From Paeniglutamicibacter psychrophenolicus (GTDB lineage Bacteria > Actinomycetota > Actinomycetes > Actinomycetales > Micrococcaceae), in the NCBI RefSeq assembly GCF_017876575.1, contig NZ_JAGIOE010000001.1, positions 1,054,001 to 1,118,000 on the forward strand: a stretch of 64,000 nucleotides of DNA, given 5' to 3'. Numbering within the stretch: position 1 is the stretch's first letter; each line of letters opens with the position of its first letter. Below are positions 1 to 64,000 of this stretch, one piece after another. The notes under the pieces are model-generated. The model was not told the DNA's origin and made no database searches. It was given only the letters and a program-made list of their open reading frames with translations. The translations under genes were made by a program, and so were the position numbers.

Positions 1-2
1 CC

Positions 3-890
3 CGGTGGGGTTCGGCGATGCCCACCGCCACATTCTTTGCCTTCGCGGTGGCGGCCCTGCTGAGCTTCCTGCTCTCCGCCGGGTTGGGGCAAAGCGCCAT
101 GGAACAGTGGGGCTGGCGCATACCATTCCTGGTGGCCGCGCCCCTGGGGTTGGTGGCCTTCTGGATCCGCCGGCGCCTGGATGAGTCCCCGCTCTTCCAG
201 GAGATCAAGGATTCGACCGCGGCCCCGGAGCATGCGCCCCTGCGCACCACCCTGGCCGAACAGGGCAAGCCCATGCTCATCCTGGGCGGATACATCTCCC
301 TGACCGCGCTGTCGTTCTATATTTTCTCCACCTACATGACCACATTCCTTCGCAATGTCGTGGGGATGGACGCCACCTCCGTGCTGTTGTCGAACGTGAT
401 CGCGCTGTCGTGTGCCGCAGTGCTGGCGCCCTTCGTTGGGATCCTGTGCGACCGGATCGGACGGCGGCGGACCATGTTTGCCTCGGTGTTCCTGCTGATC
501 CTCACCGCCTATCCCGGCTACCTGCTCGCTTCCTCGGGGACCTTCGGTGGAGCGCTGGGCGGCCAAATCATGATCATGCTGGGTACCGTGAGCGCGAATG
601 TGGTCACCGCGGTGCTGCTTACCGAGGTCTTCCCAACCCGGGTGCGCTACACCGCGGCCGGAATCACCTACAACATCAGCTACGCGCTGTTCGGCGGCAC
701 CGCCCCGTTCATTGCCACCTTGCTGATTGACCTGACCGGCTCGCCCATGGCCCCGGCGGTGTACCTGACGGCTATCGCAGTGGGCGCCTTTGTCGCGGCC
801 ATGCTCCTGCCCGAAACCTCCGGACGCCGCTTGGGTGCCGGCGTGGACGACGGCTCCATCACCACGGCTGCGGAGCCTGGCCCGCGCTAG
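3..890 (+). CDS. MFS transporter, metabolite:H+ symporter type (5' partial)
   Basis: The reading frame is open from the window edge, so only the C-terminal ~295 residues are present; the ATG at 18 is internal. The segment has hydrophobic helices and the family's typical WGWRIPF motif (about residue 36), followed by a basic loop (IRRRLDESPLF) and a second-half DRIGRRR loop. These mark the proline/betaine/sugar-acid symporter subfamily of the major facilitator superfamily (12 helices, ~430-460 residues). It should import an organic acid or zwitterion with protons. The substrate cannot be read from the fragment. A very strong hairpin follows the stop codon, so it is the last gene of its transcript. 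A relative lies at 31955-33286. Confidence 0.9.
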   Translation, partial: RWGSAMPTATFFAFAVAALLSFLLSAGLGQSAMEQWGWRIPFLVAAPLGLVAFWIRRRLDESPLFQEIKDSTAAPEHAPLRTTLAEQGKPMLILGGYISLTALSFYIFSTYMTTFLRNVVGMDATSVLLSNVIALSCAAVLAPFVGILCDRIGRRRTMFASVFLLILTAYPGYLLASSGTFGGALGGQIMIMLGTVSANVVTAVLLTEVFPTRVRYTAAGITYNISYALFGGTAPFIATLLIDLTGSPMAPAVYLTAIAVGAFVAAMLLPETSGRRLGAGVDDGSITTAAEPGPR

Positions 891-910
891 TTCCCGCCGC
901 CCGGTGCGCA

Positions 911-952
911 GGCACGGCAGCCGACCCCGAACGCGGGGTCGGCTGCCGTGCC
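911..952 (+). terminator. Strong hairpin terminator after the MFS gene
   Basis: A perfect 18-bp GC-rich stem (911-928 with 935-952) with a 6-nt loop sits 20 nt downstream of the MFS stop codon. There is no clear T-tract, as is common for high-GC actinobacterial terminators. Confidence 0.8.
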
Positions 953-1410
953 ATGCCTGGATTCCTGGACGTGGTTGTTCGTCCCGAATCAGTGATCCAC
1001 AACTTGCATGTCCTTGACATGAGGCGGTTTTTGGCGCTGGGGGACTGTGCAATCGTGGGGTGACCTGCGGTGTTGCGGCAGCTCGAAACCAGCCCGTGAG
1101 ACCGGTCAAGAAATTCGTCAGCTCCATATCATGGCGCCCTGAGTGCAGCTGGGTTGGACACAGGGCAAAACAGTCTGGTGTTGGGCTTCCCGCAGTGGAT
1201 GGGCCAGCCCCGGAATAGTTCCAGCAGGGCTTTCATTGTCGCAGCACCGCCCCTAACGCCTGGGCACGGTCACCGGTTTACTGGCATGCTCCAGTCCCCA
1301 TCACCTTCTGGTATCCGGGTAAGCCATCAGGCCCATCAAACCTCCCATCAAACCTCCCTTCGAGTTCGTCCCGACTGCGTCGGGGATATGGCAACGCGCC
1401 TCGTGGCGCA
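953..1410. other. Gene-free stretch next to a transposase remnant
   Basis: No reading frame here looks like a real protein; the ORFs present are short, rich in W, H, R and P, and without recognisable domains. The stretch contains a 12-bp direct repeat (1334-1357) and may hold the decayed end of the neighbouring insertion element. Confidence 0.6.
1334..1357. repeat. Two perfect tandem copies of a 12-mer
   Basis: CATCAAACCTCC occurs twice back to back with no mismatch. It lies just beyond the broken transposase and may be a slippage scar. Confidence 0.8.
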
Positions 1411-1800
1411 CTGGAAGCTCTCGGTCTTGCCCTGGGTTGTGGGCTTGTACGGTTTGCCCGTGATTATGCTGACACCCAGGGACGGCATGTGGGTTACCAG
1501 CTGGTGCACCGCACCCGCCTGCTTGGGATTGGGGCCGTCCCGTTGTCAGGAGGCGCTGGGGCACCCGCATGCCGCGATGCCTTTCTTCACGACCGCTATG
1601 GCCAATTCGCTGGTTTCTCCCGAAGCGGCCAGGGTGGCGACAGCCAGCCGGGAATGATCATTCTGGAGCTGGAAGACCACGCACTTGCGTCCACCGGTCA
1701 GGACGTATTCGGTGGCGTCCAGTTGCCAGCACGCGTCCGGGGCCGGATGGACGAAGCGACGCCACGCTGCGCGTGGTTTCTTCTTGGACCGGCAGGGCGG
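1411..1800 (-). pseudogene. IS481-type transposase fragment, frameshifted
   Basis: Read on the minus strand from 1800, one frame encodes ACWQLDATEYVLTGGRKC followed by VVFQLQNDHSRLAVATLAAS, the start of an IS481-family integrase core (first catalytic Asp in QLDAT, then the DDHSR-like block). The frame breaks near 1550. DNG continues in a second frame (the LLSDNG block of the family) and LVTHMPSLGVSIITGKPYKPTTQGKTESF in a third, which matches the region before the catalytic Glu. So at least two frameshifts plus loss of both ends leave a non-functional remnant of about 130 codons. The surrounding 900-1800 region has no other gene, so this islet marks a past insertion between the MFS gene and the FMN reductase. 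Confidence 0.85.
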
Positions 1801-1863
1801 CGCGCGAATGACAAGGTGCTGGGCTCGGGCCGAAGCCCGATCCCAGCACCTATGGGTTGGAAA

Positions 1864-2472
1864 TTACTTCTCGGCCTTCTCGACCGGGTCCGGGTCTCCG
1901 ATGTGGCCTTCGGCGCTGGAGTCCAGGACGCGCTCGACGAAGGCCGCGTACTCGCGCATGTAGTGGGCCAGGAAATCGGCCGTCCCACTGTCAGTGACGG
2001 TTCCGTCATCCTCGAAGAGCCCGGGCTTGAAAGCGATGTACGCCTCGGGGGAGTTCAGCTGCGGGGCGTCCAGGAAGCTGAGGACGCTGCGCATGGAGGA
2101 CTGCATGACCGCGGTGCCGATGGCGCCGACGGATGCCCCGACGATGCCCGAGGGCTTGCGGGCGAAGGAATTGGTGCCCCAGGGGCGCGAGCCCCAGTCG
2201 ATGGCGTTCTTCAGCGCGCCGGGGATGGAACGGTTGTATTCGGGGGAGACGAACAGCAGGCCGTCGGCCGATTCGATGGACTGCTTCAGTGCCGTGCCCT
2301 CGGGAGGGTAGCTGGCGTCGAAGTCGTAGTTGTACAACGGGAGATCCTTGATGGGGATCTCGGTGAATTGAAGGTTGTCCGGTGCCAGCTTGATCAACGC
2401 CTTGGACAGGGTGCGGTTGATGGAGTTGGCGGACAGCGAACCGACGAAATAACCAATGTTGTAGTTAGTCAT
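1864..2472 (-). CDS. NADPH-dependent FMN reductase family protein
   Basis: A 202-residue flavodoxin-fold protein of the NADPH-dependent FMN reductase/azoreductase family, cytoplasmic. The N-terminal VGSLSANSINRTLS loop is the phosphate-binding loop for FMN, and SPEYNRSIPGALKNAIDW (about residues 75-93) is the highly conserved motif contacting the flavin ring. Members reduce free flavin, quinones or azo dyes with NAD(P)H; the natural substrate here is unknown. It stands alone, with the IS481 remnant downstream and a ~294-nt gap to the next gene of the same strand, so it is probably monocistronic. Length matches the family. Confidence 0.88.
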   Translation of the reverse strand: MTNYNIGYFVGSLSANSINRTLSKALIKLAPDNLQFTEIPIKDLPLYNYDFDASYPPEGTALKQSIESADGLLFVSPEYNRSIPGALKNAIDWGSRPWGTNSFARKPSGIVGASVGAIGTAVMQSSMRSVLSFLDAPQLNSPEAYIAFKPGLFEDDGTVTDSGTADFLAHYMREYAAFVERVLDSSAEGHIGDPDPVEKAEK

Positions 2473-2766
2473 GGGGACAGTCCAACATGGGAAATACCGG
2501 CACGTCCATAGTCGGAAAACCGAATTTTTGGTGAATGTGCAACCCGGTCAAGTGGTGGTTTCGAAACGGCTGCCGGGACTCTGCCTCGGATGGGGACCGC
2601 TCACCGCAGCGGCACCCGGGGACGAACAGCGACAGGTCGGCCAATCCCAGAACGCGGCAGTGGACTTGGAAGCCAACCTTGCCAGCCGCAAGATGCGGGC
2701 GGGAGATTCAACGATTCGTCCGTCCTCGTCGTGGCGTGCAGGCCACCGACCCCTTGTAGACTTCGG

Positions 2767-3753
2767 TCAATGCAAGATCGCGCCACGTTGCAGCGAATTG
2801 CCCGGTGCACGCCCTTGCCCAAACGCGTTGATGTTCTGGGCGATTTCCATCGCCCGACGCATGAAGGTTTGGCGCGCATGGCCGGAGTGATGCGGCGTGG
2901 CGAGGACGTTCGGAAGGTCCGCGAAGCGCGAGACCGATTCGGGGGCATCAATTCCCTCGGGGGCGTCCCACCAAACATCCAGGGCCGCACCGCCGATCGT
3001 TCGATCCCGAAGAGCCGCATACAGCGCATCCTCGTCAACGATGGCTCCGCGGGAGACGTTGACGAGCAGTGCGTCGCCGCGCATTTGCGTGAATTGCCTG
3101 GATCCCATCAGACCTCGGGTTTCATCGGTGAGCGGCAGGCAAAGCACCACCACGTCGCTCGCTTTCAGCAGCTCGGGCAGGTCCTCCATGGGATTGACCC
3201 ACTCGAGGCCCGCATCCAGGGCAGATCCGGCCTCGGGGTTGCGGCGCACCGCAACCGCCGTCATGCCAAGCCCCGTGCACATGCGCACCGTCTCGGTGCC
3301 GATTCCGCCGAGCCCCACGAACCCGATGGTCAGCTCATCCAGCGTGCGGTGCAGCGGCGTCTCCAACTCGGTGGCCACCGAGCGCCACATACCCGATCTC
3401 ATTTCCGAGCTCACGTCGAGCAGCCGCCGCTGGTGCGCCAGCACGACCATCAGGATGTGCTCGGCGATCGAGCGCTCATGGTGTGCGGTCCGCAACACCA
3501 CCGTCCCTTGCCGGAGGTCTGCGACGGCTACCCGGTCGGCACCGGAGCCGGTGATGTGCACCAGTCCCGCGGGGGAGGCAGCCGCGTCCGCGGAGCTTAG
3601 CCTTGCGCACACCAGCACCTCGGCGCGGGCAATAGCGGCGGACTGCTCTTTCGCGGGCCGGCCGGCCACGAATTCCCAGTCGTTGCCCAGGGTGTTTTCC
3701 CGCAGCAGGTCCGCGAACCTGGAGATGATGGGGTCGGTGACAACGATGCGCAT
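2767..3753 (-). CDS. D-isomer specific 2-hydroxyacid dehydrogenase
   Basis: A 328-residue NAD(P)-dependent 2-hydroxyacid dehydrogenase. The Rossmann motif GLGGIG is near residue 145; the catalytic Arg is in NVSRGAIVDE, the Glu is in DAPE and the His is in ATPHHSGH. I chose ATG 3753 rather than the upstream ATG at 3840, because the latter would run deep into the preceding dehydratase gene and the MRIVVTDP start fits the family. The gene follows the glucarate dehydratase paralogue by only 5 nt, so the two share a transcript. Likely role: reduction or oxidation of a C2-C4 hydroxyacid (glyoxylate, hydroxypyruvate, tartronate type) linked to sugar-acid breakdown. The exact substrate is inferred, not visible. 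Confidence 0.87.
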   Translation of the reverse strand: MRIVVTDPIISRFADLLRENTLGNDWEFVAGRPAKEQSAAIARAEVLVCARLSSADAAASPAGLVHITGSGADRVAVADLRQGTVVLRTAHHERSIAEHILMVVLAHQRRLLDVSSEMRSGMWRSVATELETPLHRTLDELTIGFVGLGGIGTETVRMCTGLGMTAVAVRRNPEAGSALDAGLEWVNPMEDLPELLKASDVVVLCLPLTDETRGLMGSRQFTQMRGDALLVNVSRGAIVDEDALYAALRDRTIGGAALDVWWDAPEGIDAPESVSRFADLPNVLATPHHSGHARQTFMRRAMEIAQNINAFGQGRAPGNSLQRGAILH

Positions 3754-3758
3754 GCCGT

Positions 3759-5087
3759 TCACCAGCGCGGGGTGGTGAGCTGGAAGTCCGCGTGGATGCT
3801 TTGCATGTATCCGGTGTCGTCGCGCTTGGTCAGCCCGCAATCCAGGTACTGCCGGTGCATCCGGGCAAGCGCCTCTTCGTCGAGTTCGATGCCCAGCCCC
3901 GGCTTGGTGGAAACCTTGACCGAGCCGTCCCTGATTTCCAGGGCACCCGGGACGATGACGTCATCGCCTGCCGGTTTCCAGGGCCAGTGGGTGTCGCAGG
4001 CGTAGTCGATGTTCCTGGTGGCTGCGGCCAGCTGGATCATCGCGGCGAAGCTGATTCCCAGGTGGGAATTCGAATGCATGGAAAGGCCTAGCCCGAAGGT
4101 CTCGGCAATGCCCGCCAAAGCTTGCGAGCGCCGCAGCCCTCCCCAGAAGTGGTGGTCCGAGAGGACAACATCCACTGCGCCGGCGGCGATGGCCGGCGGG
4201 ACGTCGTTGAACGAGACCACGCACATGTTGGTGGCGATGGGGAGATCGATTTCCTTGCGCACCGCGGCGTTGTCGGCGATCGACAGGCAGGGGTCCTCGA
4301 GGTATTCCAGCACCGGCTCCAGCCGGCGTCCGATCTTGAGGGCGGTCTCGACGGTCCATACGCCGTTGGGATCGATGCGCAGCGGCATTCTTGGGAATGC
4401 CTCGCGCAGGGCCTCGATGGTGGCCGCCTCGATTTCCGGCTCGAAGACTCCGCCCTTGAGCTTGAGCGCGGTGAACCCGTACTCGTCCACCATCTTGCGG
4501 GCCTGGGCCACGATTCCGGACGGGTCCAGGGCCTCGCCCCAGGCATCGGGTTCCTGGCCCGGGTGCCCTGCCCACTTGTAGAAGAGGTAGCCGCTGAACG
4601 CGACCTCGTCCCGCACCGCTCCGCCCAACAGCGTGCTTACCGGCACGCCCAGGGTCTTTCCCTGGATATCCAGGCAGGCCACGTCGAATGCCGAGAGCAC
4701 CCGGTCATCCAGGGAGGTGGTGGTGACCATGCCCCCGGTGCCGTGCCCGCCGATTCCCGAGTCCTCGCGCAATGATTCGGAAACCAGCGTGGCGACCTGG
4801 TTGATGTTGAAGGCGTCCGCACCCACCAGCAGGGCACCGGCCCGGTCCAGCCTGGCCACGTGTGCCTCGTCCCCGTAGGTTTCCCCCAACCCATAGGTGC
4901 CGTCCTGGGTGCGGATGACCACGATGGCGCGCAGCGCGAAAGGTTCGTGCACTCCCACGGAGTTCAGCAGCGGGGGATCGGCGAACGCCACGGGAGTCAC
5001 GGTGATCTCGGTGATGATGGCCCGATTGGTGGCTGTTGCGCGTGGTGAAAGGGTGGAGAGCGAGCGGTCTGCGTCAGATTCCGACAT
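3759..5087 (-). CDS. Glucarate dehydratase paralogue (enolase superfamily)
   Basis: A 442-residue member of the glucarate dehydratase group of the enolase superfamily. It would dehydrate D-glucarate or a close aldarate to 5-dehydro-4-deoxyglucarate using Mg2+. Visible signature residues: KLKGG (KxK base pair), RIDPNG (metal Asp), EDP (metal Glu), ATNMC (third metal region), SDHHFWGG, and the catalytic His in SMHSNSHLG. I chose ATG 5087 (MSESDADR) over the ATG at 5138, which would overlap the promoter elements. It is the first gene of an operon with the 2-hydroxyacid dehydrogenase and is divergent from a lysR gene. A second, more canonical GudD lies at 7216-8547. This copy may act on another diacid or be an auxiliary GudX-like protein. 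Confidence 0.87.
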   Translation of the reverse strand: MSESDADRSLSTLSPRATATNRAIITEITVTPVAFADPPLLNSVGVHEPFALRAIVVIRTQDGTYGLGETYGDEAHVARLDRAGALLVGADAFNINQVATLVSESLREDSGIGGHGTGGMVTTTSLDDRVLSAFDVACLDIQGKTLGVPVSTLLGGAVRDEVAFSGYLFYKWAGHPGQEPDAWGEALDPSGIVAQARKMVDEYGFTALKLKGGVFEPEIEAATIEALREAFPRMPLRIDPNGVWTVETALKIGRRLEPVLEYLEDPCLSIADNAAVRKEIDLPIATNMCVVSFNDVPPAIAAGAVDVVLSDHHFWGGLRRSQALAGIAETFGLGLSMHSNSHLGISFAAMIQLAAATRNIDYACDTHWPWKPAGDDVIVPGALEIRDGSVKVSTKPGLGIELDEEALARMHRQYLDCGLTKRDDTGYMQSIHADFQLTTPRW

Positions 5088-5121
5088 GTTGGGGCTCCGT
5101 ATCAATGGGGTGGTTAGACTC

Positions 5122-5152
5122 ACCCTAGGAGAGTGCATCGATGCATGTCCAA
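5122..5152 (-). promoter_or_regulatory. Promoter of the gudD-paralogue operon
   Basis: On the minus strand: -35 TTGGAC (5152-5147), 19-nt spacer, -10 TAGGGT (5127-5122), about 35 nt before the start codon. The extended block TTGGACA-N-GCATC is shared with the promoters at 11233-11263 and 12268-12297, and with one mismatch at 21247-21277. Confidence 0.65.
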
Positions 5153-5171
5153 GCTAAAATTGGCAACCAAT

Positions 5172-5188
5172 CATTCAAGGAGTGAATC
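5172..5188. promoter_or_regulatory. LysR-type operator, T-N11-A, overlapping a ribosome binding site
   Basis: CATTCAAGGAGTGAATC is an inverted repeat (ATTCA-N5-TGAAT) holding T-N11-A, typical of LysR-family boxes. It ends one base before the lysR start codon and contains that gene's AAGGAG ribosome binding site. It lies exactly 19 nt upstream of the divergent -35 element. Confidence 0.65.
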
Positions 5189-5189
5189 G

Positions 5190-6125
5190 ATGTTTTCGTT
5201 GATCCAACTCGAATCCTTCGTGGCGGTGGCCGAGGAATTGCACTTCGGTGCGGCCGCGGACCGGCTGAACATGACGCAGCCTCCGTTGAGCCGACAGATC
5301 CAGCTCCTTGAGCGCGAACTCCAGGCGCAGCTGTTCATCCGCAACTCCCGGCGCGTGGAACTCACCGCCGCCGGACGGGTGCTGCTGCCCAACGCCAGGC
5401 GGATCCTGGACCTGAGTGCCAAGACCAGCCTTGAGGTTTCCCGGGTGGCCACGGGGGACGCCGGCACAGTGGTCATCGGCTACACGGCCGTTGCGGGCCA
5501 AGCGGTGCTGCCCGACCTGCTGGGCCAGGCCTCCAAGCACCTGCCGCATGTCACGCTGGTGCTGCGCGAGGCCGTGTCCGTCGAGCAGCTGGATGCCTTG
5601 AGCAAGGGCGCGATCGACATGGGAATCCTGCGCCCAATCGTCACCCGGCCCGGCGTGCTTACCCAGTTGATCAAGAAGGACCGGCTGGTGGTGGCGCTTC
5701 CGGAGGGCCACGACCTGGCAACGGGCAAGGGGGTTCTCATCAAGGAACTGGTGGGCCTGCCGCTGATGATGTACTCGACGGGCGAGGCACGGTATTTCTA
5801 CGACCTGGTCCTGCGGCTCTTCGACTCGGTCGGCGCCCGCCCGAACATCGCCCAGATTGCCAGTCAGATCCCGGCGCTTTTGGCGCTGGTTGCCGCCGGG
5901 CTCGGCGTCACGCTGGTGCCGGCCACGGCCATGGAATTCACCCCGCGCGGTGTGGTCTTCGAGGAGATCACCGGGCCCAACGGGCTGTCCAACTTGAACC
6001 ACTCGGATATGTACCTGGCTTGGGACGAATCCTCCACCAACCCCGCCGCGGAGATGCTCCGCAAGATCTACCTTGAATGGCTCAATGAGGAAGCATCGGA
6101 AACCAACGGACCAACGGCCTCGTAG
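5190..6125 (+). CDS. LysR-family regulator of sugar-acid genes
   Basis: A 311-residue LysR-type transcription regulator: N-terminal winged helix-turn-helix (ESFVAVAEELHFGAAADRLNMTQPP and LSRQIQLLERE in the first ~45 residues) and a periplasmic-binding-like effector domain. ATG 5190 is preferred to the ATG at 5133 because AAGGAG stands 7 nt before it and the MFSLIQLESF start is standard. It is divergent from the gudD paralogue and closely resembles the regulator at 11342-12229 (shared EELHFGxAAxRLNMTQPPLSRQIQ). The operator covering its ribosome binding site suggests autorepression together with activation of the divergent operon. The likely effector is glucarate or a pathway intermediate (inferred). 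Confidence 0.9.
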   Translation: MFSLIQLESFVAVAEELHFGAAADRLNMTQPPLSRQIQLLERELQAQLFIRNSRRVELTAAGRVLLPNARRILDLSAKTSLEVSRVATGDAGTVVIGYTAVAGQAVLPDLLGQASKHLPHVTLVLREAVSVEQLDALSKGAIDMGILRPIVTRPGVLTQLIKKDRLVVALPEGHDLATGKGVLIKELVGLPLMMYSTGEARYFYDLVLRLFDSVGARPNIAQIASQIPALLALVAAGLGVTLVPATAMEFTPRGVVFEEITGPNGLSNLNHSDMYLAWDESSTNPAAEMLRKIYLEWLNEEASETNGPTAS

Positions 6126-6139
6126 GTCAGGGCCGCGGT

Positions 6140-7081
6140 TCAGCCCAGGAAGAGCGTGATCACCAGCGTCACCGGCAGGGCCAGCAGCGTGCTGCACAGG
6201 ATGACCTCGCGCACCACCGTCGTTTCGAGCCTGAACTGCTGGGAGAAGAGCAGCACGTTCTGGGCCGTGGGCAGGGCGGCCATGATCACGACCCCAAGCA
6301 GGTCCGTGCCTTCCAGCTTGAACACCAGTGCGGCCAATGCCCAAGCCGCCAATGGCATGAAAAGCATCTTGAAAAAGGTGGCCAGGAAGACCTCGCCGCG
6401 CAACGCCTTGTCGGCCAACGGACGCTGCCCAAAAAGCGACATCCCGAAGGCCATCAGCAGCAGCGGGATCGAGGCCTGCCCCAGCATGTCGATGGGGATG
6501 TTGATGACTTCGGGCAGGTGCAGGTCGAAGGCCGCGAACAGGGCGCCAATGAACGTGGCGATGGTGACCGGGTTGGCGATGGACCGAAGGATGGTCTTGC
6601 CCAGCGGGGTCTTGTTTTCCTGGTTGCCGCTGGCCCTGGAGGCCAGGGCGAAGATGCACAGGTAGACCGGGGCGATCATCAGCAGCTGGGCGATGAGAAC
6701 CGAGACCACCGGGTTGGTGCTTCCCACGGCGTAGAGCGCCAGCGGCACACCGATGTTCCCGGCGTTGACGTAGCTGGTGGACATGGCCGCGCCGGGAAGC
6801 CGGGTTGCCGGGACCTTGAAGAACAACTTGGCGCCCAGTGCGTACAGAGAGCCGGTCAAGACGGCGGTGATCAGTGCAATCGGGGTGTACACGCCGATGA
6901 CGGCCCGCAAATCGGTCTCCGAGAGCAGCATGAACATCAGCGCCGGATTGGTTATGTAGTAGATCAGCGGTGTCAGCCCGGTGGCAATGGACTCGCGCTT
7001 GCGCGGCAACAACCTTGCGGTGACCAAACCAATGCCAATCAAGATCAGCACGATCGAGAACCCCTGGAGCACTCCTTGCAC
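6140..7081 (-). CDS. AEC-family (auxin efflux carrier type) membrane transporter
   Basis: A 313-residue integral membrane protein with about ten hydrophobic segments in the two-times-five arrangement of the AEC (malonate/malate/auxin carrier) family. The GNIGVPLALYAVG motif near residue 110 and the ALPTAQNVLLFSQQF motif near residue 280 are typical. Bacterial members move dicarboxylates or other small anions, so a role in uptake or efflux of an aldarate or its product fits the location between two glucarate dehydratase operons. It faces the lysR gene with a 14-nt gap (convergent). A hairpin between it and gudD suggests separate transcription, and a TGGTGAA-N6-TTCACCA palindrome lies upstream. 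Confidence 0.85.
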   Translation of the reverse strand: MQGVLQGFSIVLILIGIGLVTARLLPRKRESIATGLTPLIYYITNPALMFMLLSETDLRAVIGVYTPIALITAVLTGSLYALGAKLFFKVPATRLPGAAMSTSYVNAGNIGVPLALYAVGSTNPVVSVLIAQLLMIAPVYLCIFALASRASGNQENKTPLGKTILRSIANPVTIATFIGALFAAFDLHLPEVINIPIDMLGQASIPLLLMAFGMSLFGQRPLADKALRGEVFLATFFKMLFMPLAAWALAALVFKLEGTDLLGVVIMAALPTAQNVLLFSQQFRLETTVVREVILCSTLLALPVTLVITLFLG

Positions 7082-7113
7082 ATGGCCTCCCGAATAGGCG
7101 TTGGTGATCGTTG

Positions 7114-7133
7114 TGGTGAACCGGTGTTCACCA
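7114..7133. promoter_or_regulatory. Palindrome upstream of the AEC carrier gene
   Basis: TGGTGAACCGGTGTTCACCA has perfect 7-bp arms around CCGGTG and lies 33 nt upstream of the carrier start. It is either an operator for a dimeric regulator or part of the terminator region; the binding protein is unknown. Confidence 0.4.
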
Positions 7134-7138
7134 GGCGA

Positions 7139-7189
7139 GGCAAGGGACGGTGGGGGAGTCCGAATGAACCATCCCCACCGTCCCTTGCC
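7139..7189 (-). terminator. Terminator of the kdgD-aldh-gudD operon
   Basis: A perfect 17-bp stem (7139-7155 with 7173-7189) and 17-nt loop lies 27 nt past the gudD stop on the minus strand. It separates this operon from the AEC gene that follows on the same strand. Confidence 0.75.
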
Positions 7190-7215
7190 TTATTTCATTG
7201 TTCCCAAAAGCTGTC

Positions 7216-8547
7216 TCAGCGCACCAGCGCCGGGGACTTGGCGTCGAATTCCCAACCCGGAATCAGGTACTGCATCGAGGCGGCGTCGTCGCGCGAGCCC
7301 AGCCCGTGCTCCAGGTAGAGCTCGTGGGCCTCGGCCAAACGCGTGCGGTCCAGGGTGACGCCCAGGCCCGAACGCTCCGGGACCTTGATCTCGCCATTGC
7401 GGATCAGCAGCGGCTCCTCGGTCAATCCCTGGCCGTCCTGCCAGATCCAGTGCGTGTCCAGGGCCGTGATCTCGCCCGGTGCGGCGGCGCCGACCTGCGT
7501 GAACATGGCCAGGGAGATGTCGAAGTGGTTGTTCGAGTGCGAACCCCACGTCAGCCCGAACTCGTCGCAGAGCTGGGCCACGCGCACGGATCCGGCCATG
7601 GTCCAGAAGTGCGGATCGGCCAGCGGGATGTCCACGGCATTGGTGCGCACCGCGTGGGACATCTCGCGCCAGTCGGTGGCGATCATGTTGGTGGCGGTCG
7701 CCAGGCCAGTGGCCCGCCGGAACTCGGCCACCACCTCGCGCCCGGAGTACTTGCCCTCGGCGCCGCACGGGTCCTCGGCGTAGGCAACGACTCCCCGCAT
7801 CCTCTTGCCCAGGCGGATGGCGTCCTTGAGCAGCCAGCCGCCGTTGGGATCCAGGGTGATGCGGGCTTCGGGGAAGCGTTCCTTCAGGGCAATGACCGCA
7901 TCGACCTCGGCGTCGCCTTCCTGCACGCCGCCCTTGAGCTTGAAGTCCTTGAACCCGTAGCGCTTCTGCGCCGCCTCGGCCAGCCGGACGATGGCAGCCG
8001 GTGTCATGGCCTCTTCGCGGCGCACCTTCTCCCAGTCGTCGGCGCCGTTGGGCTCGCGCAGGTAGGGAAGATCGGTGTCATCCGGGTTGCCCACATAGAA
8101 GAGGTAGCCAAGCATCGGAACCGCATCGCGCTGCTGGCCCTCGCCCAGCAGCTCCGCCACCGGGACGCCGAGGAACTGGCCGTGCAGATCCAGCAGCGCC
8201 GACTCGATCGCGGTGACCGCGTGCACCGTGGTGCGCAGGTCAAAGGTCTGGGCCCCGCGCCCGCCGGAATCCCGGTCCGCGAACCTGGTGGCAACCGCAC
8301 GCAGCAGCGTGCGGAACCGTGCCACCGGGGCGCCGACGAGCAGTTCGGCGGCTTCCTCGATGGTGCGGCGGATGGGTTCCCCGCCCGGCACCTCGCCCAG
8401 GCCCGTGCGGCCCTCGGAATCGGTGATGATGGTGATGTTGCGGGTGAAGAACGGCCCGTGGGCCCCGGAGAGGTTCAGCAGCATCGAGTCGTGCCCGGCA
8501 ACCGGGACGACCTCGATGGAGGCGATGGTGGGTTGCGCTGCACTCAT
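7216..8547 (-). CDS. gudD: Glucarate dehydratase
   Basis: A 443-residue enolase-superfamily enzyme that dehydrates D-glucarate (and idarate) to 5-dehydro-4-deoxy-D-glucarate. All active-site blocks of GudD are visible: KDFKLKGG (KxK), [30 protein letters not shown] and the catalytic His in GSHSNNHFD. The start is ATG 8547 ([13 protein letters not shown]), which overlaps the stop of the upstream aldehyde dehydrogenase by four bases (ATGA), so translation is coupled. It is the third gene of the kdgD-aldh-gudD operon, which encodes the whole route from glucarate to 2-oxoglutarate. Family length is ~440. Confidence 0.93.
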
Positions 8548-10151
8548 GCTTGTTCTCCGGCGTTCTTCAGGGTGCCGTCGATGCGGCGGGTCAGCTTCCA
8601 CGGGTTGGACTGCTGCAACGGGGCCGGCAGCAGGGAATCGGGGATGTTCTGGTAGGCGACCGGGCGCAGGAAGCGCTCGATGGCCAGCGTGCCGACCGAG
8701 GTGGTGCGGGTGTCCGAGGTTGCGGGGAACGGTCCGCCGTGGACCATGGCGTGTCCGACCTCGACCCCGGTGGGCCAGCCGTTGACCAGGATGCGCCCGG
8801 CCTTGCGCTCCAGGATGGGCAGCACCGCGGCGACGGCCTCGTGGTCCGAATCGTTCAGCTGCAAGGTGGCGGTGAGCTGGCCCTCAAGCTTGGACAGGGC
8901 GGTGGCCAGGTCCGCGGCATCCGTGTAGCGGATGACCAGGGAGGCGGCGCCGAAGATTTCCTCGTGCAGCACCGGGTTGCCCAGCAACTGCGCAACCCCG
9001 GTGGAGAAGATGGACGGGGCCGGTGCGTTTTCGGTTTCGCCCTTGTTGCCCTGCGCCAGGAGCTCCACGCCGGGCTGGGAGCCGAGGTCTTGAACGCCCT
9101 GGACCCAGGAGTTGTAGATGCCCTGGGTCAGCATGGTCTGTCCGGCCGTGGTGGCGGCCTCGGTGCGCAGGGCCGCGGCGAAGGTGTCGCCTTCCTCGCC
9201 GGTCGGGACGAACACCAGTCCGGGGGCCGTGCAGAGCTGGCCGCTGGAGCCGACAACCGAACCCAGGTAGGCCTTGGCATGGCCGGCCGCATCGTCGGAA
9301 AGCGCTCCGGCGAAGAAGATGACCGGGTTGATGGAGCTCATCTCGGCGTAGACCGGGATCGGTTCCGGGCGTGCGGCGGCGGTGGCCATCAGCGCGGTGC
9401 CGCCACCGCGGGAACCGGTGAAGCCCACGGCCTTGATGCGCGGGTCGGAAACCAGCGCCTGGCCGATGCTGGCGCCCGGTCCGTAGACGAGGGAGAAGAT
9501 GCCCGGGTTCAGGTTCGCATCCGAGATGGCCGCGGTGATGGCCCGGCCCACGATCTCGCTGGTGCCCGGGTGGGCATTGTGGGCCTTGAAGACCACGGGG
9601 CACCCGGCGGCCAGGGCCGAGGCCGTGTCCCCGCCGGCGGTGGAGAATGCCAGGGGGAAGTTGGACGCACCAAACACCGCTACCGGGCCCACCGGGATCT
9701 TGCGCTGGCGGATGTCCACCCGCGGCATCGGCGCGCGCTCCGGCAATGCCGGATCGATCCGCACCCCGTGGTGGTCGCCCTGGCGAACCACCTGCGCGAA
9801 GATGCGCAACTGGTTGCAGGTGCGCCCGCGCTCGCCGACCAACCGTGCCTCGGGAAGCCCGGTCTCCGCCATGGCCCTTTGCACCAGCTCGGTTCCCACT
9901 GCCTCGATGTTCCCGGCAATGGATTCAAGGAACCGTGCGTGGGTTTCCGGGTCAAGGGAGCGGAAGGAGGCAAAGGCGTCCTCGGCCGCGGCGGTGGCCA
10001 GCTCCAACTGCGAGGCGTCGATCAGGCTGTATGCCGGGTCGAGGCCCTGGTTGGTGGCGGGGTTGAAGCCCCGTACCTCGGCCCCGTTGCCGGGGGTGTT
10101 GATCCCGGCCAGGATGGACTGGCCGGTGAGTTGCTGGGTATCCGTGGACAT
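8544..10151 (-). CDS. 2,5-dioxovalerate (2-oxoglutarate semialdehyde) dehydrogenase, glucarate branch
   Basis: A 535-residue NAD(P)+ aldehyde dehydrogenase of the ketoglutarate-semialdehyde dehydrogenase subgroup. It oxidises 2-oxoglutarate semialdehyde, the KdgD product, to 2-oxoglutarate. Visible features: [21 protein letters not shown] (cofactor domain and the subgroup's characteristic GGDTASA), GFTGSRGGG (nucleotide loop), general base Glu in YAEMSSINP and catalytic Cys in [11 protein letters not shown]. It lies between kdgD and gudD in one operon, with a 63-nt gap after kdgD and an ATGA overlap with gudD. A paralogue (60907-62370) serves the hydroxyproline branch. The N-terminus is ~30 residues longer than in the paralogue. 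Confidence 0.9.
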
Positions 10152-10214
10152 TGCTGCTCCTGCGTCGGAAGGTGGGTGTTGCGGTGGTGATGTTTGGTGC
10201 GTCCGGGCCGTCGG

Positions 10215-11153
10215 TTAGACGGCCGCGGCGGCCGGCATCAGTCCGGCCTTCTGGATCAGTGCGCCCAGGTCGGCCAGGTCGGCCTCGGTGAGGTCCTGCA
10301 GCGGCGGGCGCACCGGGCCGGCGTCGCGGCCGATGGCCTTCAGGCCGCCCTTGACGATGGAGACGCCGTAGCCCGCCACTCGGTCGCGGATGTCCAGGTA
10401 CGGCAGCACGAAGCGCTTGAGCTTCTCGGTGACCGCCGCGTGGTCCTGGTTGCGGACGTCCTTGTAGAAGTCCAGGGCGAACTCGGGGACGAAGTTGTAC
10501 ATGGCCGAGGAGTAGGTGCTCATGCCCAGCTGCAGCAGCGGCAGCGCGAAGGTCTCGGCGGTGGGCAGGCCGCCCAGGTAGAAGAGGCGGTCGCCGTTCT
10601 TGGTGTAGACGCGGGTCAGGTGCTCGATGTCGCCGGTGGCGTCCTTGAAGCCGATGAAGTTCTCGTGGGTGTCGGCCAGGCGTGCCACGGTGTCGGCCGA
10701 GTAGATGGCGTTGGCGCGGTTGTAGACGATGACGCCGGTGGAGGTCGAGGCGCAGACGGCCGAGGCGTGGTTGAACAGGCCCTCCTGGTCGCATTCGGTC
10801 AGGTAGGGCGGCAGCAGCAGCAGGCCCTGCGCGCCGGCGGCCTCGGAGTCCTGGGCGTTGAGGATGGCCTGCTTGGTGGAACCTCCGGCGGAACCGAGCA
10901 CCGGCACGCGGTCGCCGGCTTCCTCGACTGCCATGCGCACCACGCGGGCGGATTCCTCGGGGGTGAGGGTGAAGCCCTCGCCGGTGCCGCCGGCGGCGAA
11001 GAGGCCGGCGACGCCGAAGCTGGACTGCCAGTCGAGGTGGCGGCGGTAGGCGGCTTCGTCGATTTCGAGGTTCGCGTCGAAGGCGGTCACCGGGAAGGAG
11101 AGCAGCCCGTCCTTGAGCTTGGCGGCAAGTTCGGCGGGGGTGTACGTGGCCAT
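10215..11153 (-). CDS. kdgD: 5-dehydro-4-deoxyglucarate dehydratase
   Basis: A 312-residue DapA-superfamily TIM-barrel enzyme that dehydrates and decarboxylates 5-dehydro-4-deoxy-D-glucarate to 2-oxoglutarate semialdehyde and CO2. Visible features: the GGTGEGFTLT phosphate-type loop near residue 50, the conserved Tyr in VYNRANA, and the Schiff-base Lys in GFKDATGD near residue 188. Start ATG 11153 (MATYTPAELAAKLKDG) fits the family; the ATG at 11249 would lie inside the promoter. It is the first gene of the glucarate operon. The promoter and LysR box upstream match those of tctC and the gudD paralogue. Confidence 0.92.
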   Translation of the reverse strand: MATYTPAELAAKLKDGLLSFPVTAFDANLEIDEAAYRRHLDWQSSFGVAGLFAAGGTGEGFTLTPEESARVVRMAVEEAGDRVPVLGSAGGSTKQAILNAQDSEAAGAQGLLLLPPYLTECDQEGLFNHASAVCASTSTGVIVYNRANAIYSADTVARLADTHENFIGFKDATGDIEHLTRVYTKNGDRLFYLGGLPTAETFALPLLQLGMSTYSSAMYNFVPEFALDFYKDVRNQDHAAVTEKLKRFVLPYLDIRDRVAGYGVSIVKGGLKAIGRDAGPVRPPLQDLTEADLADLGALIQKAGLMPAAAAV

Positions 11154-11232
11154 GGGGATACTCCTAAAGCTGGGGCGCCTCCACGACGACGTGGATTGGT
11201 GGCGGCGGACGATGGTGATGTTCGTTGACCCC

Positions 11233-11263
11233 AGCCTAGGGAGCACCAACGATGCCTGTCCAA
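11233..11263 (-). promoter_or_regulatory. Promoter of the kdgD operon
   Basis: Minus strand: -35 TTGGAC (11263-11258), 19-nt spacer containing GCATC, -10 TAGGCT (11238-11233). It shares the TTGGACA-N-GCATC block and spacing with three other promoters in the window. Confidence 0.65.
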
Positions 11264-11282
11264 GCCCATATTTGTATTGTTT

Positions 11283-11299
11283 GATACCCGTCGGGTATC
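11283..11299. promoter_or_regulatory. LysR-type operator, perfect palindrome
   Basis: GATACCCGTCGGGTATC is a perfect 8-1-8 palindrome containing T-N11-A (T11285, A11297). It lies exactly 19 nt upstream of the kdgD -35. The one-base centre cannot form an RNA hairpin loop, so a protein site is more likely than a terminator. Confidence 0.7.
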
Positions 11300-11341
11300 G
11301 CCGGTTTGGGGGTGCGCGGCTCGGGTTGCCTTTGCCGTGAC

Positions 11342-12229
11342 TTAGGCCTGCATGGAGTCACGCACGATCTGCACCAATTTGGTCAGTGCGGGATTCTTGT
11401 AGTCCCGATTCCAGATTGCGTGCAGCTCGACCGCGTCAGGGGTGGTGTCCTCGAGCCGGTGGTAGCTGACCCCGTCAACGCCGAGCAGCTTGGCGCTTTC
11501 GGGGACAAAGGCGATGCCGCGCCCCGCGGCCACCAGCGTGATCATGGTCAGGATCTGGCTGACCGAGTGGACCACGTTCTGGTGCTCGATATCGATCTCG
11601 CGCACAACAAGGTCATAAAAATAGCGGGCCTTGGTTGCCGAGTGCATGATTAATGGTTCGCCGGCCAGGTCTTCGACCATGAGCTCGCGCGGCAACAGGT
11701 CAAGCCGGTGCCCCGTGGGCACCGCAACGTAGAGGGACTCGGAAAAGAGCATTTGCGATTCAAAGGTTTTTTCGTCGAAGGGCGGTCGGGCCAGGCCCAG
11801 GTCGATGTCCCCGTCCTGAAGCGCCGTGATCTGTTCCCCGGTCACCATCTCGAAGAGCTCGAGGTGGACATTGGGAAGCCGCGTCGAGATTTCCGAGAGC
11901 AGGGGACCGAGCAGGCTGAACCCCGAGGCCGCGGTGAAACCGATGCGCAGCTCCCCGAATTGCCCCGAGGCAATCCGGCGCGCGTTCAGCGGTGCGCGCT
12001 CGGCGGAGATCACCAGGCGCCGGGCGTCGATGAGAAAAGCGTGCCCGGCCGCGGTGAGGGACACCTTGCGGTTGTCTCGTTCCAGCAGCTCGACGCCCAC
12101 GCTGCGCTCGAGCTTCTGGATTTGCCGGCTCAGCGGGGGTTGGGTCATATTCAGCCGCTCGGCGGCGCGGCCGAAATGCAGCTCTTCGGCCACGGCCACA
12201 AAGCTTCGTGCTTGGTCCAATGTGAACAA
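11342..12229 (-). CDS. LysR-family regulator, glucarate/tct locus
   Basis: A 295-residue LysR-type regulator with an N-terminal helix-turn-helix (RSFVAVAEELHFGRAAERLNM, then TQPPLSRQIQKLER) and a C-terminal effector domain. I prefer the TTG start at 12229 (LFTLDQARSF, aligned with MFSLIQLESF of the paralogue at 5190) because GAAAGG stands six bases upstream; ATG 12259 is an alternative that adds ten residues. It is divergent from tctC and lies upstream of the kdgD operon on the same strand. A LysR box (12232-12248) covers its ribosome binding site, so it probably represses itself and activates tctCBA and kdgD. The inducer is unknown, most likely glucarate or a related diacid. Confidence 0.88.
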   Translation of the reverse strand: MFTLDQARSFVAVAEELHFGRAAERLNMTQPPLSRQIQKLERSVGVELLERDNRKVSLTAAGHAFLIDARRLVISAERAPLNARRIASGQFGELRIGFTAASGFSLLGPLLSEISTRLPNVHLELFEMVTGEQITALQDGDIDLGLARPPFDEKTFESQMLFSESLYVAVPTGHRLDLLPRELMVEDLAGEPLIMHSATKARYFYDLVVREIDIEHQNVVHSVSQILTMITLVAAGRGIAFVPESAKLLGVDGVSYHRLEDTTPDAVELHAIWNRDYKNPALTKLVQIVRDSMQA

Positions 12230-12231
12230 TT

Positions 12232-12248
12232 GATACCTTTCGGGAATC
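12232..12248. promoter_or_regulatory. LysR-type operator between lysR and tctC
   Basis: GATACCTTTCGGGAATC is an imperfect palindrome with T-N11-A (T12234, A12246), nearly identical in its arms to the site at 11283-11299. It lies exactly 19 nt before the tctC -35, and on the other strand it holds the SD (GAAAGG) of the lysR gene. Confidence 0.65.
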
Positions 12249-12267
12249 ACTCCATGCATAGATGGGG

Positions 12268-12297
12268 TTGGACAAGCATCATAACTATTTCTAGGCT
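12268..12297 (+). promoter_or_regulatory. Promoter of tctCBA-usp
   Basis: Plus strand: -35 TTGGAC (12268-12273), 18-nt spacer with GCATC, -10 TAGGCT (12292-12297), 84 nt before the tctC ATG. It belongs to the same four-member promoter set. Confidence 0.65.
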
Positions 12298-12381
12298 CAA
12301 GCAGAAGTAAGAAACGTGTTGTGACTCACTCGCAGGTGGGAACCCCCGAGCAGCACGCATCGCAAACAAGGAGATCTCGCA

Positions 12382-13383
12382 ATGAAGAAGCAATTCACAC
12401 GCCGCGCAATGCTGTCCATGGCCGCTGCCACCGCGGCTCTTTCGCTTGCCGCCTGCGGCGGCAACGTCGGTGGCGGTGCCGCCGAGGGCGCCACCTTCCC
12501 CAGCGGCCCGGTGACCCTCACCGTCGGCCAGGCCCCGGGTGGTTCCACCGACCTGATCGCCCGCGCGGCGGCCGAGGGCATGGCGGAAAAGCTCGGCGTG
12601 GCCATGCCGGTGGTCAACAAGCCCGGCGCCAACGGTGCCCTGGCCACCCAGGAAGTCGCAGCCATGAAGGCGGACGGCCAGAACCTGATCCTGCTCAACG
12701 CCTCGCTGATCACCATCACCCCGCTGGCGGTCTCCGCCTCCGAGGCCGTCACCCTGGACGAGCTCGATGTCATCGGTGGCCTGTCCCAGGACGACTACGT
12801 CATGGTTGCCAGCACCAAGTCGGGCGTCAAATCCGTGGCGGATTTGAAGAAGAGCGAATCGAAGCTTTCCTTCGGCACCACCGGCGTCGGCACCGGGTCG
12901 CAGCTGGCCCAGGCCTTGCTGCTGGCCCAGGCCGACATCAAGGGAACCATCGTTCCCTTCGACTCCGGCTCCCCGGCACTGACCGCCGTCATGGGCAACC
13001 AGGTTCAGGTTTCCACCGTCCAGCTCGGCGAGGCCAAGCCGCAGATCGATGCCGGCACAGTGGTCCCGCTGGTCGTCTTCTCCTCCGAGCGCAACAGCTT
13101 CCTGCCGGATGTCCCCACCGCCGTTGAAGAAGGCTACGACGTCCCGGTCTCGCAGTACCGCGCCATTGCCGCACCCAAGGGCCTGAGCGCCGAGACCAAG
13201 ACCGCCCTGGTCGACGCACTCAAGGCAGCAACTGCCCGCGACTCCTACAAGTCCTTCAACGAGTCCAACATGCTCAGCCCGAAGGAAATCTCCGGTGAGG
13301 AAGTTGTCACCGAATGGAACGAGCTGGCCGCCAAGTACAAGAAGCTGACCGAGCAGTACAACATCTCGCTGGCTTCCAAGTAA
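12382..13383 (+). CDS. tctC: TctC: tripartite tricarboxylate transporter binding lipoprotein
   Basis: A 333-residue extracytoplasmic solute receptor of the TTT family. It has a signal peptide with an early RR pair and a lipobox LAAC (Cys near residue 28), followed by a Gly-rich linker. The TVGQAPGGSTDLIARAAAEG segment is the ligand-contacting loop typical of Bug/TctC receptors. The protein would capture a carboxylate outside the membrane and hand it to TctAB. The ligand is probably a sugar diacid such as glucarate rather than citrate, judged from the shared promoter type with kdgD. It is the first gene of tctC-tctB-tctA-usp; a hairpin after the stop may raise its level relative to the membrane subunits. 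Confidence 0.92.
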   Translation: MKKQFTRRAMLSMAAATAALSLAACGGNVGGGAAEGATFPSGPVTLTVGQAPGGSTDLIARAAAEGMAEKLGVAMPVVNKPGANGALATQEVAAMKADGQNLILLNASLITITPLAVSASEAVTLDELDVIGGLSQDDYVMVASTKSGVKSVADLKKSESKLSFGTTGVGTGSQLAQALLLAQADIKGTIVPFDSGSPALTAVMGNQVQVSTVQLGEAKPQIDAGTVVPLVVFSSERNSFLPDVPTAVEEGYDVPVSQYRAIAAPKGLSAETKTALVDALKAATARDSYKSFNESNMLSPKEISGEEVVTEWNELAAKYKKLTEQYNISLASK

Positions 13384-13407
13384 CACCTCGCCCGTTCCCA
13401 ATCCCAG

Positions 13408-13426
13408 GCGCCACCGCAGGTGGCGC
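13408..13426 (+). promoter_or_regulatory. Intercistronic hairpin between tctC and tctB
   Basis: GCGCCACC-GCA-GGTGGCGC forms an 8-bp stem with a 3-nt loop 24 nt after the tctC stop. Such structures commonly protect the binding-protein mRNA or partly end transcription, giving more receptor than permease. Confidence 0.55.
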
Positions 13427-13451
13427 ACGCTAGACCCAAAGGAAGCACGCT

Positions 13452-13997
13452 ATGCGAGCCGATAAAGCGCCGCACGTCGAAGACGCCCCGGAGATGGACG
13501 AAGAGATCCTGACCCCCGAGCAGCTCGCTGCTGCTTGGGCCGCCGAAGCGCCGGAACCGGCCGGGCCAGTGGCCAACCTGGTCTCCTCATTGGTGGCCAT
13601 GGCCCTGGGCATCGCAGGGTTGCTGCTCTCGCTGAAACTGGGATTGGGAACGCCGGCCGAACCACGGCCGGGCATGTGGCCCTTCATTGTCAGCCTCGTC
13701 GTTGCCGTGCTGTCGGTGGTCCAGGTCGTCATCGGCCGCACCGGCGGCAAGGACGGGGAAAAGTTCTCGTCCTACTCCTGGTACGCCGGAATCGGTTTTG
13801 CCACGCTCGTGGGCATGGTGCTGCTCATGCCGGTGGTCGGCTTCGAGATCCCGTCGCTGCTGTTGTGCTTCATCTGGATGCGGTGGCTCGGTGGCGAGCG
13901 CTGGCGCTCGGCCACCATGTATTCGATCCTGATTGTTGCAGCGTTCTACGCGATCTTCATTGCCGCACTCGGAACCACCATCCCCCGACTTTTCTAA
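13452..13997 (+). CDS. tctB: TctB: small membrane subunit of the TTT transporter
   Basis: A 181-residue protein with an acidic N-terminal tail (~35 residues) followed by four hydrophobic segments, the TctB pattern. The RPGMWPF motif between the first and second segments is typical of the family. It pairs with TctA to form the secondary carboxylate transporter fed by TctC. It lies 68 nt after tctC and 23 nt before tctA, with an AAAGGAAG ribosome binding site just before the start. TctB sequences diverge widely, so the call leans on position and topology as well as the motif. Confidence 0.87.
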   Translation: MRADKAPHVEDAPEMDEEILTPEQLAAAWAAEAPEPAGPVANLVSSLVAMALGIAGLLLSLKLGLGTPAEPRPGMWPFIVSLVVAVLSVVQVVIGRTGGKDGEKFSSYSWYAGIGFATLVGMVLLMPVVGFEIPSLLLCFIWMRWLGGERWRSATMYSILIVAAFYAIFIAALGTTIPRLF

Positions 13998-14020
13998 GTC
14001 AAGACCAAAGGTAAAACGGC

Positions 14021-15550
14021 ATGGATTTCTTCGGCCCGGTCTTGGACGGCTTTGGTGTTGTCCTGGACCCAACCAATCTTCTGTACTGCCTGCTCGGCGT
14101 CGCCATCGGCATGCTGATCGGCGTGCTGCCGGGCCTGGGCCCGGCGGCAACCATCGCCATCCTGCTTCCCCTGACCTACGGGGTTGAGCCGGTCACCGCG
14201 ATCATCATGCTCGCGGGCATCTTCTACGGAGCCCAGTACGGCGGCACCATCACCTCGGTGTTGCTGCGCATTCCAGGCGAGGCCAGTTCCGTGGTGACCG
14301 TCTTTGACGGCTACGTCCTGGCCAAGCAGGGACGGGCGGGCACCGCCCTGGGAATCGCCGCCATCGGTTCCTTCATCGGCGGCACCGTGGGCATCATCGG
14401 GTTGACCTTCCTGGCCCCGGTGGTCGCAAGCTTCGCACTGGACTTCGGCCCGCCGGAGTACACGGCACTGGCCCTGCTGGGCATCTTGCTGGTCGCCACC
14501 ATTTCCGGCGGATCAAAGATCAAGGCCTTGATTGCCGCGGCCTTCGGATTGTTCCTGGCCACGGTGGGACGCGACATCTTCACCGGTGCCGAGCGCTTCA
14601 CCTTCGGGAACCTCTCGATGGCAGACGGCATTGATTTCGTGCCCATCGCCATGGGCCTGTTCGGTGTGGGAGAGATCCTCTACAACCTCGAGGAACGGCA
14701 CCGTGCGGCCTCCGCGCCCGCCACGGTCGCCAATGTCTGGCCCTCGCGCAAGGACCTCAAGCAGGCCTCGGGCGCCATCGGACGCGGCTCGGTGCTCGGA
14801 TTCTTCCTGGGCATCCTGCCCGGCGGCGGAGCCACCATCGCCTCGCTGGCCGCCTACGCCGTGGAAAAGAAGCGCGCCAAGGATCCCTCGCGCTTCGGCA
14901 AGGGCGCCATCGAGGGCGTGGCCGGACCGGAAACCGCGAACAACGCGGCGGCCACCAGCTCCTTCATCCCGCTGCTGACCCTGGGCATTCCCGCCAACGC
15001 CACCATGGCCATCATCTTCGGTGCGCTGCTGATCCAGGGCGTGACCCCGGGCCCGCAGCTGATCACCGAGCACCCGGAGCTCTTCTGGGGCGTGGTGAAC
15101 TCGATGTACATCGGAAACATCCTGCTGCTGATCATGTCGATCCCGCTGGTGGGACTGTTCGTGAAGATCCTGCGGATCCGTGCAGCGATCCTTGCACCGA
15201 TCACGGCGCTGATCACCATGCTCGGCGCCTACACGATCCGAAACTCGATGTTCGACGTCATGCTTGTGGTGCTCTTCGGTGCACTGGGCTACCTGATGAA
15301 GAAGTTCGGCTTCGAGCCCGGCCCGCTGGTGCTGGCATTCGTGCTGGGAAGCCTTCTCGAGTCCTCGCTGCGCCGCTCGCTGCTGGTGCTGGAGGGCGAT
15401 CCGACCGGGTTCTTCACCCGGCCGATCTCCGCCACGCTGCTGGTGACATTCGTGATCGTGGCCGTCTGGCCGATGGTCAAGACAGTTCTCGACAAACGCA
15501 AGAAGGCAAACGCCGTCTTGTCCGACCCCAAGGTTAAGGAAAAGGTATGA
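14021..15550 (+). CDS. tctA: TctA: large membrane subunit of the TTT transporter
   Basis: A 509-residue integral membrane protein of about 11-12 helices. It carries the TctA signatures GVLPGLGPAATIAILLPLTY (about residues 28-47) and its inverted-repeat counterpart GILPGGGATIASLAAYA (about residue 265), which form the two substrate-binding hairpins. YGAQYGGTITSVLLRIPGE is also conserved. It moves the carboxylate supplied by TctC, driven by the ion gradient. The stop overlaps the start of the universal stress protein gene (ATGA). Length equals the family norm of ~500. Confidence 0.94.
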   Translation: MDFFGPVLDGFGVVLDPTNLLYCLLGVAIGMLIGVLPGLGPAATIAILLPLTYGVEPVTAIIMLAGIFYGAQYGGTITSVLLRIPGEASSVVTVFDGYVLAKQGRAGTALGIAAIGSFIGGTVGIIGLTFLAPVVASFALDFGPPEYTALALLGILLVATISGGSKIKALIAAAFGLFLATVGRDIFTGAERFTFGNLSMADGIDFVPIAMGLFGVGEILYNLEERHRAASAPATVANVWPSRKDLKQASGAIGRGSVLGFFLGILPGGGATIASLAAYAVEKKRAKDPSRFGKGAIEGVAGPETANNAAATSSFIPLLTLGIPANATMAIIFGALLIQGVTPGPQLITEHPELFWGVVNSMYIGNILLLIMSIPLVGLFVKILRIRAAILAPITALITMLGAYTIRNSMFDVMLVVLFGALGYLMKKFGFEPGPLVLAFVLGSLLESSLRRSLLVLEGDPTGFFTRPISATLLVTFVIVAVWPMVKTVLDKRKKANAVLSDPKVKEKV

Positions 15551-15945
15551 GCATCCTAGTTGGATACGTTCCGACCAAGGTCGGTGAGGCCGCGGTGCGG
15601 GCCGCGATCAGCGAGGCCAAGCTTCGCAACGAGGAGCTGTTGATCGTGAACTCGGTGCGCGAGGGCGCGCTGGTCGACAAGTCGGTGGCGAGCGCCGAGG
15701 ACATCGAGCGCATCAAGCAGTCCACCGTGGATGCGGGCATCAAGGCGCGGATCCTGGAATCCATCCACCGCGACGACCTCGCCGAGGAAATCCTGGACCT
15801 GGCCGAGAAGCATGACGTCTCGCTGATCGTCATCGGGTTGCGCCAGCGCTCCCAGGTGGGCAAGTTCATCATGGGCTCCCACGCCCAGCGCATCCTGCTG
15901 CAGGCCGAGCACCCGGTGCTGGCCGTGAAGGCGGACCAGGTCTAG
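15547..15945 (+). CDS. Universal stress protein (UspA family) in the tct operon
   Basis: A 132-residue single-domain UspA protein, translationally coupled to tctA by a four-base overlap. The C-terminal VIGLRQRSQVGKFIMGSHAQ fits the ATP-binding version of the family (G-2x-R/G-9x-G-S/T pattern), so it probably binds ATP. Usp proteins recur at the end of TTT operons, where they may tune transporter activity to energy state; this role is inferred. A perfect 18-bp terminator stem follows. Confidence 0.9.
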   Translation: MSILVGYVPTKVGEAAVRAAISEAKLRNEELLIVNSVREGALVDKSVASAEDIERIKQSTVDAGIKARILESIHRDDLAEEILDLAEKHDVSLIVIGLRQRSQVGKFIMGSHAQRILLQAEHPVLAVKADQV

Positions 15946-15970
15946 AAAGACGCCTTCTGCAGGCCACCAG

Positions 15971-16009
15971 CTTGGTTGGTCGGCCACTTTTAGTGGCCGA
16001 CCAACCAAG
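15971..16009 (+). terminator. Terminator of tctCBA-usp
   Basis: A perfect 18-bp stem (15971-15988 with 15992-16009) closed by the loop TTT begins 25 nt after the usp stop. Confidence 0.8.
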
Positions 16010-16105
16010 CGCTTTGCTGCATGGAGAAGCCGGAGTATTCGCATCGGGTTTCGAGACCCCTGCATGTGGACCAGCGCGCGGTTTGGTATTGTTGAAGGCA
16101 TAACT

Positions 16106-16136
16106 CCCCACCATCTTCAGGATTGGTGGGGTTTTT
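16106..16136 (+). terminator. Rho-independent terminator without an upstream gene
   Basis: CCCCACC (16106-16112) pairs with GGTGGGG (16125-16131) and is followed by TTTTT, a textbook intrinsic terminator. The 15946-16347 interval holds no convincing ORF, so this may end a small RNA starting after 16010, be a second tct terminator, or be a relic of a lost gene. Confidence 0.6.
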
Positions 16137-16302
16137 CATGCCCGGGAAACCAGCAAAGCCGTCATCGTGCTGAGCGTTCCCAGACCTACAGGTTGAGATC
16201 GGGTTATCCAGGTCGCTCAATGTCCCGAGCGCTTGTTGCCTCGCTCCGCACCCGTCCCGACTTGCCGTTGCGGCACCGGTCAACGGATCGCGCACGAACA
16301 CA

Positions 16303-16336
16303 CCGATGCCCCTGCCAATCACGGCAGGGGCATCGG
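16303..16336 (-). terminator. Terminator of the dehydratase-gntR operon
   Basis: A perfect 14-bp stem (16303-16316 with 16323-16336), loop AATCAC, lies 11 nt past the gntR stop codon on the minus strand. Confidence 0.75.
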
Positions 16337-16347
16337 GTATTGGTTGC

Positions 16348-17052
16348 TTAGTTGCCGGCGGTAGTCATTCCGGCCTCGACCTCGAGCCGGTGCAGCGAGT
16401 TCGCCAGATGCACCCGCATCGCCGCGGCTGCGGCCATGGCGTTGCCCGAGGCGATGGCATTGCGGATGGTGAGGTGTTCCTCCGCGACCTGTTCCAGACG
16501 GGGGAGCAGGACCGAATCCGTTGAATCGAGTCGTTGGCGGGGCATGGCAATCATCGCCGGACCGAGGTGGTGCACCGCATCAAGGAAGTAGGGGTTCCCG
16601 CTTCCGGCCGCAACGGCGGAATGGAACTCGAAGTCGCAGCTCATGGAACGCGAGGCGTTGGTTCCGGCCTGCCGGAATGCCGCAAGCGCCGCATCGAGGG
16701 CGGGCAGGGTGTCGGCGCTCCCCGCAACCGCTGCTGCGGCCGCAGCCTCGGACTCGAGTCCCATGCGGAACTCGAGCAGTTGCCGGCGTTCGGCCAGGGT
16801 CCTGGGGACCCGCGCCTGTGCACCGGTTTCCGGGGCCGGGGGAGTCAGGGCAAAGCTGCCGGCACCGCGGCGCGTGTGGACCAACCCTTCGGCCTGCAGC
16901 CGGGTCACGGCCTCACGCACCACGGTGCGGGAGACGCCGTGTTCGGCGATCAGGGCATTTTCGCTCGGGAGCTTGTCTCCCGGGGCGATTGCTCCGGAGC
17001 TGATCTGCTCGCGCAGGTGCTCAATCAGGCCGGTCGTCAGATTGGGTTTCAT
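16348..17052 (-). CDS. GntR/FadR-family regulator next to the aldarate dehydratase
   Basis: A 234-residue regulator with an N-terminal winged helix (LREQISSGAIAPGDKLPSEN, then VSRTVVREAVTRLQAEGLV in the first 65 residues) and an all-helical FCD effector domain with metal-binding His residues (for example CDFEFHSAVA). Members such as DgoR and ExuR-like proteins sense sugar acids. It follows the dehydratase gene by 36 nt in one operon. Two operators of the form CTTRT-N3-AYAAG lie upstream of that operon. It most likely represses the operon until galactarate, talarate or a product is present (inferred). Confidence 0.9.
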   Translation of the reverse strand: MKPNLTTGLIEHLREQISSGAIAPGDKLPSENALIAEHGVSRTVVREAVTRLQAEGLVHTRRGAGSFALTPPAPETGAQARVPRTLAERRQLLEFRMGLESEAAAAAAVAGSADTLPALDAALAAFRQAGTNASRSMSCDFEFHSAVAAGSGNPYFLDAVHHLGPAMIAMPRQRLDSTDSVLLPRLEQVAEEHLTIRNAIASGNAMAAAAAMRVHLANSLHRLEVEAGMTTAGN

Positions 17053-17088
17053 GGAATGAATGCTTTCACGCGCGCCGCGGCAGGAGGC

Positions 17089-18222
17089 TTAAGCTCGGCC
17101 GAACTCGACGGTGTCGGTCGTCCAGGCGCGGGCCTGGTCGCTGAAGGTGAAGCCGAGTCCGGGGCGGTTCGGGACGATCATGCGCCCGTCCTTGGTCTCG
17201 AGACGCTCGTTGAACAGCGGGTCGAGCCAGTCGAAGTGCTCCACCCATGGTTCGCGCGGGTAGGCGGCGGCGAGGTGCAGGTGGATCTCCATGGCGAAGT
17301 GTGGCGCCAGGTCCAGGCCTGCCTGGTCCGCAAGAGTGGCCAGGCGCAGGAACTGGGTGATGCCGCCGATGCGCGGGGCGTCGGGCTGGATGATGTCGCA
17401 GGCCCGGGTGGCGATCAGGCGCTCGTGCTCGGCGACCGATGCGAGCATCTCGCCGGTGGCGATCGGGGTGTCCAGCGCCGCGGCGAGTGCCGCGTGTCCC
17501 TCGGCGTCGTAGGCGTCGAGCGGTTCCTCGATCCAAACCAGGTCGAATTCCTCGAGCTTGCGGCCCATGCGCAGCGCGGTGGCACGGTCCCACTGCTGGT
17601 TGGCATCCACCATCAACGGCACGTTGGGGCCGATGTGTTCGCGAACCGCAGCGACGCGGCGCAGGTCCTCGGAGGAATCGGGCAGACCGACCTTGATCTT
17701 GATGCCGCCGATTCCTTCCTCGATGGACTGGCTGGCACGGTCCTTGACCTCGGAGATGGAGGCATTGAGGAAGCCGCCGGAGGTGTTGTAGGTGCGCACC
17801 GAGTCCCGGTGGGATCCGAGGAACTTGGCCAGCGGCAGGCCCGCGCGCTTCGACTTCAGGTCGTAGAGGGCAATGTCGAGGGCAGCGAGTGCCTGGGTGG
17901 CGACACCCGAGCGGCCCACCGAGGCGCCGGCCCACAGGAGCTTGGTATAGAGCTTGGCAATGTCGTTGGGGTCCTCGCCGATCATGGTCTCGGCGACTTC
18001 CTTGGCGTGGGCGAACTGTGCCGGCCCGCCGGCGCGCTTCGAGTAGGAGAACCCGACACCTTCGTGGCCCTGCTCGGTCTTGATCTCCGCGAAGAGGAAG
18101 ACGACCTCGGTCATCGGCTTTTGGCGGCCGGTGAAGACCTTGGCATCGGAGATCGGGGTGGCCAGGGGCAAGCGCGCGGTGGACAGCTTGACGTGGCGAA
18201 TGGCATCGGGGGTGTAGCTCAT
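17089..18222 (-). CDS. L-talarate/galactarate dehydratase-like enzyme
   Basis: A 377-residue mandelate-racemase-type enolase-superfamily protein. Visible: KIKVG (KxK acid/base Lys pair, about residue 180), metal ligands Asp in MVDANQQWD, Glu in IEEPLD and Glu in ATGEMLAS, the Asp of IIQPDAPRIGG, and the His of LAPHFAMEIH. This pattern and the VEHFDWLDPLF C-terminal block match galactarate/talarate dehydratases, giving 5-dehydro-4-deoxyglucarate, which KdgD can use. Start ATG 18222 (MSYTPDAIRH) is chosen over 18273, which would lie on the operator. Other acid-sugar dehydratases of the same subgroup cannot be excluded. Confidence 0.82.
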   Translation of the reverse strand: MSYTPDAIRHVKLSTARLPLATPISDAKVFTGRQKPMTEVVFLFAEIKTEQGHEGVGFSYSKRAGGPAQFAHAKEVAETMIGEDPNDIAKLYTKLLWAGASVGRSGVATQALAALDIALYDLKSKRAGLPLAKFLGSHRDSVRTYNTSGGFLNASISEVKDRASQSIEEGIGGIKIKVGLPDSSEDLRRVAAVREHIGPNVPLMVDANQQWDRATALRMGRKLEEFDLVWIEEPLDAYDAEGHAALAAALDTPIATGEMLASVAEHERLIATRACDIIQPDAPRIGGITQFLRLATLADQAGLDLAPHFAMEIHLHLAAAYPREPWVEHFDWLDPLFNERLETKDGRMIVPNRPGLGFTFSDQARAWTTDTVEFGRA

Positions 18223-18272
18223 GGCGGGTCTGTGCTCCTGGGGGAGGGAAAGTGGGATTGCATCGGTGAACA

Positions 18273-18308
18273 CAACTTATCGTATAAGTTGATAGCTTGT
18301 TACACAAG
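18273..18308. promoter_or_regulatory. Tandem GntR-type operators before the dehydratase operon
   Basis: CAACTTATCGTATAAGTTG (18273-18291, perfect 8-3-8) and CTTGTTACACAAG (18296-18308, perfect 5-3-5) share the pattern CTT(A/G)T-N3-A(T/C)AAG. Their centres are 20 bp apart, i.e. two helical turns on the same face. They match the TNGTNNNACNA style of FadR-subfamily regulators and lie 51-86 nt upstream of the dehydratase start. Confidence 0.7.
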
Positions 18309-18446
18309 TGGTTTGGGGTGCGATCTTTGATGGTCATCTAGGTGTTCCGCGGGTACGCAGCAGATCTAGACGGCAGGCTCCTGGCGTAGTTGGAATGTTT
18401 AGAACGAAAGAAACGAAGTGCTGACAATTACCAAGAAGTGAGAACC

Positions 18447-18971
18447 ATGCGTATCGGCGCAGCCGCCAAGGAAACGTTCTTCGCACCAGAAGCTCCGAAA
18501 GCCGGAGAGATCTACAGCTTCATTGAAGCTCATGCAGCGCGCAGGGGTATTGCTCCTTCGCCCAAGTTCTTCCTTTCTGGAGGAGAATCTGGCGACCAAG
18601 TCGAAATCCCCCATGAGGTCTACGAGGTTCTCGTTAAGGCCGTAGATGCGATGCGACGTGGTTTGGCGGTCACCATCACGCCAAGCTCGCTCACGCTCAC
18701 CACTCAACAGGCAGCCGAATTGCTTGGGATAACCCGACCGACTCTCGTCAAGATTCTTGATTCCGGAGGAATGCCCTTCGAGAAGCCTGGAACGCATTGT
18801 CGAGTTCAACTTGAGGATGTTCTGGCATACAAGGAAACACGTAAATACGAGCAGTATGCGGCGCTTGCGTCCATGGGTACCGTGGATGACGAATCCCCTG
18901 CCGACGCCATTGAACGGATGAAGCAAGCCCGCACGGAAGCGGCACGCCGCCGCCATCGGTCCACGTCCTGA
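18447..18971 (+). CDS. Helix-turn-helix antitoxin (excisionase-like fold), orphaned
   Basis: A 174-residue DNA-binding protein. The C-terminal half has an excisionase/MerR-like helix-turn-helix (LTTQQAAELLGITRPTLVKI, then GGMPFEKPGTHCRVQLEDVLAY), the architecture of antitoxins paired with PIN-domain RNases in actinobacteria. ATG 18447 (MRIGAAAK) follows the ribosome binding site region AAGAAGTGAG; ATG 18390 is less likely. The expected PIN toxin begins 13 nt downstream but survives for only 15 codons (18985-19032). GC content is lower than in neighbouring genes, suggesting separate ancestry. The protein may still regulate its own promoter or be free to decay. Confidence 0.8.
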   Translation: MRIGAAAKETFFAPEAPKAGEIYSFIEAHAARRGIAPSPKFFLSGGESGDQVEIPHEVYEVLVKAVDAMRRGLAVTITPSSLTLTTQQAAELLGITRPTLVKILDSGGMPFEKPGTHCRVQLEDVLAYKETRKYEQYAALASMGTVDDESPADAIERMKQARTEAARRRHRSTS

Positions 18972-18984
18972 AGCTTTGTAGGCC

Positions 18985-19032
18985 ATGTACACCGCACTGC
19001 TTGACAGTTGGGTGCCCCAGTCGGCCGGTTAA
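18985..19032 (+). pseudogene. First 15 codons of a PIN-domain toxin gene
   Basis: ATG at 18985 opens the peptide MYTALLDSWVPQSAG, then a stop. MxTALLDxxVxxPS is the usual start of PIN toxins that sit after this type of antitoxin, including the first metal-binding Asp. The rest of the ~140-170 residue toxin is missing, so the gene was cut off by a deletion. The match is short, which limits confidence. Confidence 0.55.
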
Positions 19033-19249
19033 GAAGAAGCAGCCCCTGGTTGCCGCAGCAAAAAATCCAGAGGCCAGACCGATTGTCGACTCGTTGAGTG
19101 GAGAATCGGCTCCTTGCTTCGCTACCGAGGATACGCGTTTTCGTCGCGGCAACCAATCGTGCGAGCGTGCCTAGCCATGCCTAATTCTGAATGGCACAAG
19201 CAGTAATTGCTGAACATGCGTCCGGCCTGCCCATACTGCAAGAGCGTGC

Positions 19250-19752
19250 TGCAACACCCCTTCATTGTCGGTTTCAGTTCTGGGCAGCGAGCTGCAGCGG
19301 ACCGAAGACTTCTTTGGCCTGCACTTTTTCGATCCGGTTCCGGCCTCAATATTGATCGAGTTGGGAATCGGAAATCAGCCAGGCGGACCGAACTGGCCGA
19401 GACAGGCAATACGTGGGCCGAAGTCCTGGGAAAGACTGCGGTTGTAGTCAATGGAGCACCCGGATTCGCTTCTTCTCGTCTCAAAGTGGCCAGTGCGCTG
19501 GAAGCCACGCGCATGCTTGAGGAGGGGGCCAGTGCTCAAGATATCGCCAACGCCATGGTATTCGGCGACAAGCACTCCACAGGGTCTTTGCGCACCAGCG
19601 GACATCGTGGGCCGTGACGTGCAATTGGGCGTGGTCGAATATTCGAAGGAAACGCTCGGTGAGAGGTTCTCCCCACCCGGGATCCTCCAAGGGATGGTCA
19701 GCAGCGGGGAACTGGGCAGGAAACCGTCAAGGGGTTCTGCAACTGGGAATAA
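19250..19752 (+). pseudogene. 3-hydroxyacyl-CoA dehydrogenase remnant, frameshifted
   Basis: Three frames read in turn give a coherent protein. CNTPSLSVSVLGS followed by RTEDFFGLHFFDPVPASILIE (from 19250, the end of the NAD domain with the HFFxPxP motif) is in one frame. ELAETGNTWAEVLGKTAVVVN and GAPGFASSRL (the NDAPGF motif with Asp replaced by Gly) is in the next. DIVGRDVQLGVVEYSKETLGE through GELGRK is back in the first frame, and KGFCNWE plus stop at 19752 is in the third. This is the C-terminal two thirds of a PaaH/FadB-type 3-hydroxybutyryl-CoA dehydrogenase. The N-terminal NAD-binding half is absent and at least three frameshifts exist. Confidence 0.85.
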
Positions 19753-19833
19753 CCCGGCGGGTACATATCAGGATCACTTTGGGTCGGTTGGATCGACGTA
19801 GGGTTCGTGGATTTTTGCGCGAAAGAGCTTCCG

Positions 19834-19952
19834 GCAATTACAAGGTGCTGAACCGCTAATTACAAACCAGGGCAATGCATCCCAGTAGATCAACGGAAGT
19901 TGAGCCAAGAAGTTCGTGCGCTAATTACAAAACAGCTCCAGGGCAATTACAG
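19834..19952. repeat. Four copies of a CAATTACA/TAATTACA motif (possible IS21-type end)
   Basis: GCAATTACAA (19834), GCTAATTACAAA (19855), GCTAATTACAAAA (19920) and GCAATTACAG (19943) lie in 120 bp of otherwise non-coding DNA. Insertion elements of the IS21 family carry such multiple short repeats at their termini, so this may be the last trace of one. No istA/istB coding sequence is visible. The rest of 19753-20200 shows no gene. Confidence 0.4.
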
Positions 19953-20202
19953 ACGGGTGCCTTGCTGGCAGTGTTCTTGGCTGGTCAAGATGACGTTCGA
20001 TGCTGAGAGAAATGCCCGCGAATGTGCGCACTAACCGCGGAGGAATCTCGTCCAAGAGCGCGATAGCGAAGCTGCGTCGGACAGGCCCCTTTTGATGGTT
20101 GGCGTGAGCATGGGCAAAGGAGTCGCCCCGGCGACTTCAAGCAGACCCGCAAACTCATGACTTCGGCCGGGTGTTGAATCCGACTGGTGAGGGCAGACGC
20201 CT

Positions 20203-20232
20203 GTGGCCCGCCCGGTTCACCGAGCGGGCCAC
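20203..20232 (-). terminator. Terminator after a 2-hydroxyacid dehydrogenase gene
   Basis: GTGGCCCGC (20203-20211) pairs with GCGGGCCAC (20224-20232) around a 12-nt loop, 15 nt beyond the stop codon on the minus strand. Confidence 0.65.
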
Positions 20233-20247
20233 GGGCAATAGGGCTGC

Positions 20248-21240
20248 CTACGAGACCGGCGTGATCAGTTCACCCGAATCGACGTAGCTGCGCAAGTTGT
20301 CCAGCACCAGCGCTGCCATGTCGGCGCGCGTCTCGTGCGTGCCGCTGCCCAGGTGCGGCAGCAGGACCACGTTCTCCAGCGCGAAGAGCTCTTCGGGGGC
20401 GTGGGGCTCGTTGACGAACACGTCAAGCCCGGCACCGGCGATGGTGCCGTTCTGCAGGGCCGCGACCAGGGCCTGCTCGTCAACGACGCTGCCGCGGGCA
20501 ATGTTGATCAAGAAGCCCTTCGGGCCGATCGCTTCCAGCACAGTTGCATCGACAAGTCCGGCGGAGGCCGGCCCGCCCGCAGCGGCCACGACCAGCACAT
20601 CGGTGGCCTCAGCCAGTGCGGCGGCAGAGGGGTGATATGTGTACGGGCTGCCGCTGATTTCCGAGCGGTTGTGATAGTGGATTTCGCAGCCGAAGGCCTC
20701 AAGGCGCTTGGCGATTGCCGCACCGATGCGGCCCAGGCCCAGGATGCCCACGCGCTTGGAACTGGCGCGGGTGGCCAGCGGGAAGTTCGCGCCCGTGGCC
20801 CAGGTGCCGGCGCGCACGAAGCGCTCGGCGGCGCCCAGCGAGCGCAGGGTGTTCAGGTAGAGGCCCAGTGCGGTGTCCGCGACGCAGTCGGTGAGCACGT
20901 CCGGGGTGTTGCTGATGGGGATGTTGCGCTCGGCAGCCTGTGCGACGTCGGAGGCGTCGTAGCCGACACCGAAGTTCACGATGGCTTCGAGGTTCGGCAG
21001 GCGCTTCATGAGTTCGGTGTCCACGCCGATCTTCCCGGAGCACACCGCGACGCGGATCGCCTCGCCGTGCTCGTTCAGGAATTGGTCGCGGGCGTCCCCG
21101 GCATCGGGCAGGACCAGCGAGTCGTAGTCGTCCACCAGTGCCTGCGCGACCGTTGGGTTGACCGGGCCGACGCGCACGATGGCGTTCCCGGAAATGGGGC
21201 TGGGATCGCGCCGCGTGATGGCGCTGGTATCTGTTGACAT
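20248..21240 (-). CDS. D-2-hydroxyacid dehydrogenase, LysR-box controlled
   Basis: A 330-residue NAD(P)-dependent 2-hydroxyacid dehydrogenase resembling glyoxylate/hydroxypyruvate reductases. Visible: VGILGLGRIGAAIAKRLEAFG (Rossmann GxGxxG), catalytic Arg in NIARGSVVDE, Glu in NEPHAPEEL and His in LLPHLGSGTHET. Start ATG 21240 (MSTDTSAITRR) is preferred over 21291, which lies inside the promoter. It is monocistronic: terminator downstream, own promoter upstream. That promoter has the same box-19 nt-TTGGAC layout as the glucarate promoters, so it probably reduces a C2-C3 product of sugar-acid breakdown (inferred). It is divergent from the dipeptide ABC operon. Confidence 0.87.
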   Translation of the reverse strand: MSTDTSAITRRDPSPISGNAIVRVGPVNPTVAQALVDDYDSLVLPDAGDARDQFLNEHGEAIRVAVCSGKIGVDTELMKRLPNLEAIVNFGVGYDASDVAQAAERNIPISNTPDVLTDCVADTALGLYLNTLRSLGAAERFVRAGTWATGANFPLATRASSKRVGILGLGRIGAAIAKRLEAFGCEIHYHNRSEISGSPYTYHPSAAALAEATDVLVVAAAGGPASAGLVDATVLEAIGPKGFLINIARGSVVDEQALVAALQNGTIAGAGLDVFVNEPHAPEELFALENVVLLPHLGSGTHETRADMAALVLDNLRSYVDSGELITPVS

Positions 21241-21246
21241 ACCTGA

Positions 21247-21277
21247 ATCGTAGGAAGCGGCAAGGATGCGCGTCCAA
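21247..21277 (-). promoter_or_regulatory. Promoter of the 2-hydroxyacid dehydrogenase gene
   Basis: Minus strand: -35 TTGGAC (21277-21272), 19-nt spacer beginning GCGCATC, -10 TACGAT (21252-21247), only 6 nt before the ATG. It is the fourth member of the shared promoter set. The short leader means a leaderless or near-leaderless transcript. Confidence 0.6.
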
Positions 21278-21292
21278 CACGGAGATTGCATG

Positions 21293-21317
21293 GATCAATA
21301 CCGTTGAGGCATTGATC
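21293..21317. promoter_or_regulatory. LysR-type operator, 25-bp palindrome
   Basis: Arms GATCAATACC (21293-21302) and GGCATTGATC (21308-21317) flank a 5-nt centre with one mismatch in ten pairs. It contains T-N11-A (T21299, A21311), and its core 21297-21313 lies exactly 19 nt from the -35, as in the three other sites. Confidence 0.65.
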
Positions 21318-21526
21318 GGCCGGCAGCCGCGGGATGTAGCGGAAGTCACAATCGTTGCCCCGGGTGCTTGGGTCCGAATGCGTCGCCAACCGCGTCTTCA
21401 TGCGGTTGTTGGCCCTTGACGGGTTGTGCCGGTGCCGCCGAAGCTGTTCAAACACGACCGGCAGATCGCTCGCTCCTCCAGGTCGTTCGAACTCATCTCA
21501 TTCGCTCACTCCCAGAGGAAACAACG

Positions 21527-23128
21527 ATGTTTTTTGCCAACAAGCCCGGGAACCCCGTGACCCGCACCCGACGACTCTCCATGGCCGTGGCCGCCGGCGC
21601 CCTGTTGGGCACCACCGTGCTCGCAGGCTGCTCCGTGGCCAACTCCGAAGGCGCCACCGGCTCCTCCGGGGCCGGGGGACCGGCCGCCGGCGACACCCTG
21701 CGCGTGGTCCTGCAGCAGGAACCGCCGACCCTCGAGGCCTGCGAATCGAACCTCACCAGCACCGGCGTGGTGGTGCGCTCGACCATCACCGAGCCGTTGA
21801 TCGAACGCAACCCCACCACCGGTGAGCTCGAGCCCAAGCTCGCCACCGAGTGGACCAGCAGCGACGACACCAAGTGGACCCTGAAGCTGCGCGAGGGCGT
21901 GAAGTTCCACGACGATTCCGAATTCACCGCCGAGGACGCTGCGGCCACCATCGACCGCGCGGTCAACGGCAAGCTCGGCTGCAATGTCGAGGGCTACGTC
22001 TTCGGCGACGACGACCTGAAGCTCAACGTCGTTGACGCCACCACCCTTGAGGTCACCGCGCCCAAGGCCGATCCGATCCTGCCGCTGCGCCTCTCCTTCC
22101 TGGAAGTTGTCCCGTCCGAAACCTCCACCACCGAAAAGGTGCGCGAACCGATCGGCACCGGACCCTACAAGCTGGACAAGTGGGAAGCCGGGCAAAGCAT
22201 CAACGTCTCGGCCTTTGCCGACTACTGGGGCGAGGCCCCCGCCTTCCCGAAGGCCAACTACCAGTGGAGGAGCGAGGGCAGCGTCCGCGCCGCCATGATC
22301 ACCTCCGGCGAGGCGGACATCGCCACCGGCCTGAGCCCGGAAGACAACATCGGGGACCTGGGCGTCTCCTACCCGAACAACGAGACCGTCGCCCTGCGCA
22401 TGCACGCAGACAAGGCCCCGTTCACCGACATCCGGGTTCGCCAGGCCGTGAACTACGCCATCGACAAGGAAGCCATCGTCGCCTCGCTTTACGGCGGACG
22501 CGACAAGGCAGCCGCCCAGCTGGTGCCCGAGGGCGTCGTGGGGCACAGCGACTCCTTGGTCGTCTGGCCGTACGACCCGGAAAAGGCCAAGTCACTGGTG
22601 GACGAGGCCAAGGCCGACGGGGTGGACACCTCCGCGCAGATCAGCATGATCGTGCGCACCGCGCAGTTCCCCAAGATCGAGGAACTGGGCCAGGTGCTGC
22701 AGGAACAGCTGACCCAGGCCGGGCTGAACGTGAAGCTGAAGATGCTCGAGACCAGCCAGCACCTGACCTACCAGGTCCGCCCGTTCCCCACCGATGACGA
22801 GGGCGCGATCATGCTGATGACCCAGCACGGCAACCAGGCCGGAGACGCGGCCTTCACGGTGGACCAGTACATGACGACCAAGGGCGCCCAGTCCGCCTTC
22901 GGCACCCCGGAGCTCGACAAGCTCATCGCAGAAGCGGACGCCGCCACCGGCGAGGACCGCCAGGGCGCGTTCGAGAAGGTCTTCTCCTACCAGAACGACA
23001 ACGTCGTCCAGTTCGCCCACATCGCCCACCAGACCGGCATGCTCGGCATCGCCAAGACCGTGGGATACACGCCGAACTCCTCCTCGGGCGACGAGCTGCG
23101 CCTGGCCGAGGTCACCACGGCCAAGTAG
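21527..23128 (+). CDS. ABC transporter substrate-binding lipoprotein, peptide/opine family 5
   Basis: A 533-residue solute-binding protein of family 5 (DppA/OppA/NikA type). A signal peptide with a TRTRR basic start and a lipobox LAGC (Cys near residue 34) anchors it outside the membrane. Family hallmarks are EPLIERNPTTGELEPKLATEW (about residue 90) and the later KLDKWEAGQSI and RQAVNYAIDKEAI segments. ATG 21527 follows AGAGGAAAC; the upstream ATG at 21368 gives a tail without signal character. It is the first gene of a five-gene operon with two permeases and two ATPases. Ligand: a short peptide, opine or similar compound; not decidable from sequence. Confidence 0.92.
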   Translation: MFFANKPGNPVTRTRRLSMAVAAGALLGTTVLAGCSVANSEGATGSSGAGGPAAGDTLRVVLQQEPPTLEACESNLTSTGVVVRSTITEPLIERNPTTGELEPKLATEWTSSDDTKWTLKLREGVKFHDDSEFTAEDAAATIDRAVNGKLGCNVEGYVFGDDDLKLNVVDATTLEVTAPKADPILPLRLSFLEVVPSETSTTEKVREPIGTGPYKLDKWEAGQSINVSAFADYWGEAPAFPKANYQWRSEGSVRAAMITSGEADIATGLSPEDNIGDLGVSYPNNETVALRMHADKAPFTDIRVRQAVNYAIDKEAIVASLYGGRDKAAAQLVPEGVVGHSDSLVVWPYDPEKAKSLVDEAKADGVDTSAQISMIVRTAQFPKIEELGQVLQEQLTQAGLNVKLKMLETSQHLTYQVRPFPTDDEGAIMLMTQHGNQAGDAAFTVDQYMTTKGAQSAFGTPELDKLIAEADAATGEDRQGAFEKVFSYQNDNVVQFAHIAHQTGMLGIAKTVGYTPNSSSGDELRLAEVTTAK

Positions 23129-23188
23129 GCCCCACACTCCAGTCCGCTCGCAAGGCAACCAAGAAATCGACGGAAAGCACCAAGGATC

Positions 23189-24208
23189 ATGCTCACCTAT
23201 CTGCGTAAAAGGATCATCTCCTCCGCACTGCCGCTGGTGGTCGTGGTGGTGGGGGTCTTCGCCCTGGCCCGGATGACCGGAAATCCGGCAAGCCTCTACC
23301 TGCCGCTGAACGCCACCGAGGCCATGCGCGCCGACTTCATTGCCAAGAACGGACTGGACCAGCCGGTCATCATCCAGATGGCCGACTACTTCGGGGGCCT
23401 GCTGCGGCTGGACTTCGGAACCTCGCTGCGCACCGGGGAGGACGCCGCAGCCATGGCGCTGCGCGCCTTCCCGGCCACGCTGCAACTGGCCGCGATGACC
23501 ATGGTGATCGCCATCGTGCTGGCGATCATCGTGGGCTCCGCGGCCGCCCTGAAACCCACCGGGGTGCTGGACCGCTTCGCGTCCTTCGTCTCCATGGCCG
23601 CGGCCTCGATCCCGGACTTCTGGCTGGCGATCGTGGGCATCTGGGTCTTCGCCATCTACCTGGGCTGGCTGCCCACCTCCGGGGTCATGGGAGCCGCGGC
23701 CTGGGTGCTGCCGGTGGCCACGCTGGTGATGCGGCCCTTCGGGGCGCTGGTCCAGGTCATCCGCGGGGCCATGGTCACCTCGCTGTCCGAGCCCTACATC
23801 AAGCTCGCCCGCTCCAAGGGCGCCACCGAATACCGCGTGGTCACCGCCCACGCCCTGCGCAACGCCGCGGCCCCGGCCCTGACGGTTGCCGGGGACCTGA
23901 CGGTGGGGCTGATCAACGGCGCCGTGGTGGTCGAGACCATCTTCGGCTGGCCCGGCATCGGCAAGCTGATGATCGACTCGATCCTGCAGCGCGACTTCGC
24001 GGTCCTCCAGGCCTGCGTGCTGCTCACCGCCCTGGCCATCTTCGTGCTGAACATCCTGATCGACCTGGGCTACGCGTTGCTTGACCCGCGGGTCCGTCCC
24101 ACCGCCGGTGCCCGGGCCCGCCGCAAGGCGCGCACCGGATCAATCGACAACACCCCGGCCGCACCGATCGAACCCCACGTCCCTGCCGCCGCCGGCGCGA
24201 ACGCCTAG
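23189..24208 (+). CDS. ABC permease, DppB type
   Basis: A 339-residue inner-membrane permease. The N-terminal MLTYLRKRIISSALPLVVVVVG helix is typical of the DppB/GsiC family. The EAA loop reads YIKLARSKGATEYRVVTAHALRNA (about residues 205-228) and is followed by VVVETIFGWPGIGKLM. It forms the pore with the next gene product. It lies 60 nt after the binding-protein gene and has a longer Ala/Arg-rich cytoplasmic tail than usual (~35 residues). Confidence 0.93.
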   Translation: MLTYLRKRIISSALPLVVVVVGVFALARMTGNPASLYLPLNATEAMRADFIAKNGLDQPVIIQMADYFGGLLRLDFGTSLRTGEDAAAMALRAFPATLQLAAMTMVIAIVLAIIVGSAAALKPTGVLDRFASFVSMAAASIPDFWLAIVGIWVFAIYLGWLPTSGVMGAAAWVLPVATLVMRPFGALVQVIRGAMVTSLSEPYIKLARSKGATEYRVVTAHALRNAAAPALTVAGDLTVGLINGAVVVETIFGWPGIGKLMIDSILQRDFAVLQACVLLTALAIFVLNILIDLGYALLDPRVRPTAGARARRKARTGSIDNTPAAPIEPHVPAAAGANA

Positions 24209-24216
24209 GAAGAGAC

Positions 24217-25191
24217 ATGACACAGACATTGAACGGCCCCGTCGAGGGCAAGCGCGGCACCCGGCCCGCGAAGGCGACCCTGGGCGGACCGAGCATGTTC
24301 GCCATGCTGCTGCGCGACAAGTTCGCGACCGTCGGAGCGGTGATCCTGGGCCTGGTGGTCCTCACCGCGATCTTCGGGCCGGCGCTGATGGGCGAGCTGG
24401 CCACCAAGCAAAACCTGATGTTCATGAACAAAGCTCCCTTCAATCCCGAAAACGGGTGGGCGTACTTCCTGGGCTCGGACTCGCTGGGCCGCTCGGTGCT
24501 CGCGCGGCTCATCGTCGCCACCCGCACGACCCTGCTGGTCGCGGTGCCCGCCGTCGCGGTGGCCCTGTTCATCGGCTCCCTCTGGGGCGTCTGGGCCGGC
24601 TACCACCGCGGCAGGCGCGAAAACATCTCCATGCGCATCGCCGACATCATCATGTCCTTCCCCTCGCTGCTGCTGGCCGTCGTGGTGCTCTACGTCTTCA
24701 GTCCCTCGGTGGCCAACATCGTGCTGATCCTGGCCGTGACCCGCATCCCGATCTACATGCGCACCGCCCGGGCCGAATCCGCCGAACTGCAGTCCCGCAC
24801 CTTCGTGGACGCGGCGCGGACCTTCGGCACCAAGCCCAACTCGATCATCGCCATGCACGTGATCCCGGTGGTCACACCCACCCTGCTGACCCTGGCCACG
24901 CTGGAATTCTGCTACGTGATGCTCGCCGAATCCTCGCTGTCCTTCCTGGGCATCGGCATCCAGCCGCCGGACGTGAGCTGGGGGCTGATGGTGGCCCAGG
25001 GCCGCCAATACCTGCAGACCGCCTGGTGGCTCTCGATCCTGCCGGGCCTAGCCATCGTCATCACCGCGATCGCCGCGAACATGCTGGCCGCCTGGCTGCG
25101 CATCGCCACCGACCCGGCGCAGCGCTGGCGCCTGACCCTGCAGAAGACCGTCCGCAAGGCATCCAAGGCCGCATCGAAGGAGGCAAAGTGA
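24217..25191 (+). CDS. ABC permease, DppC type
   Basis: A 324-residue permease with the DppC layout: cytoplasmic N-terminus, one helix, a periplasmic segment with FLGSDSLGRSVLARLI, then the core. The EAA loop is FVDAARTFGTKPNSIIAMHVIP and ESSLSFLGIGIQPPDVSWG is the conserved C-terminal motif. The start is 8 nt after dppB, and the stop overlaps the first ATG of the ATPase gene by one base. It partners the DppB-type subunit. Confidence 0.93.
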   Translation: MTQTLNGPVEGKRGTRPAKATLGGPSMFAMLLRDKFATVGAVILGLVVLTAIFGPALMGELATKQNLMFMNKAPFNPENGWAYFLGSDSLGRSVLARLIVATRTTLLVAVPAVAVALFIGSLWGVWAGYHRGRRENISMRIADIIMSFPSLLLAVVVLYVFSPSVANIVLILAVTRIPIYMRTARAESAELQSRTFVDAARTFGTKPNSIIAMHVIPVVTPTLLTLATLEFCYVMLAESSLSFLGIGIQPPDVSWGLMVAQGRQYLQTAWWLSILPGLAIVITAIAANMLAAWLRIATDPAQRWRLTLQKTVRKASKAASKEAK

Positions 25192-26282
25192 TGATGGAAG
25201 TACTTGATCGCCAAACCCGGGACAAAGCCACCGCCCAGGCCGTGTTGGCCGTCGACGGGCTGGACGTGGACATCCGCACCCCCTCCGGCACTGTGCGGGT
25301 GGTCGGCAACGTTTCCTTCACCGCCTACCAGGGCCAGACCCTGGCGCTGCTGGGCGAATCCGGCTGCGGCAAGTCCATGACCGCCAAGGCCATCGCCGGC
25401 CTGCTGGACCCGGTGGCCTCGGTTGCCGGGGGAACCGTGGAACTCGAGGGCAGGGACCTGAACGCGATGAGCCCGCGGCAGCGCCGCGAGGTCGCCGGAC
25501 CGGGCCTGGGCATCGTCTTCCAGGACGCGCTGACCGCGCTGAACCCCGTCTACACCGTCGGCACCCAGCTGGGCGAGGCCTTCCGGATCCACCGCGGCAT
25601 GAACAAGAAGCAGGCCCGCGCCCAGGCCATCGAGCTGATGCGCCGGGTCGGCATCCCCGAGCCCGAGGTGCGGGTCTCGGCCTACCCCCACCAGTTCTCC
25701 GGCGGCATGCGCCAGCGCATCCTCATCGCCATGGCCGTGGCGCTGGGCCCGCGGCTGCTGATCGCCGACGAACCCACCACCGCCCTGGATGTCACGGTGC
25801 AGGCGCAGATCATGGAGCTGCTGCGCCGGCTGCGTGAGGAGGAGGACATGGCCGTCGTGCTGATCACCCACGACCTCGCGGTGGTCGCCGAGGAGGCAGA
25901 CGACGTCTGCATCATGTATGCCGGCAACGTGGTGGAAAGCGGGCCGGTGGCCACGGTGTTCTCCACCCCCACACACCCCTACACCAAGGGCCTGCTCGAG
26001 TCCGTTCCCACCCACGCGGTGCGCGGGGACGACCTGTCCTCCATCCCCGGCAGCCCGCCGGAACTGGCCAAGATCCCCGCAGGCTGCGTCTATGCGGACC
26101 GCTGCCCCATGGCCGCGGCGATCTGCCGCGAGGTCCGCCCCGAACTGCGCCCCAGCGGGGAGAACCAGTTCTCCGCCTGCCACTTCTCCGAATCCCTTCG
26201 CGCGGGTTCCGCCTCGGCGCCCGCATCCGGGACCGCTGCATCCATGGACCTTGGATCAACACCGCATGAGGAAAACCAATGA
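25191..26282 (+). CDS. ABC ATPase, DppD type
   Basis: A 363-residue ATPase. Walker [10 protein letters not shown] (about residue 57), Q-loop [10 protein letters not shown], signature FSGGMRQRI, Walker [13 protein letters not shown] and switch His in LITHDLAVV are intact. The C-terminal oligopeptide-transporter region with [15 protein letters not shown] carries the conserved cysteines. Two ATG codons in a row (25191, 25194) overlap the dppC stop; the long in-frame extension back to 24081 is an artefact. It drives peptide-type uptake with the next gene product. The stop overlaps the next start (ATGA). Confidence 0.93.
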
Positions 26283-27358
26283 GCACCAACATCGTGGAAT
26301 CCACCCGGCACAACGTCCTTGAGGTCCAGGACCTCTCCAAGTCCTTCAACGTCTCGGCCGGTTCCGGGGGCTCGCGGAAACTGAAGGCCCTTGACGGGAT
26401 CTCCCTGTCGGTGGGCAAGGGGGAGACCCTGGGCCTGGTGGGGGAGTCGGGCTGCGGCAAGTCCACCCTCGCCCGCACCCTGATGATGCTCGAGACCCCC
26501 GACTCCGGCACCGTGCGCTTCGACGGGCAGGACCCGTTTGCGCTCAAGGGCAAGGAGCTGCTGGCCTGGCGCCGGCGTGTGCAGATGGTCTTCCAGGACC
26601 CCTTTGCCTCGCTGAACGCGCGGATGACCGCCGGGGCGATCATCTCCGAACCCTTCGCCACGCACAAGGACCTGTACCGCGGCACGGCGGCCCGGACCAA
26701 GCGGCTCAACGAGTTGCTGGATTTGGTGGGGCTGCGCACCACCGATGCGCACAAGACCCCGCAGGAGTTCTCCGGCGGCCAGCGCCAGCGCATCGGCATC
26801 GCCCGGGCCCTGGCGCTGGACCCGGATCTGGTCATCCTTGACGAGCCGGTCTCGGCGCTGGACCTCTCGGTGCAGGCGCAGGTGCTGAACCTTCTCAACG
26901 AACTGCAGCAGCAACTGGGGGTCAGCTACATCTTCATCTCCCACGACCTCTCGGTCGTCCGCCACGTGACCGACCGGGTCGCGGTGATGTACCTGGGACG
27001 GATCATCGAATCCGGCGTCACCGAGGACGTCTTCGACCGGCCGCTGCACCCCTACACCGCGGCGCTGATGTCTGCCTCGCCGAAGCTGGACCCGGCCATG
27101 CGCCCGGCGAAGCGGATCGTGCTGCAAGGCGAGCTGCCCTCGCCGCTGGATCCGCCCAGCGGATGCAGGTTCCGCACCCGCTGCTGGAAGGCGCAGGACA
27201 TCTGCGCCTCGCTGCGGCCCGAGGCGGCGGGCCGCAATTCGGACGGCTCGGTCTCGCTGGGGATCCCGGCCATCGGGCCCGGCGAATCGGTGCATGCGGC
27301 CGAATGCCACTTCCCGGTCTCCACCCCGGCCGAGGCCGGATTGGTGCCGGCCGGGTAG
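26279..27358 (+). CDS. ABC ATPase, DppF type
   Basis: A 359-residue second ATPase. Walker [12 protein letters not shown]-loop VFQDPFASLNARM, signature FSGGQRQRIGIARALALDP, Walker B LVILDEPVSALD and SHDLSVVRHV are complete, followed by the C-terminal GCRFRTRCWKAQDIC cysteine motif. It forms the ATPase heterodimer with the preceding subunit. It ends the operon; the convergent isochorismatase-fold gene ends 25 nt away. A decayed relative of this subunit lies at 50422-50887. Confidence 0.93.
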   Translation: MSTNIVESTRHNVLEVQDLSKSFNVSAGSGGSRKLKALDGISLSVGKGETLGLVGESGCGKSTLARTLMMLETPDSGTVRFDGQDPFALKGKELLAWRRRVQMVFQDPFASLNARMTAGAIISEPFATHKDLYRGTAARTKRLNELLDLVGLRTTDAHKTPQEFSGGQRQRIGIARALALDPDLVILDEPVSALDLSVQAQVLNLLNELQQQLGVSYIFISHDLSVVRHVTDRVAVMYLGRIIESGVTEDVFDRPLHPYTAALMSASPKLDPAMRPAKRIVLQGELPSPLDPPSGCRFRTRCWKAQDICASLRPEAAGRNSDGSVSLGIPAIGPGESVHAAECHFPVSTPAEAGLVPAG

Positions 27359-27383
27359 CGAGTACGCAGCCGGGCCCGGGTGC

Positions 27384-27974
27384 TTACCGCGCCCAGCCCA
27401 GCTCGCTGGAGGTGGTGATCGAGGCCAGCAGCCCGAGGGATTCGATGCTTGCTGCATGGGCGCCGGGGGTCGCCGCCGAGCATGCGTCTTCCACGATGGC
27501 CACGTGGAAACCGTGGTCGGAGGCCGCGCGTGCCGAGCTCTCCACCGAGATGTTGGTGGCAACCCCCGCGAACACCAGTGTCTGGATTCCGCGGTCCTCA
27601 AGGATGCTTGCCATCTCCGGGGTGAATCCGCCGACCCGCTGGTTGGTGAGAACCAGATCGGTGTCCTGCGGGGCGTGCTGCTCGATGAAGTTGGTGTGCG
27701 CGGACCCGTGCTTGAGCGATTCGCGTTGTTGGGCGATCCGCAGCAGCGGCGAGTTGGCGTTGAGGTCGCTGTAGTCGGGGTTGTAGGCGATCTGCGTGTA
27801 GATGACGGTTGCGCCGGCTTCCCGGGCGCCCTCGAGCAGGCCGGAGAGCTTCCCCACGATGCCGCGGTTCACGACCTCGGCGTGGAAGAAGTCCGCAAAG
27901 GCGCCCTCGGCGCCGATGATGTCGCCCTGGCAATGGATGGCGACCAAGGCGGTCGATTCGGGATCAAGATTCAT
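27384..27974 (-). CDS. Isochorismatase-fold protein lacking the catalytic triad
   Basis: A 196-residue protein with the alpha/beta fold of cysteine hydrolases (isochorismatase, nicotinamidase, N-carbamoylsarcosine amidase), but each catalytic position is changed. The usual VIDMQ Asp is His in VAIHCQGD, the Lys of the middle strand is absent (LTNQRVGGF), and the nucleophilic Cys of GVATNxCVE is Ser in GVATNISVESS. The cis-peptide region GVATN is retained. Start ATG 27974 (MNLDPESTALV) is chosen over 28130, whose extra 52 residues look non-coding. It may be a pseudoenzyme, a binding protein or a hydrolase with a Ser nucleophile. It is convergent with the peptide ABC operon, and no operon partner is clear. 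Confidence 0.85.
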   Translation of the reverse strand: MNLDPESTALVAIHCQGDIIGAEGAFADFFHAEVVNRGIVGKLSGLLEGAREAGATVIYTQIAYNPDYSDLNANSPLLRIAQQRESLKHGSAHTNFIEQHAPQDTDLVLTNQRVGGFTPEMASILEDRGIQTLVFAGVATNISVESSARAASDHGFHVAIVEDACSAATPGAHAASIESLGLLASITTSSELGWAR

Positions 27975-28196
27975 GACAGGCACTTCCTTCGGCACGGAGC
28001 ATGACGGTGTCGTCTTGGTCGAGGTTCCCGCATCAACGAGGCGAAACGCACCGCGCAGCGCATGGACCCCCATATGTTGCCCACCGTAGCCGCACCCATC
28101 AACCAAAGGCCAGCATTTCTTTAGCCGCACCTTGGGGGAGGCAAAGCCAAGGCGGGGCGAAACCAGTTGCGCTCGCCGGACACTCGGGGGACCTGG

Positions 28197-30692
28197 TCAG
28201 GGCGTCGTTGCGCCCTTGACACCGACGCGGTGGCCGTAGGCGGCATCCAGCACGGCCCGGGTGCGGCGCCGGGCGTCGGCGTCGCGGATGCCCAGGGTGG
28301 AGACCAACGCGGCCAGCTGCTCGATCCGGGCGACATAGTCGGCGCCGAGGCGTTGGGACAGGGGGCGTGCGGCCAGGTCATCGGCCATCCGCCAGGCCAT
28401 GGCCAGGGCGCGTTCGAAGATGCGTTGGTCCGCGTCGGCGCGGGTGGCCGCCGATCCCGCACCGAGCACCGCGACGGTGTTGAGCCGCGAATCATCCAGG
28501 CCCAGGGCCAAGGCATCCAAATCTTCGCGGACCTTGCGCAAGGCAACGGCGCTGCGCCCGAAAAGCCCCAATTTCAATGAGACCGCACCGCCGTAGATGA
28601 TGATCTGCAGCAGCGCCACCAGGCCGAGGGCGATGCTGGAGCACAGCAGCACATAGAGGAAGTCGTTGTTCACATCCGGTTCGATGTACCCGTTGGCCTG
28701 CAGGCCGCGAGCCAAGTCGTTGATGGTGGTGGCCACCTGGATCTCGCCGTATGAGGAGATGTAGTAGCTTCCGTATTCCCAGGAAGACTCGCCGAGCCTG
28801 GTGTTGTCTCCGGTCGATAGTGCGCCGGCGATCATGGTGGGGATGGTGAAGGTCCCGTCGTCCAGGGCCCACACGGGAATGATCACCTGGTCGGCCAGCA
28901 ACTCGCCGGTGGCGGGATTTAGCAGGCGCGGGAACTCCGACTTGATCTTCCACAAGGCATCGACCAGGACCTGCGGGTCCTGGTCCCGGGCTCCGATGGT
29001 GTCGGAAGATCCCGGGTGCAATCCCAGGTAGTCGCCGGCGCTGCGCACCGCCACGGTGATGTCCACGTCCTGGGTGAACTTGTCCTGCATGTAGCGGCGG
29101 ATGCCGGCCTCGGTGAGATCCTGGGTGTTCCCGTCAAGGGCCAGGGAGCGCAGGGGTTGGTTTCCGGTCAGCGCCCAGGCGGGCCGCCCCGAGGTTGCCT
29201 CGAGCACCGCGCCGCCGATCATCAACGATCCCACCGCGATCACAACCAACGCGGTGATCCACGCTCCGCGCTGGGCGGGATACGGGTCGCCCAACTTCCA
29301 GCGGTGCCGGGCCGCGGCCGGGGTCCCGCTTTCATCCGTGCCGGGCAGCGGGCCCAGAAGCGCGCGGGCCGCGGCGTTGGCGCCGTCCAACACGTAGAGG
29401 GCTCGATCCGATTCGGCGGCCGAGAGCCCCAGGCCCCGGCGCAGGGATGTGAGATCCTCCCTGCCCTTTCCATATCCCCTGACGCGTGCCCGGCGGTGGC
29501 GGCGCAGCGAACGATTGATGGCGCTCGCACTGCGCTCCAGTTCGCGTTCGGCCCCTTGCCAGTCCTGGAGGGCGGCGGATGATTCCTGGTCCGTGCCAAG
29601 GATGCCCAGCAACTCCTGAACCGCTTGTTCGAGACGGCGGATGCGCCTGGGTGCCACGGTCCCGGGCTCGCCCGCCTCCAACCGGACCAGCAATTCCTTG
29701 GCCGAGAACAGCAACGGCGCCGCCAACCGGTCAAGCACCCGCTGGCTGCCCGCCAGATGTCCCAGCACCGAGCCGGCATCCATCAGGGCGTCGGCCTTTG
29801 CCACCAGTGCCTTGGCCTGGGCCTCGAACTTTTTCACCGCCTCGGCGGTGGACGATGCCAGTGCTTCCTTGGGGTTGTAGACCGAGGCGATGACGGCGTC
29901 CTCGGTGCGCGCCAGTGCCAGCGAATCCTCGCGGATCGCGTTCCAGGCGGCGTTGAACCCGGGGGTGCGCTGGTCCTTGTCCGTGGTGCGGTAAGTGACG
30001 TCCAGGGCCTCAAGTTCCAGGACCACGGTGGCCAGCAGGCGCTGGGCAGCGGTCAGCCTGCGAAACACCGACTCCCGCCGTCGGCGCCGGGACAGGGAAA
30101 ATGCCAGCGAGACGATCGTCAGCGCCAGGCCCAGCGTCGTGCCCGCCAGCCAGAACACCGGGGTGCGGATCTTGCCCTCATCCAGGACCTCGGCGGCACG
30201 CTGGGCGGCCGCGGTGACGGCCGCCGGCCCGTGCCCGAGGCCGACGTTGTCCAGGTAGGCATCCTTGATGTCGAACCGGTTCTCGGTGTTTTTCTCCCTG
30301 TCGGCGTCAGGCGGGTAGATCCCGACACCGGTGAAACGTCGCTCCTGGCCCGGGTCCGCCGAATCGTCGGTGATCGCGGTGCTCAGGATGACCTCGGCAC
30401 CGGGATCCACCCGACCCTGCAACTCGTCGTAGCTCAAGAACCGGTCGGTGACCACGATGCGCAATGGCTTCCAGGCCCGGATCGGTTCGGTGGTGGCGGC
30501 GTCAACTGTTGCCTGCGAAATATTCAGTGGGTGCTGGCCCTGGACGATGATCTCAATCGGGGCCTCGGGGGTGGCGGTCACGGTGGTGAACCCGAGCGCG
30601 GCGAAGGCCAGGGTGCCGGTCCCCGCAATGATGGCCACCCAAGGCAGCCCGAAGCGTGGTTTCCTGCGGGCGCGGATCAGCTGGGTTTTCAT
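28197..30692 (-). CDS. Large membrane protein of unknown function (831 aa)
   Basis: I do not recognise a functional family; it may correspond to the actinobacterial DUF5129 group (recollection, not checked). Visible: basic N-terminus and a hydrophobic helix (residues ~18-38), an extracytoplasmic domain of ~145 residues, a second helix (~182-204, FWLAGTTLGLALTIVSLAFSL), an Arg-rich RRRRR stop, then ~280 mostly helical, Ala/Leu/Glu-rich residues likely forming coiled coils. A third helix (~490-510) is followed by a second extracytoplasmic domain, then a fourth helix (~703-728) and a helical C-terminal tail. The gene is alone, divergent from lysR at 30874. The symmetrical outside/inside/outside/inside layout suggests an internally duplicated sensor or scaffold. 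Confidence 0.85.
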   Translation of the reverse strand: MKTQLIRARRKPRFGLPWVAIIAGTGTLAFAALGFTTVTATPEAPIEIIVQGQHPLNISQATVDAATTEPIRAWKPLRIVVTDRFLSYDELQGRVDPGAEVILSTAITDDSADPGQERRFTGVGIYPPDADREKNTENRFDIKDAYLDNVGLGHGPAAVTAAAQRAAEVLDEGKIRTPVFWLAGTTLGLALTIVSLAFSLSRRRRRESVFRRLTAAQRLLATVVLELEALDVTYRTTDKDQRTPGFNAAWNAIREDSLALARTEDAVIASVYNPKEALASSTAEAVKKFEAQAKALVAKADALMDAGSVLGHLAGSQRVLDRLAAPLLFSAKELLVRLEAGEPGTVAPRRIRRLEQAVQELLGILGTDQESSAALQDWQGAERELERSASAINRSLRRHRRARVRGYGKGREDLTSLRRGLGLSAAESDRALYVLDGANAAARALLGPLPGTDESGTPAAARHRWKLGDPYPAQRGAWITALVVIAVGSLMIGGAVLEATSGRPAWALTGNQPLRSLALDGNTQDLTEAGIRRYMQDKFTQDVDITVAVRSAGDYLGLHPGSSDTIGARDQDPQVLVDALWKIKSEFPRLLNPATGELLADQVIIPVWALDDGTFTIPTMIAGALSTGDNTRLGESSWEYGSYYISSYGEIQVATTINDLARGLQANGYIEPDVNNDFLYVLLCSSIALGLVALLQIIIYGGAVSLKLGLFGRSAVALRKVREDLDALALGLDDSRLNTVAVLGAGSAATRADADQRIFERALAMAWRMADDLAARPLSQRLGADYVARIEQLAALVSTLGIRDADARRRTRAVLDAAYGHRVGVKGATTP

Positions 30693-30873
30693 CGGCTCGC
30701 TCGGGTCGGGAATGGAAGCAACTCCCTGATTCTAATATCTCTGGAGTAACGGTTCACGAGGTTTCTTGCGGGATGCTGCCCGCGTCGAATGAGTGGGGCC
30801 GGCCGCAATTGACAATTCCCTTCCCACGGAGTCCTGTCGATCAAGTTGGATGGCGCAGGGCCATAATGCAATC

Positions 30874-31830
30874 ATGAGCAAATTCTTCACGCTGGTGCAG
30901 TTGCGCTATTTCGGAACCGTGGCGCGGCTGGAGAACATGACAGCGGCGGCCGCCGAACTGAACGTCACCCAATCAACACTTTCCTCCGCCATTGCAAGGC
31001 TCGAGGATGAATTCGGGGCATCATTATTTACCAGGCTCTCCAGCAAGGGTCTGCGGCTGACACCGTCGGGCAAGCGCCTGCTTATGGGATCCCAGGCTTT
31101 TTTGGAGGAAGCAGATCTGCTCTACCAAGCGGTCCGCGACGAAGGCGAGGCGCTCGCCGGGGAATTGGTGGTGGGCATGTACTCGCCATTGGCGCCGTTC
31201 AAGGCCCCGGTGATCCTGCAGGAGTTCGAGGCGGCACATCCCCACGTGAAGGTCAGTTTCCACGAGGGGGACCAAGAATCGTTGCGCCAGGCGCTGCTTG
31301 ACGGGGTCTGCGAGCTGGCGCTGATGTACGACCAAGGAATCGGGGCCGAGTTTGACCGACGGGTCCTGGAACGGATCCCGCCGCACATCCTGGTTCCGGC
31401 CGGCCACCCGCGGGCAGCCACGCCGCAGGTGCCGGTCAGCCTGCTGGACTTTGTTGACGAGCCGTTGATCCTGCTGGATGCGAAACACACCCGGGAGTAC
31501 TACCTGGACATGTTCAGCCAGCTCGGAATCCGGCCATCCATCCGTCATGTGGTCTCCGGTTACGAGACTGTGCGCTCATATGTCGCACGCGGTCACGGGT
31601 ATTCGCTGTTGAACCAGCGGCTGAGCAGTGACCTGACCTATGCCGGCGGTTCGGTGGTGCCGCTGGAAATCATCGAGGACCTGCCGCCGATCGAGATGTC
31701 GCTGGTGCGCCCCATTGGCGCCAAGCCGACACGCAAGTCGCTGGCGTTCGAGCAGGTCTGCATCGCGCTTTATGGTGAGGGTTCCGGCGCGAACCACTCC
31801 ACATCAGTCCGAGCTGATCGATTTTCTTGA
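30874..31830 (+). CDS. LysR-family regulator of the MFS-carbamoylase-amidase cluster
   Basis: A 318-residue LysR-type regulator: helix-turn-helix LRYFGTVARLENMTAAAAEL and NVTQSTLSSAIARLEDEFG in the first ~45 residues, then the effector domain (LVVGMYSPLAPFKAP start of subdomain I). ATG 30874 is chosen over 30793. Unlike the two LysR proteins of the sugar-acid region it has no EELHFG motif, so it belongs to another subfamily. It precedes, on the same strand, an MFS carrier, an M20 amidohydrolase and an amidase, and is the probable activator of that cluster (inferred from position). Confidence 0.9.
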   Translation: MSKFFTLVQLRYFGTVARLENMTAAAAELNVTQSTLSSAIARLEDEFGASLFTRLSSKGLRLTPSGKRLLMGSQAFLEEADLLYQAVRDEGEALAGELVVGMYSPLAPFKAPVILQEFEAAHPHVKVSFHEGDQESLRQALLDGVCELALMYDQGIGAEFDRRVLERIPPHILVPAGHPRAATPQVPVSLLDFVDEPLILLDAKHTREYYLDMFSQLGIRPSIRHVVSGYETVRSYVARGHGYSLLNQRLSSDLTYAGGSVVPLEIIEDLPPIEMSLVRPIGAKPTRKSLAFEQVCIALYGEGSGANHSTSVRADRFS

Positions 31831-31861
31831 TGGGTCCAACCGAAATAATCCGTTAGACCTA

Positions 31862-31877
31862 TGTGATTGCGGTCACC
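31862..31877. promoter_or_regulatory. CRP/GlxR-like binding site
   Basis: TGTGATTGCGGTCACC fits TGTGA-N6-TCAC(A), with one deviation in the last position. It lies 78 nt before the MFS start. In actinobacteria such sites are bound by the cAMP receptor GlxR/Crp and link carbon-source genes to catabolite control. Confidence 0.45.
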
Positions 31878-31954
31878 ACACTGGTTCCAGGGTAAACATC
31901 AATAGCCGCCGTTTGAGCCAATGGGTCGAACGGACCGCACACTCAGGAGCGTCG

Positions 31955-33286
31955 ATGAAGACCGAGATCCAATCCCAGGAACCGCAGGCAGAGCTGCAGC
32001 AAGACCGCAAGGCCACCAACGGAATGCAGAAGCGTGTGCTCGCCGGTGGCAGCATTGGGCAGTTCATCGAGTTCTACGACTTCACCCTCTACGGTCTGTC
32101 CGCGGTGGTGCTCTCCCAGCTCTTCTTCCCGGGCACCAGCGCGCTGGCCGGGCTGTTGGCCACGTTCGCGACCTTCGGAGTCGCCTTTCTGGTCCGCCCG
32201 TTGGGCGGCTTGTTCTTCGGCGCGTTGGGGGACAAGATCGGGCGCCGCAAGGTCCTGTTCATCACGCTGCTTTCCATCGGCGCGGCCACCGCCTTGATCG
32301 GCTTGTTGCCCACCCATGCGACCGTCGGCGCCGCAGCCCCGGTATTGCTGGTGCTCTGCCGCATGGTGCAGGGTTTCTCCGCCGGCGGTGAATCGGTCGG
32401 AGCTCCAGCCTTCGTCTTCGAACACGCCCCAATCAATCGGCGCGGCTTCTGGTTGAACATCACCCTGGCCGCCACCGCCCTTCCCTCGGTCTTCGGCGGC
32501 ACTCTGATCCTGGTGCTCTCGAGCTCCATGTCCTCCGAATCATTCATGTCGTGGGGCTGGCGCATCCCCTTCCTGCTGGCCCTGCCCATGGCCTTCTTCG
32601 GCCTGTGGATCCGCTCCAAGACCGAGGAGTCCGATGCGTTCAAGGCCGTGCTGGCCAAGGAATCGACCAAGGAATACAGCCCGTTGCGCGAGGCCTTCGC
32701 GGAGAACAAGGTTCGCATGCTGCAGGTCATCTTCGTGATGGGCCTGACCGCCATGGGCTTCTACTTCCTCTCGGGCTACTTCGTGTCCTACGTCCAGGTC
32801 ACCGGTAACCTGAGCCGCGACCAATCGCTGTTGGCCAACGCCACAGCCATGCTGCTCTACGCGATCCTGCTGCCCATCGGCGGAATCATCGGTGACAAGG
32901 TTGGCCGCAAGCCGATGCTGATCGCCGGCTCCGCGGCACTGGCCCTGCTGTCCATCCCGTGCTTCATGCTGGTCACCTCCGGCTCGCTGCCGCTGGCCAT
33001 CGCCGGGCAGCTGCTCTTCGTGGTCCCGATGTGCATCTACGGCGGCGGCTGCTACACCTTCTTCGTGGAAATCTTCACCACCCGCACCCGCTTCACCTCG
33101 GCGGCGATCAGCTACAACGTCGGCTACGCGATCTTCGGCGGATCGGCCCCCTTCGTCGGGACCTTCCTGGTTTCCCAAACCGGACTGAACGCGGCACCGG
33201 GCTACTACATGGCTGCCGCCGCCGTCATCGTATTCCTGCTGCTGACCCTCACCAAGGTCCCGGAGACCCACCACCGCATCGGCTGA
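31955..33286 (+). CDS. MFS transporter, metabolite:H+ symporter subfamily
   Basis: A 443-residue carrier of 12 predicted helices. Family motifs are visible: SIGQFIEFYDFTLYGLSAVV (helix 1), FLVRPLGGLFFGALGDKIGRR (helix 2 to loop 2-3), EWG-region counterpart GFSAGGESVGA, the WGWRIPFL motif and a second GDKVGRK loop. The related proteins carry proline, betaine, shikimate or similar zwitterions and acids. ATG 31955 follows CAGGAGC; the frame is open further upstream into lysR but without coding character. With the carbamoylase and amidase that follow, an amide or ureide substrate is likely. Confidence 0.9.
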   Translation: MKTEIQSQEPQAELQQDRKATNGMQKRVLAGGSIGQFIEFYDFTLYGLSAVVLSQLFFPGTSALAGLLATFATFGVAFLVRPLGGLFFGALGDKIGRRKVLFITLLSIGAATALIGLLPTHATVGAAAPVLLVLCRMVQGFSAGGESVGAPAFVFEHAPINRRGFWLNITLAATALPSVFGGTLILVLSSSMSSESFMSWGWRIPFLLALPMAFFGLWIRSKTEESDAFKAVLAKESTKEYSPLREAFAENKVRMLQVIFVMGLTAMGFYFLSGYFVSYVQVTGNLSRDQSLLANATAMLLYAILLPIGGIIGDKVGRKPMLIAGSAALALLSIPCFMLVTSGSLPLAIAGQLLFVVPMCIYGGGCYTFFVEIFTTRTRFTSAAISYNVGYAIFGGSAPFVGTFLVSQTGLNAAPGYYMAAAAVIVFLLLTLTKVPETHHRIG

Positions 33287-33341
33287 CGCCCCGTCCCCCT
33301 TTGGCCTGAACCACCGACCCACCGCAAGGAGCACCCCCCCA

Positions 33342-34619
33342 ATGAGCGATGCAACATTTCTCACCGATTTCCACCACGTCGCCGGAATCGGTGCCACCGA
33401 GAACAACGGCGTCGAACGCCAGGCCGCCACCGCGGCGGACAAATCCACCCGGGACTGGTTTGCCGCCTTCGCCAAGGAACGTAACTGGGAGGTACGCGTC
33501 GACGGGATCGGGAACATGTTCGCACTGATTGACCTGGTCCCAGGTGCCCCGTACATCCTGCTCGGCTCCCACCTGGATTCCCAGCCGCTGGGAGGCCGCT
33601 TCGATGGCGCCTACGGGGTGCTGGCCGGACTGCACGCCGCCGAACGCGTGGCAGGATCCCTGGCCGCCACCGGCACGGCCCCGGTGTACAACCTGGCCGT
33701 GGTGAACTGGTTCAACGAGGAAGGCGGGCGCTTCGCTCCCTCCATCATGGGTTCCTCGGTCTTTGCCGGGCTCATGGACCAGGAGAAGATGCTTGCGGTC
33801 AAGGACCTGGCCGGCACCACCGTGGCCGAGGCCCTGGAATTGATCGGCTACCTGGGTACCGACGAACGCCCGGAACTTGCCGGCTATGCGGAGATCCACA
33901 TCGAGCAGGGCCGCATCCTGGAGCGCGAGGGCGTCACCCTGGGCGCCGTCGACTACTCCTGGCACACCCAGAAGCTGGATGTCGAGGTGCTCGGAGAGCA
34001 GTCGCACACAGGAGCCACTGCCATGGCCGACCGCCACGATGCCTTGGTGGCGGCTTCCAAAGTGGTGCTGCTGGTCCACGACGTCACGAAGAAGTTCGCC
34101 GAGGAGGCGCTGGTGTCATCCGTCGGGCAGCTGACCCTGGAACCGAACTCCCCGATCGTGGTGGCCCGCCGGGTGCACCTGGTCGCCGACCTGCGCTCGG
34201 CAAGCCCGGAAATCGTCGCCGAGGCCAGGGCTTCCCTGCTGGCCGACATTGCGCAGATCGCCAAGGACCACGACATCCGCATCAACGTCAACGACTTCGA
34301 CGTCCGCGGGATCCAGCACTACCCCGAGGCCGGGCTGGAACTGACCGAGAAGGTCGCCGCGAACCTGGGGCTTTCGGTGCGCCGGATCCGCACCATGGCC
34401 GGGCACGACTCGGTGGCCATGAACCGCATCGTTCCCACCGTGATGATGTTCATTCCCTCGGTGGACGGGGTCAGCCACTGCGAACGCGAGTTCACCACCG
34501 ATGTCGACATGGTGGCCGGGGTGAAGGCGCTGGAATCGGTGGCCCGGGAGATGGTCATCGGGGCGCTGGCCCCCAGCGACCCGGCCGAACAGGAACTCTC
34601 GACGGCAGGTGCCGCGTGA
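33342..34619 (+). CDS. M20-family amidohydrolase (N-carbamoyl-L-amino acid hydrolase / allantoate amidohydrolase type)
   Basis: A 425-residue binuclear metallo-amidohydrolase. Metal ligands are visible: His and Asp in GSHLDSQPLGGRFDGAYG, Glu in NEEGGRF, His in EIHIEQG, and the final His region in MAGHDSVAMN. The dimerisation domain lies between. It cleaves an N-carbamoyl or ureido bond, releasing CO2 and NH3, as in hydantoin, allantoate or N-carbamoyl-beta-amino acid breakdown. It overlaps the amidase gene by four bases (GTGA) and follows the carrier by 55 nt, so uptake and two hydrolytic steps are co-expressed. The exact substrate is not visible. Confidence 0.9.
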   Translation: MSDATFLTDFHHVAGIGATENNGVERQAATAADKSTRDWFAAFAKERNWEVRVDGIGNMFALIDLVPGAPYILLGSHLDSQPLGGRFDGAYGVLAGLHAAERVAGSLAATGTAPVYNLAVVNWFNEEGGRFAPSIMGSSVFAGLMDQEKMLAVKDLAGTTVAEALELIGYLGTDERPELAGYAEIHIEQGRILEREGVTLGAVDYSWHTQKLDVEVLGEQSHTGATAMADRHDALVAASKVVLLVHDVTKKFAEEALVSSVGQLTLEPNSPIVVARRVHLVADLRSASPEIVAEARASLLADIAQIAKDHDIRINVNDFDVRGIQHYPEAGLELTEKVAANLGLSVRRIRTMAGHDSVAMNRIVPTVMMFIPSVDGVSHCEREFTTDVDMVAGVKALESVAREMVIGALAPSDPAEQELSTAGAA

Positions 34620-36100
34620 CCCCGGGCGCAGCCACCGCCGTGGACTCGCTCGCGCTGCTGCCCGCAACCGAGGCGCTGGCCGGGTTCCGTTCCCTGGAAA
34701 TCTCGCCCGTGGAGATCCTCGAGGCCCAGATCCAGCGGATCGAGTCGCACAACGGGGACCGGGAAACCGGCATCAACGCCTTCACCGAGACGCTCTTCGA
34801 CTCCGCCCGCACGCAGGCACGTGCCGCAGCAGATGAGTATGTACGCCTGGCACGAGAGGGCGGGGAAGCCCCCGCATTGCTAGGGCTGAGCGTGGCCACC
34901 AAGGAAAAGCACGGCATCGCCGGACGCACGCTCGAACAGGGCCTGGCCGCCCACCGCGGGCGCATCGCCCCGGTGGACCACCCCGTCGTGGAACGGCTGA
35001 ATGCCGCCGGCGGAATCATCCACGCCCGCACCACGAGCCCCGAATTCAGCTGTGCCACCACGACGCATTCGCCCATGTGGGGGATCACCAGAAACCCGTG
35101 GAACACCGAGACCTCGCCCGGGGGATCCTCCGGCGGCTCCGGAGCCGCCCTGGCCGCGGGGTTCACCACGCTGGCCACCGCCTCGGACATTGCGGGGTCC
35201 ACTCGCATCCCGGCTGGGTTCACCGGAACCGTGGGCTACAAGGCGCCCTACGGCCGGATCCCGGGATTCGGGGCGCTGGCCGCCGACTGGTACCGCGGCG
35301 ACGGACCGATGGGACGCACGGTTGCAGACACCGCACTGCTGGCCGCGGTCATCTCCGGGCGTCACCAAACCGACCACGGTTCGTGGGGAGGATACGGCAT
35401 CAACCCGTTCGCCGGAGGGGACGTGGCAGGGCTGCACATCGGACTGTCGCTCACGCTCGGGGATTACCCGGTCGCACCCGAGATCAGGGAAAACACCCTG
35501 AAGGTCGCCCGGGCACTGGAAGCCGCGGGAGCCGTGGTCGTCCCGGTGGAACTCCCCTGGACCACCGCGCGGATCACCGAAACGACCTTCGCTCACTTCG
35601 GGCACATTCTGGGTCCGGCCATGGCAACGGAGACAGCGGGTACCGAGTCCGAGCTGGCTGCCTACACTGCCCGGTTCATCAAGGACGCGGCGGCCGCCGC
35701 AACCCGGCACACCCTGGTGGAATCCCTGGCGATGGACCATGCGCTGCAGGCCGAGCTGGCCGCGGCGATGGCGGGGCTGGATGCACTGTTGTGCCCGACC
35801 TCGGCGGTGGCCTCGCTGGCCGCCGACGGGGACTACCTGGACGGGATCGCGACCTCCGAGGGACACTTGGGCCACTATTGGGAGGCGCACCTGACCAGCC
35901 CGTTCAATGTCGCCAACCGCTGCCCGGTCGTTTCGGTTCCCAGCGGGCTTTCGCGCGACTCGGTGCCCACCGGCGTGCAGATCGTAGGGCACCCCTTCGA
36001 TGAGGCTATGGTGTTCCGGGTTGCCGCCGCTGTCGAGGTTCTCGTGCCGGGCCCGGGGTTTCCGCAGCTGAAACCGTCTTATTCGGCTTCGTCGCTGTAG
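34616..36100 (+). CDS. Amidase (amidase signature family)
   Basis: A 494-residue amidase-signature hydrolase. The Ser-cisSer-Lys triad is visible: Lys in VATKEKHG (about residue 98), cis-Ser in SPGGSSGGSGAALAAGF and nucleophile Ser in DIAGSTRIPAGFTG. It would hydrolyse an amide to an acid and ammonia. The GTG start overlaps the previous stop. The 3' end overlaps the convergent UPF0158 gene by 22 bases. It is not a GatA subunit, since no gatB/gatC lies nearby. Confidence 0.9.
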   Translation: MTPGAATAVDSLALLPATEALAGFRSLEISPVEILEAQIQRIESHNGDRETGINAFTETLFDSARTQARAAADEYVRLAREGGEAPALLGLSVATKEKHGIAGRTLEQGLAAHRGRIAPVDHPVVERLNAAGGIIHARTTSPEFSCATTTHSPMWGITRNPWNTETSPGGSSGGSGAALAAGFTTLATASDIAGSTRIPAGFTGTVGYKAPYGRIPGFGALAADWYRGDGPMGRTVADTALLAAVISGRHQTDHGSWGGYGINPFAGGDVAGLHIGLSLTLGDYPVAPEIRENTLKVARALEAAGAVVVPVELPWTTARITETTFAHFGHILGPAMATETAGTESELAAYTARFIKDAAAAATRHTLVESLAMDHALQAELAAAMAGLDALLCPTSAVASLAADGDYLDGIATSEGHLGHYWEAHLTSPFNVANRCPVVSVPSGLSRDSVPTGVQIVGHPFDEAMVFRVAAAVEVLVPGPGFPQLKPSYSASSL

Positions 36101-36525
36101 GTGCCGTCGGGGAAGGGATCCTCGATGGCCTTGATGCCGACCAGCCAGTCGATCACGACCTTGTTCATGGCTTCGCCCTTGAACTTGTACCAGGCTTCGA
36201 GTTCCGTCGGGAAGTGCTCCAGCGCGTCCCTGAAGTGGCGGAACGGTTTGCTGCGAACCAATGCCTGCTCAAGCTTGGTCCGTGCCTCGCCGTCGGGAAG
36301 CCCCGCGGTGAAGTCCTCCATATGTCGGTAGGACTCGTAGGATTCGATGCGGTCCACGTAGGCGTAGTTTCCCTCGTCGATCTCCTCCAGCGTGATGTCT
36401 TCATCGAGCCCCGGCACCACAACCTCACCGGTATCAAGATGGAGGTAATATTCGTTGCCCATGGAGCGGTCGTCCTGCATGGCCCAGGCAATTTCTTCCA
36501 GATCCAGGTCTTCGAGTTTCAGCAT
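36079..36525 (-). CDS. UPF0158 family protein
   Basis: A 148-residue acidic protein of the UPF0158 family, function unknown. The typical pattern is a start near LDLEEIAWAMQD, a middle block EGNYAYVDRIESYESYRHM, and a C-terminal HFRDALEHFPTELEAWYKF helix with conserved aromatics. It looks cytoplasmic, with no signal or membrane segment. Its 3' end overlaps the amidase gene on the other strand. It is not obviously linked to its neighbours. Confidence 0.85.
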   Translation of the reverse strand: MLKLEDLDLEEIAWAMQDDRSMGNEYYLHLDTGEVVVPGLDEDITLEEIDEGNYAYVDRIESYESYRHMEDFTAGLPDGEARTKLEQALVRSKPFRHFRDALEHFPTELEAWYKFKGEAMNKVVIDWLVGIKAIEDPFPDGTYSDEAE

Positions 36526-36704
36526 CAGGCTTCCTTGCCGAGTTTTTTCCGTGTGTAGGTATCAGCTTTGCGCGCCCACGGTGATCGCACAAGCACTCTG
36601 GACGGAGTGCGATTTCCTGGGCGTCGTGACCGAACGCCGGCTGGGGAGCCTGCCCGGCAGCGCCATGATGCGGCCTCGTGGACTTTGCGCAGCAGGCTGC
36701 CGCG

Positions 36705-37580
36705 CTACGTGCGTCCGCGCAGGTCATCAACCTCCAGATGGCCCAGGCGGCCGGGATCGGCCAGCACGTCGAGGCCGATGATCCTGCCCTCCCGAAAAGC
36801 GAACGCCATGATGGACACAACCCGCCCGTGCAGCACCGCGGCCACCCCCGGACGCCCATCGATCAGGATCGGCGTCGAGTGGGCGGCAAGCCGCGCCGAG
36901 AGCACCGCCTGCTCCGCGATGGCGGCCGGTCCTTCGATCACGCGGTTGCTGGTTCCGTAGTCGGCGCGCAGCACCGCGGATTCATCCAGCAGGCCCAGCA
37001 ACGCCGTGAAGTTTCCCTGCTGGGCCGCAACCAGCCAGGCGTCCACGAGCTCGCGCGCACGATGCGGTCCCGGCCGGGCGGGATCGGGTGCACCGCGCAG
37101 ATGCCGGCGGGCACGGGAGGCCAGCTGCCGGGAAGCCGGGACCGACTTCTCCAGCACCTCGGCGACCTGGTCGAACGGCTGCCCGAAGACATCATGCAGG
37201 ATGAAGGCCACCCGCTCGGCGGGGCTGAGGGTCTCGAGGACAACCAGCAGGGCCACGCCCACCTGGTCGCTGCGTTCGGCTTCCTCCGCAGGGTCGCCGT
37301 CCAGCGCGAGCGGCTCATCACGCCAGGGTTCGACCTGCCAGGAATACTCGCGCATCCGGCGGGGAGCCCGAAGCATGTCCAGGCTTATCCGGGAGACCAC
37401 CGTGGTTAGCCAGGCCTCGAGGTTCACGATCGCCCCGGCATCGGTGCGCTGCAGGCGCAGCCACGCCTCCTGCACCGCATCCTGGGCGTCGGCGTCCGAG
37501 GAGAGCAGCCGGTTGGCGATGGCCAGCAGGCGCGGACGGGACCGCTCGAAGCGTGCGGTGAGATCTTCTTTCCCTGTCAT
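36705..37580 (-). CDS. ECF sigma factor, ECF41-like, with SnoaL-type C-terminal domain
   Basis: A 291-residue RNA polymerase sigma factor. Sigma region 2 (RLLAIANRLLSSDADAQDAVQEAWLRLQR) and region 4 (LSPAERVAFILHDVFGQPFDQVAEVLEKS) are in the first ~165 residues. A ~110-residue SnoaL/NTF2-like domain follows, ending GRIIGLDVLADPGRL, which in ECF41 factors controls activity in place of an anti-sigma protein. It is divergent from a NAD(P)-binding oxidoreductase gene, the usual ECF41 partner. A TGTCAC-N17-CGTC promoter precedes each of the two genes, suggesting that it transcribes both itself and its partner. The inducing signal is unknown. Confidence 0.92.
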   Translation of the reverse strand: MTGKEDLTARFERSRPRLLAIANRLLSSDADAQDAVQEAWLRLQRTDAGAIVNLEAWLTTVVSRISLDMLRAPRRMREYSWQVEPWRDEPLALDGDPAEEAERSDQVGVALLVVLETLSPAERVAFILHDVFGQPFDQVAEVLEKSVPASRQLASRARRHLRGAPDPARPGPHRARELVDAWLVAAQQGNFTALLGLLDESAVLRADYGTSNRVIEGPAAIAEQAVLSARLAAHSTPILIDGRPGVAAVLHGRVVSIMAFAFREGRIIGLDVLADPGRLGHLEVDDLRGRT

Positions 37581-37606
37581 GTCACGTCCTTGTCCTCTTG
37601 ACCGTC
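37580..37606 (+). promoter_or_regulatory. ECF41-type promoter of the oxidoreductase gene
   Basis: TGTCAC (37580-37585), 17-nt spacer, CGTC (37603-37606), which fits the ECF41 promoter pattern. It lies 57 nt before the oxidoreductase ATG and overlaps the sigma gene's start codon. Confidence 0.65.
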
Positions 37607-37614
37607 ATCATACT

Positions 37615-37641
37615 GACGAGGCGCAGGGCCTCGACGTGACA
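37615..37641 (-). promoter_or_regulatory. ECF41-type promoter of the sigma factor gene
   Basis: Minus strand: TGTCAC (37641-37636), 17-nt spacer, CGTC (37618-37615), 35 nt before the sigma start. The spacing is identical to the divergent promoter, which points to autoregulation. Confidence 0.65.
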
Positions 37642-37662
37642 AAAGAATAAGGGAACAGGATC

Positions 37663-38466
37663 ATGAAAACACCCATTCTCGTGACCGGGGGCACCGGCAA
37701 CATCGGCAGCCACGTGGTTCGGCGGCTGCGCGCCGCCGGCAAGGACGTGCGCATCCTCAGCCGCCACCCGCGCGCGAACGAGCCCGGGATCGAGCATGTC
37801 CCGGGCGACACCGTCGCAGGCACCGGGTTGGCCGCGGCACTGGACGGGGTGGACACCGTGCTGCACCTGGCCGGCGGCGCCAAGGGGGACGACATCGCCG
37901 CCGGCCACCTGGCGGACGCGGCCAGGACTGCGGGAACCGGCCACCTCATCCTCATCTCGGTCGTCGGCGCGGAGGCGATGCCGATCGGCTACTTCCGGGC
38001 CAAGGCGGCGGCCGAGGAAGCCCTCGCTGGCTCCGGGGTTCGGTGGACGGTGCTGCGTGCAGCGCAGCTGTACGACTTCGTCTGGCCCGTGGTGCGGATG
38101 CTCGCCCGGATGCCGCTGGCCCCGGTGCCGGGAGGCCTGTGCTTCGAACCGGTGCACGTCGAGGAGGTCGCGGCCCGCCTGGCCGAGCTGGCCCTCGGGG
38201 AACCGGCCGGGCGCGTGGCAGATCTGGTCGGGCCCGAGGTTCTGGACGTCCAGAAATTATTGGAAGGCTATTGGGAGGTCTTCGGCCACCGCCACCCGAG
38301 GCTGCCGATCCGGATTCCCGGGGCGATCGGCAGGGCCTACCGAAATGGGGAGAACCTTGCTGCCCCCGGGGCGCAGCGCGGGCAGCTCGGTTGGACCCAA
38401 TTCCTCGCCGAACAGGATGCTGCCGCGCGCCGGGGCACGGTGCGGGAGCAACCCCGGTCCGCCTAA
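37663..38466 (+). CDS. NAD(P)-binding oxidoreductase, NmrA/atypical SDR type
   Basis: A 267-residue Rossmann protein with TGGTGNIGSHVVRRLRAAG at residues ~7-25 and RILSR, where the Arg may select NADP. The catalytic YxxxK pattern appears as YFRAKAAAE near residue 109, so limited activity is possible. These proteins act on redox substrates or serve as NAD(P) sensors. It is divergent from an ECF41-type sigma factor with matching promoters, so it is the probable target gene of that factor. The natural substrate is unknown. Confidence 0.87.
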   Translation: MKTPILVTGGTGNIGSHVVRRLRAAGKDVRILSRHPRANEPGIEHVPGDTVAGTGLAAALDGVDTVLHLAGGAKGDDIAAGHLADAARTAGTGHLILISVVGAEAMPIGYFRAKAAAEEALAGSGVRWTVLRAAQLYDFVWPVVRMLARMPLAPVPGGLCFEPVHVEEVAARLAELALGEPAGRVADLVGPEVLDVQKLLEGYWEVFGHRHPRLPIRIPGAIGRAYRNGENLAAPGAQRGQLGWTQFLAEQDAAARRGTVREQPRSA

Positions 38467-38494
38467 GTTCCGCGCCCTCGGGCACCGACTTGCT

Positions 38495-39466
38495 CTAGCG
38501 TGTGGAGACGGGGACCCTCAGGGGCGTTTCCGCTTCGAGCCCAGCCAGCACGGCGATGACGTTGCGGGCCGGCAGGGCCATGTATTCGCGCAGCGAGTCA
38601 GTGGAGCGGTAGGCGGTGTGCGGGGTGATGATTGCCGAGGGGTGGGACAGCAGCGGGTGGTCCGTCGGAGCAGGCTCCTGGGCCGGCACATCCAGCATGG
38701 CCCCGGCCAGATGGCCGGAATCCAGCGCTTCGAGCAGCGCGGGCTCGTCGACGAGCCCGCCGCGGGCGACATTGACCAGGTAGGAGCCCGCCGGCATGGC
38801 CTCCAGCGCCGTGGCATCGATGAGGTTTTCGGTTTCGCCGGTGAGCGGGGTGTGCAGGCTGAGCACGTTGGAGCTTTCCAGCAGCTCGTCCAGTTCGACC
38901 CGGCGCACGCCGTCGGGCCAGCACTCGGCGGGGGTGAACGGGTCGTAGGCGATGACTTCCTTGAACACCGGTTCGGCAATGTTCGCCAGGAACTGGGCGA
39001 TCCTCCCGAAGCCCACCAATCCCAGCGTGAGGCTTTCAAGCCGCTGGGGCACCGGCAGCCCGGTCCCGGTCCAGTCGCCGGCCCGCGCCAGGGCCTGGGA
39101 ACGGGGAAGCTGGCGAACCAGGGCCAGCATTCCGGCGAACGCGTGGGTTGCCACATCCGCCGTTGCGGCTGAGGGGACGGTGCACACCGTGATTCCTGCG
39201 TCGGTCGCCGCCTGCACATCGACCATGTCGAATCCCGCCGACATGGTGGCCACGACCTTCAGGTTGGGCAATGCGGCAATCATCGATGCATCAAGCGAGG
39301 CGTAACCCAGGATGATTCCGGCGCACTGGCGCGCGGCGGCCAGGATTCCTGCGCGGTCGCGGGAATCCAGGTAGGCGGCTTCGATGCCCGCCTCGGCGAG
39401 CAGGTCCAAGGCAATGGTGTGGTCCAGATCGGCGGCGTCGGTGATCAGGACGCGGGGTGAGCCGCA
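38495..39466 (-). CDS. D-2-hydroxyacid dehydrogenase with lost 5' end
   Basis: The protein from PRVLITDAADLDHT onward (~320 residues) is a normal 2-hydroxyacid dehydrogenase: GFGRIAQFLANIA (Rossmann, third Gly replaced by Ala), Arg in NVARGGLVDE, Glu in PAQEPAPTD and His in ITPHTAYRS. No ATG/GTG/TTG in frame lies where the family starts. The nearest ATG (39532) would add ~25 residues that are merely the antisense of the broken iclR gene. The natural start was probably removed by a deletion joining this gene to iclR at about 39465. It may be translated weakly from 39532 or be a pseudogene. The start coordinate given is the edge of homology, not a start codon. Confidence 0.75.
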   Translation of the reverse strand, partial: CGSPRVLITDAADLDHTIALDLLAEAGIEAAYLDSRDRAGILAAARQCAGIILGYASLDASMIAALPNLKVVATMSAGFDMVDVQAATDAGITVCTVPSAATADVATHAFAGMLALVRQLPRSQALARAGDWTGTGLPVPQRLESLTLGLVGFGRIAQFLANIAEPVFKEVIAYDPFTPAECWPDGVRRVELDELLESSNVLSLHTPLTGETENLIDATALEAMPAGSYLVNVARGGLVDEPALLEALDSGHLAGAMLDVPAQEPAPTDHPLLSHPSAIITPHTAYRSTDSLREYMALPARNVIAVLAGLEAETPLRVPVSTR

Positions 39467-40153
39467 CTGGGTTCTCCGACATTGCCAAGCGGACCGGCGG
39501 GTCCAAGGCCACGGTTCTGCGAATGCTGGCAACGCTCAAGGGAGTGAACTGGGTGCAGCAAAGCGATACACGCGACGCGACTTGGTCACTGGGCTTTCAA
39601 GCATATGCCGTGACCGCCCGCGCTGGACTGGGTGCCGACCTGCGGGACATCGCCGTTGGCCCGATGAATGGCCTGCAGCTGGACACCCGGGAAACGGTTC
39701 ACCTATGCGTCCCCGACGGCAATTCCCTGGTCGTCGTTGAATGACTCGATAAGTCGCACGTCCTGCGCGCGTTCCTGGCGCTGGGAACTCCTTCCATTGC
39801 ACGCATCGGCAACGGGACTGGCCTTCCTGGGGGCTTCCACAGTCGAATTTGTCCCCGACGTCATGGATGGTCCCTTGGGAAAGGTTGGTGAGCAGACTGC
39901 CACGGCCCCCGGAAGCATGTGGAAATTGGTGCGCGAAGCGCGGGAATGTGGCTATGCCATCAACGAAGAGGGTCCGAGCAGCGGAATCACGTCCCTGGGA
40001 GCAACCATCGTGAACTCCGCGGGCAGCCCGGTGGGCTGCGTATCGATCTCCGGTCCCTCGAGCCGCATACTGCCTGCCAAATATGAGGAGTACGGCACTG
40101 CCATGGTCCGGACGGCCGGCGAAATCAGCACACTCCTGCGCGGCAGACGCTAG
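39457..40153 (+). pseudogene. IclR-family regulator, truncated and frameshifted
   Basis: From 39472 one frame encodes FSDIAKRTGGSKATVLRMLATL (the helix-turn-helix) and runs to a TGA at 39742-39744, where an Arg codon is expected (VVVE-stop-LD). A frameshift follows near 39790, after which another frame gives LHASATGLAFLGAS to the end (effector domain, VGCVSISGPSSRI). The first ~25 residues of the family are missing at the junction with the dehydrogenase gene. So there are three lesions: 5' deletion, nonsense codon and frameshift. It probably once controlled the divergent 2-hydroxyacid dehydrogenase. Confidence 0.87.
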
Positions 40154-40565
40154 GGCACGGTGTTTACTTACATCCCGGTTCAGCGCTGGCCAGTTCCTTG
40201 TCCGCGCCGAGGTTTCGCCGCTGACGAGGGGCAGAGCGGGGGCGGGGAGGCGAAATAACCGGTCTGCTGCAGGTGGATACGCAGCGTCGTCTCCAAGGGG
40301 TTTCCGAGTTGCAGGTACGAGCCGTTCCACGGTGTTACCGGTGCGGCCATGGAATGGCTCCGAAAGTTTCCGGGAACAGCCCGGCCCGGTCCCGATGCGT
40401 TTAGCGTCTGGAACGGAAGCCTGACCTTGGCACAAGCATGCACGCATCGCGAGATCCCGGCGAGTACCTGGACCCGATGGAATATCAGGCCCAGGCGCTC
40501 ACATGGCAGCGCCCCGTGGCAGCGTTCAGTTTTCGCCGACCCTCAGGCGCAGAAGCGCCCGATCC
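40154..40565. other. Gene-free stretch
   Basis: No ORF with recognisable protein character is present on either strand; short overlapping ORFs here have Arg/Pro-rich compositions typical of wrong frames in high-GC DNA. No hairpin with a T-tract was seen. Confidence 0.5.
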
Positions 40566-41624
40566 TTATCCAAGAACAAGCGCCCCTTTCCGTGGGCCTG
40601 AACCACCTGATGGGAGATTTTCATGCACCGGCGAGGCATACCCAAGGCCAATGTTGGCCCCACGCGCGGCCGACTGCCCTGACAGTCCATCCACGTCCGT
40701 GGGTGTGGGCCGGGGGTCGAGGTGAATTCCGGCGATCATGCACCTGACGGATCCGCCCGCCAGCTCGATGGTGGAGACGTCAACCGGGAGCAGCGTGCAG
40801 CTTCGCTGGATTACTTCCTTTTGCGCTTCGGTCAGGCAGGCGAAGGCCGTGCGTGAAAGCGCAAGGTACCGTCCGTTCGTGCCCTGCAATTCAATCGCGT
40901 TCCCCGCGAACATCCGTACCTGTTCATGGGTCAGCCCGATGATGGCCCGACCGCCGGCGGAAAGTCGTTCCGCAACCTGCCGGCGCCGTTCCGGAGAACG
41001 GATCATATCCAGCCCGATCATCGCGAAATCGGTCGCCACGGTCATCATGACATTGGTGTGGTAGACGGCAGCCCCGGAGGAATCCACTGCATCGAATGCC
41101 ATCGGCTCATAACCGAAGTTCGTGCAGAACCGTTCCAACGCCACCGGGTCGGCCCGGCGGGACCTGGCCGCGTACGCAACCCGGGCCCCGTGGTCCAGGA
41201 CCATGGCTCCGGTGCCTTCCAGGAAGACGTCGTCAACCTCGAGTCCCGAATAATCGATGACGTCTTGCACCCGATACCGGAACTTCAGAAGCTCAAGGAT
41301 GTCGGCCCGACGTTCGTTCCGGCGGTTTGGAGCGTACATCGGGAAGACAGCAACATGTCCCCCGGCGTGGGTGGACAGCCAGTTGTTGGGGAACACGCTG
41401 TCCGGACGGTTGTGGTCGTGGTCATCGAAAAGGTGCACCGTGATGCCGGCGGACTCCAGCGCCAGTGCGAGTCCCGTGACCTCGTCGCGCGCCGCGGAAG
41501 CGAGTATCTCGGCGTCCAGGCCATCGGCGGGGACCTGGAATGCGTTGTCACCTGCCGTCTCGGGATTCGGTGCAAAACAGTGGGGGCGGACGAGCACTAC
41601 TGCGGAAGGGGCTTGAACTGACAT
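40566..41624 (-). CDS. Arginine deiminase-related hydrolase (CtlX type)
   Basis: A 352-residue guanidino-group-modifying enzyme of the pentein fold. Visible: DSVFPNNWLSTH (substrate-binding Asp/Asn), FLEGTGAMVLD (Glu-Gly-Thr motif), the catalytic His in VYHTNVMM and the nucleophilic Cys in SVRCMIAGIHL near the C-terminus. CtlX-like members hydrolyse citrulline or arginine. The ~40 residues after HLDPR lack conservation, so the C-terminus may have been extended by loss of the original stop. It lies 8 nt after ornithine cyclodeaminase in the same operon: the hydrolase would yield ornithine and the cyclodeaminase proline. Confidence 0.85.
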   Translation of the reverse strand: MSVQAPSAVVLVRPHCFAPNPETAGDNAFQVPADGLDAEILASAARDEVTGLALALESAGITVHLFDDHDHNRPDSVFPNNWLSTHAGGHVAVFPMYAPNRRNERRADILELLKFRYRVQDVIDYSGLEVDDVFLEGTGAMVLDHGARVAYAARSRRADPVALERFCTNFGYEPMAFDAVDSSGAAVYHTNVMMTVATDFAMIGLDMIRSPERRRQVAERLSAGGRAIIGLTHEQVRMFAGNAIELQGTNGRYLALSRTAFACLTEAQKEVIQRSCTLLPVDVSTIELAGGSVRCMIAGIHLDPRPTPTDVDGLSGQSAARGANIGLGYASPVHENLPSGGSGPRKGALVLG

Positions 41625-41632
41625 TCCCGTGC

Positions 41633-42664
41633 TCAGGATCCGACAGGTGAGAGCGCGCCGATGAGACCGAAGAGGTCCTTTGGGTTCTCCGGGTTCGCGA
41701 CAAGGTCGATTTCCTCGAAGAAATCCGTCCCGACGACCGCATCGCGGACGTAGCGCAGGGCAGCGAAGTCCTCAATGGCAAAACCCACGGAATCAAAGAT
41801 GGTGATCTGGTCGGCCGACTTCCGGCCGGGGCCCTGGCCATCCAGTACCTGCCAGAATTCGGTGACCGTGAAATCGGCGGGCATCTGCTGAATTTCGCCT
41901 TCAATGCGGGTCTGCTCGGTGAACTCGACGAAGACCTCACCGAGCTCCAGGATGGCAGCATCCAGCTCGGTCTTTCCCGGGCAGTCCCCGCCGATGGCAT
42001 TGATGTGCACACCGGGCTTGACCAGCTCCGCCGTGAGGATGGTCGCGTTGGCCTTGTCGGCGGTGCAGGTGGTGATGACGTCGGCACCGAGCACCGCCTC
42101 CTGCGCCGAGGACGCCACCGTGATGTCGAATCCCAACGGCGTCATGTTCCGGACAAACTTCTCCATCGCCGCCGGGTCGGTGTCCCACACCCGCAGGGTG
42201 GTGATGCCCAGGGCGCTGCGGAAGGCCATGGCCTGGAACTCGGACTGGCTTCCGGTTCCGATCATGGCCATCACCGTCGAATCTGGCCGGGCGAGCTTCT
42301 TCGCCACCATGCCGGAGGTGGCGGCCGTGCGAAGCGCCGTCAGGACCGTCATTTCGGTCAGGAACGTGGGATAGCCGTTGTGGACATCGGCCAACACGCC
42401 AAAAGCCGTGACGGTCTGGAAACCACGGGAAGGATTCGAAGGGTGCCCGTTGACGTACTTGAAGCCGTAGGTTTCCCGGTCGCTGGTGGGCATGAGCTCG
42501 ATGACGCCGAAGGGAGTGTGGCTGGCGACGCGGGGTGTCTTGTCAAAGGATTCCCAGCGCTTGAAATCATTCTCAAGGTACTCCATGATTCCGGTGATGA
42601 TTTTCTCCGGGCCCTGGGTAGCCGTCCAGCGGACCATGTTGCGGACATCGACAAAGCGCGTCAT
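41633..42664 (-). CDS. Ornithine cyclodeaminase
   Basis: A 343-residue NAD-dependent enzyme converting L-ornithine to L-proline and ammonia. Visible: TFLTEMTVLTALRTAATSGMVAKKLARPDS (substrate/dimer segment), the Rossmann motif MIGTGSQSEFQAMAF, and the ornithine-specific INAIGGDCPGKTELD with the catalytic Asp. The length and the long C-terminal extension match true ornithine cyclodeaminases rather than the shorter mu-crystallin-like reductases (compare 56239-57192). It is followed by the CtlX-type gene. An Lrp/AsnC gene lies upstream on the same strand. Confidence 0.92.
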   Translation of the reverse strand: MTRFVDVRNMVRWTATQGPEKIITGIMEYLENDFKRWESFDKTPRVASHTPFGVIELMPTSDRETYGFKYVNGHPSNPSRGFQTVTAFGVLADVHNGYPTFLTEMTVLTALRTAATSGMVAKKLARPDSTVMAMIGTGSQSEFQAMAFRSALGITTLRVWDTDPAAMEKFVRNMTPLGFDITVASSAQEAVLGADVITTCTADKANATILTAELVKPGVHINAIGGDCPGKTELDAAILELGEVFVEFTEQTRIEGEIQQMPADFTVTEFWQVLDGQGPGRKSADQITIFDSVGFAIEDFAALRYVRDAVVGTDFFEEIDLVANPENPKDLFGLIGALSPVGS

Positions 42665-42731
42665 CTGCGCCCCCTATTTTCTCTCGTAAGCCGTTGTTGC
42701 AATGAGCCTATGTACCGGCGATATGCATCCA

Positions 42732-42743
42732 CAATTGCTGAAA
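42732..42743. promoter_or_regulatory. Possible Lrp/AsnC site before ornithine cyclodeaminase
   Basis: CAATTGCTGAAA recurs as CAATTGCAGAAA on the minus strand at 43371-43360, in the region between the Lrp/AsnC gene and the ABC operon. It lies in AT-rich DNA 68 nt upstream of the cyclodeaminase start. Confidence 0.35.
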
Positions 42744-42869
42744 TGCACGCTTTTCATTGAGAGAGTTGGCAAAATGTCGACTCACATTGAGCACTGTGTA
42801 CAAAATTGGCGGGCGGCCACCGATCGCCGGCGGGAGCGCCCCGACGTCCGGACCGGGCCGGGAGGGCTG

Positions 42870-43301
42870 CTAGCGAAGCACCGAGCTGAGCAGGAGGCTG
42901 GTTTCGCTGTTCACGATGCCCTCAACTCCGCGGATCCGCCCGAGGATCTGGTCGAACCCGGGCAGGCTTTCCGCTCGAAGCTCCGCGACCAGGTCCCATC
43001 CGCCGTTCGTGGTGTGCAGCGAGGTGATTTCCGGGAATCCCCGCAATTGCCTGATGACCTTGTCGGCCGAACGCCCTTCGACTTCGATGAAGGCGATGGC
43101 GTGGATGGCCATGGGATCGCTTTCCTCGCGGATCCTGACGGAGAAGCCCACGATGGTTCCATTGTTGATCAGTCGCTCCAGCCGGCTGTTGACCGTGGCG
43201 CGGGCGACACCGAGGGTTCGGGCAAGGGTGGCGACGGGTGTCCGCCCGTCCTCGCGCAGCGCAGAGAGAAGTCGACGGTCAAGGTCTGTGAGGGCTGTCA
43301 T
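42870..43301 (-). CDS. Lrp/AsnC-family regulator
   Basis: A 143-residue feast/famine regulator: N-terminal helix-turn-helix (LDRRLLSALREDGRTPVATL and ARTLGVARATVNSRLERL) and a RAM effector domain (HAIAFIEVEG through GGWDLVAELRAES). Three in-frame ATGs (43316, 43307, 43301) lie close together; I chose the last, giving MTALTDLDRRLL. It sits between ornithine cyclodeaminase and the divergent amino acid ABC operon, so it likely controls both in response to an amino acid such as arginine, ornithine or citrulline. An ATGTAC-N5-GTACAT palindrome covers its start. Confidence 0.9.
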   Translation of the reverse strand: MTALTDLDRRLLSALREDGRTPVATLARTLGVARATVNSRLERLINNGTIVGFSVRIREESDPMAIHAIAFIEVEGRSADKVIRQLRGFPEITSLHTTNGGWDLVAELRAESLPGFDQILGRIRGVEGIVNSETSLLLSSVLR

Positions 43302-43316
43302 GTACATAAAGTACAT
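43300..43316. promoter_or_regulatory. Palindrome over the Lrp/AsnC gene start
   Basis: ATGTACATAAAGTACAT has perfect 6-bp arms around ATAAA, of the size and AT content of Lrp/AsnC sites. It covers the start codon, suggesting autorepression. Confidence 0.5.
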
Positions 43317-43359
43317 CGGCCTTCGACAATCTGCGCAATCAGTCAGCGAAAAGTAGGCT

Positions 43360-43371
43360 TTTCTGCAATTG
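43360..43371. promoter_or_regulatory. Second CAATTGCnGAAA copy, in the ABC promoter region
   Basis: TTTCTGCAATTG is the inverse of CAATTGCAGAAA and matches the site at 42732 in 11 of 12 positions. The 43302-43601 interval between the divergent regulator and transporter genes holds no gene. Confidence 0.35.
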
Positions 43372-43601
43372 AGGGTGCACAACAGCGGACCGTACTGTGG
43401 ATGGCGAGTGATCTCCCTCACGAAAATTGTGGCGGAGGGTTGCGCCTTCGACACCACCACGTTGAGGCGCGTGTTCATTTCCGGCCACCAAGCCATGCCG
43501 GGATTTTCTGTCGGGCCATCCTGCCCGGCCGTGGTGTTCCACTTCGCTTGCGCTATTCGCGCCGCAGGATTCCGTCGTACTACATGACACAAAGGGTTAC
43601 T

Positions 43602-44531
43602 ATGATGCCGTCTTCATCCTCCTTGCCGTTCAAGCTCGCAGTCGCGGCCGCCATGGCCTCGCTGGCGCTCAGCGGATGTTCAACAGCCTCGCAGTCGAAC
43701 GCGAGCACCCCTTCGGGGACCACGGGATTCGAGGCCTCGACGGTTTCCCAGGATGAGGCGCTGGCAGCGTTGGTTCCCGCGGATCTGAAGGCCAAGGGAA
43801 CCCTCACGGTTGGTTCGGACACCTCTTACGCGCCGGCCGAATTCCTTGGCGGCGACGACGGACAGACACCGCAGGGATACGACGTCGATCTTGCCAAGGC
43901 CATCGGTGCAACCCTGGGCCTCACCACCGAAGTGGCAACCTCCGAGTTCACCGGCATCTTGCCTGCCCTCGGCACCAAATACGACTTGGGCATTTCTTCC
44001 TTCACCATCAATCCCGAACGCTCCAAGACGGTGAACTTCGTCAGCTACTTCAACGCCGGAACCCAGTGGGCGGTCCTCAAGGGAAACCCCGGCGGGCTCA
44101 CGCTGGAAGATCTGTGTGGCAAGCGCGTAGGTGTCCAAACCGGCACCGTTCAGGATCCGGATGTGGCCGAACGTTCCAAGGTATGTGTCGCGGACGGCAA
44201 GGAAGCCATCGAGGTCATCAGCCTCAAGTCGCAGACCGACGTCACCACCCGCCTGGTCAACGGCGGCATCGATGCTATGGCCGCCGATTCACCGGTGACC
44301 GGCTACGCCCTGTCGCAGACCGGCGACAGCCTGGAGAACCTCGGGGAGGTCTACGACGGAGCGAAGCAGGGAATCGCCGTGGCCAAGTCCGACAAGGAAC
44401 TGGCCGAACTCGTCGGCAAGGTTGTGAACAAACTCATTAGCGACGGGACCTACGCCAAGATCCTGGAAAGCTGGAGCAACTCCGACGGCGCCATTGTGAA
44501 GGCCCAAGTGAACCCGGAGTCGGGCAGTTGA
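43602..44531 (+). CDS. ABC substrate-binding lipoprotein, polar amino acid (family 3)
   Basis: A 309-residue extracytoplasmic receptor of the HisJ/GlnH type. It has a signal peptide with lipobox LSGC (Cys near residue 27). TLTVGSDTSYAPAEFLGGDD opens lobe 1, and GYDVDLAKAIGATLGL and LGISSFTINPERSKTVNFV are family signatures. ATG 43602 follows AAAGGG by five bases; ATG 43584 is an alternative. The ligand is likely a basic amino acid such as arginine, ornithine or citrulline, from the neighbouring catabolic genes (inferred). The stop overlaps the permease TTG start. Confidence 0.92.
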   Translation: MMPSSSSLPFKLAVAAAMASLALSGCSTASQSNASTPSGTTGFEASTVSQDEALAALVPADLKAKGTLTVGSDTSYAPAEFLGGDDGQTPQGYDVDLAKAIGATLGLTTEVATSEFTGILPALGTKYDLGISSFTINPERSKTVNFVSYFNAGTQWAVLKGNPGGLTLEDLCGKRVGVQTGTVQDPDVAERSKVCVADGKEAIEVISLKSQTDVTTRLVNGGIDAMAADSPVTGYALSQTGDSLENLGEVYDGAKQGIAVAKSDKELAELVGKVVNKLISDGTYAKILESWSNSDGAIVKAQVNPESGS

Positions 44532-45505
44532 GTATCCTTGCCCCCGAAACCGCACCCCGCAAGAACGTGGTCGCGCACAGCAGACCGGAAATGATCATCG
44601 CCGTTCCGGTCCGCCACCCGGGCCGTTGGGCCGCCGCAGCCCTGATCGTGCTCTTCGTGGGGCTCGTCGCCCAAAGCCTGGTGACGAATCCCAACTTCCG
44701 GTGGGACGTGGTGGGAACGTATTTCATGGATGTCCTGGTGATCCAGGGCATCGGTTGGACGTTGCTGCTGACCGTCCTGTCCATGGTCATCGCCGTCGTG
44801 TTGGCCATTCTCCTGGCCTTTATGCGCCAATCGGAGAACCCGCTGTTCCGCAGCGTGAGCTGGGCCTGGGTCTGGTTTTTCCGGGGTACCCCGGTCTACA
44901 CGCAACTCGTGTTCTGGGGCCTGATTTCCGTCCTTTATCCCAAGATAGCCTTGGGTGTGCCGTTCGGGCCGGAGCTGTTGAGCTTCAACACCCAAGACGT
45001 CGTCACGGCATTCGTGGCCGCGGTGTTGGGCCTCGGCCTCAACGAGTCGGCCTATCTGGCCGAGATTTTCCGTGCAGGCCTCAAATCCGTTGATACCGGC
45101 CAAATGGAGGCTGCCGAGGCCTTGGGGATGCGAAAGTCCAAGATCATGTGGCGCATTATTCTGCCCCAGGCCATGCGCATCATCGTGCCGCCCACCGGCA
45201 ACGAGACCATCGGCATGCTCAAGACCACCTCCCTGGTGCTCGCGGTTCCCTTTACCCTCGATCTGACCTTTGCCACCAACGGCATCGCGAACCGAAACTA
45301 CCTCCCCATTCCCCTGCTCATTGTCGCGGCACTCTGGTACCTGCTGATCACCAGCCTGCTGATGGTCGGGCAGTACTACGTCGAACGGCACTTCGGGAAG
45401 GGCGTGGACAATTTCGTCCCCGCCCCGATCAAGGCAGCCAAGAAAGCCCCCGCCCGCGTTGCCGGCGTGGCACCCGCAACCAAGGACAAGGACGAGCCAG
45501 CGTGA
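44528..45505 (+). CDS. ABC permease, polar amino acid type
   Basis: A 325-residue inner-membrane permease of the HisMQ/GlnP family. It contains [33 protein letters not shown] (family motif) and the EAA loop with [24 protein letters not shown] start (44528) overlaps the previous stop (TTGA), and the stop overlaps the ATPase GTG start (GTGA), so the operon is tightly coupled. A single permease gene implies a homodimeric channel. The Lys/Ala-rich C-terminal tail is non-conserved. Confidence 0.92.
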
Positions 45506-46290
45506 CGATCACCGCCGACACCATCACCAAGCAAGCCCTCGTCCGCATCGACGGGGTCCACAAGTACTACGGCCAGCACCACGTGTTGCGTGGAATCGAC
45601 ATGACGGTTCGCCAAGGCGAGGTATCCGTGTTGATCGGCCCTTCCGGCTCGGGGAAGTCAACACTGCTGCGCTGCATCAACAGGCTGGAAACCATCAACG
45701 CCGGTCGAATCCACGTGCGTGACGAGTTGATTGGCTACCGGGAATCCCGTGGTCGGCTGCATGACCTGACGGCCAAGCAGATTGCCGCGCAGCGCCGGGA
45801 AATCGGCATGGTGTTCCAGCGCTTCAACCTTTTCGCGCATCGCACGGTGCTGCAGAACATCATGGAGGCCCCCACACAGGTGAAGCGGCAACCCCGGGCC
45901 CACGCAAGATCGCGTGCCCTGGAATTGCTCGACCGTGTGGGTTTGGCGAAACACGCCAACCACTATCCAGCCCAGCTCTCCGGCGGCCAGCAGCAGCGGG
46001 TGGCAATCGCCCGCGCCTTGGCCATGGAACCGGAATTGATGCTTTTCGATGAGCCGACCTCGGCCCTGGACCCCGAACTGGTGGGCGAGGTCCTGGCCGT
46101 CATGAAGGAACTGGCCGAATCCGGAATGACGATGATTGTCGTCACCCACGAGATCGGGTTCGCTCGCGAGGTGGGAGACACCCTGACCTTCATGGACGGC
46201 GGCGTCGTGGTCGAAAGCGGGGACCCTCGGACGATCATCGCCAACCCGCAGCAGGCCCGAACCAGGGAGTTCCTCTCCAAGGTTCTCTGA
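45502..46290 (+). CDS. ABC ATPase, polar amino acid type
   Basis: A 262-residue ATPase with Walker [13 protein letters not shown]-loop [11 protein letters not shown], signature [16 protein letters not shown], Walker [15 protein letters not shown] and switch His in VVTHEIGFA. It powers uptake with the two preceding gene products. The GTG start overlaps the permease stop. Its TGA stop (46288-46290) is exactly the target duplicated by the insertion sequence that follows, so the coding sequence is intact but its native 3' untranslated region is cut off. Confidence 0.93.
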
Positions 46291-46305
46291 GCTTGCTATT
46301 TAACC
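46291..46305. repeat. Left terminal inverted repeat of the IS
   Basis: GCTTGCTATTTAACC, a perfect inverse match to 48147-48161; it contains the transposase stop codon. Confidence 0.9.
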
Positions 46306-47678
46306 GTTGACGGCTGCTTTCCCACCGGATGAATGATGGCCGGTCGTCGATTCTTGCGGCCCGGCGGTCGCCCGGGCCCCGGATGCGTGGGTTTCGGTGC
46401 GCCGGCAAGCAACGGCAGCTTCCGGTGGAGGTACCGAAATCCCCGCCGGGTCCGCGCCGGACTGAGCTTGTGCGGCTCCACCACCTTTTCCCACGGTCGG
46501 CGCAGGTCGCCGGTGAGCTCGCGGGCCAGCGCCAACTGGGTGTGGGCGGCGACCACCAGCCACGTCCAGGTGTCGCCCGCCCGCGGGGAGGTGACCTGCG
46601 GGGCATTCCAGCCCAGCGTCTGCTTCAGGAACCTGAACGTGTGCTCCAGGTCGAAGCGGCGCAGGTAGGACTGCCAATACCTCTGGGCCTGGGCGGTATC
46701 CGGGTCCGGGGCCGAGGTCCAAAGCCAAAGTGGCTTGGGCTTGGCGTTGCCCGGCAGGTGCTGGACCTCGAGCCGGATCAGCGTGCCGGCGATGACCGGC
46801 AACTCACCCCGGTGGTCCTCCCAAGCTCCGCGGCGGGCCAGCCGCGGATGCAGGCGGTTCCAGCTTTGGGCGGCGGCGTCCCCGTAGCGGGTCGTTTCGG
46901 TGTGGCTTGCGGTGGCCGGGGCGCCCCAGGTGTCCGGGTCCTGGAGCCTGAAGTCCCTGCCGTGGCGGGCCGGGCGCCCGGACCCCGGCGGCGCCGGAAT
47001 CGGATCGTTGCGCAGCACCCGGTCCGAGCGCAGGCGCCCGATCACCTCCAAGGGCAGGTCGGCCAGGAGCCAGCCGATGCGGGCCACGTTGTATCCGGCG
47101 TCGAAGAGCGCCAAGATCTTTTGGTCCCCGGGTTTCCAGTGCCCGGCGGCGATGATGCCCTCGATGACGGTGCGCAGCTGCCCGGCGGTCATCTCGGTTT
47201 CCGACTCGGCGGGACCCAGCCGGCGCACGTCAAGGATCCTGGTCCAGGAGGTGCGCCCGGGCTCCACCGCGGCGATGAAGGAATACGGCCAGCCCGGAAT
47301 CATTTGCTTGGCCCCGGAGCCGCGGGCATAGGTGTGGCAGAAGAGCCGTTCGGGGCTGGTCGGGGCATCGGGGCGCAGCCAATTGCTGATGTCCACGGCC
47401 AAAACGATCCGCCCGCTGGCATCCCGGGGCAGCGGGGCCGCCAGCAGTGCGCCGCGCAGCTGCTTTTCGGTGAGCGTTCCCTGGTTCACCGCATCATAGA
47501 GCGCCCCGTAGCCGCGGCGGTGCTCGGGAACCTGGGAGAGCCCAACCAGGGTGTCGACCGGGCCTTCGGAGCACAGGATCGCGTCGCAGAGCTCGAACTG
47601 CGCATCGGGGCGGGATTCGAGGCAGTGGTAGAACCTGTCGCGGAAATCGATCAGTTCCTGTGCTGGGTTTTCGGTCAT
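46296..47678 (-). CDS. Transposase (DDE type) of the insertion sequence
   Basis: A 460-residue transposase. Likely catalytic acids: Asp in VLAVDISNW (about residue 100), Asp in ILALFDAGYNVARIGWLL (about residue 190), and Glu in RRFDLEHTFRFLKQTLGW (about residue 365), the IS4/IS701-like Y(2)R(3)E(6)K-style block in degenerate form. ATG 47678 follows CGGGAG by seven bases; GTG 47702 is an alternative. The C-terminus is Arg/Pro-rich and ends within the inverted repeat. I cannot assign the IS family with certainty. Confidence 0.87.
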   Translation of the reverse strand: MTENPAQELIDFRDRFYHCLESRPDAQFELCDAILCSEGPVDTLVGLSQVPEHRRGYGALYDAVNQGTLTEKQLRGALLAAPLPRDASGRIVLAVDISNWLRPDAPTSPERLFCHTYARGSGAKQMIPGWPYSFIAAVEPGRTSWTRILDVRRLGPAESETEMTAGQLRTVIEGIIAAGHWKPGDQKILALFDAGYNVARIGWLLADLPLEVIGRLRSDRVLRNDPIPAPPGSGRPARHGRDFRLQDPDTWGAPATASHTETTRYGDAAAQSWNRLHPRLARRGAWEDHRGELPVIAGTLIRLEVQHLPGNAKPKPLWLWTSAPDPDTAQAQRYWQSYLRRFDLEHTFRFLKQTLGWNAPQVTSPRAGDTWTWLVVAAHTQLALARELTGDLRRPWEKVVEPHKLSPARTRRGFRYLHRKLPLLAGAPKPTHPGPGRPPGRKNRRPAIIHPVGKQPSTVK

Positions 47679-47799
47679 CGAGGAACTCCCGGGTGTCACC
47701 AATCATCAGACAGTACTAATACTGTTCGATAGACTGGTGGGAAGCCGGGAACGACACGGCAGCATTTTTCGCAACCCACTCCGACCGGAGGGCGCATCC

Positions 47800-48156
47800 A
47801 TGGCCACCACCCCCAAACCCCCACCGGATCCGAGCCAGGAACTGGCCGAGGCCACCGCCGAATACAGGGAGCTGGCGGCCCGCATCGGCGAGCTGGGCCT
47901 GATCCACCACGGCTCGGTCGTCCACCGCCATGCCGCACCCGCCGACGCCACGGAGAAGAAAACGGGGCGGGCCCCGTTCTACCAGTGGAGCAGCAAGGTC
48001 AACGGCAAGACCGTCACCCGGACCCTGAGCGAGGAGGAGGCCACGCTCTATCGGGAATGGATCGACAACGACCGCGAGCTACGGCGGATCATCAAGGACA
48101 TGCGCGAGGCCTCCGAGCGGGCCACGCGCGCCATCCTGCGCGAAAAGGTTAAATAG
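47800..48156 (+). CDS. IS accessory protein, DUF6788-like
   Basis: A 118-residue, highly charged helical protein. The pattern is a helical start, LGLIHHGSVVHR, a Gly/Lys-rich loop, then FYQWSSKVNGKTVTRTLSEEE and LYREWIDNDRELRRIIKDMRE. It resembles small DUF6788-type proteins that accompany transposases (family name from memory). Those usually have a CGKxxCxC zinc motif between GS and YY; here it is missing. ATG 47800 follows CCGGAGGG; ATG 47737 is less likely. Its role may be target choice or regulation of transposition. Confidence 0.8.
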   Translation: MATTPKPPPDPSQELAEATAEYRELAARIGELGLIHHGSVVHRHAAPADATEKKTGRAPFYQWSSKVNGKTVTRTLSEEEATLYREWIDNDRELRRIIKDMREASERATRAILREKVK

Positions 48157-48161
48157 CAAGC
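48147..48161. repeat. Right terminal inverted repeat of the IS
   Basis: GGTTAAATAGCAAGC, a perfect inverse match to 46291-46305; it contains the stop codon of the accessory gene. Confidence 0.9.
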
Positions 48162-48298
48162 TGAGGCCAGTGGAGCCGCAGCAACCCCGAACAGAGCAGG
48201 TGGGGGCACGACGAGGGGCTTGATGTGTTGCGGGAATCGAGCGACTTCGGGTTCGCCGCCGAGGTGGTGGGCAGGTTTGATGCCGTGGCTACATGCCT

Positions 48299-49033
48299 TC
48301 AGGCCGCCGTCATGGCACCCAGCTGGAACCGGCTGATGGCCCCGACCCTGCGTTGAATTTGTTGCACCTTTCGCTGGATCGTCCGTTGGCTGACGCCGAA
48401 CGAGCGTGCGATGGATTCATCGGTCAATCCGCTGGCCAGGAGTCGAAGGATCTCGCGTTCCTCGCTGCTGAACAGATGCGGGGCTGCCAGATGCGTCGGC
48501 GACAACGGCATAGCCGCCTGCCAAATCGTCTCGAATGTCTCGTGCAGGAACGAGGCGAGCCACGGGCTTAGGATGTGAATGCCCATCGCGCCCCCATGGT
48601 GTTCTTCGGCCCCCACGATCAGGGCTTCTTCCCTGTCGCGGATCACGAGCTTGGCAGGGACCTTCGGATAAACACGCATCTCGAATGAGGCCCACCGCGT
48701 GCCCAGCGGCCGCCTGACGGAAACATCGTGCTGCACCGCGGACGGGGCAAAAACCACGCGGCACTGCATATCCGGCCTGCCGGGGGATGTGGGCACGGGC
48801 GGAGGCATCGGCGCATCAAGGTCGGCGTTTCCGGGGTCAAAGATTTCGATGGACCTGCCGGCGGTGGATTGCAGGTCGCGAAACACTCCATCGAGGTGAT
48901 CCGTGGTGCGGATGTATTCCACGTTCGACGGTGCGCATGATTCGAGGAGTCCCCGCCTTGCGGCAAACTCCGGTCCAAGCGACTCGACGATCCTGAGCCG
49001 GTTCGAGTGCTCGGATATTCCAAGGACGGTCAT
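48299..49033 (-). CDS. LuxR-family regulator with phospholipase D-like/TrmB-type sensor region
   Basis: A 244-residue regulator. The C-terminal 60 residues form a LuxR-type helix-turn-helix (FSSEEREILRLLASGLTDES, IARSFGVSQRTIQRKVQQIQ). The first ~170 residues resemble the degenerate phospholipase-D-like sensor found in TrmB-type and many actinobacterial LuxR proteins (YIRTTDHLDGVFRDL, SIEIFDPGN, RVVFAPSAV, VPAKLVIRDREEALIVG). There is no receiver or autoinducer domain. It lies upstream, on the other flank, of the first hydroxyproline epimerase gene and is transcribed in the same direction. A link to hydroxyproline genes is possible but unproven. Confidence 0.82.
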   Translation of the reverse strand: MTVLGISEHSNRLRIVESLGPEFAARRGLLESCAPSNVEYIRTTDHLDGVFRDLQSTAGRSIEIFDPGNADLDAPMPPPVPTSPGRPDMQCRVVFAPSAVQHDVSVRRPLGTRWASFEMRVYPKVPAKLVIRDREEALIVGAEEHHGGAMGIHILSPWLASFLHETFETIWQAAMPLSPTHLAAPHLFSSEEREILRLLASGLTDESIARSFGVSQRTIQRKVQQIQRRVGAISRFQLGAMTAA

Positions 49034-49157
49034 GAAAAGCGCCCCCTTTCAGGCACCCCCGGGGAGGTGGGGCTCGGTTTGGTTCCATGTTTTTCCCGCG
49101 GTCATGGTGCGTGCCAACCGCTGTCACCACGTGGGCCCGGCACCCGCGGGCGGGAGC

Positions 49158-50177
49158 CTAGAAGAGAATGAACCCGGTTCCCAGTTCGTCGCTGGGATTG
49201 AGCTCGAATTGGTGGCGGCCGGTCCGGTAGGCCATCCCGGTGACGACCGGGATCACCGCCGGGAAGTCGGAGTGGGCCTCGTCGTGCGGGCGCACCGTGC
49301 CGACGAAGGTGGATCCGACGATGGAATCGTGGCGCAGGGAACGTCCATCGATCTCGCCCGAGGCTGCCAGGCAGGCGAGGCGTGCCGAGGTTCCCGAACC
49401 GCACGGCGAGCGGTCGACCTCCCCGTCGGCAAAGACCGTCATGTTGGTCTGGTGCGGGCCCGATGGCAGGTCCTCGAACTTTTGGAAGAGAATGGTCCCG
49501 TACACGCCGCTCAGCCGCGGATCCGGGTGCTGCGCCTCGGGAAGCTGGTTGCATGCCCACTTGACCGCACGGCCGATGGCGCGCAATTCGGAGTAGTTTT
49601 CCTTCGTGATCTCCATGCCCAGCTGCGCAACGTCAAGGCAGGCGTAGATGGCTCCGCCATAGGCCAGGTCCACAGTGAAAGTACGGCCATTGGCCTCAAC
49701 TTCAAGGCCCTGTCCCGTGACGTAGGAAGGGACGTTCTCGAATGTGACACGCTGGACGACGCCGCCAGCGGATTCGACGTGTGCGGCCACGCGGCCCGAG
49801 GGCACGTCGATGACGACCACCGTGGTGCCATTGGGGTCCGATTCGACGATCAGTTCCTCCACGGCCCACACGCCAAGGGCCATGGTGCCGTGGCCGCAGG
49901 CCGTTGAGTAGCCGTCCTTGTGCCAGAAGACGGCGCCGAAGTCGGCGCCTTCGTCGTCTGGCTCGGTGACGAAGCAGCCGTACATGTCTGTGTGGCCCCG
50001 GGGTTCCTGAACCAGCATCTGGCGGATCCGATCGACCCCTGCGCTGTTTTGGGCCGAAACCCGGCGCTCGGCGACGGTGTTGCCTTCAAGGGTGCCGTAT
50101 CCGTCGGCGACAATTCGGAATGGTTCTCCGCCAGTGTGGTAGTCAATCGTGCTGACCTGGATGGAGGCAGTAGCCAT
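49158..50177 (-). CDS. 4-hydroxyproline 2-epimerase / proline racemase family (copy 1)
   Basis: A 339-residue proline racemase-fold enzyme. Both catalytic Cys residues are present, in TACGHGTMAL (first base) and DRSPCGSGTSARL (second base). It is therefore an epimerase or racemase, not a trans-3-hydroxyproline dehydratase, in which the second Cys is Thr. The substrate is most likely trans-4-hydroxy-L-proline, giving cis-4-hydroxy-D-proline. ATG 50177 (MATASIQVSTIDYHTGGEPF) is chosen; ATG 50192 (MESAK) is close. It is transcribed away from the rest of the hydroxyproline cluster and preceded by a candidate GntR operator at 50356-50372. Confidence 0.87.
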   Translation of the reverse strand: MATASIQVSTIDYHTGGEPFRIVADGYGTLEGNTVAERRVSAQNSAGVDRIRQMLVQEPRGHTDMYGCFVTEPDDEGADFGAVFWHKDGYSTACGHGTMALGVWAVEELIVESDPNGTTVVVIDVPSGRVAAHVESAGGVVQRVTFENVPSYVTGQGLEVEANGRTFTVDLAYGGAIYACLDVAQLGMEITKENYSELRAIGRAVKWACNQLPEAQHPDPRLSGVYGTILFQKFEDLPSGPHQTNMTVFADGEVDRSPCGSGTSARLACLAASGEIDGRSLRHDSIVGSTFVGTVRPHDEAHSDFPAVIPVVTGMAYRTGRHQFELNPSDELGTGFILF

Positions 50178-50355
50178 TTTTGCGGATTCCATTCTTGTGC
50201 TGTCGTAGTCGTCGGACGCTGGCTGGCAACCGTGGGTTGCGCGAAGCGAGCGGGGATATTCTCGCGTGAACCATCGACTTGATTGCTGTTTTGGGGTCCT
50301 GCTTGGGCGTGCGCGAGAGCCTGACACGATGTGTCGGGGGACACTTCTTGTGTAA

Positions 50356-50372
50356 TAGTACATTGTACAAAT
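50356..50372. promoter_or_regulatory. Candidate GntR operator 1 (epimerase copy 1)
   Basis: TAGTACATTGTACAAAT contains GTAC-N3-GTAC and shares ACATTGTACAnAT with the inverse of the site at 54132-54149. It lies ~180 nt upstream of epimerase copy 1. Confidence 0.5.
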
Positions 50373-50421
50373 TGCCACTTGTCAAAGCGGCGAAGCTTCG
50401 GGCTTGATCCGGATGTGGAGT

Positions 50422-50887
50422 GCGGGTGGACGCATCGTTGCGGCACCGCTGGACTACCGGGGCATCAAGGGCGTCGAACGGCGCTCGCTGGTCAAATCCC
50501 TGCTGGAACGTGTCGGGCTGAACCCCGACCACAGCACCCGCCACCCGCCACCAGCTTTCCGGAGGGCAGGCCCAACGCATCGGCATTGCACGGGTGCTCG
50601 CCGTCGAGCCCAGGCTGGTCATCTGCGACGAAGCTGTTTCCGCCCTTGGTGTTTCCGTGCCGGCGCAGGTCATCAACCTGCTGCGCGAGCTGCAACGGGA
50701 ATCCGGGTATTCGCACCTCTTCGTCGCCCGCGACCTGGCCGTGGTGCGGCAGATCGCCGATGACGTCGCGGTGATGAGCTCGGGCAGGATCGTTGAGCAG
50801 GGAAGAGCGACCCGGGTCTTCGACAATCCGACGGGAGAGTGCACCCGGGCGCCTTTGCGTGCCGTGCCGGTGATCAACCCCGCGTGA
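50422..50887 (+). pseudogene. Dipeptide ABC ATPase (DppF-like) remnant
   Basis: GRIVAAPLDYRGIKGVERRS through ERVGLNPDH in one frame and HQLSGGQAQRIGIARVL through the C-terminal third in another form the second half of a DppF/OppF ATPase; the Walker A half is missing. A frameshift sits near 50545. Further decay: the D-loop reads SALGVSVPAQ instead of SALDVSVQAQ, and the switch His is Arg (VARDLAVV). It is clearly non-functional and closest in type to the ATPase at 26279-27358. Confidence 0.87.
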
Positions 50888-50959
50888 GGGGTCCGTCGGC
50901 TGCAGGCCATGGGGCGGCTCATCGCCGGATAGGGCAAGGGCGTTCGACCTGTTCAAGGC

Positions 50960-51008
50960 AGCCCGGTGCGCGGAGCATTCTCCGCGCACCGGGCTCCTTG
51001 CTTTTTCG
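50960..51008 (+). terminator. Rho-independent terminator after the ATPase remnant
   Basis: A perfect 16-bp stem (50960-50975 with 50980-50995), loop CATT, followed by CCTTGCTTTTT. It shields the MFS gene from upstream transcription. The 50888-51199 interval otherwise holds only the MFS promoter region. Confidence 0.85.
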
Positions 51009-51122
51009 ACCCAAGGCGGTTCTTCCGCCGGGCCTGGGGCCCGCTTCCACGTGACTGTGGACCCCGGAGCGGCGCCGGCAAAAGTTCTCCGGAAAGCGGT
51101 TCGGAAAGTCTTGCTCCATGAA

Positions 51123-51139
51123 TATGTGACATGTACCAT
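51123..51139. promoter_or_regulatory. Candidate GntR operator 2 (MFS gene)
   Basis: TATGTGACATGTACCAT shares ATGTGACAT with the inverse of the site at 54140-54148 and the GTAC core with site 1. It lies ~60 nt before the MFS ATG. Confidence 0.5.
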
Positions 51140-51199
51140 TGCATAGATTCGTGATGCAGAACACGTGGGCGGCGTTGTCCACCATCTCAAGGAGACCAC

Positions 51200-52591
51200 A
51201 TGAGCACCAATGAAATGCTTGACCGAAAGGCCCCCGGGGGCCTGCCGGGTTCCGGGCGCGGCACCGCGGCTCCCCGGGGCCTCAAGCGGGTTGTGGCTGC
51301 CGCCATGGCCGGAACCGTCGCCGAATGGTACGAGTTCTTCCTGTACGGCACGGCCTCCGCCCTGGTCTTCGGAACCCATTTCTTCCGGCAGACGGGAAAT
51401 CCGGTTGACGGCGTCATCGCCGCATTTGCGCTCTACGCCGTGGGCTTCGCCGCCCGCCCGATCGGCGGACTCGTGTTCGGGCACTTCGGCGACCGCATCG
51501 GCCGCAAGGCGTTGCTCCAGCTCAGTCTTGTCGTCGTGGGCATCACGACGTTCCTCATGGGTTGCCTGCCCACCTTCGATGTCATTGGATACTGGGCGCC
51601 CGGGCTCCTGGTGACCCTTCGCCTCATCCAGGGCTTTGCCTTCGGCGGCGAATGGGGAGGCGCGATCATCTTGGTGAGCGAGCACAGCCCCGACGACCGG
51701 CGAGGCTTCTGGGCCAGCTGGCCGCAGGCCGGTGTCCCGTTGGGCAACCTGGTTGCCACGCTCGTGCTGCTGGGTCTCTCCAGTGTCCTGCCCGAGGAAG
51801 CATTCCTTTCATGGGGATGGCGCGTGGCGTTCTGGTTCTCCGCCGTGGTGGTCTTGATCGGCTACTGGATCCGCACCAAGGTCGACGACGCACCGATCTT
51901 CAAGGAGGCCCAGGCGCGCCAAGCGGCCTCGCAGGAAGTCCAGCCGGGCATCCTCCACGTCCTGCGTTACCACTGGCGCGCCGTGCTGATCGGCATTGGT
52001 GCCCGATTCGCCGAGAACATCCTGTACTACATCGTTGTCACCTTCTCGATCACCTACCTCAAGCTGGTCGTCGACATGGATACCACGCGCATCCTCCTGC
52101 TGATGTTTGGTGCGCACTTCCTGCACTTCTGCATGATCCCTTTGGTTGGGCTGCTTTCGGACATCGTCGGGCGCAAGCCCGTATATCTGACCGGCGCAGT
52201 TCTCACCGCATTCTGGGGATTCGTGGGCTTCCCGATGATGGACACAGGCAATGACTGGATCGTCATGGCTGCCATCACCCTGGGCCTGGCCATCGAGTCC
52301 TTGACCTATGCGCCGTACTCGGCGCTCATGACCGAAATGTTCCCGACCAACGTGCGGTACACCGCCCTGTCGCTCTGCTACCAGTTTGCTCCGATCCTTG
52401 CAGGTTCCTTGGCGCCGCTGATCGCACTGACGCTCCTGCAGAAGTTCGATTCGTCGATTCCGATTTCCATCTACCTTGTCGCGGCAGCGGTCATCTCGAT
52501 TGTGGCGGTCTCCTTTGCCAAGGAAACCCGGGGCAAGTCGCTGCACGATGTCGACGCCGAGGCGGCGTTGCGCACCAACATCGCCGCCTGA
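51200..52591 (+). CDS. MFS transporter, proline/betaine-type symporter
   Basis: A 463-residue carrier of 12 predicted helices in the metabolite:H+ symporter family: [21 protein letters not shown] (helix 1), [48 protein letters not shown] and [11 protein letters not shown] are all diagnostic. The [14 protein letters not shown] form is typical of proline/betaine-like symporters. It probably imports hydroxyproline or a related betaine. It starts the plus-strand hydroxyproline cluster and is 36 nt ahead of a second carrier gene. ATG 51200 follows AAGGAG. Confidence 0.9.
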
Positions 52592-52627
52592 CCCCGACCC
52601 GCACAACGCCTGACGAAAACCTAAGGA

Positions 52628-54112
52628 ATGAATATGGACCTACTCACGAGCATCAACGACGCGATCTGGAACCCCATGGCGTACTTTGCCTTGGCTGTCG
52701 GATTGTTCTTCACGGTCATGACGGGATGGGTCCAATTCAGGCGCTTCCCGGACATGATCCGCCAGATCCTGAGCAAGAAGAATTGCCCCGACGGCATCTC
52801 CCCGGCCCAGGCGCTGCTCCTGACCCTGGCAAGCCGGGTGGGCGTGGGCAACATTGCGGGCGTTGCCACGGCAATTGCCGCGGGCGGCCCCGGCGCCCTG
52901 CTCTGGATGATCATCTGCGCGTTGTTGGGATCGGCCAGCTCCTATGCCGAAACCGTCCTTGCGCAGGTCTTCAAGCGCCGGATCAACGGCGAGCACCGCG
53001 GCGGCATGCCGTTCTACATCGAGCACGGCCTGAAGCTGAAGTGGCTGGCCGTGACCGTCTCGCTGATCGCCATGCTCGGCTACGGCTTCGTGTTCCCCGG
53101 GGTCCAGTCAAACAACATCGCCTCCAGCGTGGAGACGGCATTCAACATCCCGCCGCTGGTCAGTGCCATCGGCATCACCGCACTCATGGCATTTGTCATC
53201 ATTGGCGGCACCAAGCGGATCGTCGGAGCCGCGCAGATCATGGTCCCGGTGATGGCGGTGGGGTACATCGTTGCTGCGCTGGTCATCGTCGTGGCCAACT
53301 ACGATCAGATCGTTCCGACCATCGCCCTGATTGTCTCCTCGGCATTTGGCACGCACCAGGTCTTCGGCGGCATTGTCGGAGCGGCCGTGGCGTGGGGCGT
53401 TCGACGCGCAGTGTTCTCCAATGTCGCCGGCGTGGGGGAGGGGACCTACGGGGCTGCCGCTGCATCGGTGTCCCACCCCTCCAAGCAGGGCCTGGTCCAG
53501 GCATTCTCCATCTACATCGACACCGTTGTGGTGTGCTTTGCCACGGGGCTGATGATCGTGATGACCGGTTCCTACAACGTGTTCGCCGCGGACGGTACGG
53601 CACTGGTTGAAGGTGTGCCCGGCCTGGCGGCCGGCGCCGCCTATACGCAGCAGGCCATCAGCACCGTGATGCCCGGGGTGGGTCCGGGGTTTGTTGCCGT
53701 GGCACTCTTCTTCTTCGCATTCACCACGCTTGTCGCCTTCTTCTACATTGCCAAGACCAACCTGGTCTACCTCACGGGCAAGGACGACAACCCCGTGCTG
53801 GACTGGGCGCTGAAGCTGGGCATGCTGGGCATCACCTTCTATGGCGGCATCGTGAGCGCCGACGTGATGTGGGCGGCGGGAGACATCGGATACGGAACAC
53901 TGGGCTGGATCAACATGCTGTGCCTGCTGGCCCTCTCCGCCGTGGTCTACAAGGTCACCAGCGATTACGACAAACAGTGCAAGGCAGGCCTTGATCCCGT
54001 CTTCGATCCGACGAAGCTCGGCATTGCCGGCGCCGATTTCTGGGTCGAGGAAGCCAGTGAAATCGCAGCAAACCAGGCTGAATTGACGGCCAAATCGGGC
54101 CGTCGCGAATAA
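52628..54112 (+). CDS. Sodium:alanine symporter family (AGCS) carrier
   Basis: A 494-residue sodium-coupled amino acid carrier with ~11 helices. AGCS signatures are GNIAGVATAIAAGGPGALLWM (about residue 75), GGTKRIVGAAQIMVP and SNVAGVGEGTYGAAAASVSHP. It imports a small neutral amino acid with Na+; from the context, hydroxyproline or proline is likely. It follows the MFS gene by 36 nt with AAGGAA upstream of the start, so the cluster makes two carriers for what may be one substrate family, or its L- and D-epimers. Confidence 0.9.
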   Translation: MNMDLLTSINDAIWNPMAYFALAVGLFFTVMTGWVQFRRFPDMIRQILSKKNCPDGISPAQALLLTLASRVGVGNIAGVATAIAAGGPGALLWMIICALLGSASSYAETVLAQVFKRRINGEHRGGMPFYIEHGLKLKWLAVTVSLIAMLGYGFVFPGVQSNNIASSVETAFNIPPLVSAIGITALMAFVIIGGTKRIVGAAQIMVPVMAVGYIVAALVIVVANYDQIVPTIALIVSSAFGTHQVFGGIVGAAVAWGVRRAVFSNVAGVGEGTYGAAAASVSHPSKQGLVQAFSIYIDTVVVCFATGLMIVMTGSYNVFAADGTALVEGVPGLAAGAAYTQQAISTVMPGVGPGFVAVALFFFAFTTLVAFFYIAKTNLVYLTGKDDNPVLDWALKLGMLGITFYGGIVSADVMWAAGDIGYGTLGWINMLCLLALSAVVYKVTSDYDKQCKAGLDPVFDPTKLGIAGADFWVEEASEIAANQAELTAKSGRRE

Positions 54113-54131
54113 TTCAGACCCGCCTCTTCCA

Positions 54132-54149
54132 TCTGTACAATGTCACATG
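54132..54149. promoter_or_regulatory. Candidate GntR operator 3 (DapA-type gene operon)
   Basis: The inverse strand reads CATGTGACATTGTACAGA, sharing ACATTGTACA with site 1 and ATGTGACAT with site 2. It lies ~90 nt before the deaminase gene that begins the catabolic operon. Confidence 0.55.
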
Positions 54150-54239
54150 ATACTATTCAAGTGTGATGTGCGGCATGGAGCCGAAGGCGTCACCCACAAC
54201 TTTGCAAGTCATTGAAAAATCCCTTGAAAGGAACACACC

Positions 54240-55145
54240 ATGAGCACCACCAAGAAGCCCTGGCACGGAGTCATCGTCGCATCGGCACTGCAGTTCAAGG
54301 ACGACTACTCGGTCGACTACGAGGCATTCGCGGACCACGTCCGCTTCCTGGCCAGCAGCGGCTGCGACGGCATCGCCCCGAACGGGTCGCTTGGTGAATA
54401 CCAGACCCTGTCCGACGAAGAGCGCGCCAAGGTCATCGAGACCGCCGTTGCCGCGGCACCGGAGGGCTTCGTGGTCATGGCAGGCGTTGGCGCCTACGGC
54501 GGACTGCAGACCCAGAAGTGGGCGCAGCAGGCCAAGGACGCCGGCGCGCACGCCATCATGTGCCTGCCGCCAAACACGTACCGCGCAACCGATGAAGAGG
54601 TCATGGACCACTTCCGCCTCGCGGCTTCCGCGGGCCTTCCCGTTGTTGCGTACAACAACCCGTTCGATACCAAGGTCGATTTGACCCCGGCGCTGGTTGC
54701 CCGCCTGTTCCACGAGGGCCTGATCGTCGGCATCAAGGAATTCACCGGCGACCCGCGCCGTGCCTACGAAATCAAGGAACTGGCACCGGGCATGGACATC
54801 CTCATCGGCACCGATGACACCGTCCTGGAAATGGGTCTGGCCGGAGCCGTCGGATGGGTCGCCGGTTACCCGAACGCCATCCCGCACGCCACCGTGGAAC
54901 TGTACCGCCTGGCCACCTCCGGCAACCTTGCAGACATGGAACGCGCCCGCGAGATCTACCGCGACCTGCACTCGCTGCTGCGCTGGGACACCAAGACCGA
55001 GTTCGTCCAGTCGATCAAGCTGTCGATGGATGTCGTCGGGCTCAACGGCGGCGTCTGCCGCCCGCCGCGCAACCCGCTGTCCCCGGAGGTCCATGCGGCT
55101 GTCGTCGCCGACACCGAGGCCGCAGTAGCCAAGGGCTACAAGTAA
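54240..55145 (+). CDS. DapA-superfamily deaminase, probable 1-pyrroline-4-hydroxy-2-carboxylate deaminase
   Basis: A 301-residue TIM-barrel Schiff-base enzyme. Visible: GCDGIAPNGSLGEYQTL (substrate loop), the conserved Tyr in VVAYNNPFDTKVDL (about residue 138) and the Schiff-base Lys in VGIKEFTGDPR (about residue 166). In the hydroxyproline pathway this step turns 1-pyrroline-4-hydroxy-2-carboxylate into 2-oxoglutarate semialdehyde plus ammonia. Family members also include dihydrodipicolinate synthase and KdgD (present at 10215), so the assignment relies on the neighbouring epimerase and dehydrogenase genes. GAAAGGAAC precedes the ATG. A large hairpin follows the stop. Confidence 0.85.
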   Translation: MSTTKKPWHGVIVASALQFKDDYSVDYEAFADHVRFLASSGCDGIAPNGSLGEYQTLSDEERAKVIETAVAAAPEGFVVMAGVGAYGGLQTQKWAQQAKDAGAHAIMCLPPNTYRATDEEVMDHFRLAASAGLPVVAYNNPFDTKVDLTPALVARLFHEGLIVGIKEFTGDPRRAYEIKELAPGMDILIGTDDTVLEMGLAGAVGWVAGYPNAIPHATVELYRLATSGNLADMERAREIYRDLHSLLRWDTKTEFVQSIKLSMDVVGLNGGVCRPPRNPLSPEVHAAVVADTEAAVAKGYK

Positions 55146-55158
55146 CCTCGAAATTGCC

Positions 55159-55202
55159 GTGTTGTTGGCCGGCCCCGCGTTCACGGGGCCGGCCAACAAC
55201 AC
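55159..55202 (+). promoter_or_regulatory. Long perfect hairpin inside the hydroxyproline operon
   Basis: A 19-bp perfect stem (55159-55177 with 55184-55202) and 6-nt loop lies between the deaminase and epimerase genes. It has no T-tract. It could be a partial terminator or an mRNA-stabilising end that sets the deaminase level above the rest of the operon. Confidence 0.65.
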
Positions 55203-55240
55203 CACCTCGATCAACGAAGATTCACCAGAAAGCTTGAACC

Positions 55241-56242
55241 ATGCGCACCAGCAGGATCTTCCACGCAGTGGATTCACACACCGAAGGCATGCCCACCCGC
55301 GTCATCACCGGCGGCGTCGGCACGATTCCCGGAGCCACCATGGCCGAACGCCGTCTGTGGTTCATGGAGAACAGCGACGGAATCCGCAACCTGCTGATGC
55401 GCGAACCACGCGGGCACGCCTCGATGAGCGGCGCGATCCTGCAGCCCTCCACGCGCCCCGACGCAGACTTCGGCGTCCTGTACATCGAGGTCTCCGGGCT
55501 GCTGCCCATGTGCGGGCACGGCACCATCGGGGTTGCCACCGTGCTGGTGGAAACCGGCATGGTCGAGGTCCAGGAACCGGTGACCACCGTACGTCTGGAC
55601 ACCCCGGCCGGACTGGTTATCGCCGAGGTCGCCGTGAAGGATGGGGCTGCCGAATCGGTCACCATCCGCAACGTGCCCTCCTACAGCGACCGCCTGGATG
55701 CAAGCGTCGAGGTCCCCGGCTACGGCACCGTGAAGTACGACCTGGCCTTCGGCGGAAACTTCTACGCCATCGTCGAGCTCGAGGACCTGGGGTTGCCCTT
55801 CGAACGCGAGCGCAAGAACGACCTGCTCGCCGCCGGCCTGGCCATCATGGATGCCATCAACGAGCACGACGAACCCGTGCACCGCGAACGCGACGACATC
55901 CGCGGCTGCCACCACGTCTATCTCAAGGCCCCCGGCTCAACGGCCGAGTACTCCCGGCACGCCATGGCGATCTACCCGGGCTGGTTCGACCGTTCCCCTT
56001 GCGGCACCGGGACCAGTGCCCGCATGGCCCAACTGCATGCACGTGGCGAATTGGCGCTCGATGCAGATTTCACCAACGAGTCATACATCGGCTCGCAATT
56101 CACCGGACGGCTTGTCGAAGAGACAACCGTTGGCGGGTTGCCCGCGGTCGTACCCACCGTCACCGGACGAGCCTGGCTCACCGGAACGGCCCAATATTTC
56201 CTTGATCCCACTGACCCGTTTCCGGAAGGATTTTCGCTGTGA
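55241..56242 (+). CDS. 4-hydroxyproline 2-epimerase / proline racemase family (copy 2)
   Basis: A 333-residue proline racemase-fold enzyme with both catalytic Cys residues, in LLPMCGHGTIGVA and DRSPCGTGTSARM. It is therefore an epimerase or racemase rather than a 3-hydroxyproline dehydratase. Other family blocks: DSHTEGMPTRVITGG at the start and NVPSYSDRLDASV. It should make cis-4-hydroxy-D-proline from the L-trans epimer for the dehydrogenase encoded downstream. It differs clearly from copy 1 (49158), so the two may act on different substrates, such as proline or 3-hydroxyproline. The stop overlaps the next GTG start. Confidence 0.88.
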   Translation: MRTSRIFHAVDSHTEGMPTRVITGGVGTIPGATMAERRLWFMENSDGIRNLLMREPRGHASMSGAILQPSTRPDADFGVLYIEVSGLLPMCGHGTIGVATVLVETGMVEVQEPVTTVRLDTPAGLVIAEVAVKDGAAESVTIRNVPSYSDRLDASVEVPGYGTVKYDLAFGGNFYAIVELEDLGLPFERERKNDLLAAGLAIMDAINEHDEPVHRERDDIRGCHHVYLKAPGSTAEYSRHAMAIYPGWFDRSPCGTGTSARMAQLHARGELALDADFTNESYIGSQFTGRLVEETTVGGLPAVVPTVTGRAWLTGTAQYFLDPTDPFPEGFSL

Positions 56243-57192
56243 CACTGCCATATTTCGATGCTGCCCAGGTGCGCGCCTCGCTTCCCTTCGAGCGTGCCAT
56301 TGCCGCCATCGAGGATGCCTTGCGTGCCGACACCGACCCGGAAATCGACGGGCCGCGGATCTTCGCACCGGCACCGGACGGGGAATTCCTGCTGATGCCC
56401 GCCGTTGGACAAGGCTACTCGGGGCTCAAGGTCGCAACTATCGCCCCGCTGAACCCCGCCAAGGGCGAGGAAAAGATCCAGGGCGTCTACCTGCTCTTTG
56501 ATTCGGCGAACCTCACACCGATTGCCGCCATGGACGGAGCCGAGCTCACCGCCATCCGCACCCCGGCCGCAACCCTTGCCGCGGTGAAAAACATTGCCGA
56601 GGCACCGGGGGAGACCCCGTTCACCAGCACCCCGAAGATCTTGGTCTTCGGTGCCGGGATCCAGGCGGTCAACCACATCCGGGCAGCCAAGGCCGTCTTC
56701 CCCGAGGGCAGATTCTCCGTCGTGGGCCAACGGATCGAACGCATCGCGGCACTGACCGAGCAGCTGGCAGCCGAAGGCATCGCCGTCACCCGCGGAAGCG
56801 TCGATGATGTTCCGGGCGCCGATGTGATCCTGTGCGTGACCTCCTCGCCGACCCCGCTCTTTGACGGATCGCTGCCGGCAGACCACGCCATCATCGCCTC
56901 GGTGGGCCAGCACGGGCTCGATGCCCGCGAGGTCGATGAGACGCTGGTGAAACGCTCCGAGGTCGCCGTCGAGGGACGGGCATCCTCCTGGCGCGAAAGC
57001 GGGGACCTGATCCCCGCACGCAGCGTCGAGGAGTGGATGCAGATCAATCCGCCCAACCTCAAGGACCTGGTTGACGGCAAGTTCAAGCGCGTTGCAGGGC
57101 GCCCGAGCCTGTACACCGGCGTGGGCATGGCATGGGAGGACTTGGTGTCCGCAGCCGTGGTGTACGAAGATCACAGGAGTAGAAGCGCGTGA
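56239..57192 (+). CDS. Ornithine cyclodeaminase/mu-crystallin family reductase
   Basis: A 317-residue NAD(P)-dependent member of the ornithine cyclodeaminase/mu-crystallin family. Visible: SGLKVATIAPLNPAKG (substrate loop), ELTAIRTPAATLAAV and the nucleotide motif VFGAGIQAVNHIRA. It lacks the GGDCPGKTEL segment of true ornithine cyclodeaminase (41633-42664). In hydroxyproline clusters such proteins often reduce 1-pyrroline-2-carboxylate to proline, so it may salvage a dehydrogenase product or act on cyclic imines. GTG 56239 overlaps the epimerase stop, and its own stop overlaps the regulator's GTG. Confidence 0.85.
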   Translation: MTLPYFDAAQVRASLPFERAIAAIEDALRADTDPEIDGPRIFAPAPDGEFLLMPAVGQGYSGLKVATIAPLNPAKGEEKIQGVYLLFDSANLTPIAAMDGAELTAIRTPAATLAAVKNIAEAPGETPFTSTPKILVFGAGIQAVNHIRAAKAVFPEGRFSVVGQRIERIAALTEQLAAEGIAVTRGSVDDVPGADVILCVTSSPTPLFDGSLPADHAIIASVGQHGLDAREVDETLVKRSEVAVEGRASSWRESGDLIPARSVEEWMQINPPNLKDLVDGKFKRVAGRPSLYTGVGMAWEDLVSAAVVYEDHRSRSA

Positions 57193-57926
57193 GCGCACCT
57201 GTGGAAATCGGAGAAAAGACCATGACCGGCACCTCAAAGTTCACCATTGAGAAGCTTGACCGCCAGATGAGCCTGCGCGAAACCGTCACGCAGAAGCTGC
57301 GGACCTCGATCATCTCGGGGGACCTGGTTGAAGGTGAGCTGTATTCGGCACCCAGCCTGGGCGCCGCCTTTGGGGTCTCCGCAACTCCGGTTCGCGAGGC
57401 CATGATGGACCTGGTCCGCGAGGGCCTGGTCGAGACGGTGAAGAACAAGGGATTCCGGATCACCGGCATGACCGATGAGGAGCTTGAGGAGATCGCCGAG
57501 ATCCGGCTTCTCATCGAACCTGCCACCACCAAGCGGGCCCTTCCCTTGATTCCCAAGGAAAGCATTGCCGAATTGCGTGCGCTGGCCGACACCATTGTGG
57601 CCATGGCCAGGGACAAGGACGCCGAAGCCTACCTGGCAGCGGACCGCGAGTTCCACGCCCGGCTGATGGGCTTTGCCGGGAACAAGCAATTGGTGGAACT
57701 GGCAACCAGCCTGCGCCTGCGCACACGCATGTACGGGCTGAAGACGCTGCTGGACAACCACCAGCTCGACGGTTCCGCGAAGGAACACCACGAAATGATC
57801 GACTGCGTGGAACGCGGTGACGGTGACGGGATCTACGAGCTGATGATCCTCCACATCAACCACGCCCGCGGCCTGTGGAACACCGGCAGCCCGGAATCAC
57901 ACGAAGCCCCGTTGAACGAGCAATAA
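57189..57926 (+). CDS. GntR/FadR-family regulator of the hydroxyproline cluster
   Basis: A 245-residue regulator: winged helix (SLRETVTQKLRTSIISGDLV, SAPSLGAAFGVSATPVREAM in residues ~28-75) and an FCD effector domain with metal ligands in ADREFHARLMG and KEHHEMID. Two starts are plausible: GTG 57189, overlapping the previous stop with AGGAG upstream, and ATG 57222, with GGAGAAAAG upstream. It is embedded in the operon, and three related candidate operators precede epimerase copy 1, the MFS carrier and the deaminase gene, so it probably represses the whole cluster until hydroxyproline or an intermediate binds. Confidence 0.9.
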   Translation: MSAPVEIGEKTMTGTSKFTIEKLDRQMSLRETVTQKLRTSIISGDLVEGELYSAPSLGAAFGVSATPVREAMMDLVREGLVETVKNKGFRITGMTDEELEEIAEIRLLIEPATTKRALPLIPKESIAELRALADTIVAMARDKDAEAYLAADREFHARLMGFAGNKQLVELATSLRLRTRMYGLKTLLDNHQLDGSAKEHHEMIDCVERGDGDGIYELMILHINHARGLWNTGSPESHEAPLNEQ

Positions 57927-57939
57927 CCGAGGAGAACAC

Positions 57940-59121
57940 ATGAATGCGCCCAGCGACGTCATCGTCATTGGTGCCGGGGTCATCGGTTCGGCGATCGCCT
58001 ACTTCGCCAGCCGGCAGGGACTTTCTGTCACCGTGCTGGAGCGCGGATTACCCGCCAGCGGAACCAGTTCCGCCTGCGAGGGCAACATCCTGGTCTCCGA
58101 CAAGGAACTGGGCCCGGAGCTTGAGCTGACCAAGTTCTCGCTGGACACCTGGCGCGGCGACCTGGCCGAGCACGCACGCCATTGGGAATTCGAGTCCAAG
58201 GGCGGCATCATTGTCGCCTCGCGCGAATCCTCCATGGCCTCCCTTGACCGCCTCACCAAGGCCCAGGCCAACCACGGCATCGACGTCGAGTGGGTCGACA
58301 TCCCGCGGCTGCGCGAGTTTGAGCCCAACATTTCCCCCAACGCGCTAGGCGCCGCCTGGTACCCGGACGACTGCCAGGTCCAGCCGATGCTGGTTGCCGG
58401 CCACCTGCTCAAGCTGGCCCGCGCCGCCGGGGCCAAGGTCATCACCAACACCATGGTCACCGGCTTCGTGCGCAACGGCGAGACCGTCACCGGTGTCAAG
58501 ACCGACCGCGGTCAGTTCCACGCCCCAGCGGTCGTCAACGCCGCGGGCAGCTGGTCGGAGGACGTGGCGGCGCTGGCCGGGGTCAACGTGCCGGTGAAGC
58601 CCCGCAAGGGCTTTGTCATGGTCACCGAACCGCTGCCGCCGATGGTGCACCACAAGGTGTACGCGGCCGAATACGTGGACAACGTGGGAAGCTCCGACGC
58701 CGGGCTGCAGTCCTCGCCGGTGGTGGAGGGCACTCCCGCCGGTTCCATCCTGATCGGCTCCTCCCGCGAACGCGTCGGATTCGACCGGTCCGTCAACACC
58801 GACGCCCTGCGCCAGATGGCCGCCAACGCCATCGCGCTCTTCCCCTTCCTGGAAAAGACGCGCATCATCCGCCACTACCACGGCTTCCGCCCCTACTGCC
58901 CTGACCACCTGCCGGTCATCGGGCACGACCCGCGCGCACCGGGCCTCTGGCACGCCAGCGGCTACGAGGGCGCCGGCATCGGCCTGTCCGCCGGCACCGG
59001 AAAGCTCGTGGCCCAGGCACTGGCCGGGCTCACCCCCGACTTGTCCCTGGCGCCCTTCGCCCCCGAACGCTTCGGCGAATTCACCCCCGCAACCAAGGTC
59101 CCCCAGGAGTCGGCAGCATGA
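57940..59121 (+). CDS. D-hydroxyproline dehydrogenase, FAD catalytic subunit (HcnC/DadA type)
   Basis: A 393-residue FAD-dependent amine oxidase of the DAO family. The N-terminal VIVIGAGVIGSAIAYFASRQ binds ADP of FAD, SSACEGNILVSDKELGPE is the family's substrate-loop start, and the C-terminal LWHASGYEGAGIGLSAGTGKLVA completes the FAD site. It oxidises cis-4-hydroxy-D-proline to 1-pyrroline-4-hydroxy-2-carboxylate. The next two genes overlap it and one another by four bases and encode the ferredoxin-like and pyridine-nucleotide-type subunits, giving the three-part complex known for D-hydroxyproline dehydrogenases. Confidence 0.9.
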   Translation: MNAPSDVIVIGAGVIGSAIAYFASRQGLSVTVLERGLPASGTSSACEGNILVSDKELGPELELTKFSLDTWRGDLAEHARHWEFESKGGIIVASRESSMASLDRLTKAQANHGIDVEWVDIPRLREFEPNISPNALGAAWYPDDCQVQPMLVAGHLLKLARAAGAKVITNTMVTGFVRNGETVTGVKTDRGQFHAPAVVNAAGSWSEDVAALAGVNVPVKPRKGFVMVTEPLPPMVHHKVYAAEYVDNVGSSDAGLQSSPVVEGTPAGSILIGSSRERVGFDRSVNTDALRQMAANAIALFPFLEKTRIIRHYHGFRPYCPDHLPVIGHDPRAPGLWHASGYEGAGIGLSAGTGKLVAQALAGLTPDLSLAPFAPERFGEFTPATKVPQESAA

Positions 59122-59384
59122 GCACCACACCGCAGCGGATCACCGTGACGCTCAACGCCACCGAGATCCGGGCCGATGCCGGCCAGAGCGTCGGAGCGGT
59201 GCTGATGGGGCAGGGCATCAAGGCCTGGCGCACCACCCGCAACGAGGGCAAGCCGCGCGGCCTGTTCTGCGGCATCGGTGCCTGCTACGACTGCCTGATC
59301 ACCATTGACGGCCAACCCAACCAGCGTGCCTGCATGGTCGAGGCGCGGGACTCCATGAACATTGAAGGGGACTTCGACGCATGA
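59118..59384 (+). CDS. D-hydroxyproline dehydrogenase, small [2Fe-2S] subunit (HcnA type)
   Basis: An 88-residue ferredoxin-like protein. Cysteines in GLFCGIGACYDCLITIDG and RACM give the C-x4-C-x2-C...C pattern of a plant-type [2Fe-2S] cluster. It would carry electrons between the two flavin subunits. It overlaps both neighbours by four bases (ATGA), ensuring equal production. Confidence 0.9.
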   Translation: MSTTPQRITVTLNATEIRADAGQSVGAVLMGQGIKAWRTTRNEGKPRGLFCGIGACYDCLITIDGQPNQRACMVEARDSMNIEGDFDA

Positions 59385-60832
59385 GCACGCAGACGGAATT
59401 TTCCTTCGACGTGGCCGTCATCGGCGCGGGCCCGGCGGGCCTTGCCGCGGCGGTTGCCGCGGCCGAACGCGGCGCCAAGGTCGTCGTGCTGGATGCCGGC
59501 ACCCAGCCCGGCGGCCAGTTCTGGCGCCACCGCCCCGAATCGGTCATCCCCGAACCCGACGGCCACGGCCACCACGGCTGGAAGACCTACCTGGACCTGC
59601 GCGCACGCTTCGACGCCGCCGCATCCCGCGGCATGCTGCGCTACCTGCCCAACACCCAGGTCTGGATGACCGAATGCGAGGACGCCGGCCGCTTTGTGCT
59701 GCGCCTGACCCCCGCCACCGGCACCGCGCTCGAGGCCGCAACGGTCCGCGCAACCAAGCTCGTCTCCTGCACCGGCGGCTACGACCGCCAGCTGCCGCTG
59801 CCCGGCTGGGAACTGCCCGGCGTCATGGCCGCGGGCGGAATCCAGGCGTTCATCAAGGCCAACGGCACCCTGCCGGGCCGGCGCTTCGTGGTCGCCGGAA
59901 CCGGGCCCTTCCTGCTGCCGGTGGCCGCAAACATCGCCGAGGCCGGCGGCAAGGTCGTCGCCGTGTGCGAATCCGCCTCGCTGGCCAACTGGCTGCCGCA
60001 CCTGGGCGCCGCAAGCGGCGTCCCGGGCAAGGCCCTCGAAGGCGCGGAGTACGCGGGCGTCTTTGCCAAGCACCGCATCCGCTACCGCACCCGCACGGTT
60101 GTCACCGAGGTGCTGGGGGAGACCAGCGCCAACTCGGTGCGCATCGCCAAGGTCGACGCCGACGGCGCCGTCATCGCGGGCACCGAACAGCTGCTTGAGG
60201 ACGTGGACGTCGTCGGCTTCGGCTGGGGCTTCACCCCGCAGATCGAACTGGCCGTTGCCCTGGGCGCCGAGACGCGCATCGATGCCGACGGCTCGCTGGT
60301 CTGCGTGGTCGATGACCGGCAGGCCTCCAACGTGCCCGGACTCTACCTTGCCGGTGAAGTGACCGGCGTCGGCGGGGCCGTGCTGGCCGTGGCCGAGGGT
60401 CTTGTCGCCGGGGCCGCCGCGGCCACCGGAGAGCAGCCAACAGCCGGAACCGCACGGCAGATCCAGCGCCACCGGAAGTTCGCCGGGGCCATGCACCAGG
60501 CGCACCCCGTGCCCGAGAAGTGGGATGACCTGCTCACCGACGACACCCTGGTGTGCAGGTGCGAGGAGGTCAGCCACGGCGAGGTCGTGCACGCCCGCGA
60601 TGCCCTCGGCGCCACGGATGCACGCACCATGAAGTCCTTCACCCGCACCGGGATGGGCTGGTGCCAGGGCAAGGTCTGCGGCTTCGCCGTCTCCTGCCTG
60701 TCCACCAAGGGAAACGACGACGCCGGGGCCGAGCAGGCCTCGCTGGCGGCCTTCGCCAAGCGCCCCGTCGCCGCCCCGCTGACCCTGGGCGAGATCAGCG
60801 CCCTGGACTCCCGACAGCCGCAAGACTCCTGA
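59381..60832 (+). CDS. D-hydroxyproline dehydrogenase, FAD/[Fe-S] large subunit (HcnB type)
   Basis: A 483-residue pyridine-nucleotide-disulphide-oxidoreductase-like subunit. The N-terminal FAD motif is VAVIGAGPAGLAAAVAAAERG, and a second nucleotide-type motif is VVAGTGPFLLPVAANIAEAGGKV (about residue 172). GLYLAGEVTGVGGAVLAVAEG closes the FAD site. The C-terminal ~90 residues hold the BFD-like cluster-binding domain with CRCEEVSHGEV and WCQGKVCG. It passes electrons from the catalytic subunit to the respiratory chain or an acceptor. It is the third gene of the coupled dehydrogenase set; a 74-nt gap separates it from the aldehyde dehydrogenase. Confidence 0.9.
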   Translation: MSTQTEFSFDVAVIGAGPAGLAAAVAAAERGAKVVVLDAGTQPGGQFWRHRPESVIPEPDGHGHHGWKTYLDLRARFDAAASRGMLRYLPNTQVWMTECEDAGRFVLRLTPATGTALEAATVRATKLVSCTGGYDRQLPLPGWELPGVMAAGGIQAFIKANGTLPGRRFVVAGTGPFLLPVAANIAEAGGKVVAVCESASLANWLPHLGAASGVPGKALEGAEYAGVFAKHRIRYRTRTVVTEVLGETSANSVRIAKVDADGAVIAGTEQLLEDVDVVGFGWGFTPQIELAVALGAETRIDADGSLVCVVDDRQASNVPGLYLAGEVTGVGGAVLAVAEGLVAGAAAATGEQPTAGTARQIQRHRKFAGAMHQAHPVPEKWDDLLTDDTLVCRCEEVSHGEVVHARDALGATDARTMKSFTRTGMGWCQGKVCGFAVSCLSTKGNDDAGAEQASLAAFAKRPVAAPLTLGEISALDSRQPQDS

Positions 60833-60906
60833 CAGCCCGAATTTCCGCCCCCAGCTTTTGATCCATGGGTCACCACCGACTTCCCCGTGAAAGGACCACA
60901 CCCATC

Positions 60907-62370
60907 ATGACGACCACCATCACCGTCACCCCGACGACCGCCACCGAGCTCGAGGAAATCCTCGTCGCCGCCCAGCAGGCCGCCGCCCCGTGGGCCGCAC
61001 TGCGCCCGTCCGAGCGCGCCGACGTGCTGGACACCGTCGCGGACGCCCTTGACGCCGCCGCCGGCACCCTCATCCCGATCGCCATGGCGGAGACCAACCT
61101 GCCGCAGGCCCGGCTGACCGGCGAGCTCAAGCGCACCACCTTCCAGCTGCGCATCTTCGGCGAGGTGCTGCGCGACGGCGCCTACTTGGACGCCCGCATC
61201 GACCACGCCGACGCACAGTGGCCGATGGGTGCACCGCGCCCGGATTTGCGCCGCGTGCTCGAGCCGATGGGCCCGGTCGTCGTCTTCGCGGCCAGCAACT
61301 TCCCGTTCGCCTTCTCCGTGGCCGGCGGCGACACCGCCTCCGCCTGGGCCGCGGGCAACCCCGTCATCCTCAAGGCGCACTCGGGCCACCCGGAACTCTC
61401 GATCGCCACGGCCAACACCATCGCCGAGGCACTGGCCTCCGCCAACATCCCGGCCGGCATCTTCGCCCTGGTCATGGGCACCGAGGCCGGCGCCACCGCG
61501 CTGAAGGACCCGCGCGTCAAGGCAGCGGGCTTCACTGGCTCGATCCCCGGCGGCCGCGCCCTCTTCGACATGGCCAACGCCCGCCCGGAGCCGATCCCGT
61601 TCTACGGCGAGCTCGGTTCCAACAACCCCGTCTTCGTCACCGCCGCCGCGGCTGCCGAGCGCGGCGCCGCGATCGCCGGGGAATTCGTCGCTTCCTTCAC
61701 CATGGGCGCCGGCCAGTTCTGCACCAAGCCGGGAACGATCTTCGTCCCGCGCGGCTCGGAAATCGTCGAGACCCTGCGCGCCACGCAGCTTCCGGCAGCC
61801 GCCGCACTGCTCAACGGCCGCATCCAGGCCGGCTACGTCGAGGTGCTTGAGGCCCTGCAGAATCATGAGAAGGTCCAGGTCCTGGCCCAGGGCTCGGACC
61901 CGCTGGCCGATCCGCCGAGCCCGACCCTGCTGCTCACCACTGCTGCGGACCTGCTGGCATACCCCGAGTCGCTGCAGACCGAGTGCTTCGGCCCGACCGC
62001 ACTGGTCGTCGAGTACACCGACGAAGCAGAACTCGTCGCGCTGGCCGAAAGCTTCGAGGGCCAGCTGACCGCCACCCTCGTGGGCACCGAAAACTGCGAG
62101 GTCACCGAGCTGATCGAGGTGCTTTCCCGCAAGGCAGGCCGCGTGCTGTGGAACCAGTGGCCGACCGGCGTCTCGGTCACCTACGCGCAGCAGCACGGCG
62201 GCCCGTACCCGGCAACCACCTCCGTGGGCAGCACCTCCGTGGGCACCGCCGCGATCTCCCGCTTCCTGCGCCCGGTTGCCTACCAGGGCTTCCCGCAGGC
62301 ACTGCTTCCCGAGGCGCTGCAGGATGCCAACCCGCTGAACGTGCCGCAGATGGTCAACGGCAAGCGCTAA
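60907..62370 (+). CDS. 2-oxoglutarate semialdehyde dehydrogenase, hydroxyproline branch
   Basis: A 487-residue aldehyde dehydrogenase of the same subgroup as 8544-10151. Visible: VFAASNFPFAFSVAGGDTAS, GFTGSIPGGRAL, general base Glu in YGELGSNNPV and catalytic Cys in GAGQFCTKPG. It oxidises 2-oxoglutarate semialdehyde from the deaminase to 2-oxoglutarate. Start ATG 60907 follows GAAAGGACC. It is the last gene of the hydroxyproline operon; a strong hairpin follows its stop by 20 nt. Confidence 0.92.
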   Translation: MTTTITVTPTTATELEEILVAAQQAAAPWAALRPSERADVLDTVADALDAAAGTLIPIAMAETNLPQARLTGELKRTTFQLRIFGEVLRDGAYLDARIDHADAQWPMGAPRPDLRRVLEPMGPVVVFAASNFPFAFSVAGGDTASAWAAGNPVILKAHSGHPELSIATANTIAEALASANIPAGIFALVMGTEAGATALKDPRVKAAGFTGSIPGGRALFDMANARPEPIPFYGELGSNNPVFVTAAAAAERGAAIAGEFVASFTMGAGQFCTKPGTIFVPRGSEIVETLRATQLPAAAALLNGRIQAGYVEVLEALQNHEKVQVLAQGSDPLADPPSPTLLLTTAADLLAYPESLQTECFGPTALVVEYTDEAELVALAESFEGQLTATLVGTENCEVTELIEVLSRKAGRVLWNQWPTGVSVTYAQQHGGPYPATTSVGSTSVGTAAISRFLRPVAYQGFPQALLPEALQDANPLNVPQMVNGKR

Positions 62371-62389
62371 CGGCCTGCACGCCGTGGGG

Positions 62390-62428
62390 CCCTGAACCGG
62401 CACGCCCGCAGGCTGTGCCGGTTCAGGG
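62390..62428 (+). terminator. Terminator of the hydroxyproline operon
   Basis: A perfect 14-bp stem (62390-62403 with 62415-62428), 11-nt loop, 20 nt after the stop codon. It stands only ~5 nt before homology to an alcohol dehydrogenase begins. Confidence 0.75.
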
Positions 62429-62432
62429 GCCC

Positions 62433-63347
62433 AAAGGAGCCAGGATCGTCGAAGCCATCGGCTCGACCCTGCGGGGATTCTCCGCGGGCGACAAGGTCGT
62501 CATGGGTTCGGCGTTTTGTGGCCAGTGCGAGCAATGCCTCGCCGGGAACCCGATGTATTGCCTGAGCTTCTGCGATCGGAACTTCGGCGTCCAGCGCGCG
62601 GACGGCTCGAAGGCCTTTTCGGACTCGCAGGGCGCGATCGGATCGCATTTCTTCGGCCAGTCCTCCTTCGCCGAGCACACCAACGTCGCGGCCCGTGGTG
62701 TGGTCAAGGTTCCCGACGACGTGCCGCTGGAGATCCTCGGACCCCTGGGCTGCGGCATCATGACCGGTTCCGGGGCCGTGCTCAACGTCCTTGAGCCGAA
62801 GCCCGGTTCCTCCATTGCGGTGTTCGGCACCGGGGCCGTGGGCATGGCCGGCATGCTTGCGACCAAGGCCGCCGGCGCCACGACCATCATCATGGTGGAC
62901 ATCGTGCCCGAACGCCTCGCGTTCGCCAAGGAGCTGGGAGCCACCCACACCGTGAATTCCAAGGAAGTGGACCCGGTCGAGGCGATCAAGGAGATCACCG
63001 GCGGCGGCGTCAATTACGCGTTGGACACCACCGGCGTTCCCCCGGTGTTCTCGCAGATGACCCAGTCGTTGGCCACCCGGGGCCACGGCGCCCTGGTCGG
63101 TGCCGCGAAGCTGGGGACCGAGGCACCGTTCGCCATCGGCAACCTGCTGCTGACCGGCATCAAGGTCTCCATGGTCATCGAGGGCGACGCGGTGCCCAAG
63201 GAATTCATTCCCCGGCTGATCAGCCTGCACGCGCAGGGCTTGTTCCCCTTCGACAAGCTGATCAAGAAGTACAAGTTCGAGGACATCAACCAGGCCTTCG
63301 CCGATTCCGCGGACGGATCGACGCTCAAGCCGGTCATCGTGTTCTAG
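62433..63347 (+). pseudogene. Zinc-type NAD(P) alcohol dehydrogenase lacking its N-terminus
   Basis: An open frame of ~305 codons from GARIVEAIGSTLRGFSAGDKV onward is the C-terminal five sixths of a zinc-dependent aryl-alcohol-type dehydrogenase. The structural-zinc motif CGQCEQCLAGNPMYC and the nucleotide motif AVFGTGAVGMAGMLA are present. The first ~60-65 residues, with the catalytic zinc Cys and the GHE His/Glu, are absent. Homology begins right after the terminator hairpin at 62428 (the family's GHEGAGIVE appears as KGARIVE). No good start codon or ribosome binding site is visible. It is probably inactive, though the reading frame is undamaged, so the truncation is recent. Confidence 0.82.
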
Positions 63348-63436
63348 CGCCTACGGATCCCGTTGTGGGGTGGCCGGACATGTGCCCGATAGCGCATTTC
63401 CGCCCATCCTTCCGCAGGAATGGGCCGGTGCAGGGC

Positions 63437-64000
63437 TCAGCCGCCCCACGTGAACCGGGGCCGCCCGCCCTCCAGGAATGCCCGTTGGCCGACGGCGAAG
63501 TCCTCACTGGCCGGCAGCTTGGCCCACTCCTCGCGCCACAGCTCGTCCTCCGCGCCGCTTCCGGAAACCAGGGAATCGATCAGCTTCTTCATGGTGTGGA
63601 CCGAGTACTGAGAGCGCGTGGCCATGCGGGCGACCAGGCCCTGGCTGAGGGCCTCGAAGTCGGCTTCGGGAACCACATCCGTCAGCAGTCCCCAGGCAGC
63701 CGCTTTCTCTGCAGGGATCACGTCCGCACTGAAAAGCACGTACTTGGCCTTGTCGGCGCCGAGACGCTGGACCAGGCGTTCGACGCCGCTGCGCGGGTAG
63801 ATGATGCCCAGCTTGGACGGCGTCACCGCAAGCTTGACGGAATCGGCGGCGATGCTTACGTCGCAGGCCGAGGCAATCTGCCATCCCCCTCCCATGCAGG
63901 TCCCGCGCACCAGTGCCACGGTCGGCTTGCGTGCCGCCCCGATTGCGGCATCGGCGGCGCTGAGGTGGTCGATGGTTTCCCCGTCCGGGCCCGCGTCGAA
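63437..64000 (-). CDS. Enoyl-CoA hydratase/isomerase family protein (5' partial)
   Basis: The frame is open to the window edge; the C-terminal ~187 residues are present. VRGTCMGGGWQIASACDVSIAAD is the oxyanion-hole and acyl-CoA binding motif of the crotonase family. In SKLGIIYPRSGVERLVQRLG the position of the first catalytic Glu of hydratases is not acidic, so isomerase, hydrolase or other crotonase chemistry is possible. AAAWGLLTDVVPEADF is typical. The missing N-terminus lies beyond 64000, so neighbours and operon are unknown. Confidence 0.88.
   Translation of the reverse strand, partial: FDAGPDGETIDHLSAADAAIGAARKPTVALVRGTCMGGGWQIASACDVSIAADSVKLAVTPSKLGIIYPRSGVERLVQRLGADKAKYVLFSADVIPAEKAAAWGLLTDVVPEADFEALSQGLVARMATRSQYSVHTMKKLIDSLVSGSGAEDELWREEWAKLPASEDFAVGQRAFLEGGRPRFTWGG

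Follow-up and report, generated by a model that had tools for sequence, protein, structure and literature searches.

Four promoters in a 64,000-nucleotide stretch of the Paeniglutamicibacter psychrophenolicus genome (the window) were found to have one common architecture. They are predicted operators, and with high probability they place D-glucarate and D-galactarate catabolism under the control of a pair of LysR-type regulators resembling BenM and CatM. On the best reading of the sequence, the uptake genes would be controlled by the same pair.

Promoter architecture and neighbouring genes

The order of elements was the same at all four promoters: a 17-bp T-N11-A dyad, 19 nt, the short core TTGGACNNGCATC and a -10 hexamer of the form TAnnnT (Table 1). 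An earlier note on this DNA had described such an architecture, and every element was found at the positions it gave. Only the box of site 4 had to be redrawn, as taking 21293-21317 (its outer arms) as the box would leave 15 nt, while the in-register 17-mer leaves the 19 nt found at the other three sites. The T-N11-A motif lay within a dyad 5' of the -35 at each site, which was the criterion for a LysR-type operator; 8 of 8 arm pairs matched at one site and 5 of 8 at each of the others. The -35/-10 spacers of sites 1 to 4 were 19, 19, 18 and 19 nt long, and all contained GCATC. Site 1 had the most divergent box. At the position of the proximal half-site ATGC, site 1 had TTGC and site 2 had ATAC. 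The box of site 1 overlaps AAGGAG, the likely Shine-Dalgarno sequence of lysR1, and that of site 3 overlaps the likely Shine-Dalgarno sequence of lysR2.

Table 1. Genes and promoter elements in the window
Feature	Position	Strand	Remarks
hadhB, 2-hydroxyacid-dehydrogenase-like	2767..3840	-	3' of gudD2; NCBIfam matches all below cut-off; mechanical ORF start
gudD2, enolase-superfamily dehydratase related to glucarate dehydratase	3759..5087	-	TIGR03247 264.7 bits, cut-off 828.7
Site 1 core	5122..5152	-	-35 TTGGAC 5152-5147; GCATC 5144-5140; -10 TAGGGT 5127-5122
Site 1 recognition box GATTCACTCCTTGAATG	5172..5188	-	T-N11-A; 5' of gudD2
lysR1, LysR-type regulator	5190..6125	+	likely ATG at 5190
Auxin-efflux-carrier-type membrane transporter	6140..7081	-	PF03547 above cut-off; ends kdgD gene row
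gudD, glucarate dehydratase	7216..8601	-	TIGR03247 784.4 bits, slightly below cut-off 828.7
Aldehyde dehydrogenase, probable 2-oxoglutarate semialdehyde dehydrogenase	8544..10151	-	matches below cut-offs; role from context
kdgD	10215..11153	-	TIGR03249 379.8 bits, cut-off 373.95
Site 2 core	11233..11263	-	-35 11263-11258; GCATC 11255-11251; -10 TAGGCT 11238-11233
Site 2 recognition box GATACCCGACGGGTATC	11283..11299	-	perfect dyad; 5' of kdgD, 3' of lysR2 stop
lysR2, LysR-type regulator	11342..12229	-	likely start TTG 12229
Site 3 recognition box GATACCTTTCGGGAATC	12232..12248	+	5' of tctC
Site 3 core	12268..12297	+	-35 12268-12273; GCATC 12276-12280; -10 TAGGCT 12292-12297
tctC-tctB-tctA-usp, tripartite tricarboxylate-type (TTT) transporter and universal stress protein	12382..15945	+	
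GntR/FCD regulator	16348..17052	-	adjoins galactarate dehydratase gene
L-talarate/galactarate dehydratase	17089..18273	-	NF047820 690.6 bits, cut-off 500
hadh4, 2-hydroxyacid dehydrogenase	20248..21240	-	ATG 21240
Site 4 core	21247..21277	-	-35 21277-21272; GCATC 21269-21265; -10 TACGAT 21252-21247
Site 4 recognition box AATGCCTCAACGGTATT	21297..21313	-	

For gudD2 and hadh4 the ORF starts set mechanically lay 5' of the -10; they were replaced by 5087, which is 3' of the -10, and 21240, respectively. As the ATG of hadh4 is only 6 nt past the -10, this gene is probably leaderless. The gene lysR2 has one outward-facing site on each side. The oxidative glucarate/galactarate pathway was recognised from KdgD and L-talarate/galactarate dehydratase, which scored above their cut-offs, and GudD, which scored slightly below; its 2-oxoglutarate semialdehyde dehydrogenase step was assigned only by gene context. 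The earlier note had spoken of a glucarate regulon; the regulon appears to comprise glucarate plus galactarate. The substrate of GudD2 is uncertain because of its low TIGR03247 score. TctB, TctA and Usp gave Pfam matches above cut-off; tctC had no NCBIfam match and was named from its position and the earlier note.

Occurrence in the genome and conservation in relatives

AT-N11-AT occurred at 0.12% of the window positions but at offset 19 in all four TTGGACNNGCATC sites, in agreement with the earlier view that the constant spacing is unlikely to be due to chance. Among 35 offsets tested (5-39), only 6 and 32 also showed AT-N11-AT, each in one of the four sites. Exact TTGGACNNGCATC was present five times in the 4.9-Mb genome; four of these were sites 1-4, and the fifth (L005) had no box. 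As a marker, the short core alone with one or two mismatches was uninformative: one count gave 23 places versus 22.6 expected, and a second gave 64 (box check reported for 28) versus 82 for the reversed control. Since the short core is no commoner than chance, the signal consists of the exact core together with the box. A model built from other genera only (34 sites) recovered sites 1-4 in the own genome with E values from 1.4e-16 to 6.4e-9, the lowest being that of site 2; site 4 had 1.8e-9. It also gave one marginal fifth site elsewhere; no other strong site was detected when the own genome was scanned with the sequence models.

Lack of conservation of the boxes or the 19-nt spacing in relatives had been named beforehand as a refuting result; both were conserved. 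When the spacing was left free and box and core were located independently, using matrices trained without the window's genus, the regions upstream of orthologous genes gave 19 nt in 50 of 57 cases; for the window's genus alone the figure was 22 of 24. Among the genomes whose LysR2 homologue was at least 52% identical, 23 of 24 had sites, and all 11 LysR1 homologues of at least 60% identity had a site at the equivalent place. The class-wide scan with the DNA model matched 39 of 394 genomes, including the own genome; 26 of the 27 loci read contained homologues of enzyme or transporter genes for sugar acids, and the remaining locus a LysR homologue only. A LysR2 scan of named genomes yielded only three close loci, all from Paeniglutamicibacter. 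The site collection comprised 100 distinct sites, 67 of them non-redundant, at threshold 25 (102 and 69 at threshold 22); its column conservation is partly selected, because the initial site-picking pattern or matrix for both models included the window's sites.

Site and regulator did not always coincide. G026 gave no model match despite a LysR2 homologue (62%), its -35 being degenerate, and G086 had no site at E 0.01 despite a 46% homologue. G084 contained a site with a best LysR2 homologue of only 46%, and G020 and G040 had sites and no LysR2 homologue reaching E 1e-40; no convincing gene was seen downstream of the G020 site (L137). The second site of G111 (L161:3585) is nearly the same in sequence as the site of G095.

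Comparative genomics supports the earlier proposal that the predicted regulon takes in the TTT transporter genes and hadh4, the 2-hydroxyacid dehydrogenase gene. The hadh4 genes of G004 and G067 were without a site. In G002, G007, G013 and G021, hadh4 closely precedes a talarate/galactarate dehydratase homologue and gntR; the enzyme described as free-standing was probably not so ancestrally.

The LysR proteins and alternative explanations

Both LysR proteins matched PF00126 (helix-turn-helix) and PF03466 (substrate-binding domain) above cut-off. They are 43% identical, with nearly identical helix-turn-helix regions. The best NCBIfam match of both was NF045775 (AlsR-type), with scores of 225 and 231 bits far below the cut-off of 430, and no acetoin genes were among the targets seen. 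For LysR2, seven solved sequences were found at E <=1e-25: 7w06 (an unnamed LysR regulator), four of BenM, one of CatM, and 1ixc. By position, site 1 is assigned to LysR1 and sites 2 and 3 to LysR2. Site 4 is most likely LysR2's, because G021 has this site before hadh4 without a LysR1 orthologue.

Comparative genomics favoured one regulator type for all four promoters, as had been claimed, with the qualification that two paralogues could share the sites. A narrower form of the LysR-pair reading, compatible with it, is that LysR1 recognises site 1 alone and LysR2 the other three sites; the common architecture would then go back to a duplication of an ancestral lysR together with its operator and would not reflect shared control. 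Such insulated regulons have somewhat less than an even chance. The site-1 boxes at lysR1 are a type apart, mostly reading GATTCACTCCTTG-AT, and besides the 43% identity of the two proteins the LysR1 rows formed one group (100/100) on a tree of 42 proteins from 40 selected loci, a subset of the homologues found. However, the helix-turn-helix stretch NMTQPPLSRQIQ is unchanged between LysR1 and LysR2, and G043 has a site before gudD2 without a LysR1 orthologue.

It is improbable that only the dyad belongs to LysR and that a second protein, such as the GntR/FCD regulator, uses TTGGACNNGCATC as its operator. The adjoining position of gntR and the galactarate dehydratase gene in several relatives would fit this, as would GCATC in the -35/-10 spacer, an unusual position for an activator contact. 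But GCAT is itself a LysR half-site match, the rigid 19-nt phase suggests a single complex, and the sites of G095 and G111 have no gntR homologue within the 20 kb read. That the sites are common sigma-A-type promoters with coincidental dyads is practically negligible: although short cores with one or two mismatches are no commoner than chance, the full element is kept at orthologous genes in other genera, and the matches of the other-genera model, the class-wide scan with the gene content of its loci, the 19-nt spacing in relatives and the offset test argue against a chance origin.

The LysR-pair reading agrees in part with known boxes, as given in excerpts of two papers. AkACC-N5-GGTAT, the box of LysR-type regulators acting in (chloro)catechol metabolism (PMC6449761), is exact in site 2 and has one change each in sites 3 and 4, while site 1 fits poorly; site 2 also fits ATAC-N7-GTAT, the BenM/CatM box (PMC6628147), and T-N11-A is common to both. 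Further likenesses to BenM/CatM are the LysR gene divergent from its target, similar paralogues with overlapping motifs, and the nearest solved sequences, which include BenM, CatM and 1ixc. In contrast, operators lie here on both sides of lysR2, in actinobacteria; the conserved GCAT between -35 and -10 and the invariant 19-nt phase may be further differences. The proteins were not classed as BenM or CatM, since the targets are sugar-diacid genes and not the aromatic ben/cat genes. In Halomonas, a predicted glucarate/galactarate operon likewise combines a TctABC transporter with one local regulator, GguR, but the excerpt calls GguR GntR-family (PMC5507952), whereas the regulators here are LysR-type. 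The listings of an open-licence PMC library contained no LysR glucarate regulon from actinobacteria, whether GudR, GguR or a link of glucarate to LysR in Arthrobacter or Streptomyces was looked for.

Proposed mechanism and significance

From the sites, their spacing and conservation and the gene content, we infer the following course of binding and activation. One dimer would anchor a LysR tetramer on the recognition site, the 17-bp ATnC-N7-GnAT dyad, whose centre is at about -66 from the predicted start. The second dimer would touch two proximal half-sites on either side of the -35 TTGGAC: ATGC, which lies 21 bp 3' of the first arm, and GCAT, which lies in the -35/-10 spacer; these correspond to the conserved columns 23-26 and 45-48 of the element. 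With no inducer the proximal dimer would cover the -35, and with a sugar diacid or pathway intermediate bound it would move upstream, allowing RNA polymerase to fire. LysR2 would act on both rows that flank its gene, kdgD-aldehyde dehydrogenase-gudD-transporter and tctCBA-usp, and probably also on hadh4, which the galactarate dehydratase gene follows in relatives; LysR1 would act on gudD2-hadhB. Because a box overlaps the likely Shine-Dalgarno sequence of each regulator gene (box 1 for lysR1, box 3 for lysR2), each LysR should repress itself.

Possibly, though doubtfully, the element of about 49 bp is a rigid composite switch kept across the class, in which the mobile LysR dimer could dock at either of two places separated by one helical turn. 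ATGC and GCAT lie 7 nt to either side of tetrad 34-37, which would give these two places. Downstream docking would cover the -35 and upstream docking would free it, so that the -35/-10 spacer would encode the off state, and the box over the regulator's own Shine-Dalgarno sequence might add tight self-limitation. Against such a switch, the tetrad, mostly GGCT, is a poor half-site match.

Since relatives keep the promoter plan, genes under LysR control should be recognisable from DNA alone: box, 19 nt and TTGGACNNGCATC adjoined homologues of sugar-diacid enzymes or transporters in all but one of the 27 class-wide loci read. This rule puts unrelated transporter types (TTT, MFS and NMT1-like ABC) next to one pathway, together with several dehydratases and 2-hydroxyacid dehydrogenases whose substrates are uncertain. 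As a natural set of near-identical promoters, the sites offer a way to test the dimer-shift model of LysR activation.

Architecture and spacing of the four promoters

The promoters upstream of gudD2, a glucarate-dehydratase-related paralogue (site 1), kdgD (site 2), tctC (site 3) and the 2-hydroxyacid dehydrogenase gene hadh4 (site 4) each contained a 17-mer with AT-N11-AT (the box), exactly 19 nt and then TTGGACNNGCATC (the core), which was followed by a TAnnnT -10 after 19, 19, 18 and 19 nt, respectively. The single shared architecture proposed in the earlier note was therefore found with all elements at four of four promoters. At site 4 the box itself was confirmed, but its proposed coordinates are those of the outer arms and not of the in-register 17-mer (see table).

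AT-N11-AT occurred at offset 19 from the core in all four sites and elsewhere, among 35 offsets tried, only at offsets 6 and 32, once each; its frequency across the window was 0.12% per position. Exact TTGGACNNGCATC occurs five times in the 4.9-Mb genome, four times as sites 1 to 4 and once, at L005, without a box. When one or two mismatches were allowed, the core was not commoner than in shuffled sequences or the reversed control, so that the core alone supports no claim. Of the 64 genome places with at most one mismatch to the core, 30 were retrieved and 28 of these checked; no box was present except at sites 1 to 4.

The constant spacing extended to relatives. Regions upstream of kdgD, tctC, gudD2 and hadh4 homologues were used, and the best box and best core were located independently with the spacing left free. 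It was 19 nt in 50 of 57 regions, which is not a frequency over all genomes because the stretches were chosen largely for containing sites, and in 22 of 24 regions from the window's own genus, which those matrices had not been trained on. The result is a concentration at one single value, 19 nt. Other values were obtained for hadh4 of G004, G040, G067, G015 and G023, the second gudD2 of G009 and gudD2 of G088. In G023 another core outranked the one in the full site with spacing 19; at hadh4 of G040 and the second gudD2 of G009 the box, 19 nt and TTGGAC are still legible, without GCATC.

Positions of features in the window and in the compared loci
Feature	Position	Strand	Content or genes downstream
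Site 1			gudD2, hadhB
Site 2			kdgD, aldehyde dehydrogenase, gudD, membrane transporter
Site 3			tctCBA, usp
Site 4, in-register 17-mer	window 21297-21313		hadh4
Site 4, outer arms	window 21293-21317		
hadh4 -10 and start codon	window 21240-21252		
gudD2	window 3759-5087		
Between galactarate dehydratase and hadh4	window 18390-20250		
ORF in this interval	window 18390-18971		presumed DNA-binding domain
Remnants in this interval	window near 19250-19760		presumed decayed 3-hydroxyacyl-CoA dehydrogenase
Weak fifth site	G000:C1:1017609-1017652 (L167:7653), outside window	minus	enolase-superfamily dehydratase, glycerate kinase
Site in G020	L137:9012		
ABC operon	L129:5665-10216		NMT1/SsuA-like
ABC operon	L157:12171-16719		NMT1/SsuA-like

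Distribution of the sites

Model R1, a sequence-only model from an alignment of 38 sites including sites 1 to 4, matched these in the own genome at E 4e-18 to 3e-13 and gave one marginal match (E 0.02). Model R2, built solely on 34 sites from other genera, matched the same four at E 1.4e-16, 1.8e-9, 3.0e-9 and 6.4e-9, with a marginal fifth match (E 0.011) at the same place as that of R1; since its 34 sites were first picked by a matrix including the window sites, this test is independent in letters and not in the initial choice. This weak fifth site reads GATGCCTTTATGGCATC, 19 nt, CTAGAC and lies before a gene for an enolase-superfamily dehydratase, with a glycerate kinase gene next; G007 has a similar site before a homologue.

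Among 119 related genomes, own included, 26 had a site with an E value of at most 0.01 under strict filters that may miss weak sites. LysR2 homologues of at least 52% identity were present in 24 genomes, 23 of which had sites; the exception is G026, where the lysR2 site retains its box, the 19-nt spacing and GCATC, and the -35 appears degenerate by eye. LysR1 homologues of at least 60% identity occurred in 11 genomes, all with a site at the lysR1 start. The 14 genomes with a hadh4 homologue of at least 60% identity comprised 11 with a strong site, G040 with a weak partial one, and G004 and G067 with none at hadh4. Three genomes had sites without a LysR2 homologue of at least 52%: G084, with a 46% homologue, and G020 and G040 (site L147, upstream of hadh4), in which no LysR2 homologue attained E 1e-40. 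G086 has a homologue of 46% and lacks a site.

Run over 394 genomes of the class including the own one, R2 gave matches in 39, and 18 of these 39, again including the own genome, had two sites about 1 kb apart facing outward, as around lysR2 in the window. Of 27 loci read from this search (L173-L199; L178 contributed to R2 training), 26 had genes homologous to the sugar-acid enzyme or transporter genes of the window; in L192 this was the aldehyde dehydrogenase gene only. In the remaining locus, L193, the only homologues were a LysR protein (46%) and a dehydrogenase (28%).

LysR proteins and predicted target genes

LysR1, encoded beside site 1, and LysR2, encoded between sites 2 and 3, each contain both LysR domains and are 43% identical; the stretch NMTQPPLSRQIQ, which we take to be the recognition helix, is unchanged between them. 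The genus assignment is based on LysR2, with 99% identity to Paeniglutamicibacter psychrophenolicus. In a tree of 42 chosen proteins, labelled by best match, the LysR1 rows formed one group (100/100) and LysR2-labelled rows lay across that branch; under midpoint rooting three distant LysR2-labelled rows fell beside LysR1. A LysR1 orthologue is missing from both G043 and G021, yet G043 has a site before gudD2 and G021 has the hadh4 site. Another regulator thus appears to serve these genes in those relatives, and most simply this would be LysR2.

KdgD and the L-talarate/galactarate dehydratase scored above the NCBIfam cut-offs and GudD just under. GudD2, whose gene is paired with a second 2-hydroxyacid-dehydrogenase-like gene, hadhB, fell far under the glucarate dehydratase cut-off and may act on a different sugar diacid. 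The description of hadh4 as free-standing holds for this genome, where about 2 kb separate it from the galactarate dehydratase gene. The two are about 40-250 bp apart (stop-to-stop frames), with gntR next, in G002, G007, G013 and G021, and near neighbours in G031 and G051, an adjacency that ties the dehydrogenase to the galactarate arm.

Sites of this kind also lie upstream of an MFS transporter gene in G043, the product of which has a D-galactonate transporter as its best NCBIfam match, below cut-off, and of a transporter gene in G051 that is similar as judged by eye. An NMT1/SsuA-like ABC operon follows such a site in G095 and a weaker one in G003. The two ABC operon stretches tabulated include what we take to be a peptidase-like gene, and no tct genes were found in either. 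This possibly represents a transporter swap under one operator. A Halomonas study predicts a tripartite tricarboxylate (TTT) transporter for glucarate/galactarate (PMC5507952; cited in PMC5812351), so that membership of such a transporter in a sugar-acid regulon has precedent there.

Box type and predicted regulation

Boxes 1 and 3 extend over the likely Shine-Dalgarno sequences of the lysR genes and stop 1-2 nt short of the likely start codons. Assuming a transcription start 6-8 nt downstream of the -10, the centre of the box falls near -66, where LysR recognition sites are usually located. The hadh4 start codon follows the -10 by 6 nt, and by 6-7 nt in eight relatives, so that a leaderless mRNA is likely. 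Further half-sites, ATGC at 23-26 and GCAT at 45-48, are conserved in 67 non-redundant sites; these were picked by a matrix containing the same columns, and their conservation is therefore partly selected.

AkACC-N5-GGTAT is the published consensus for LysR-type proteins that regulate (chloro)catechol metabolism (PMC6449761), and the BenM/CatM box is ATAC-N7-GTAT, binding at BenM/CatM sites 1 and 3 causing repression and at sites 1 and 2 activation (PMC6628147). Compared with both motifs, the site 2 box fits, those of sites 3 and 4 differ by one change, and that of site 1 diverges. By such a scheme an inducer would act on the predicted LysR regulator, its dimer would shift on the promoter, and the lysR genes may be autorepressed. 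No actinobacterial description of such a LysR sugar-diacid regulon was found in the open-licence literature searched. In our judgement the four sites mark a real LysR regulon for sugar diacids, one that is well conserved and belongs to a known kind.
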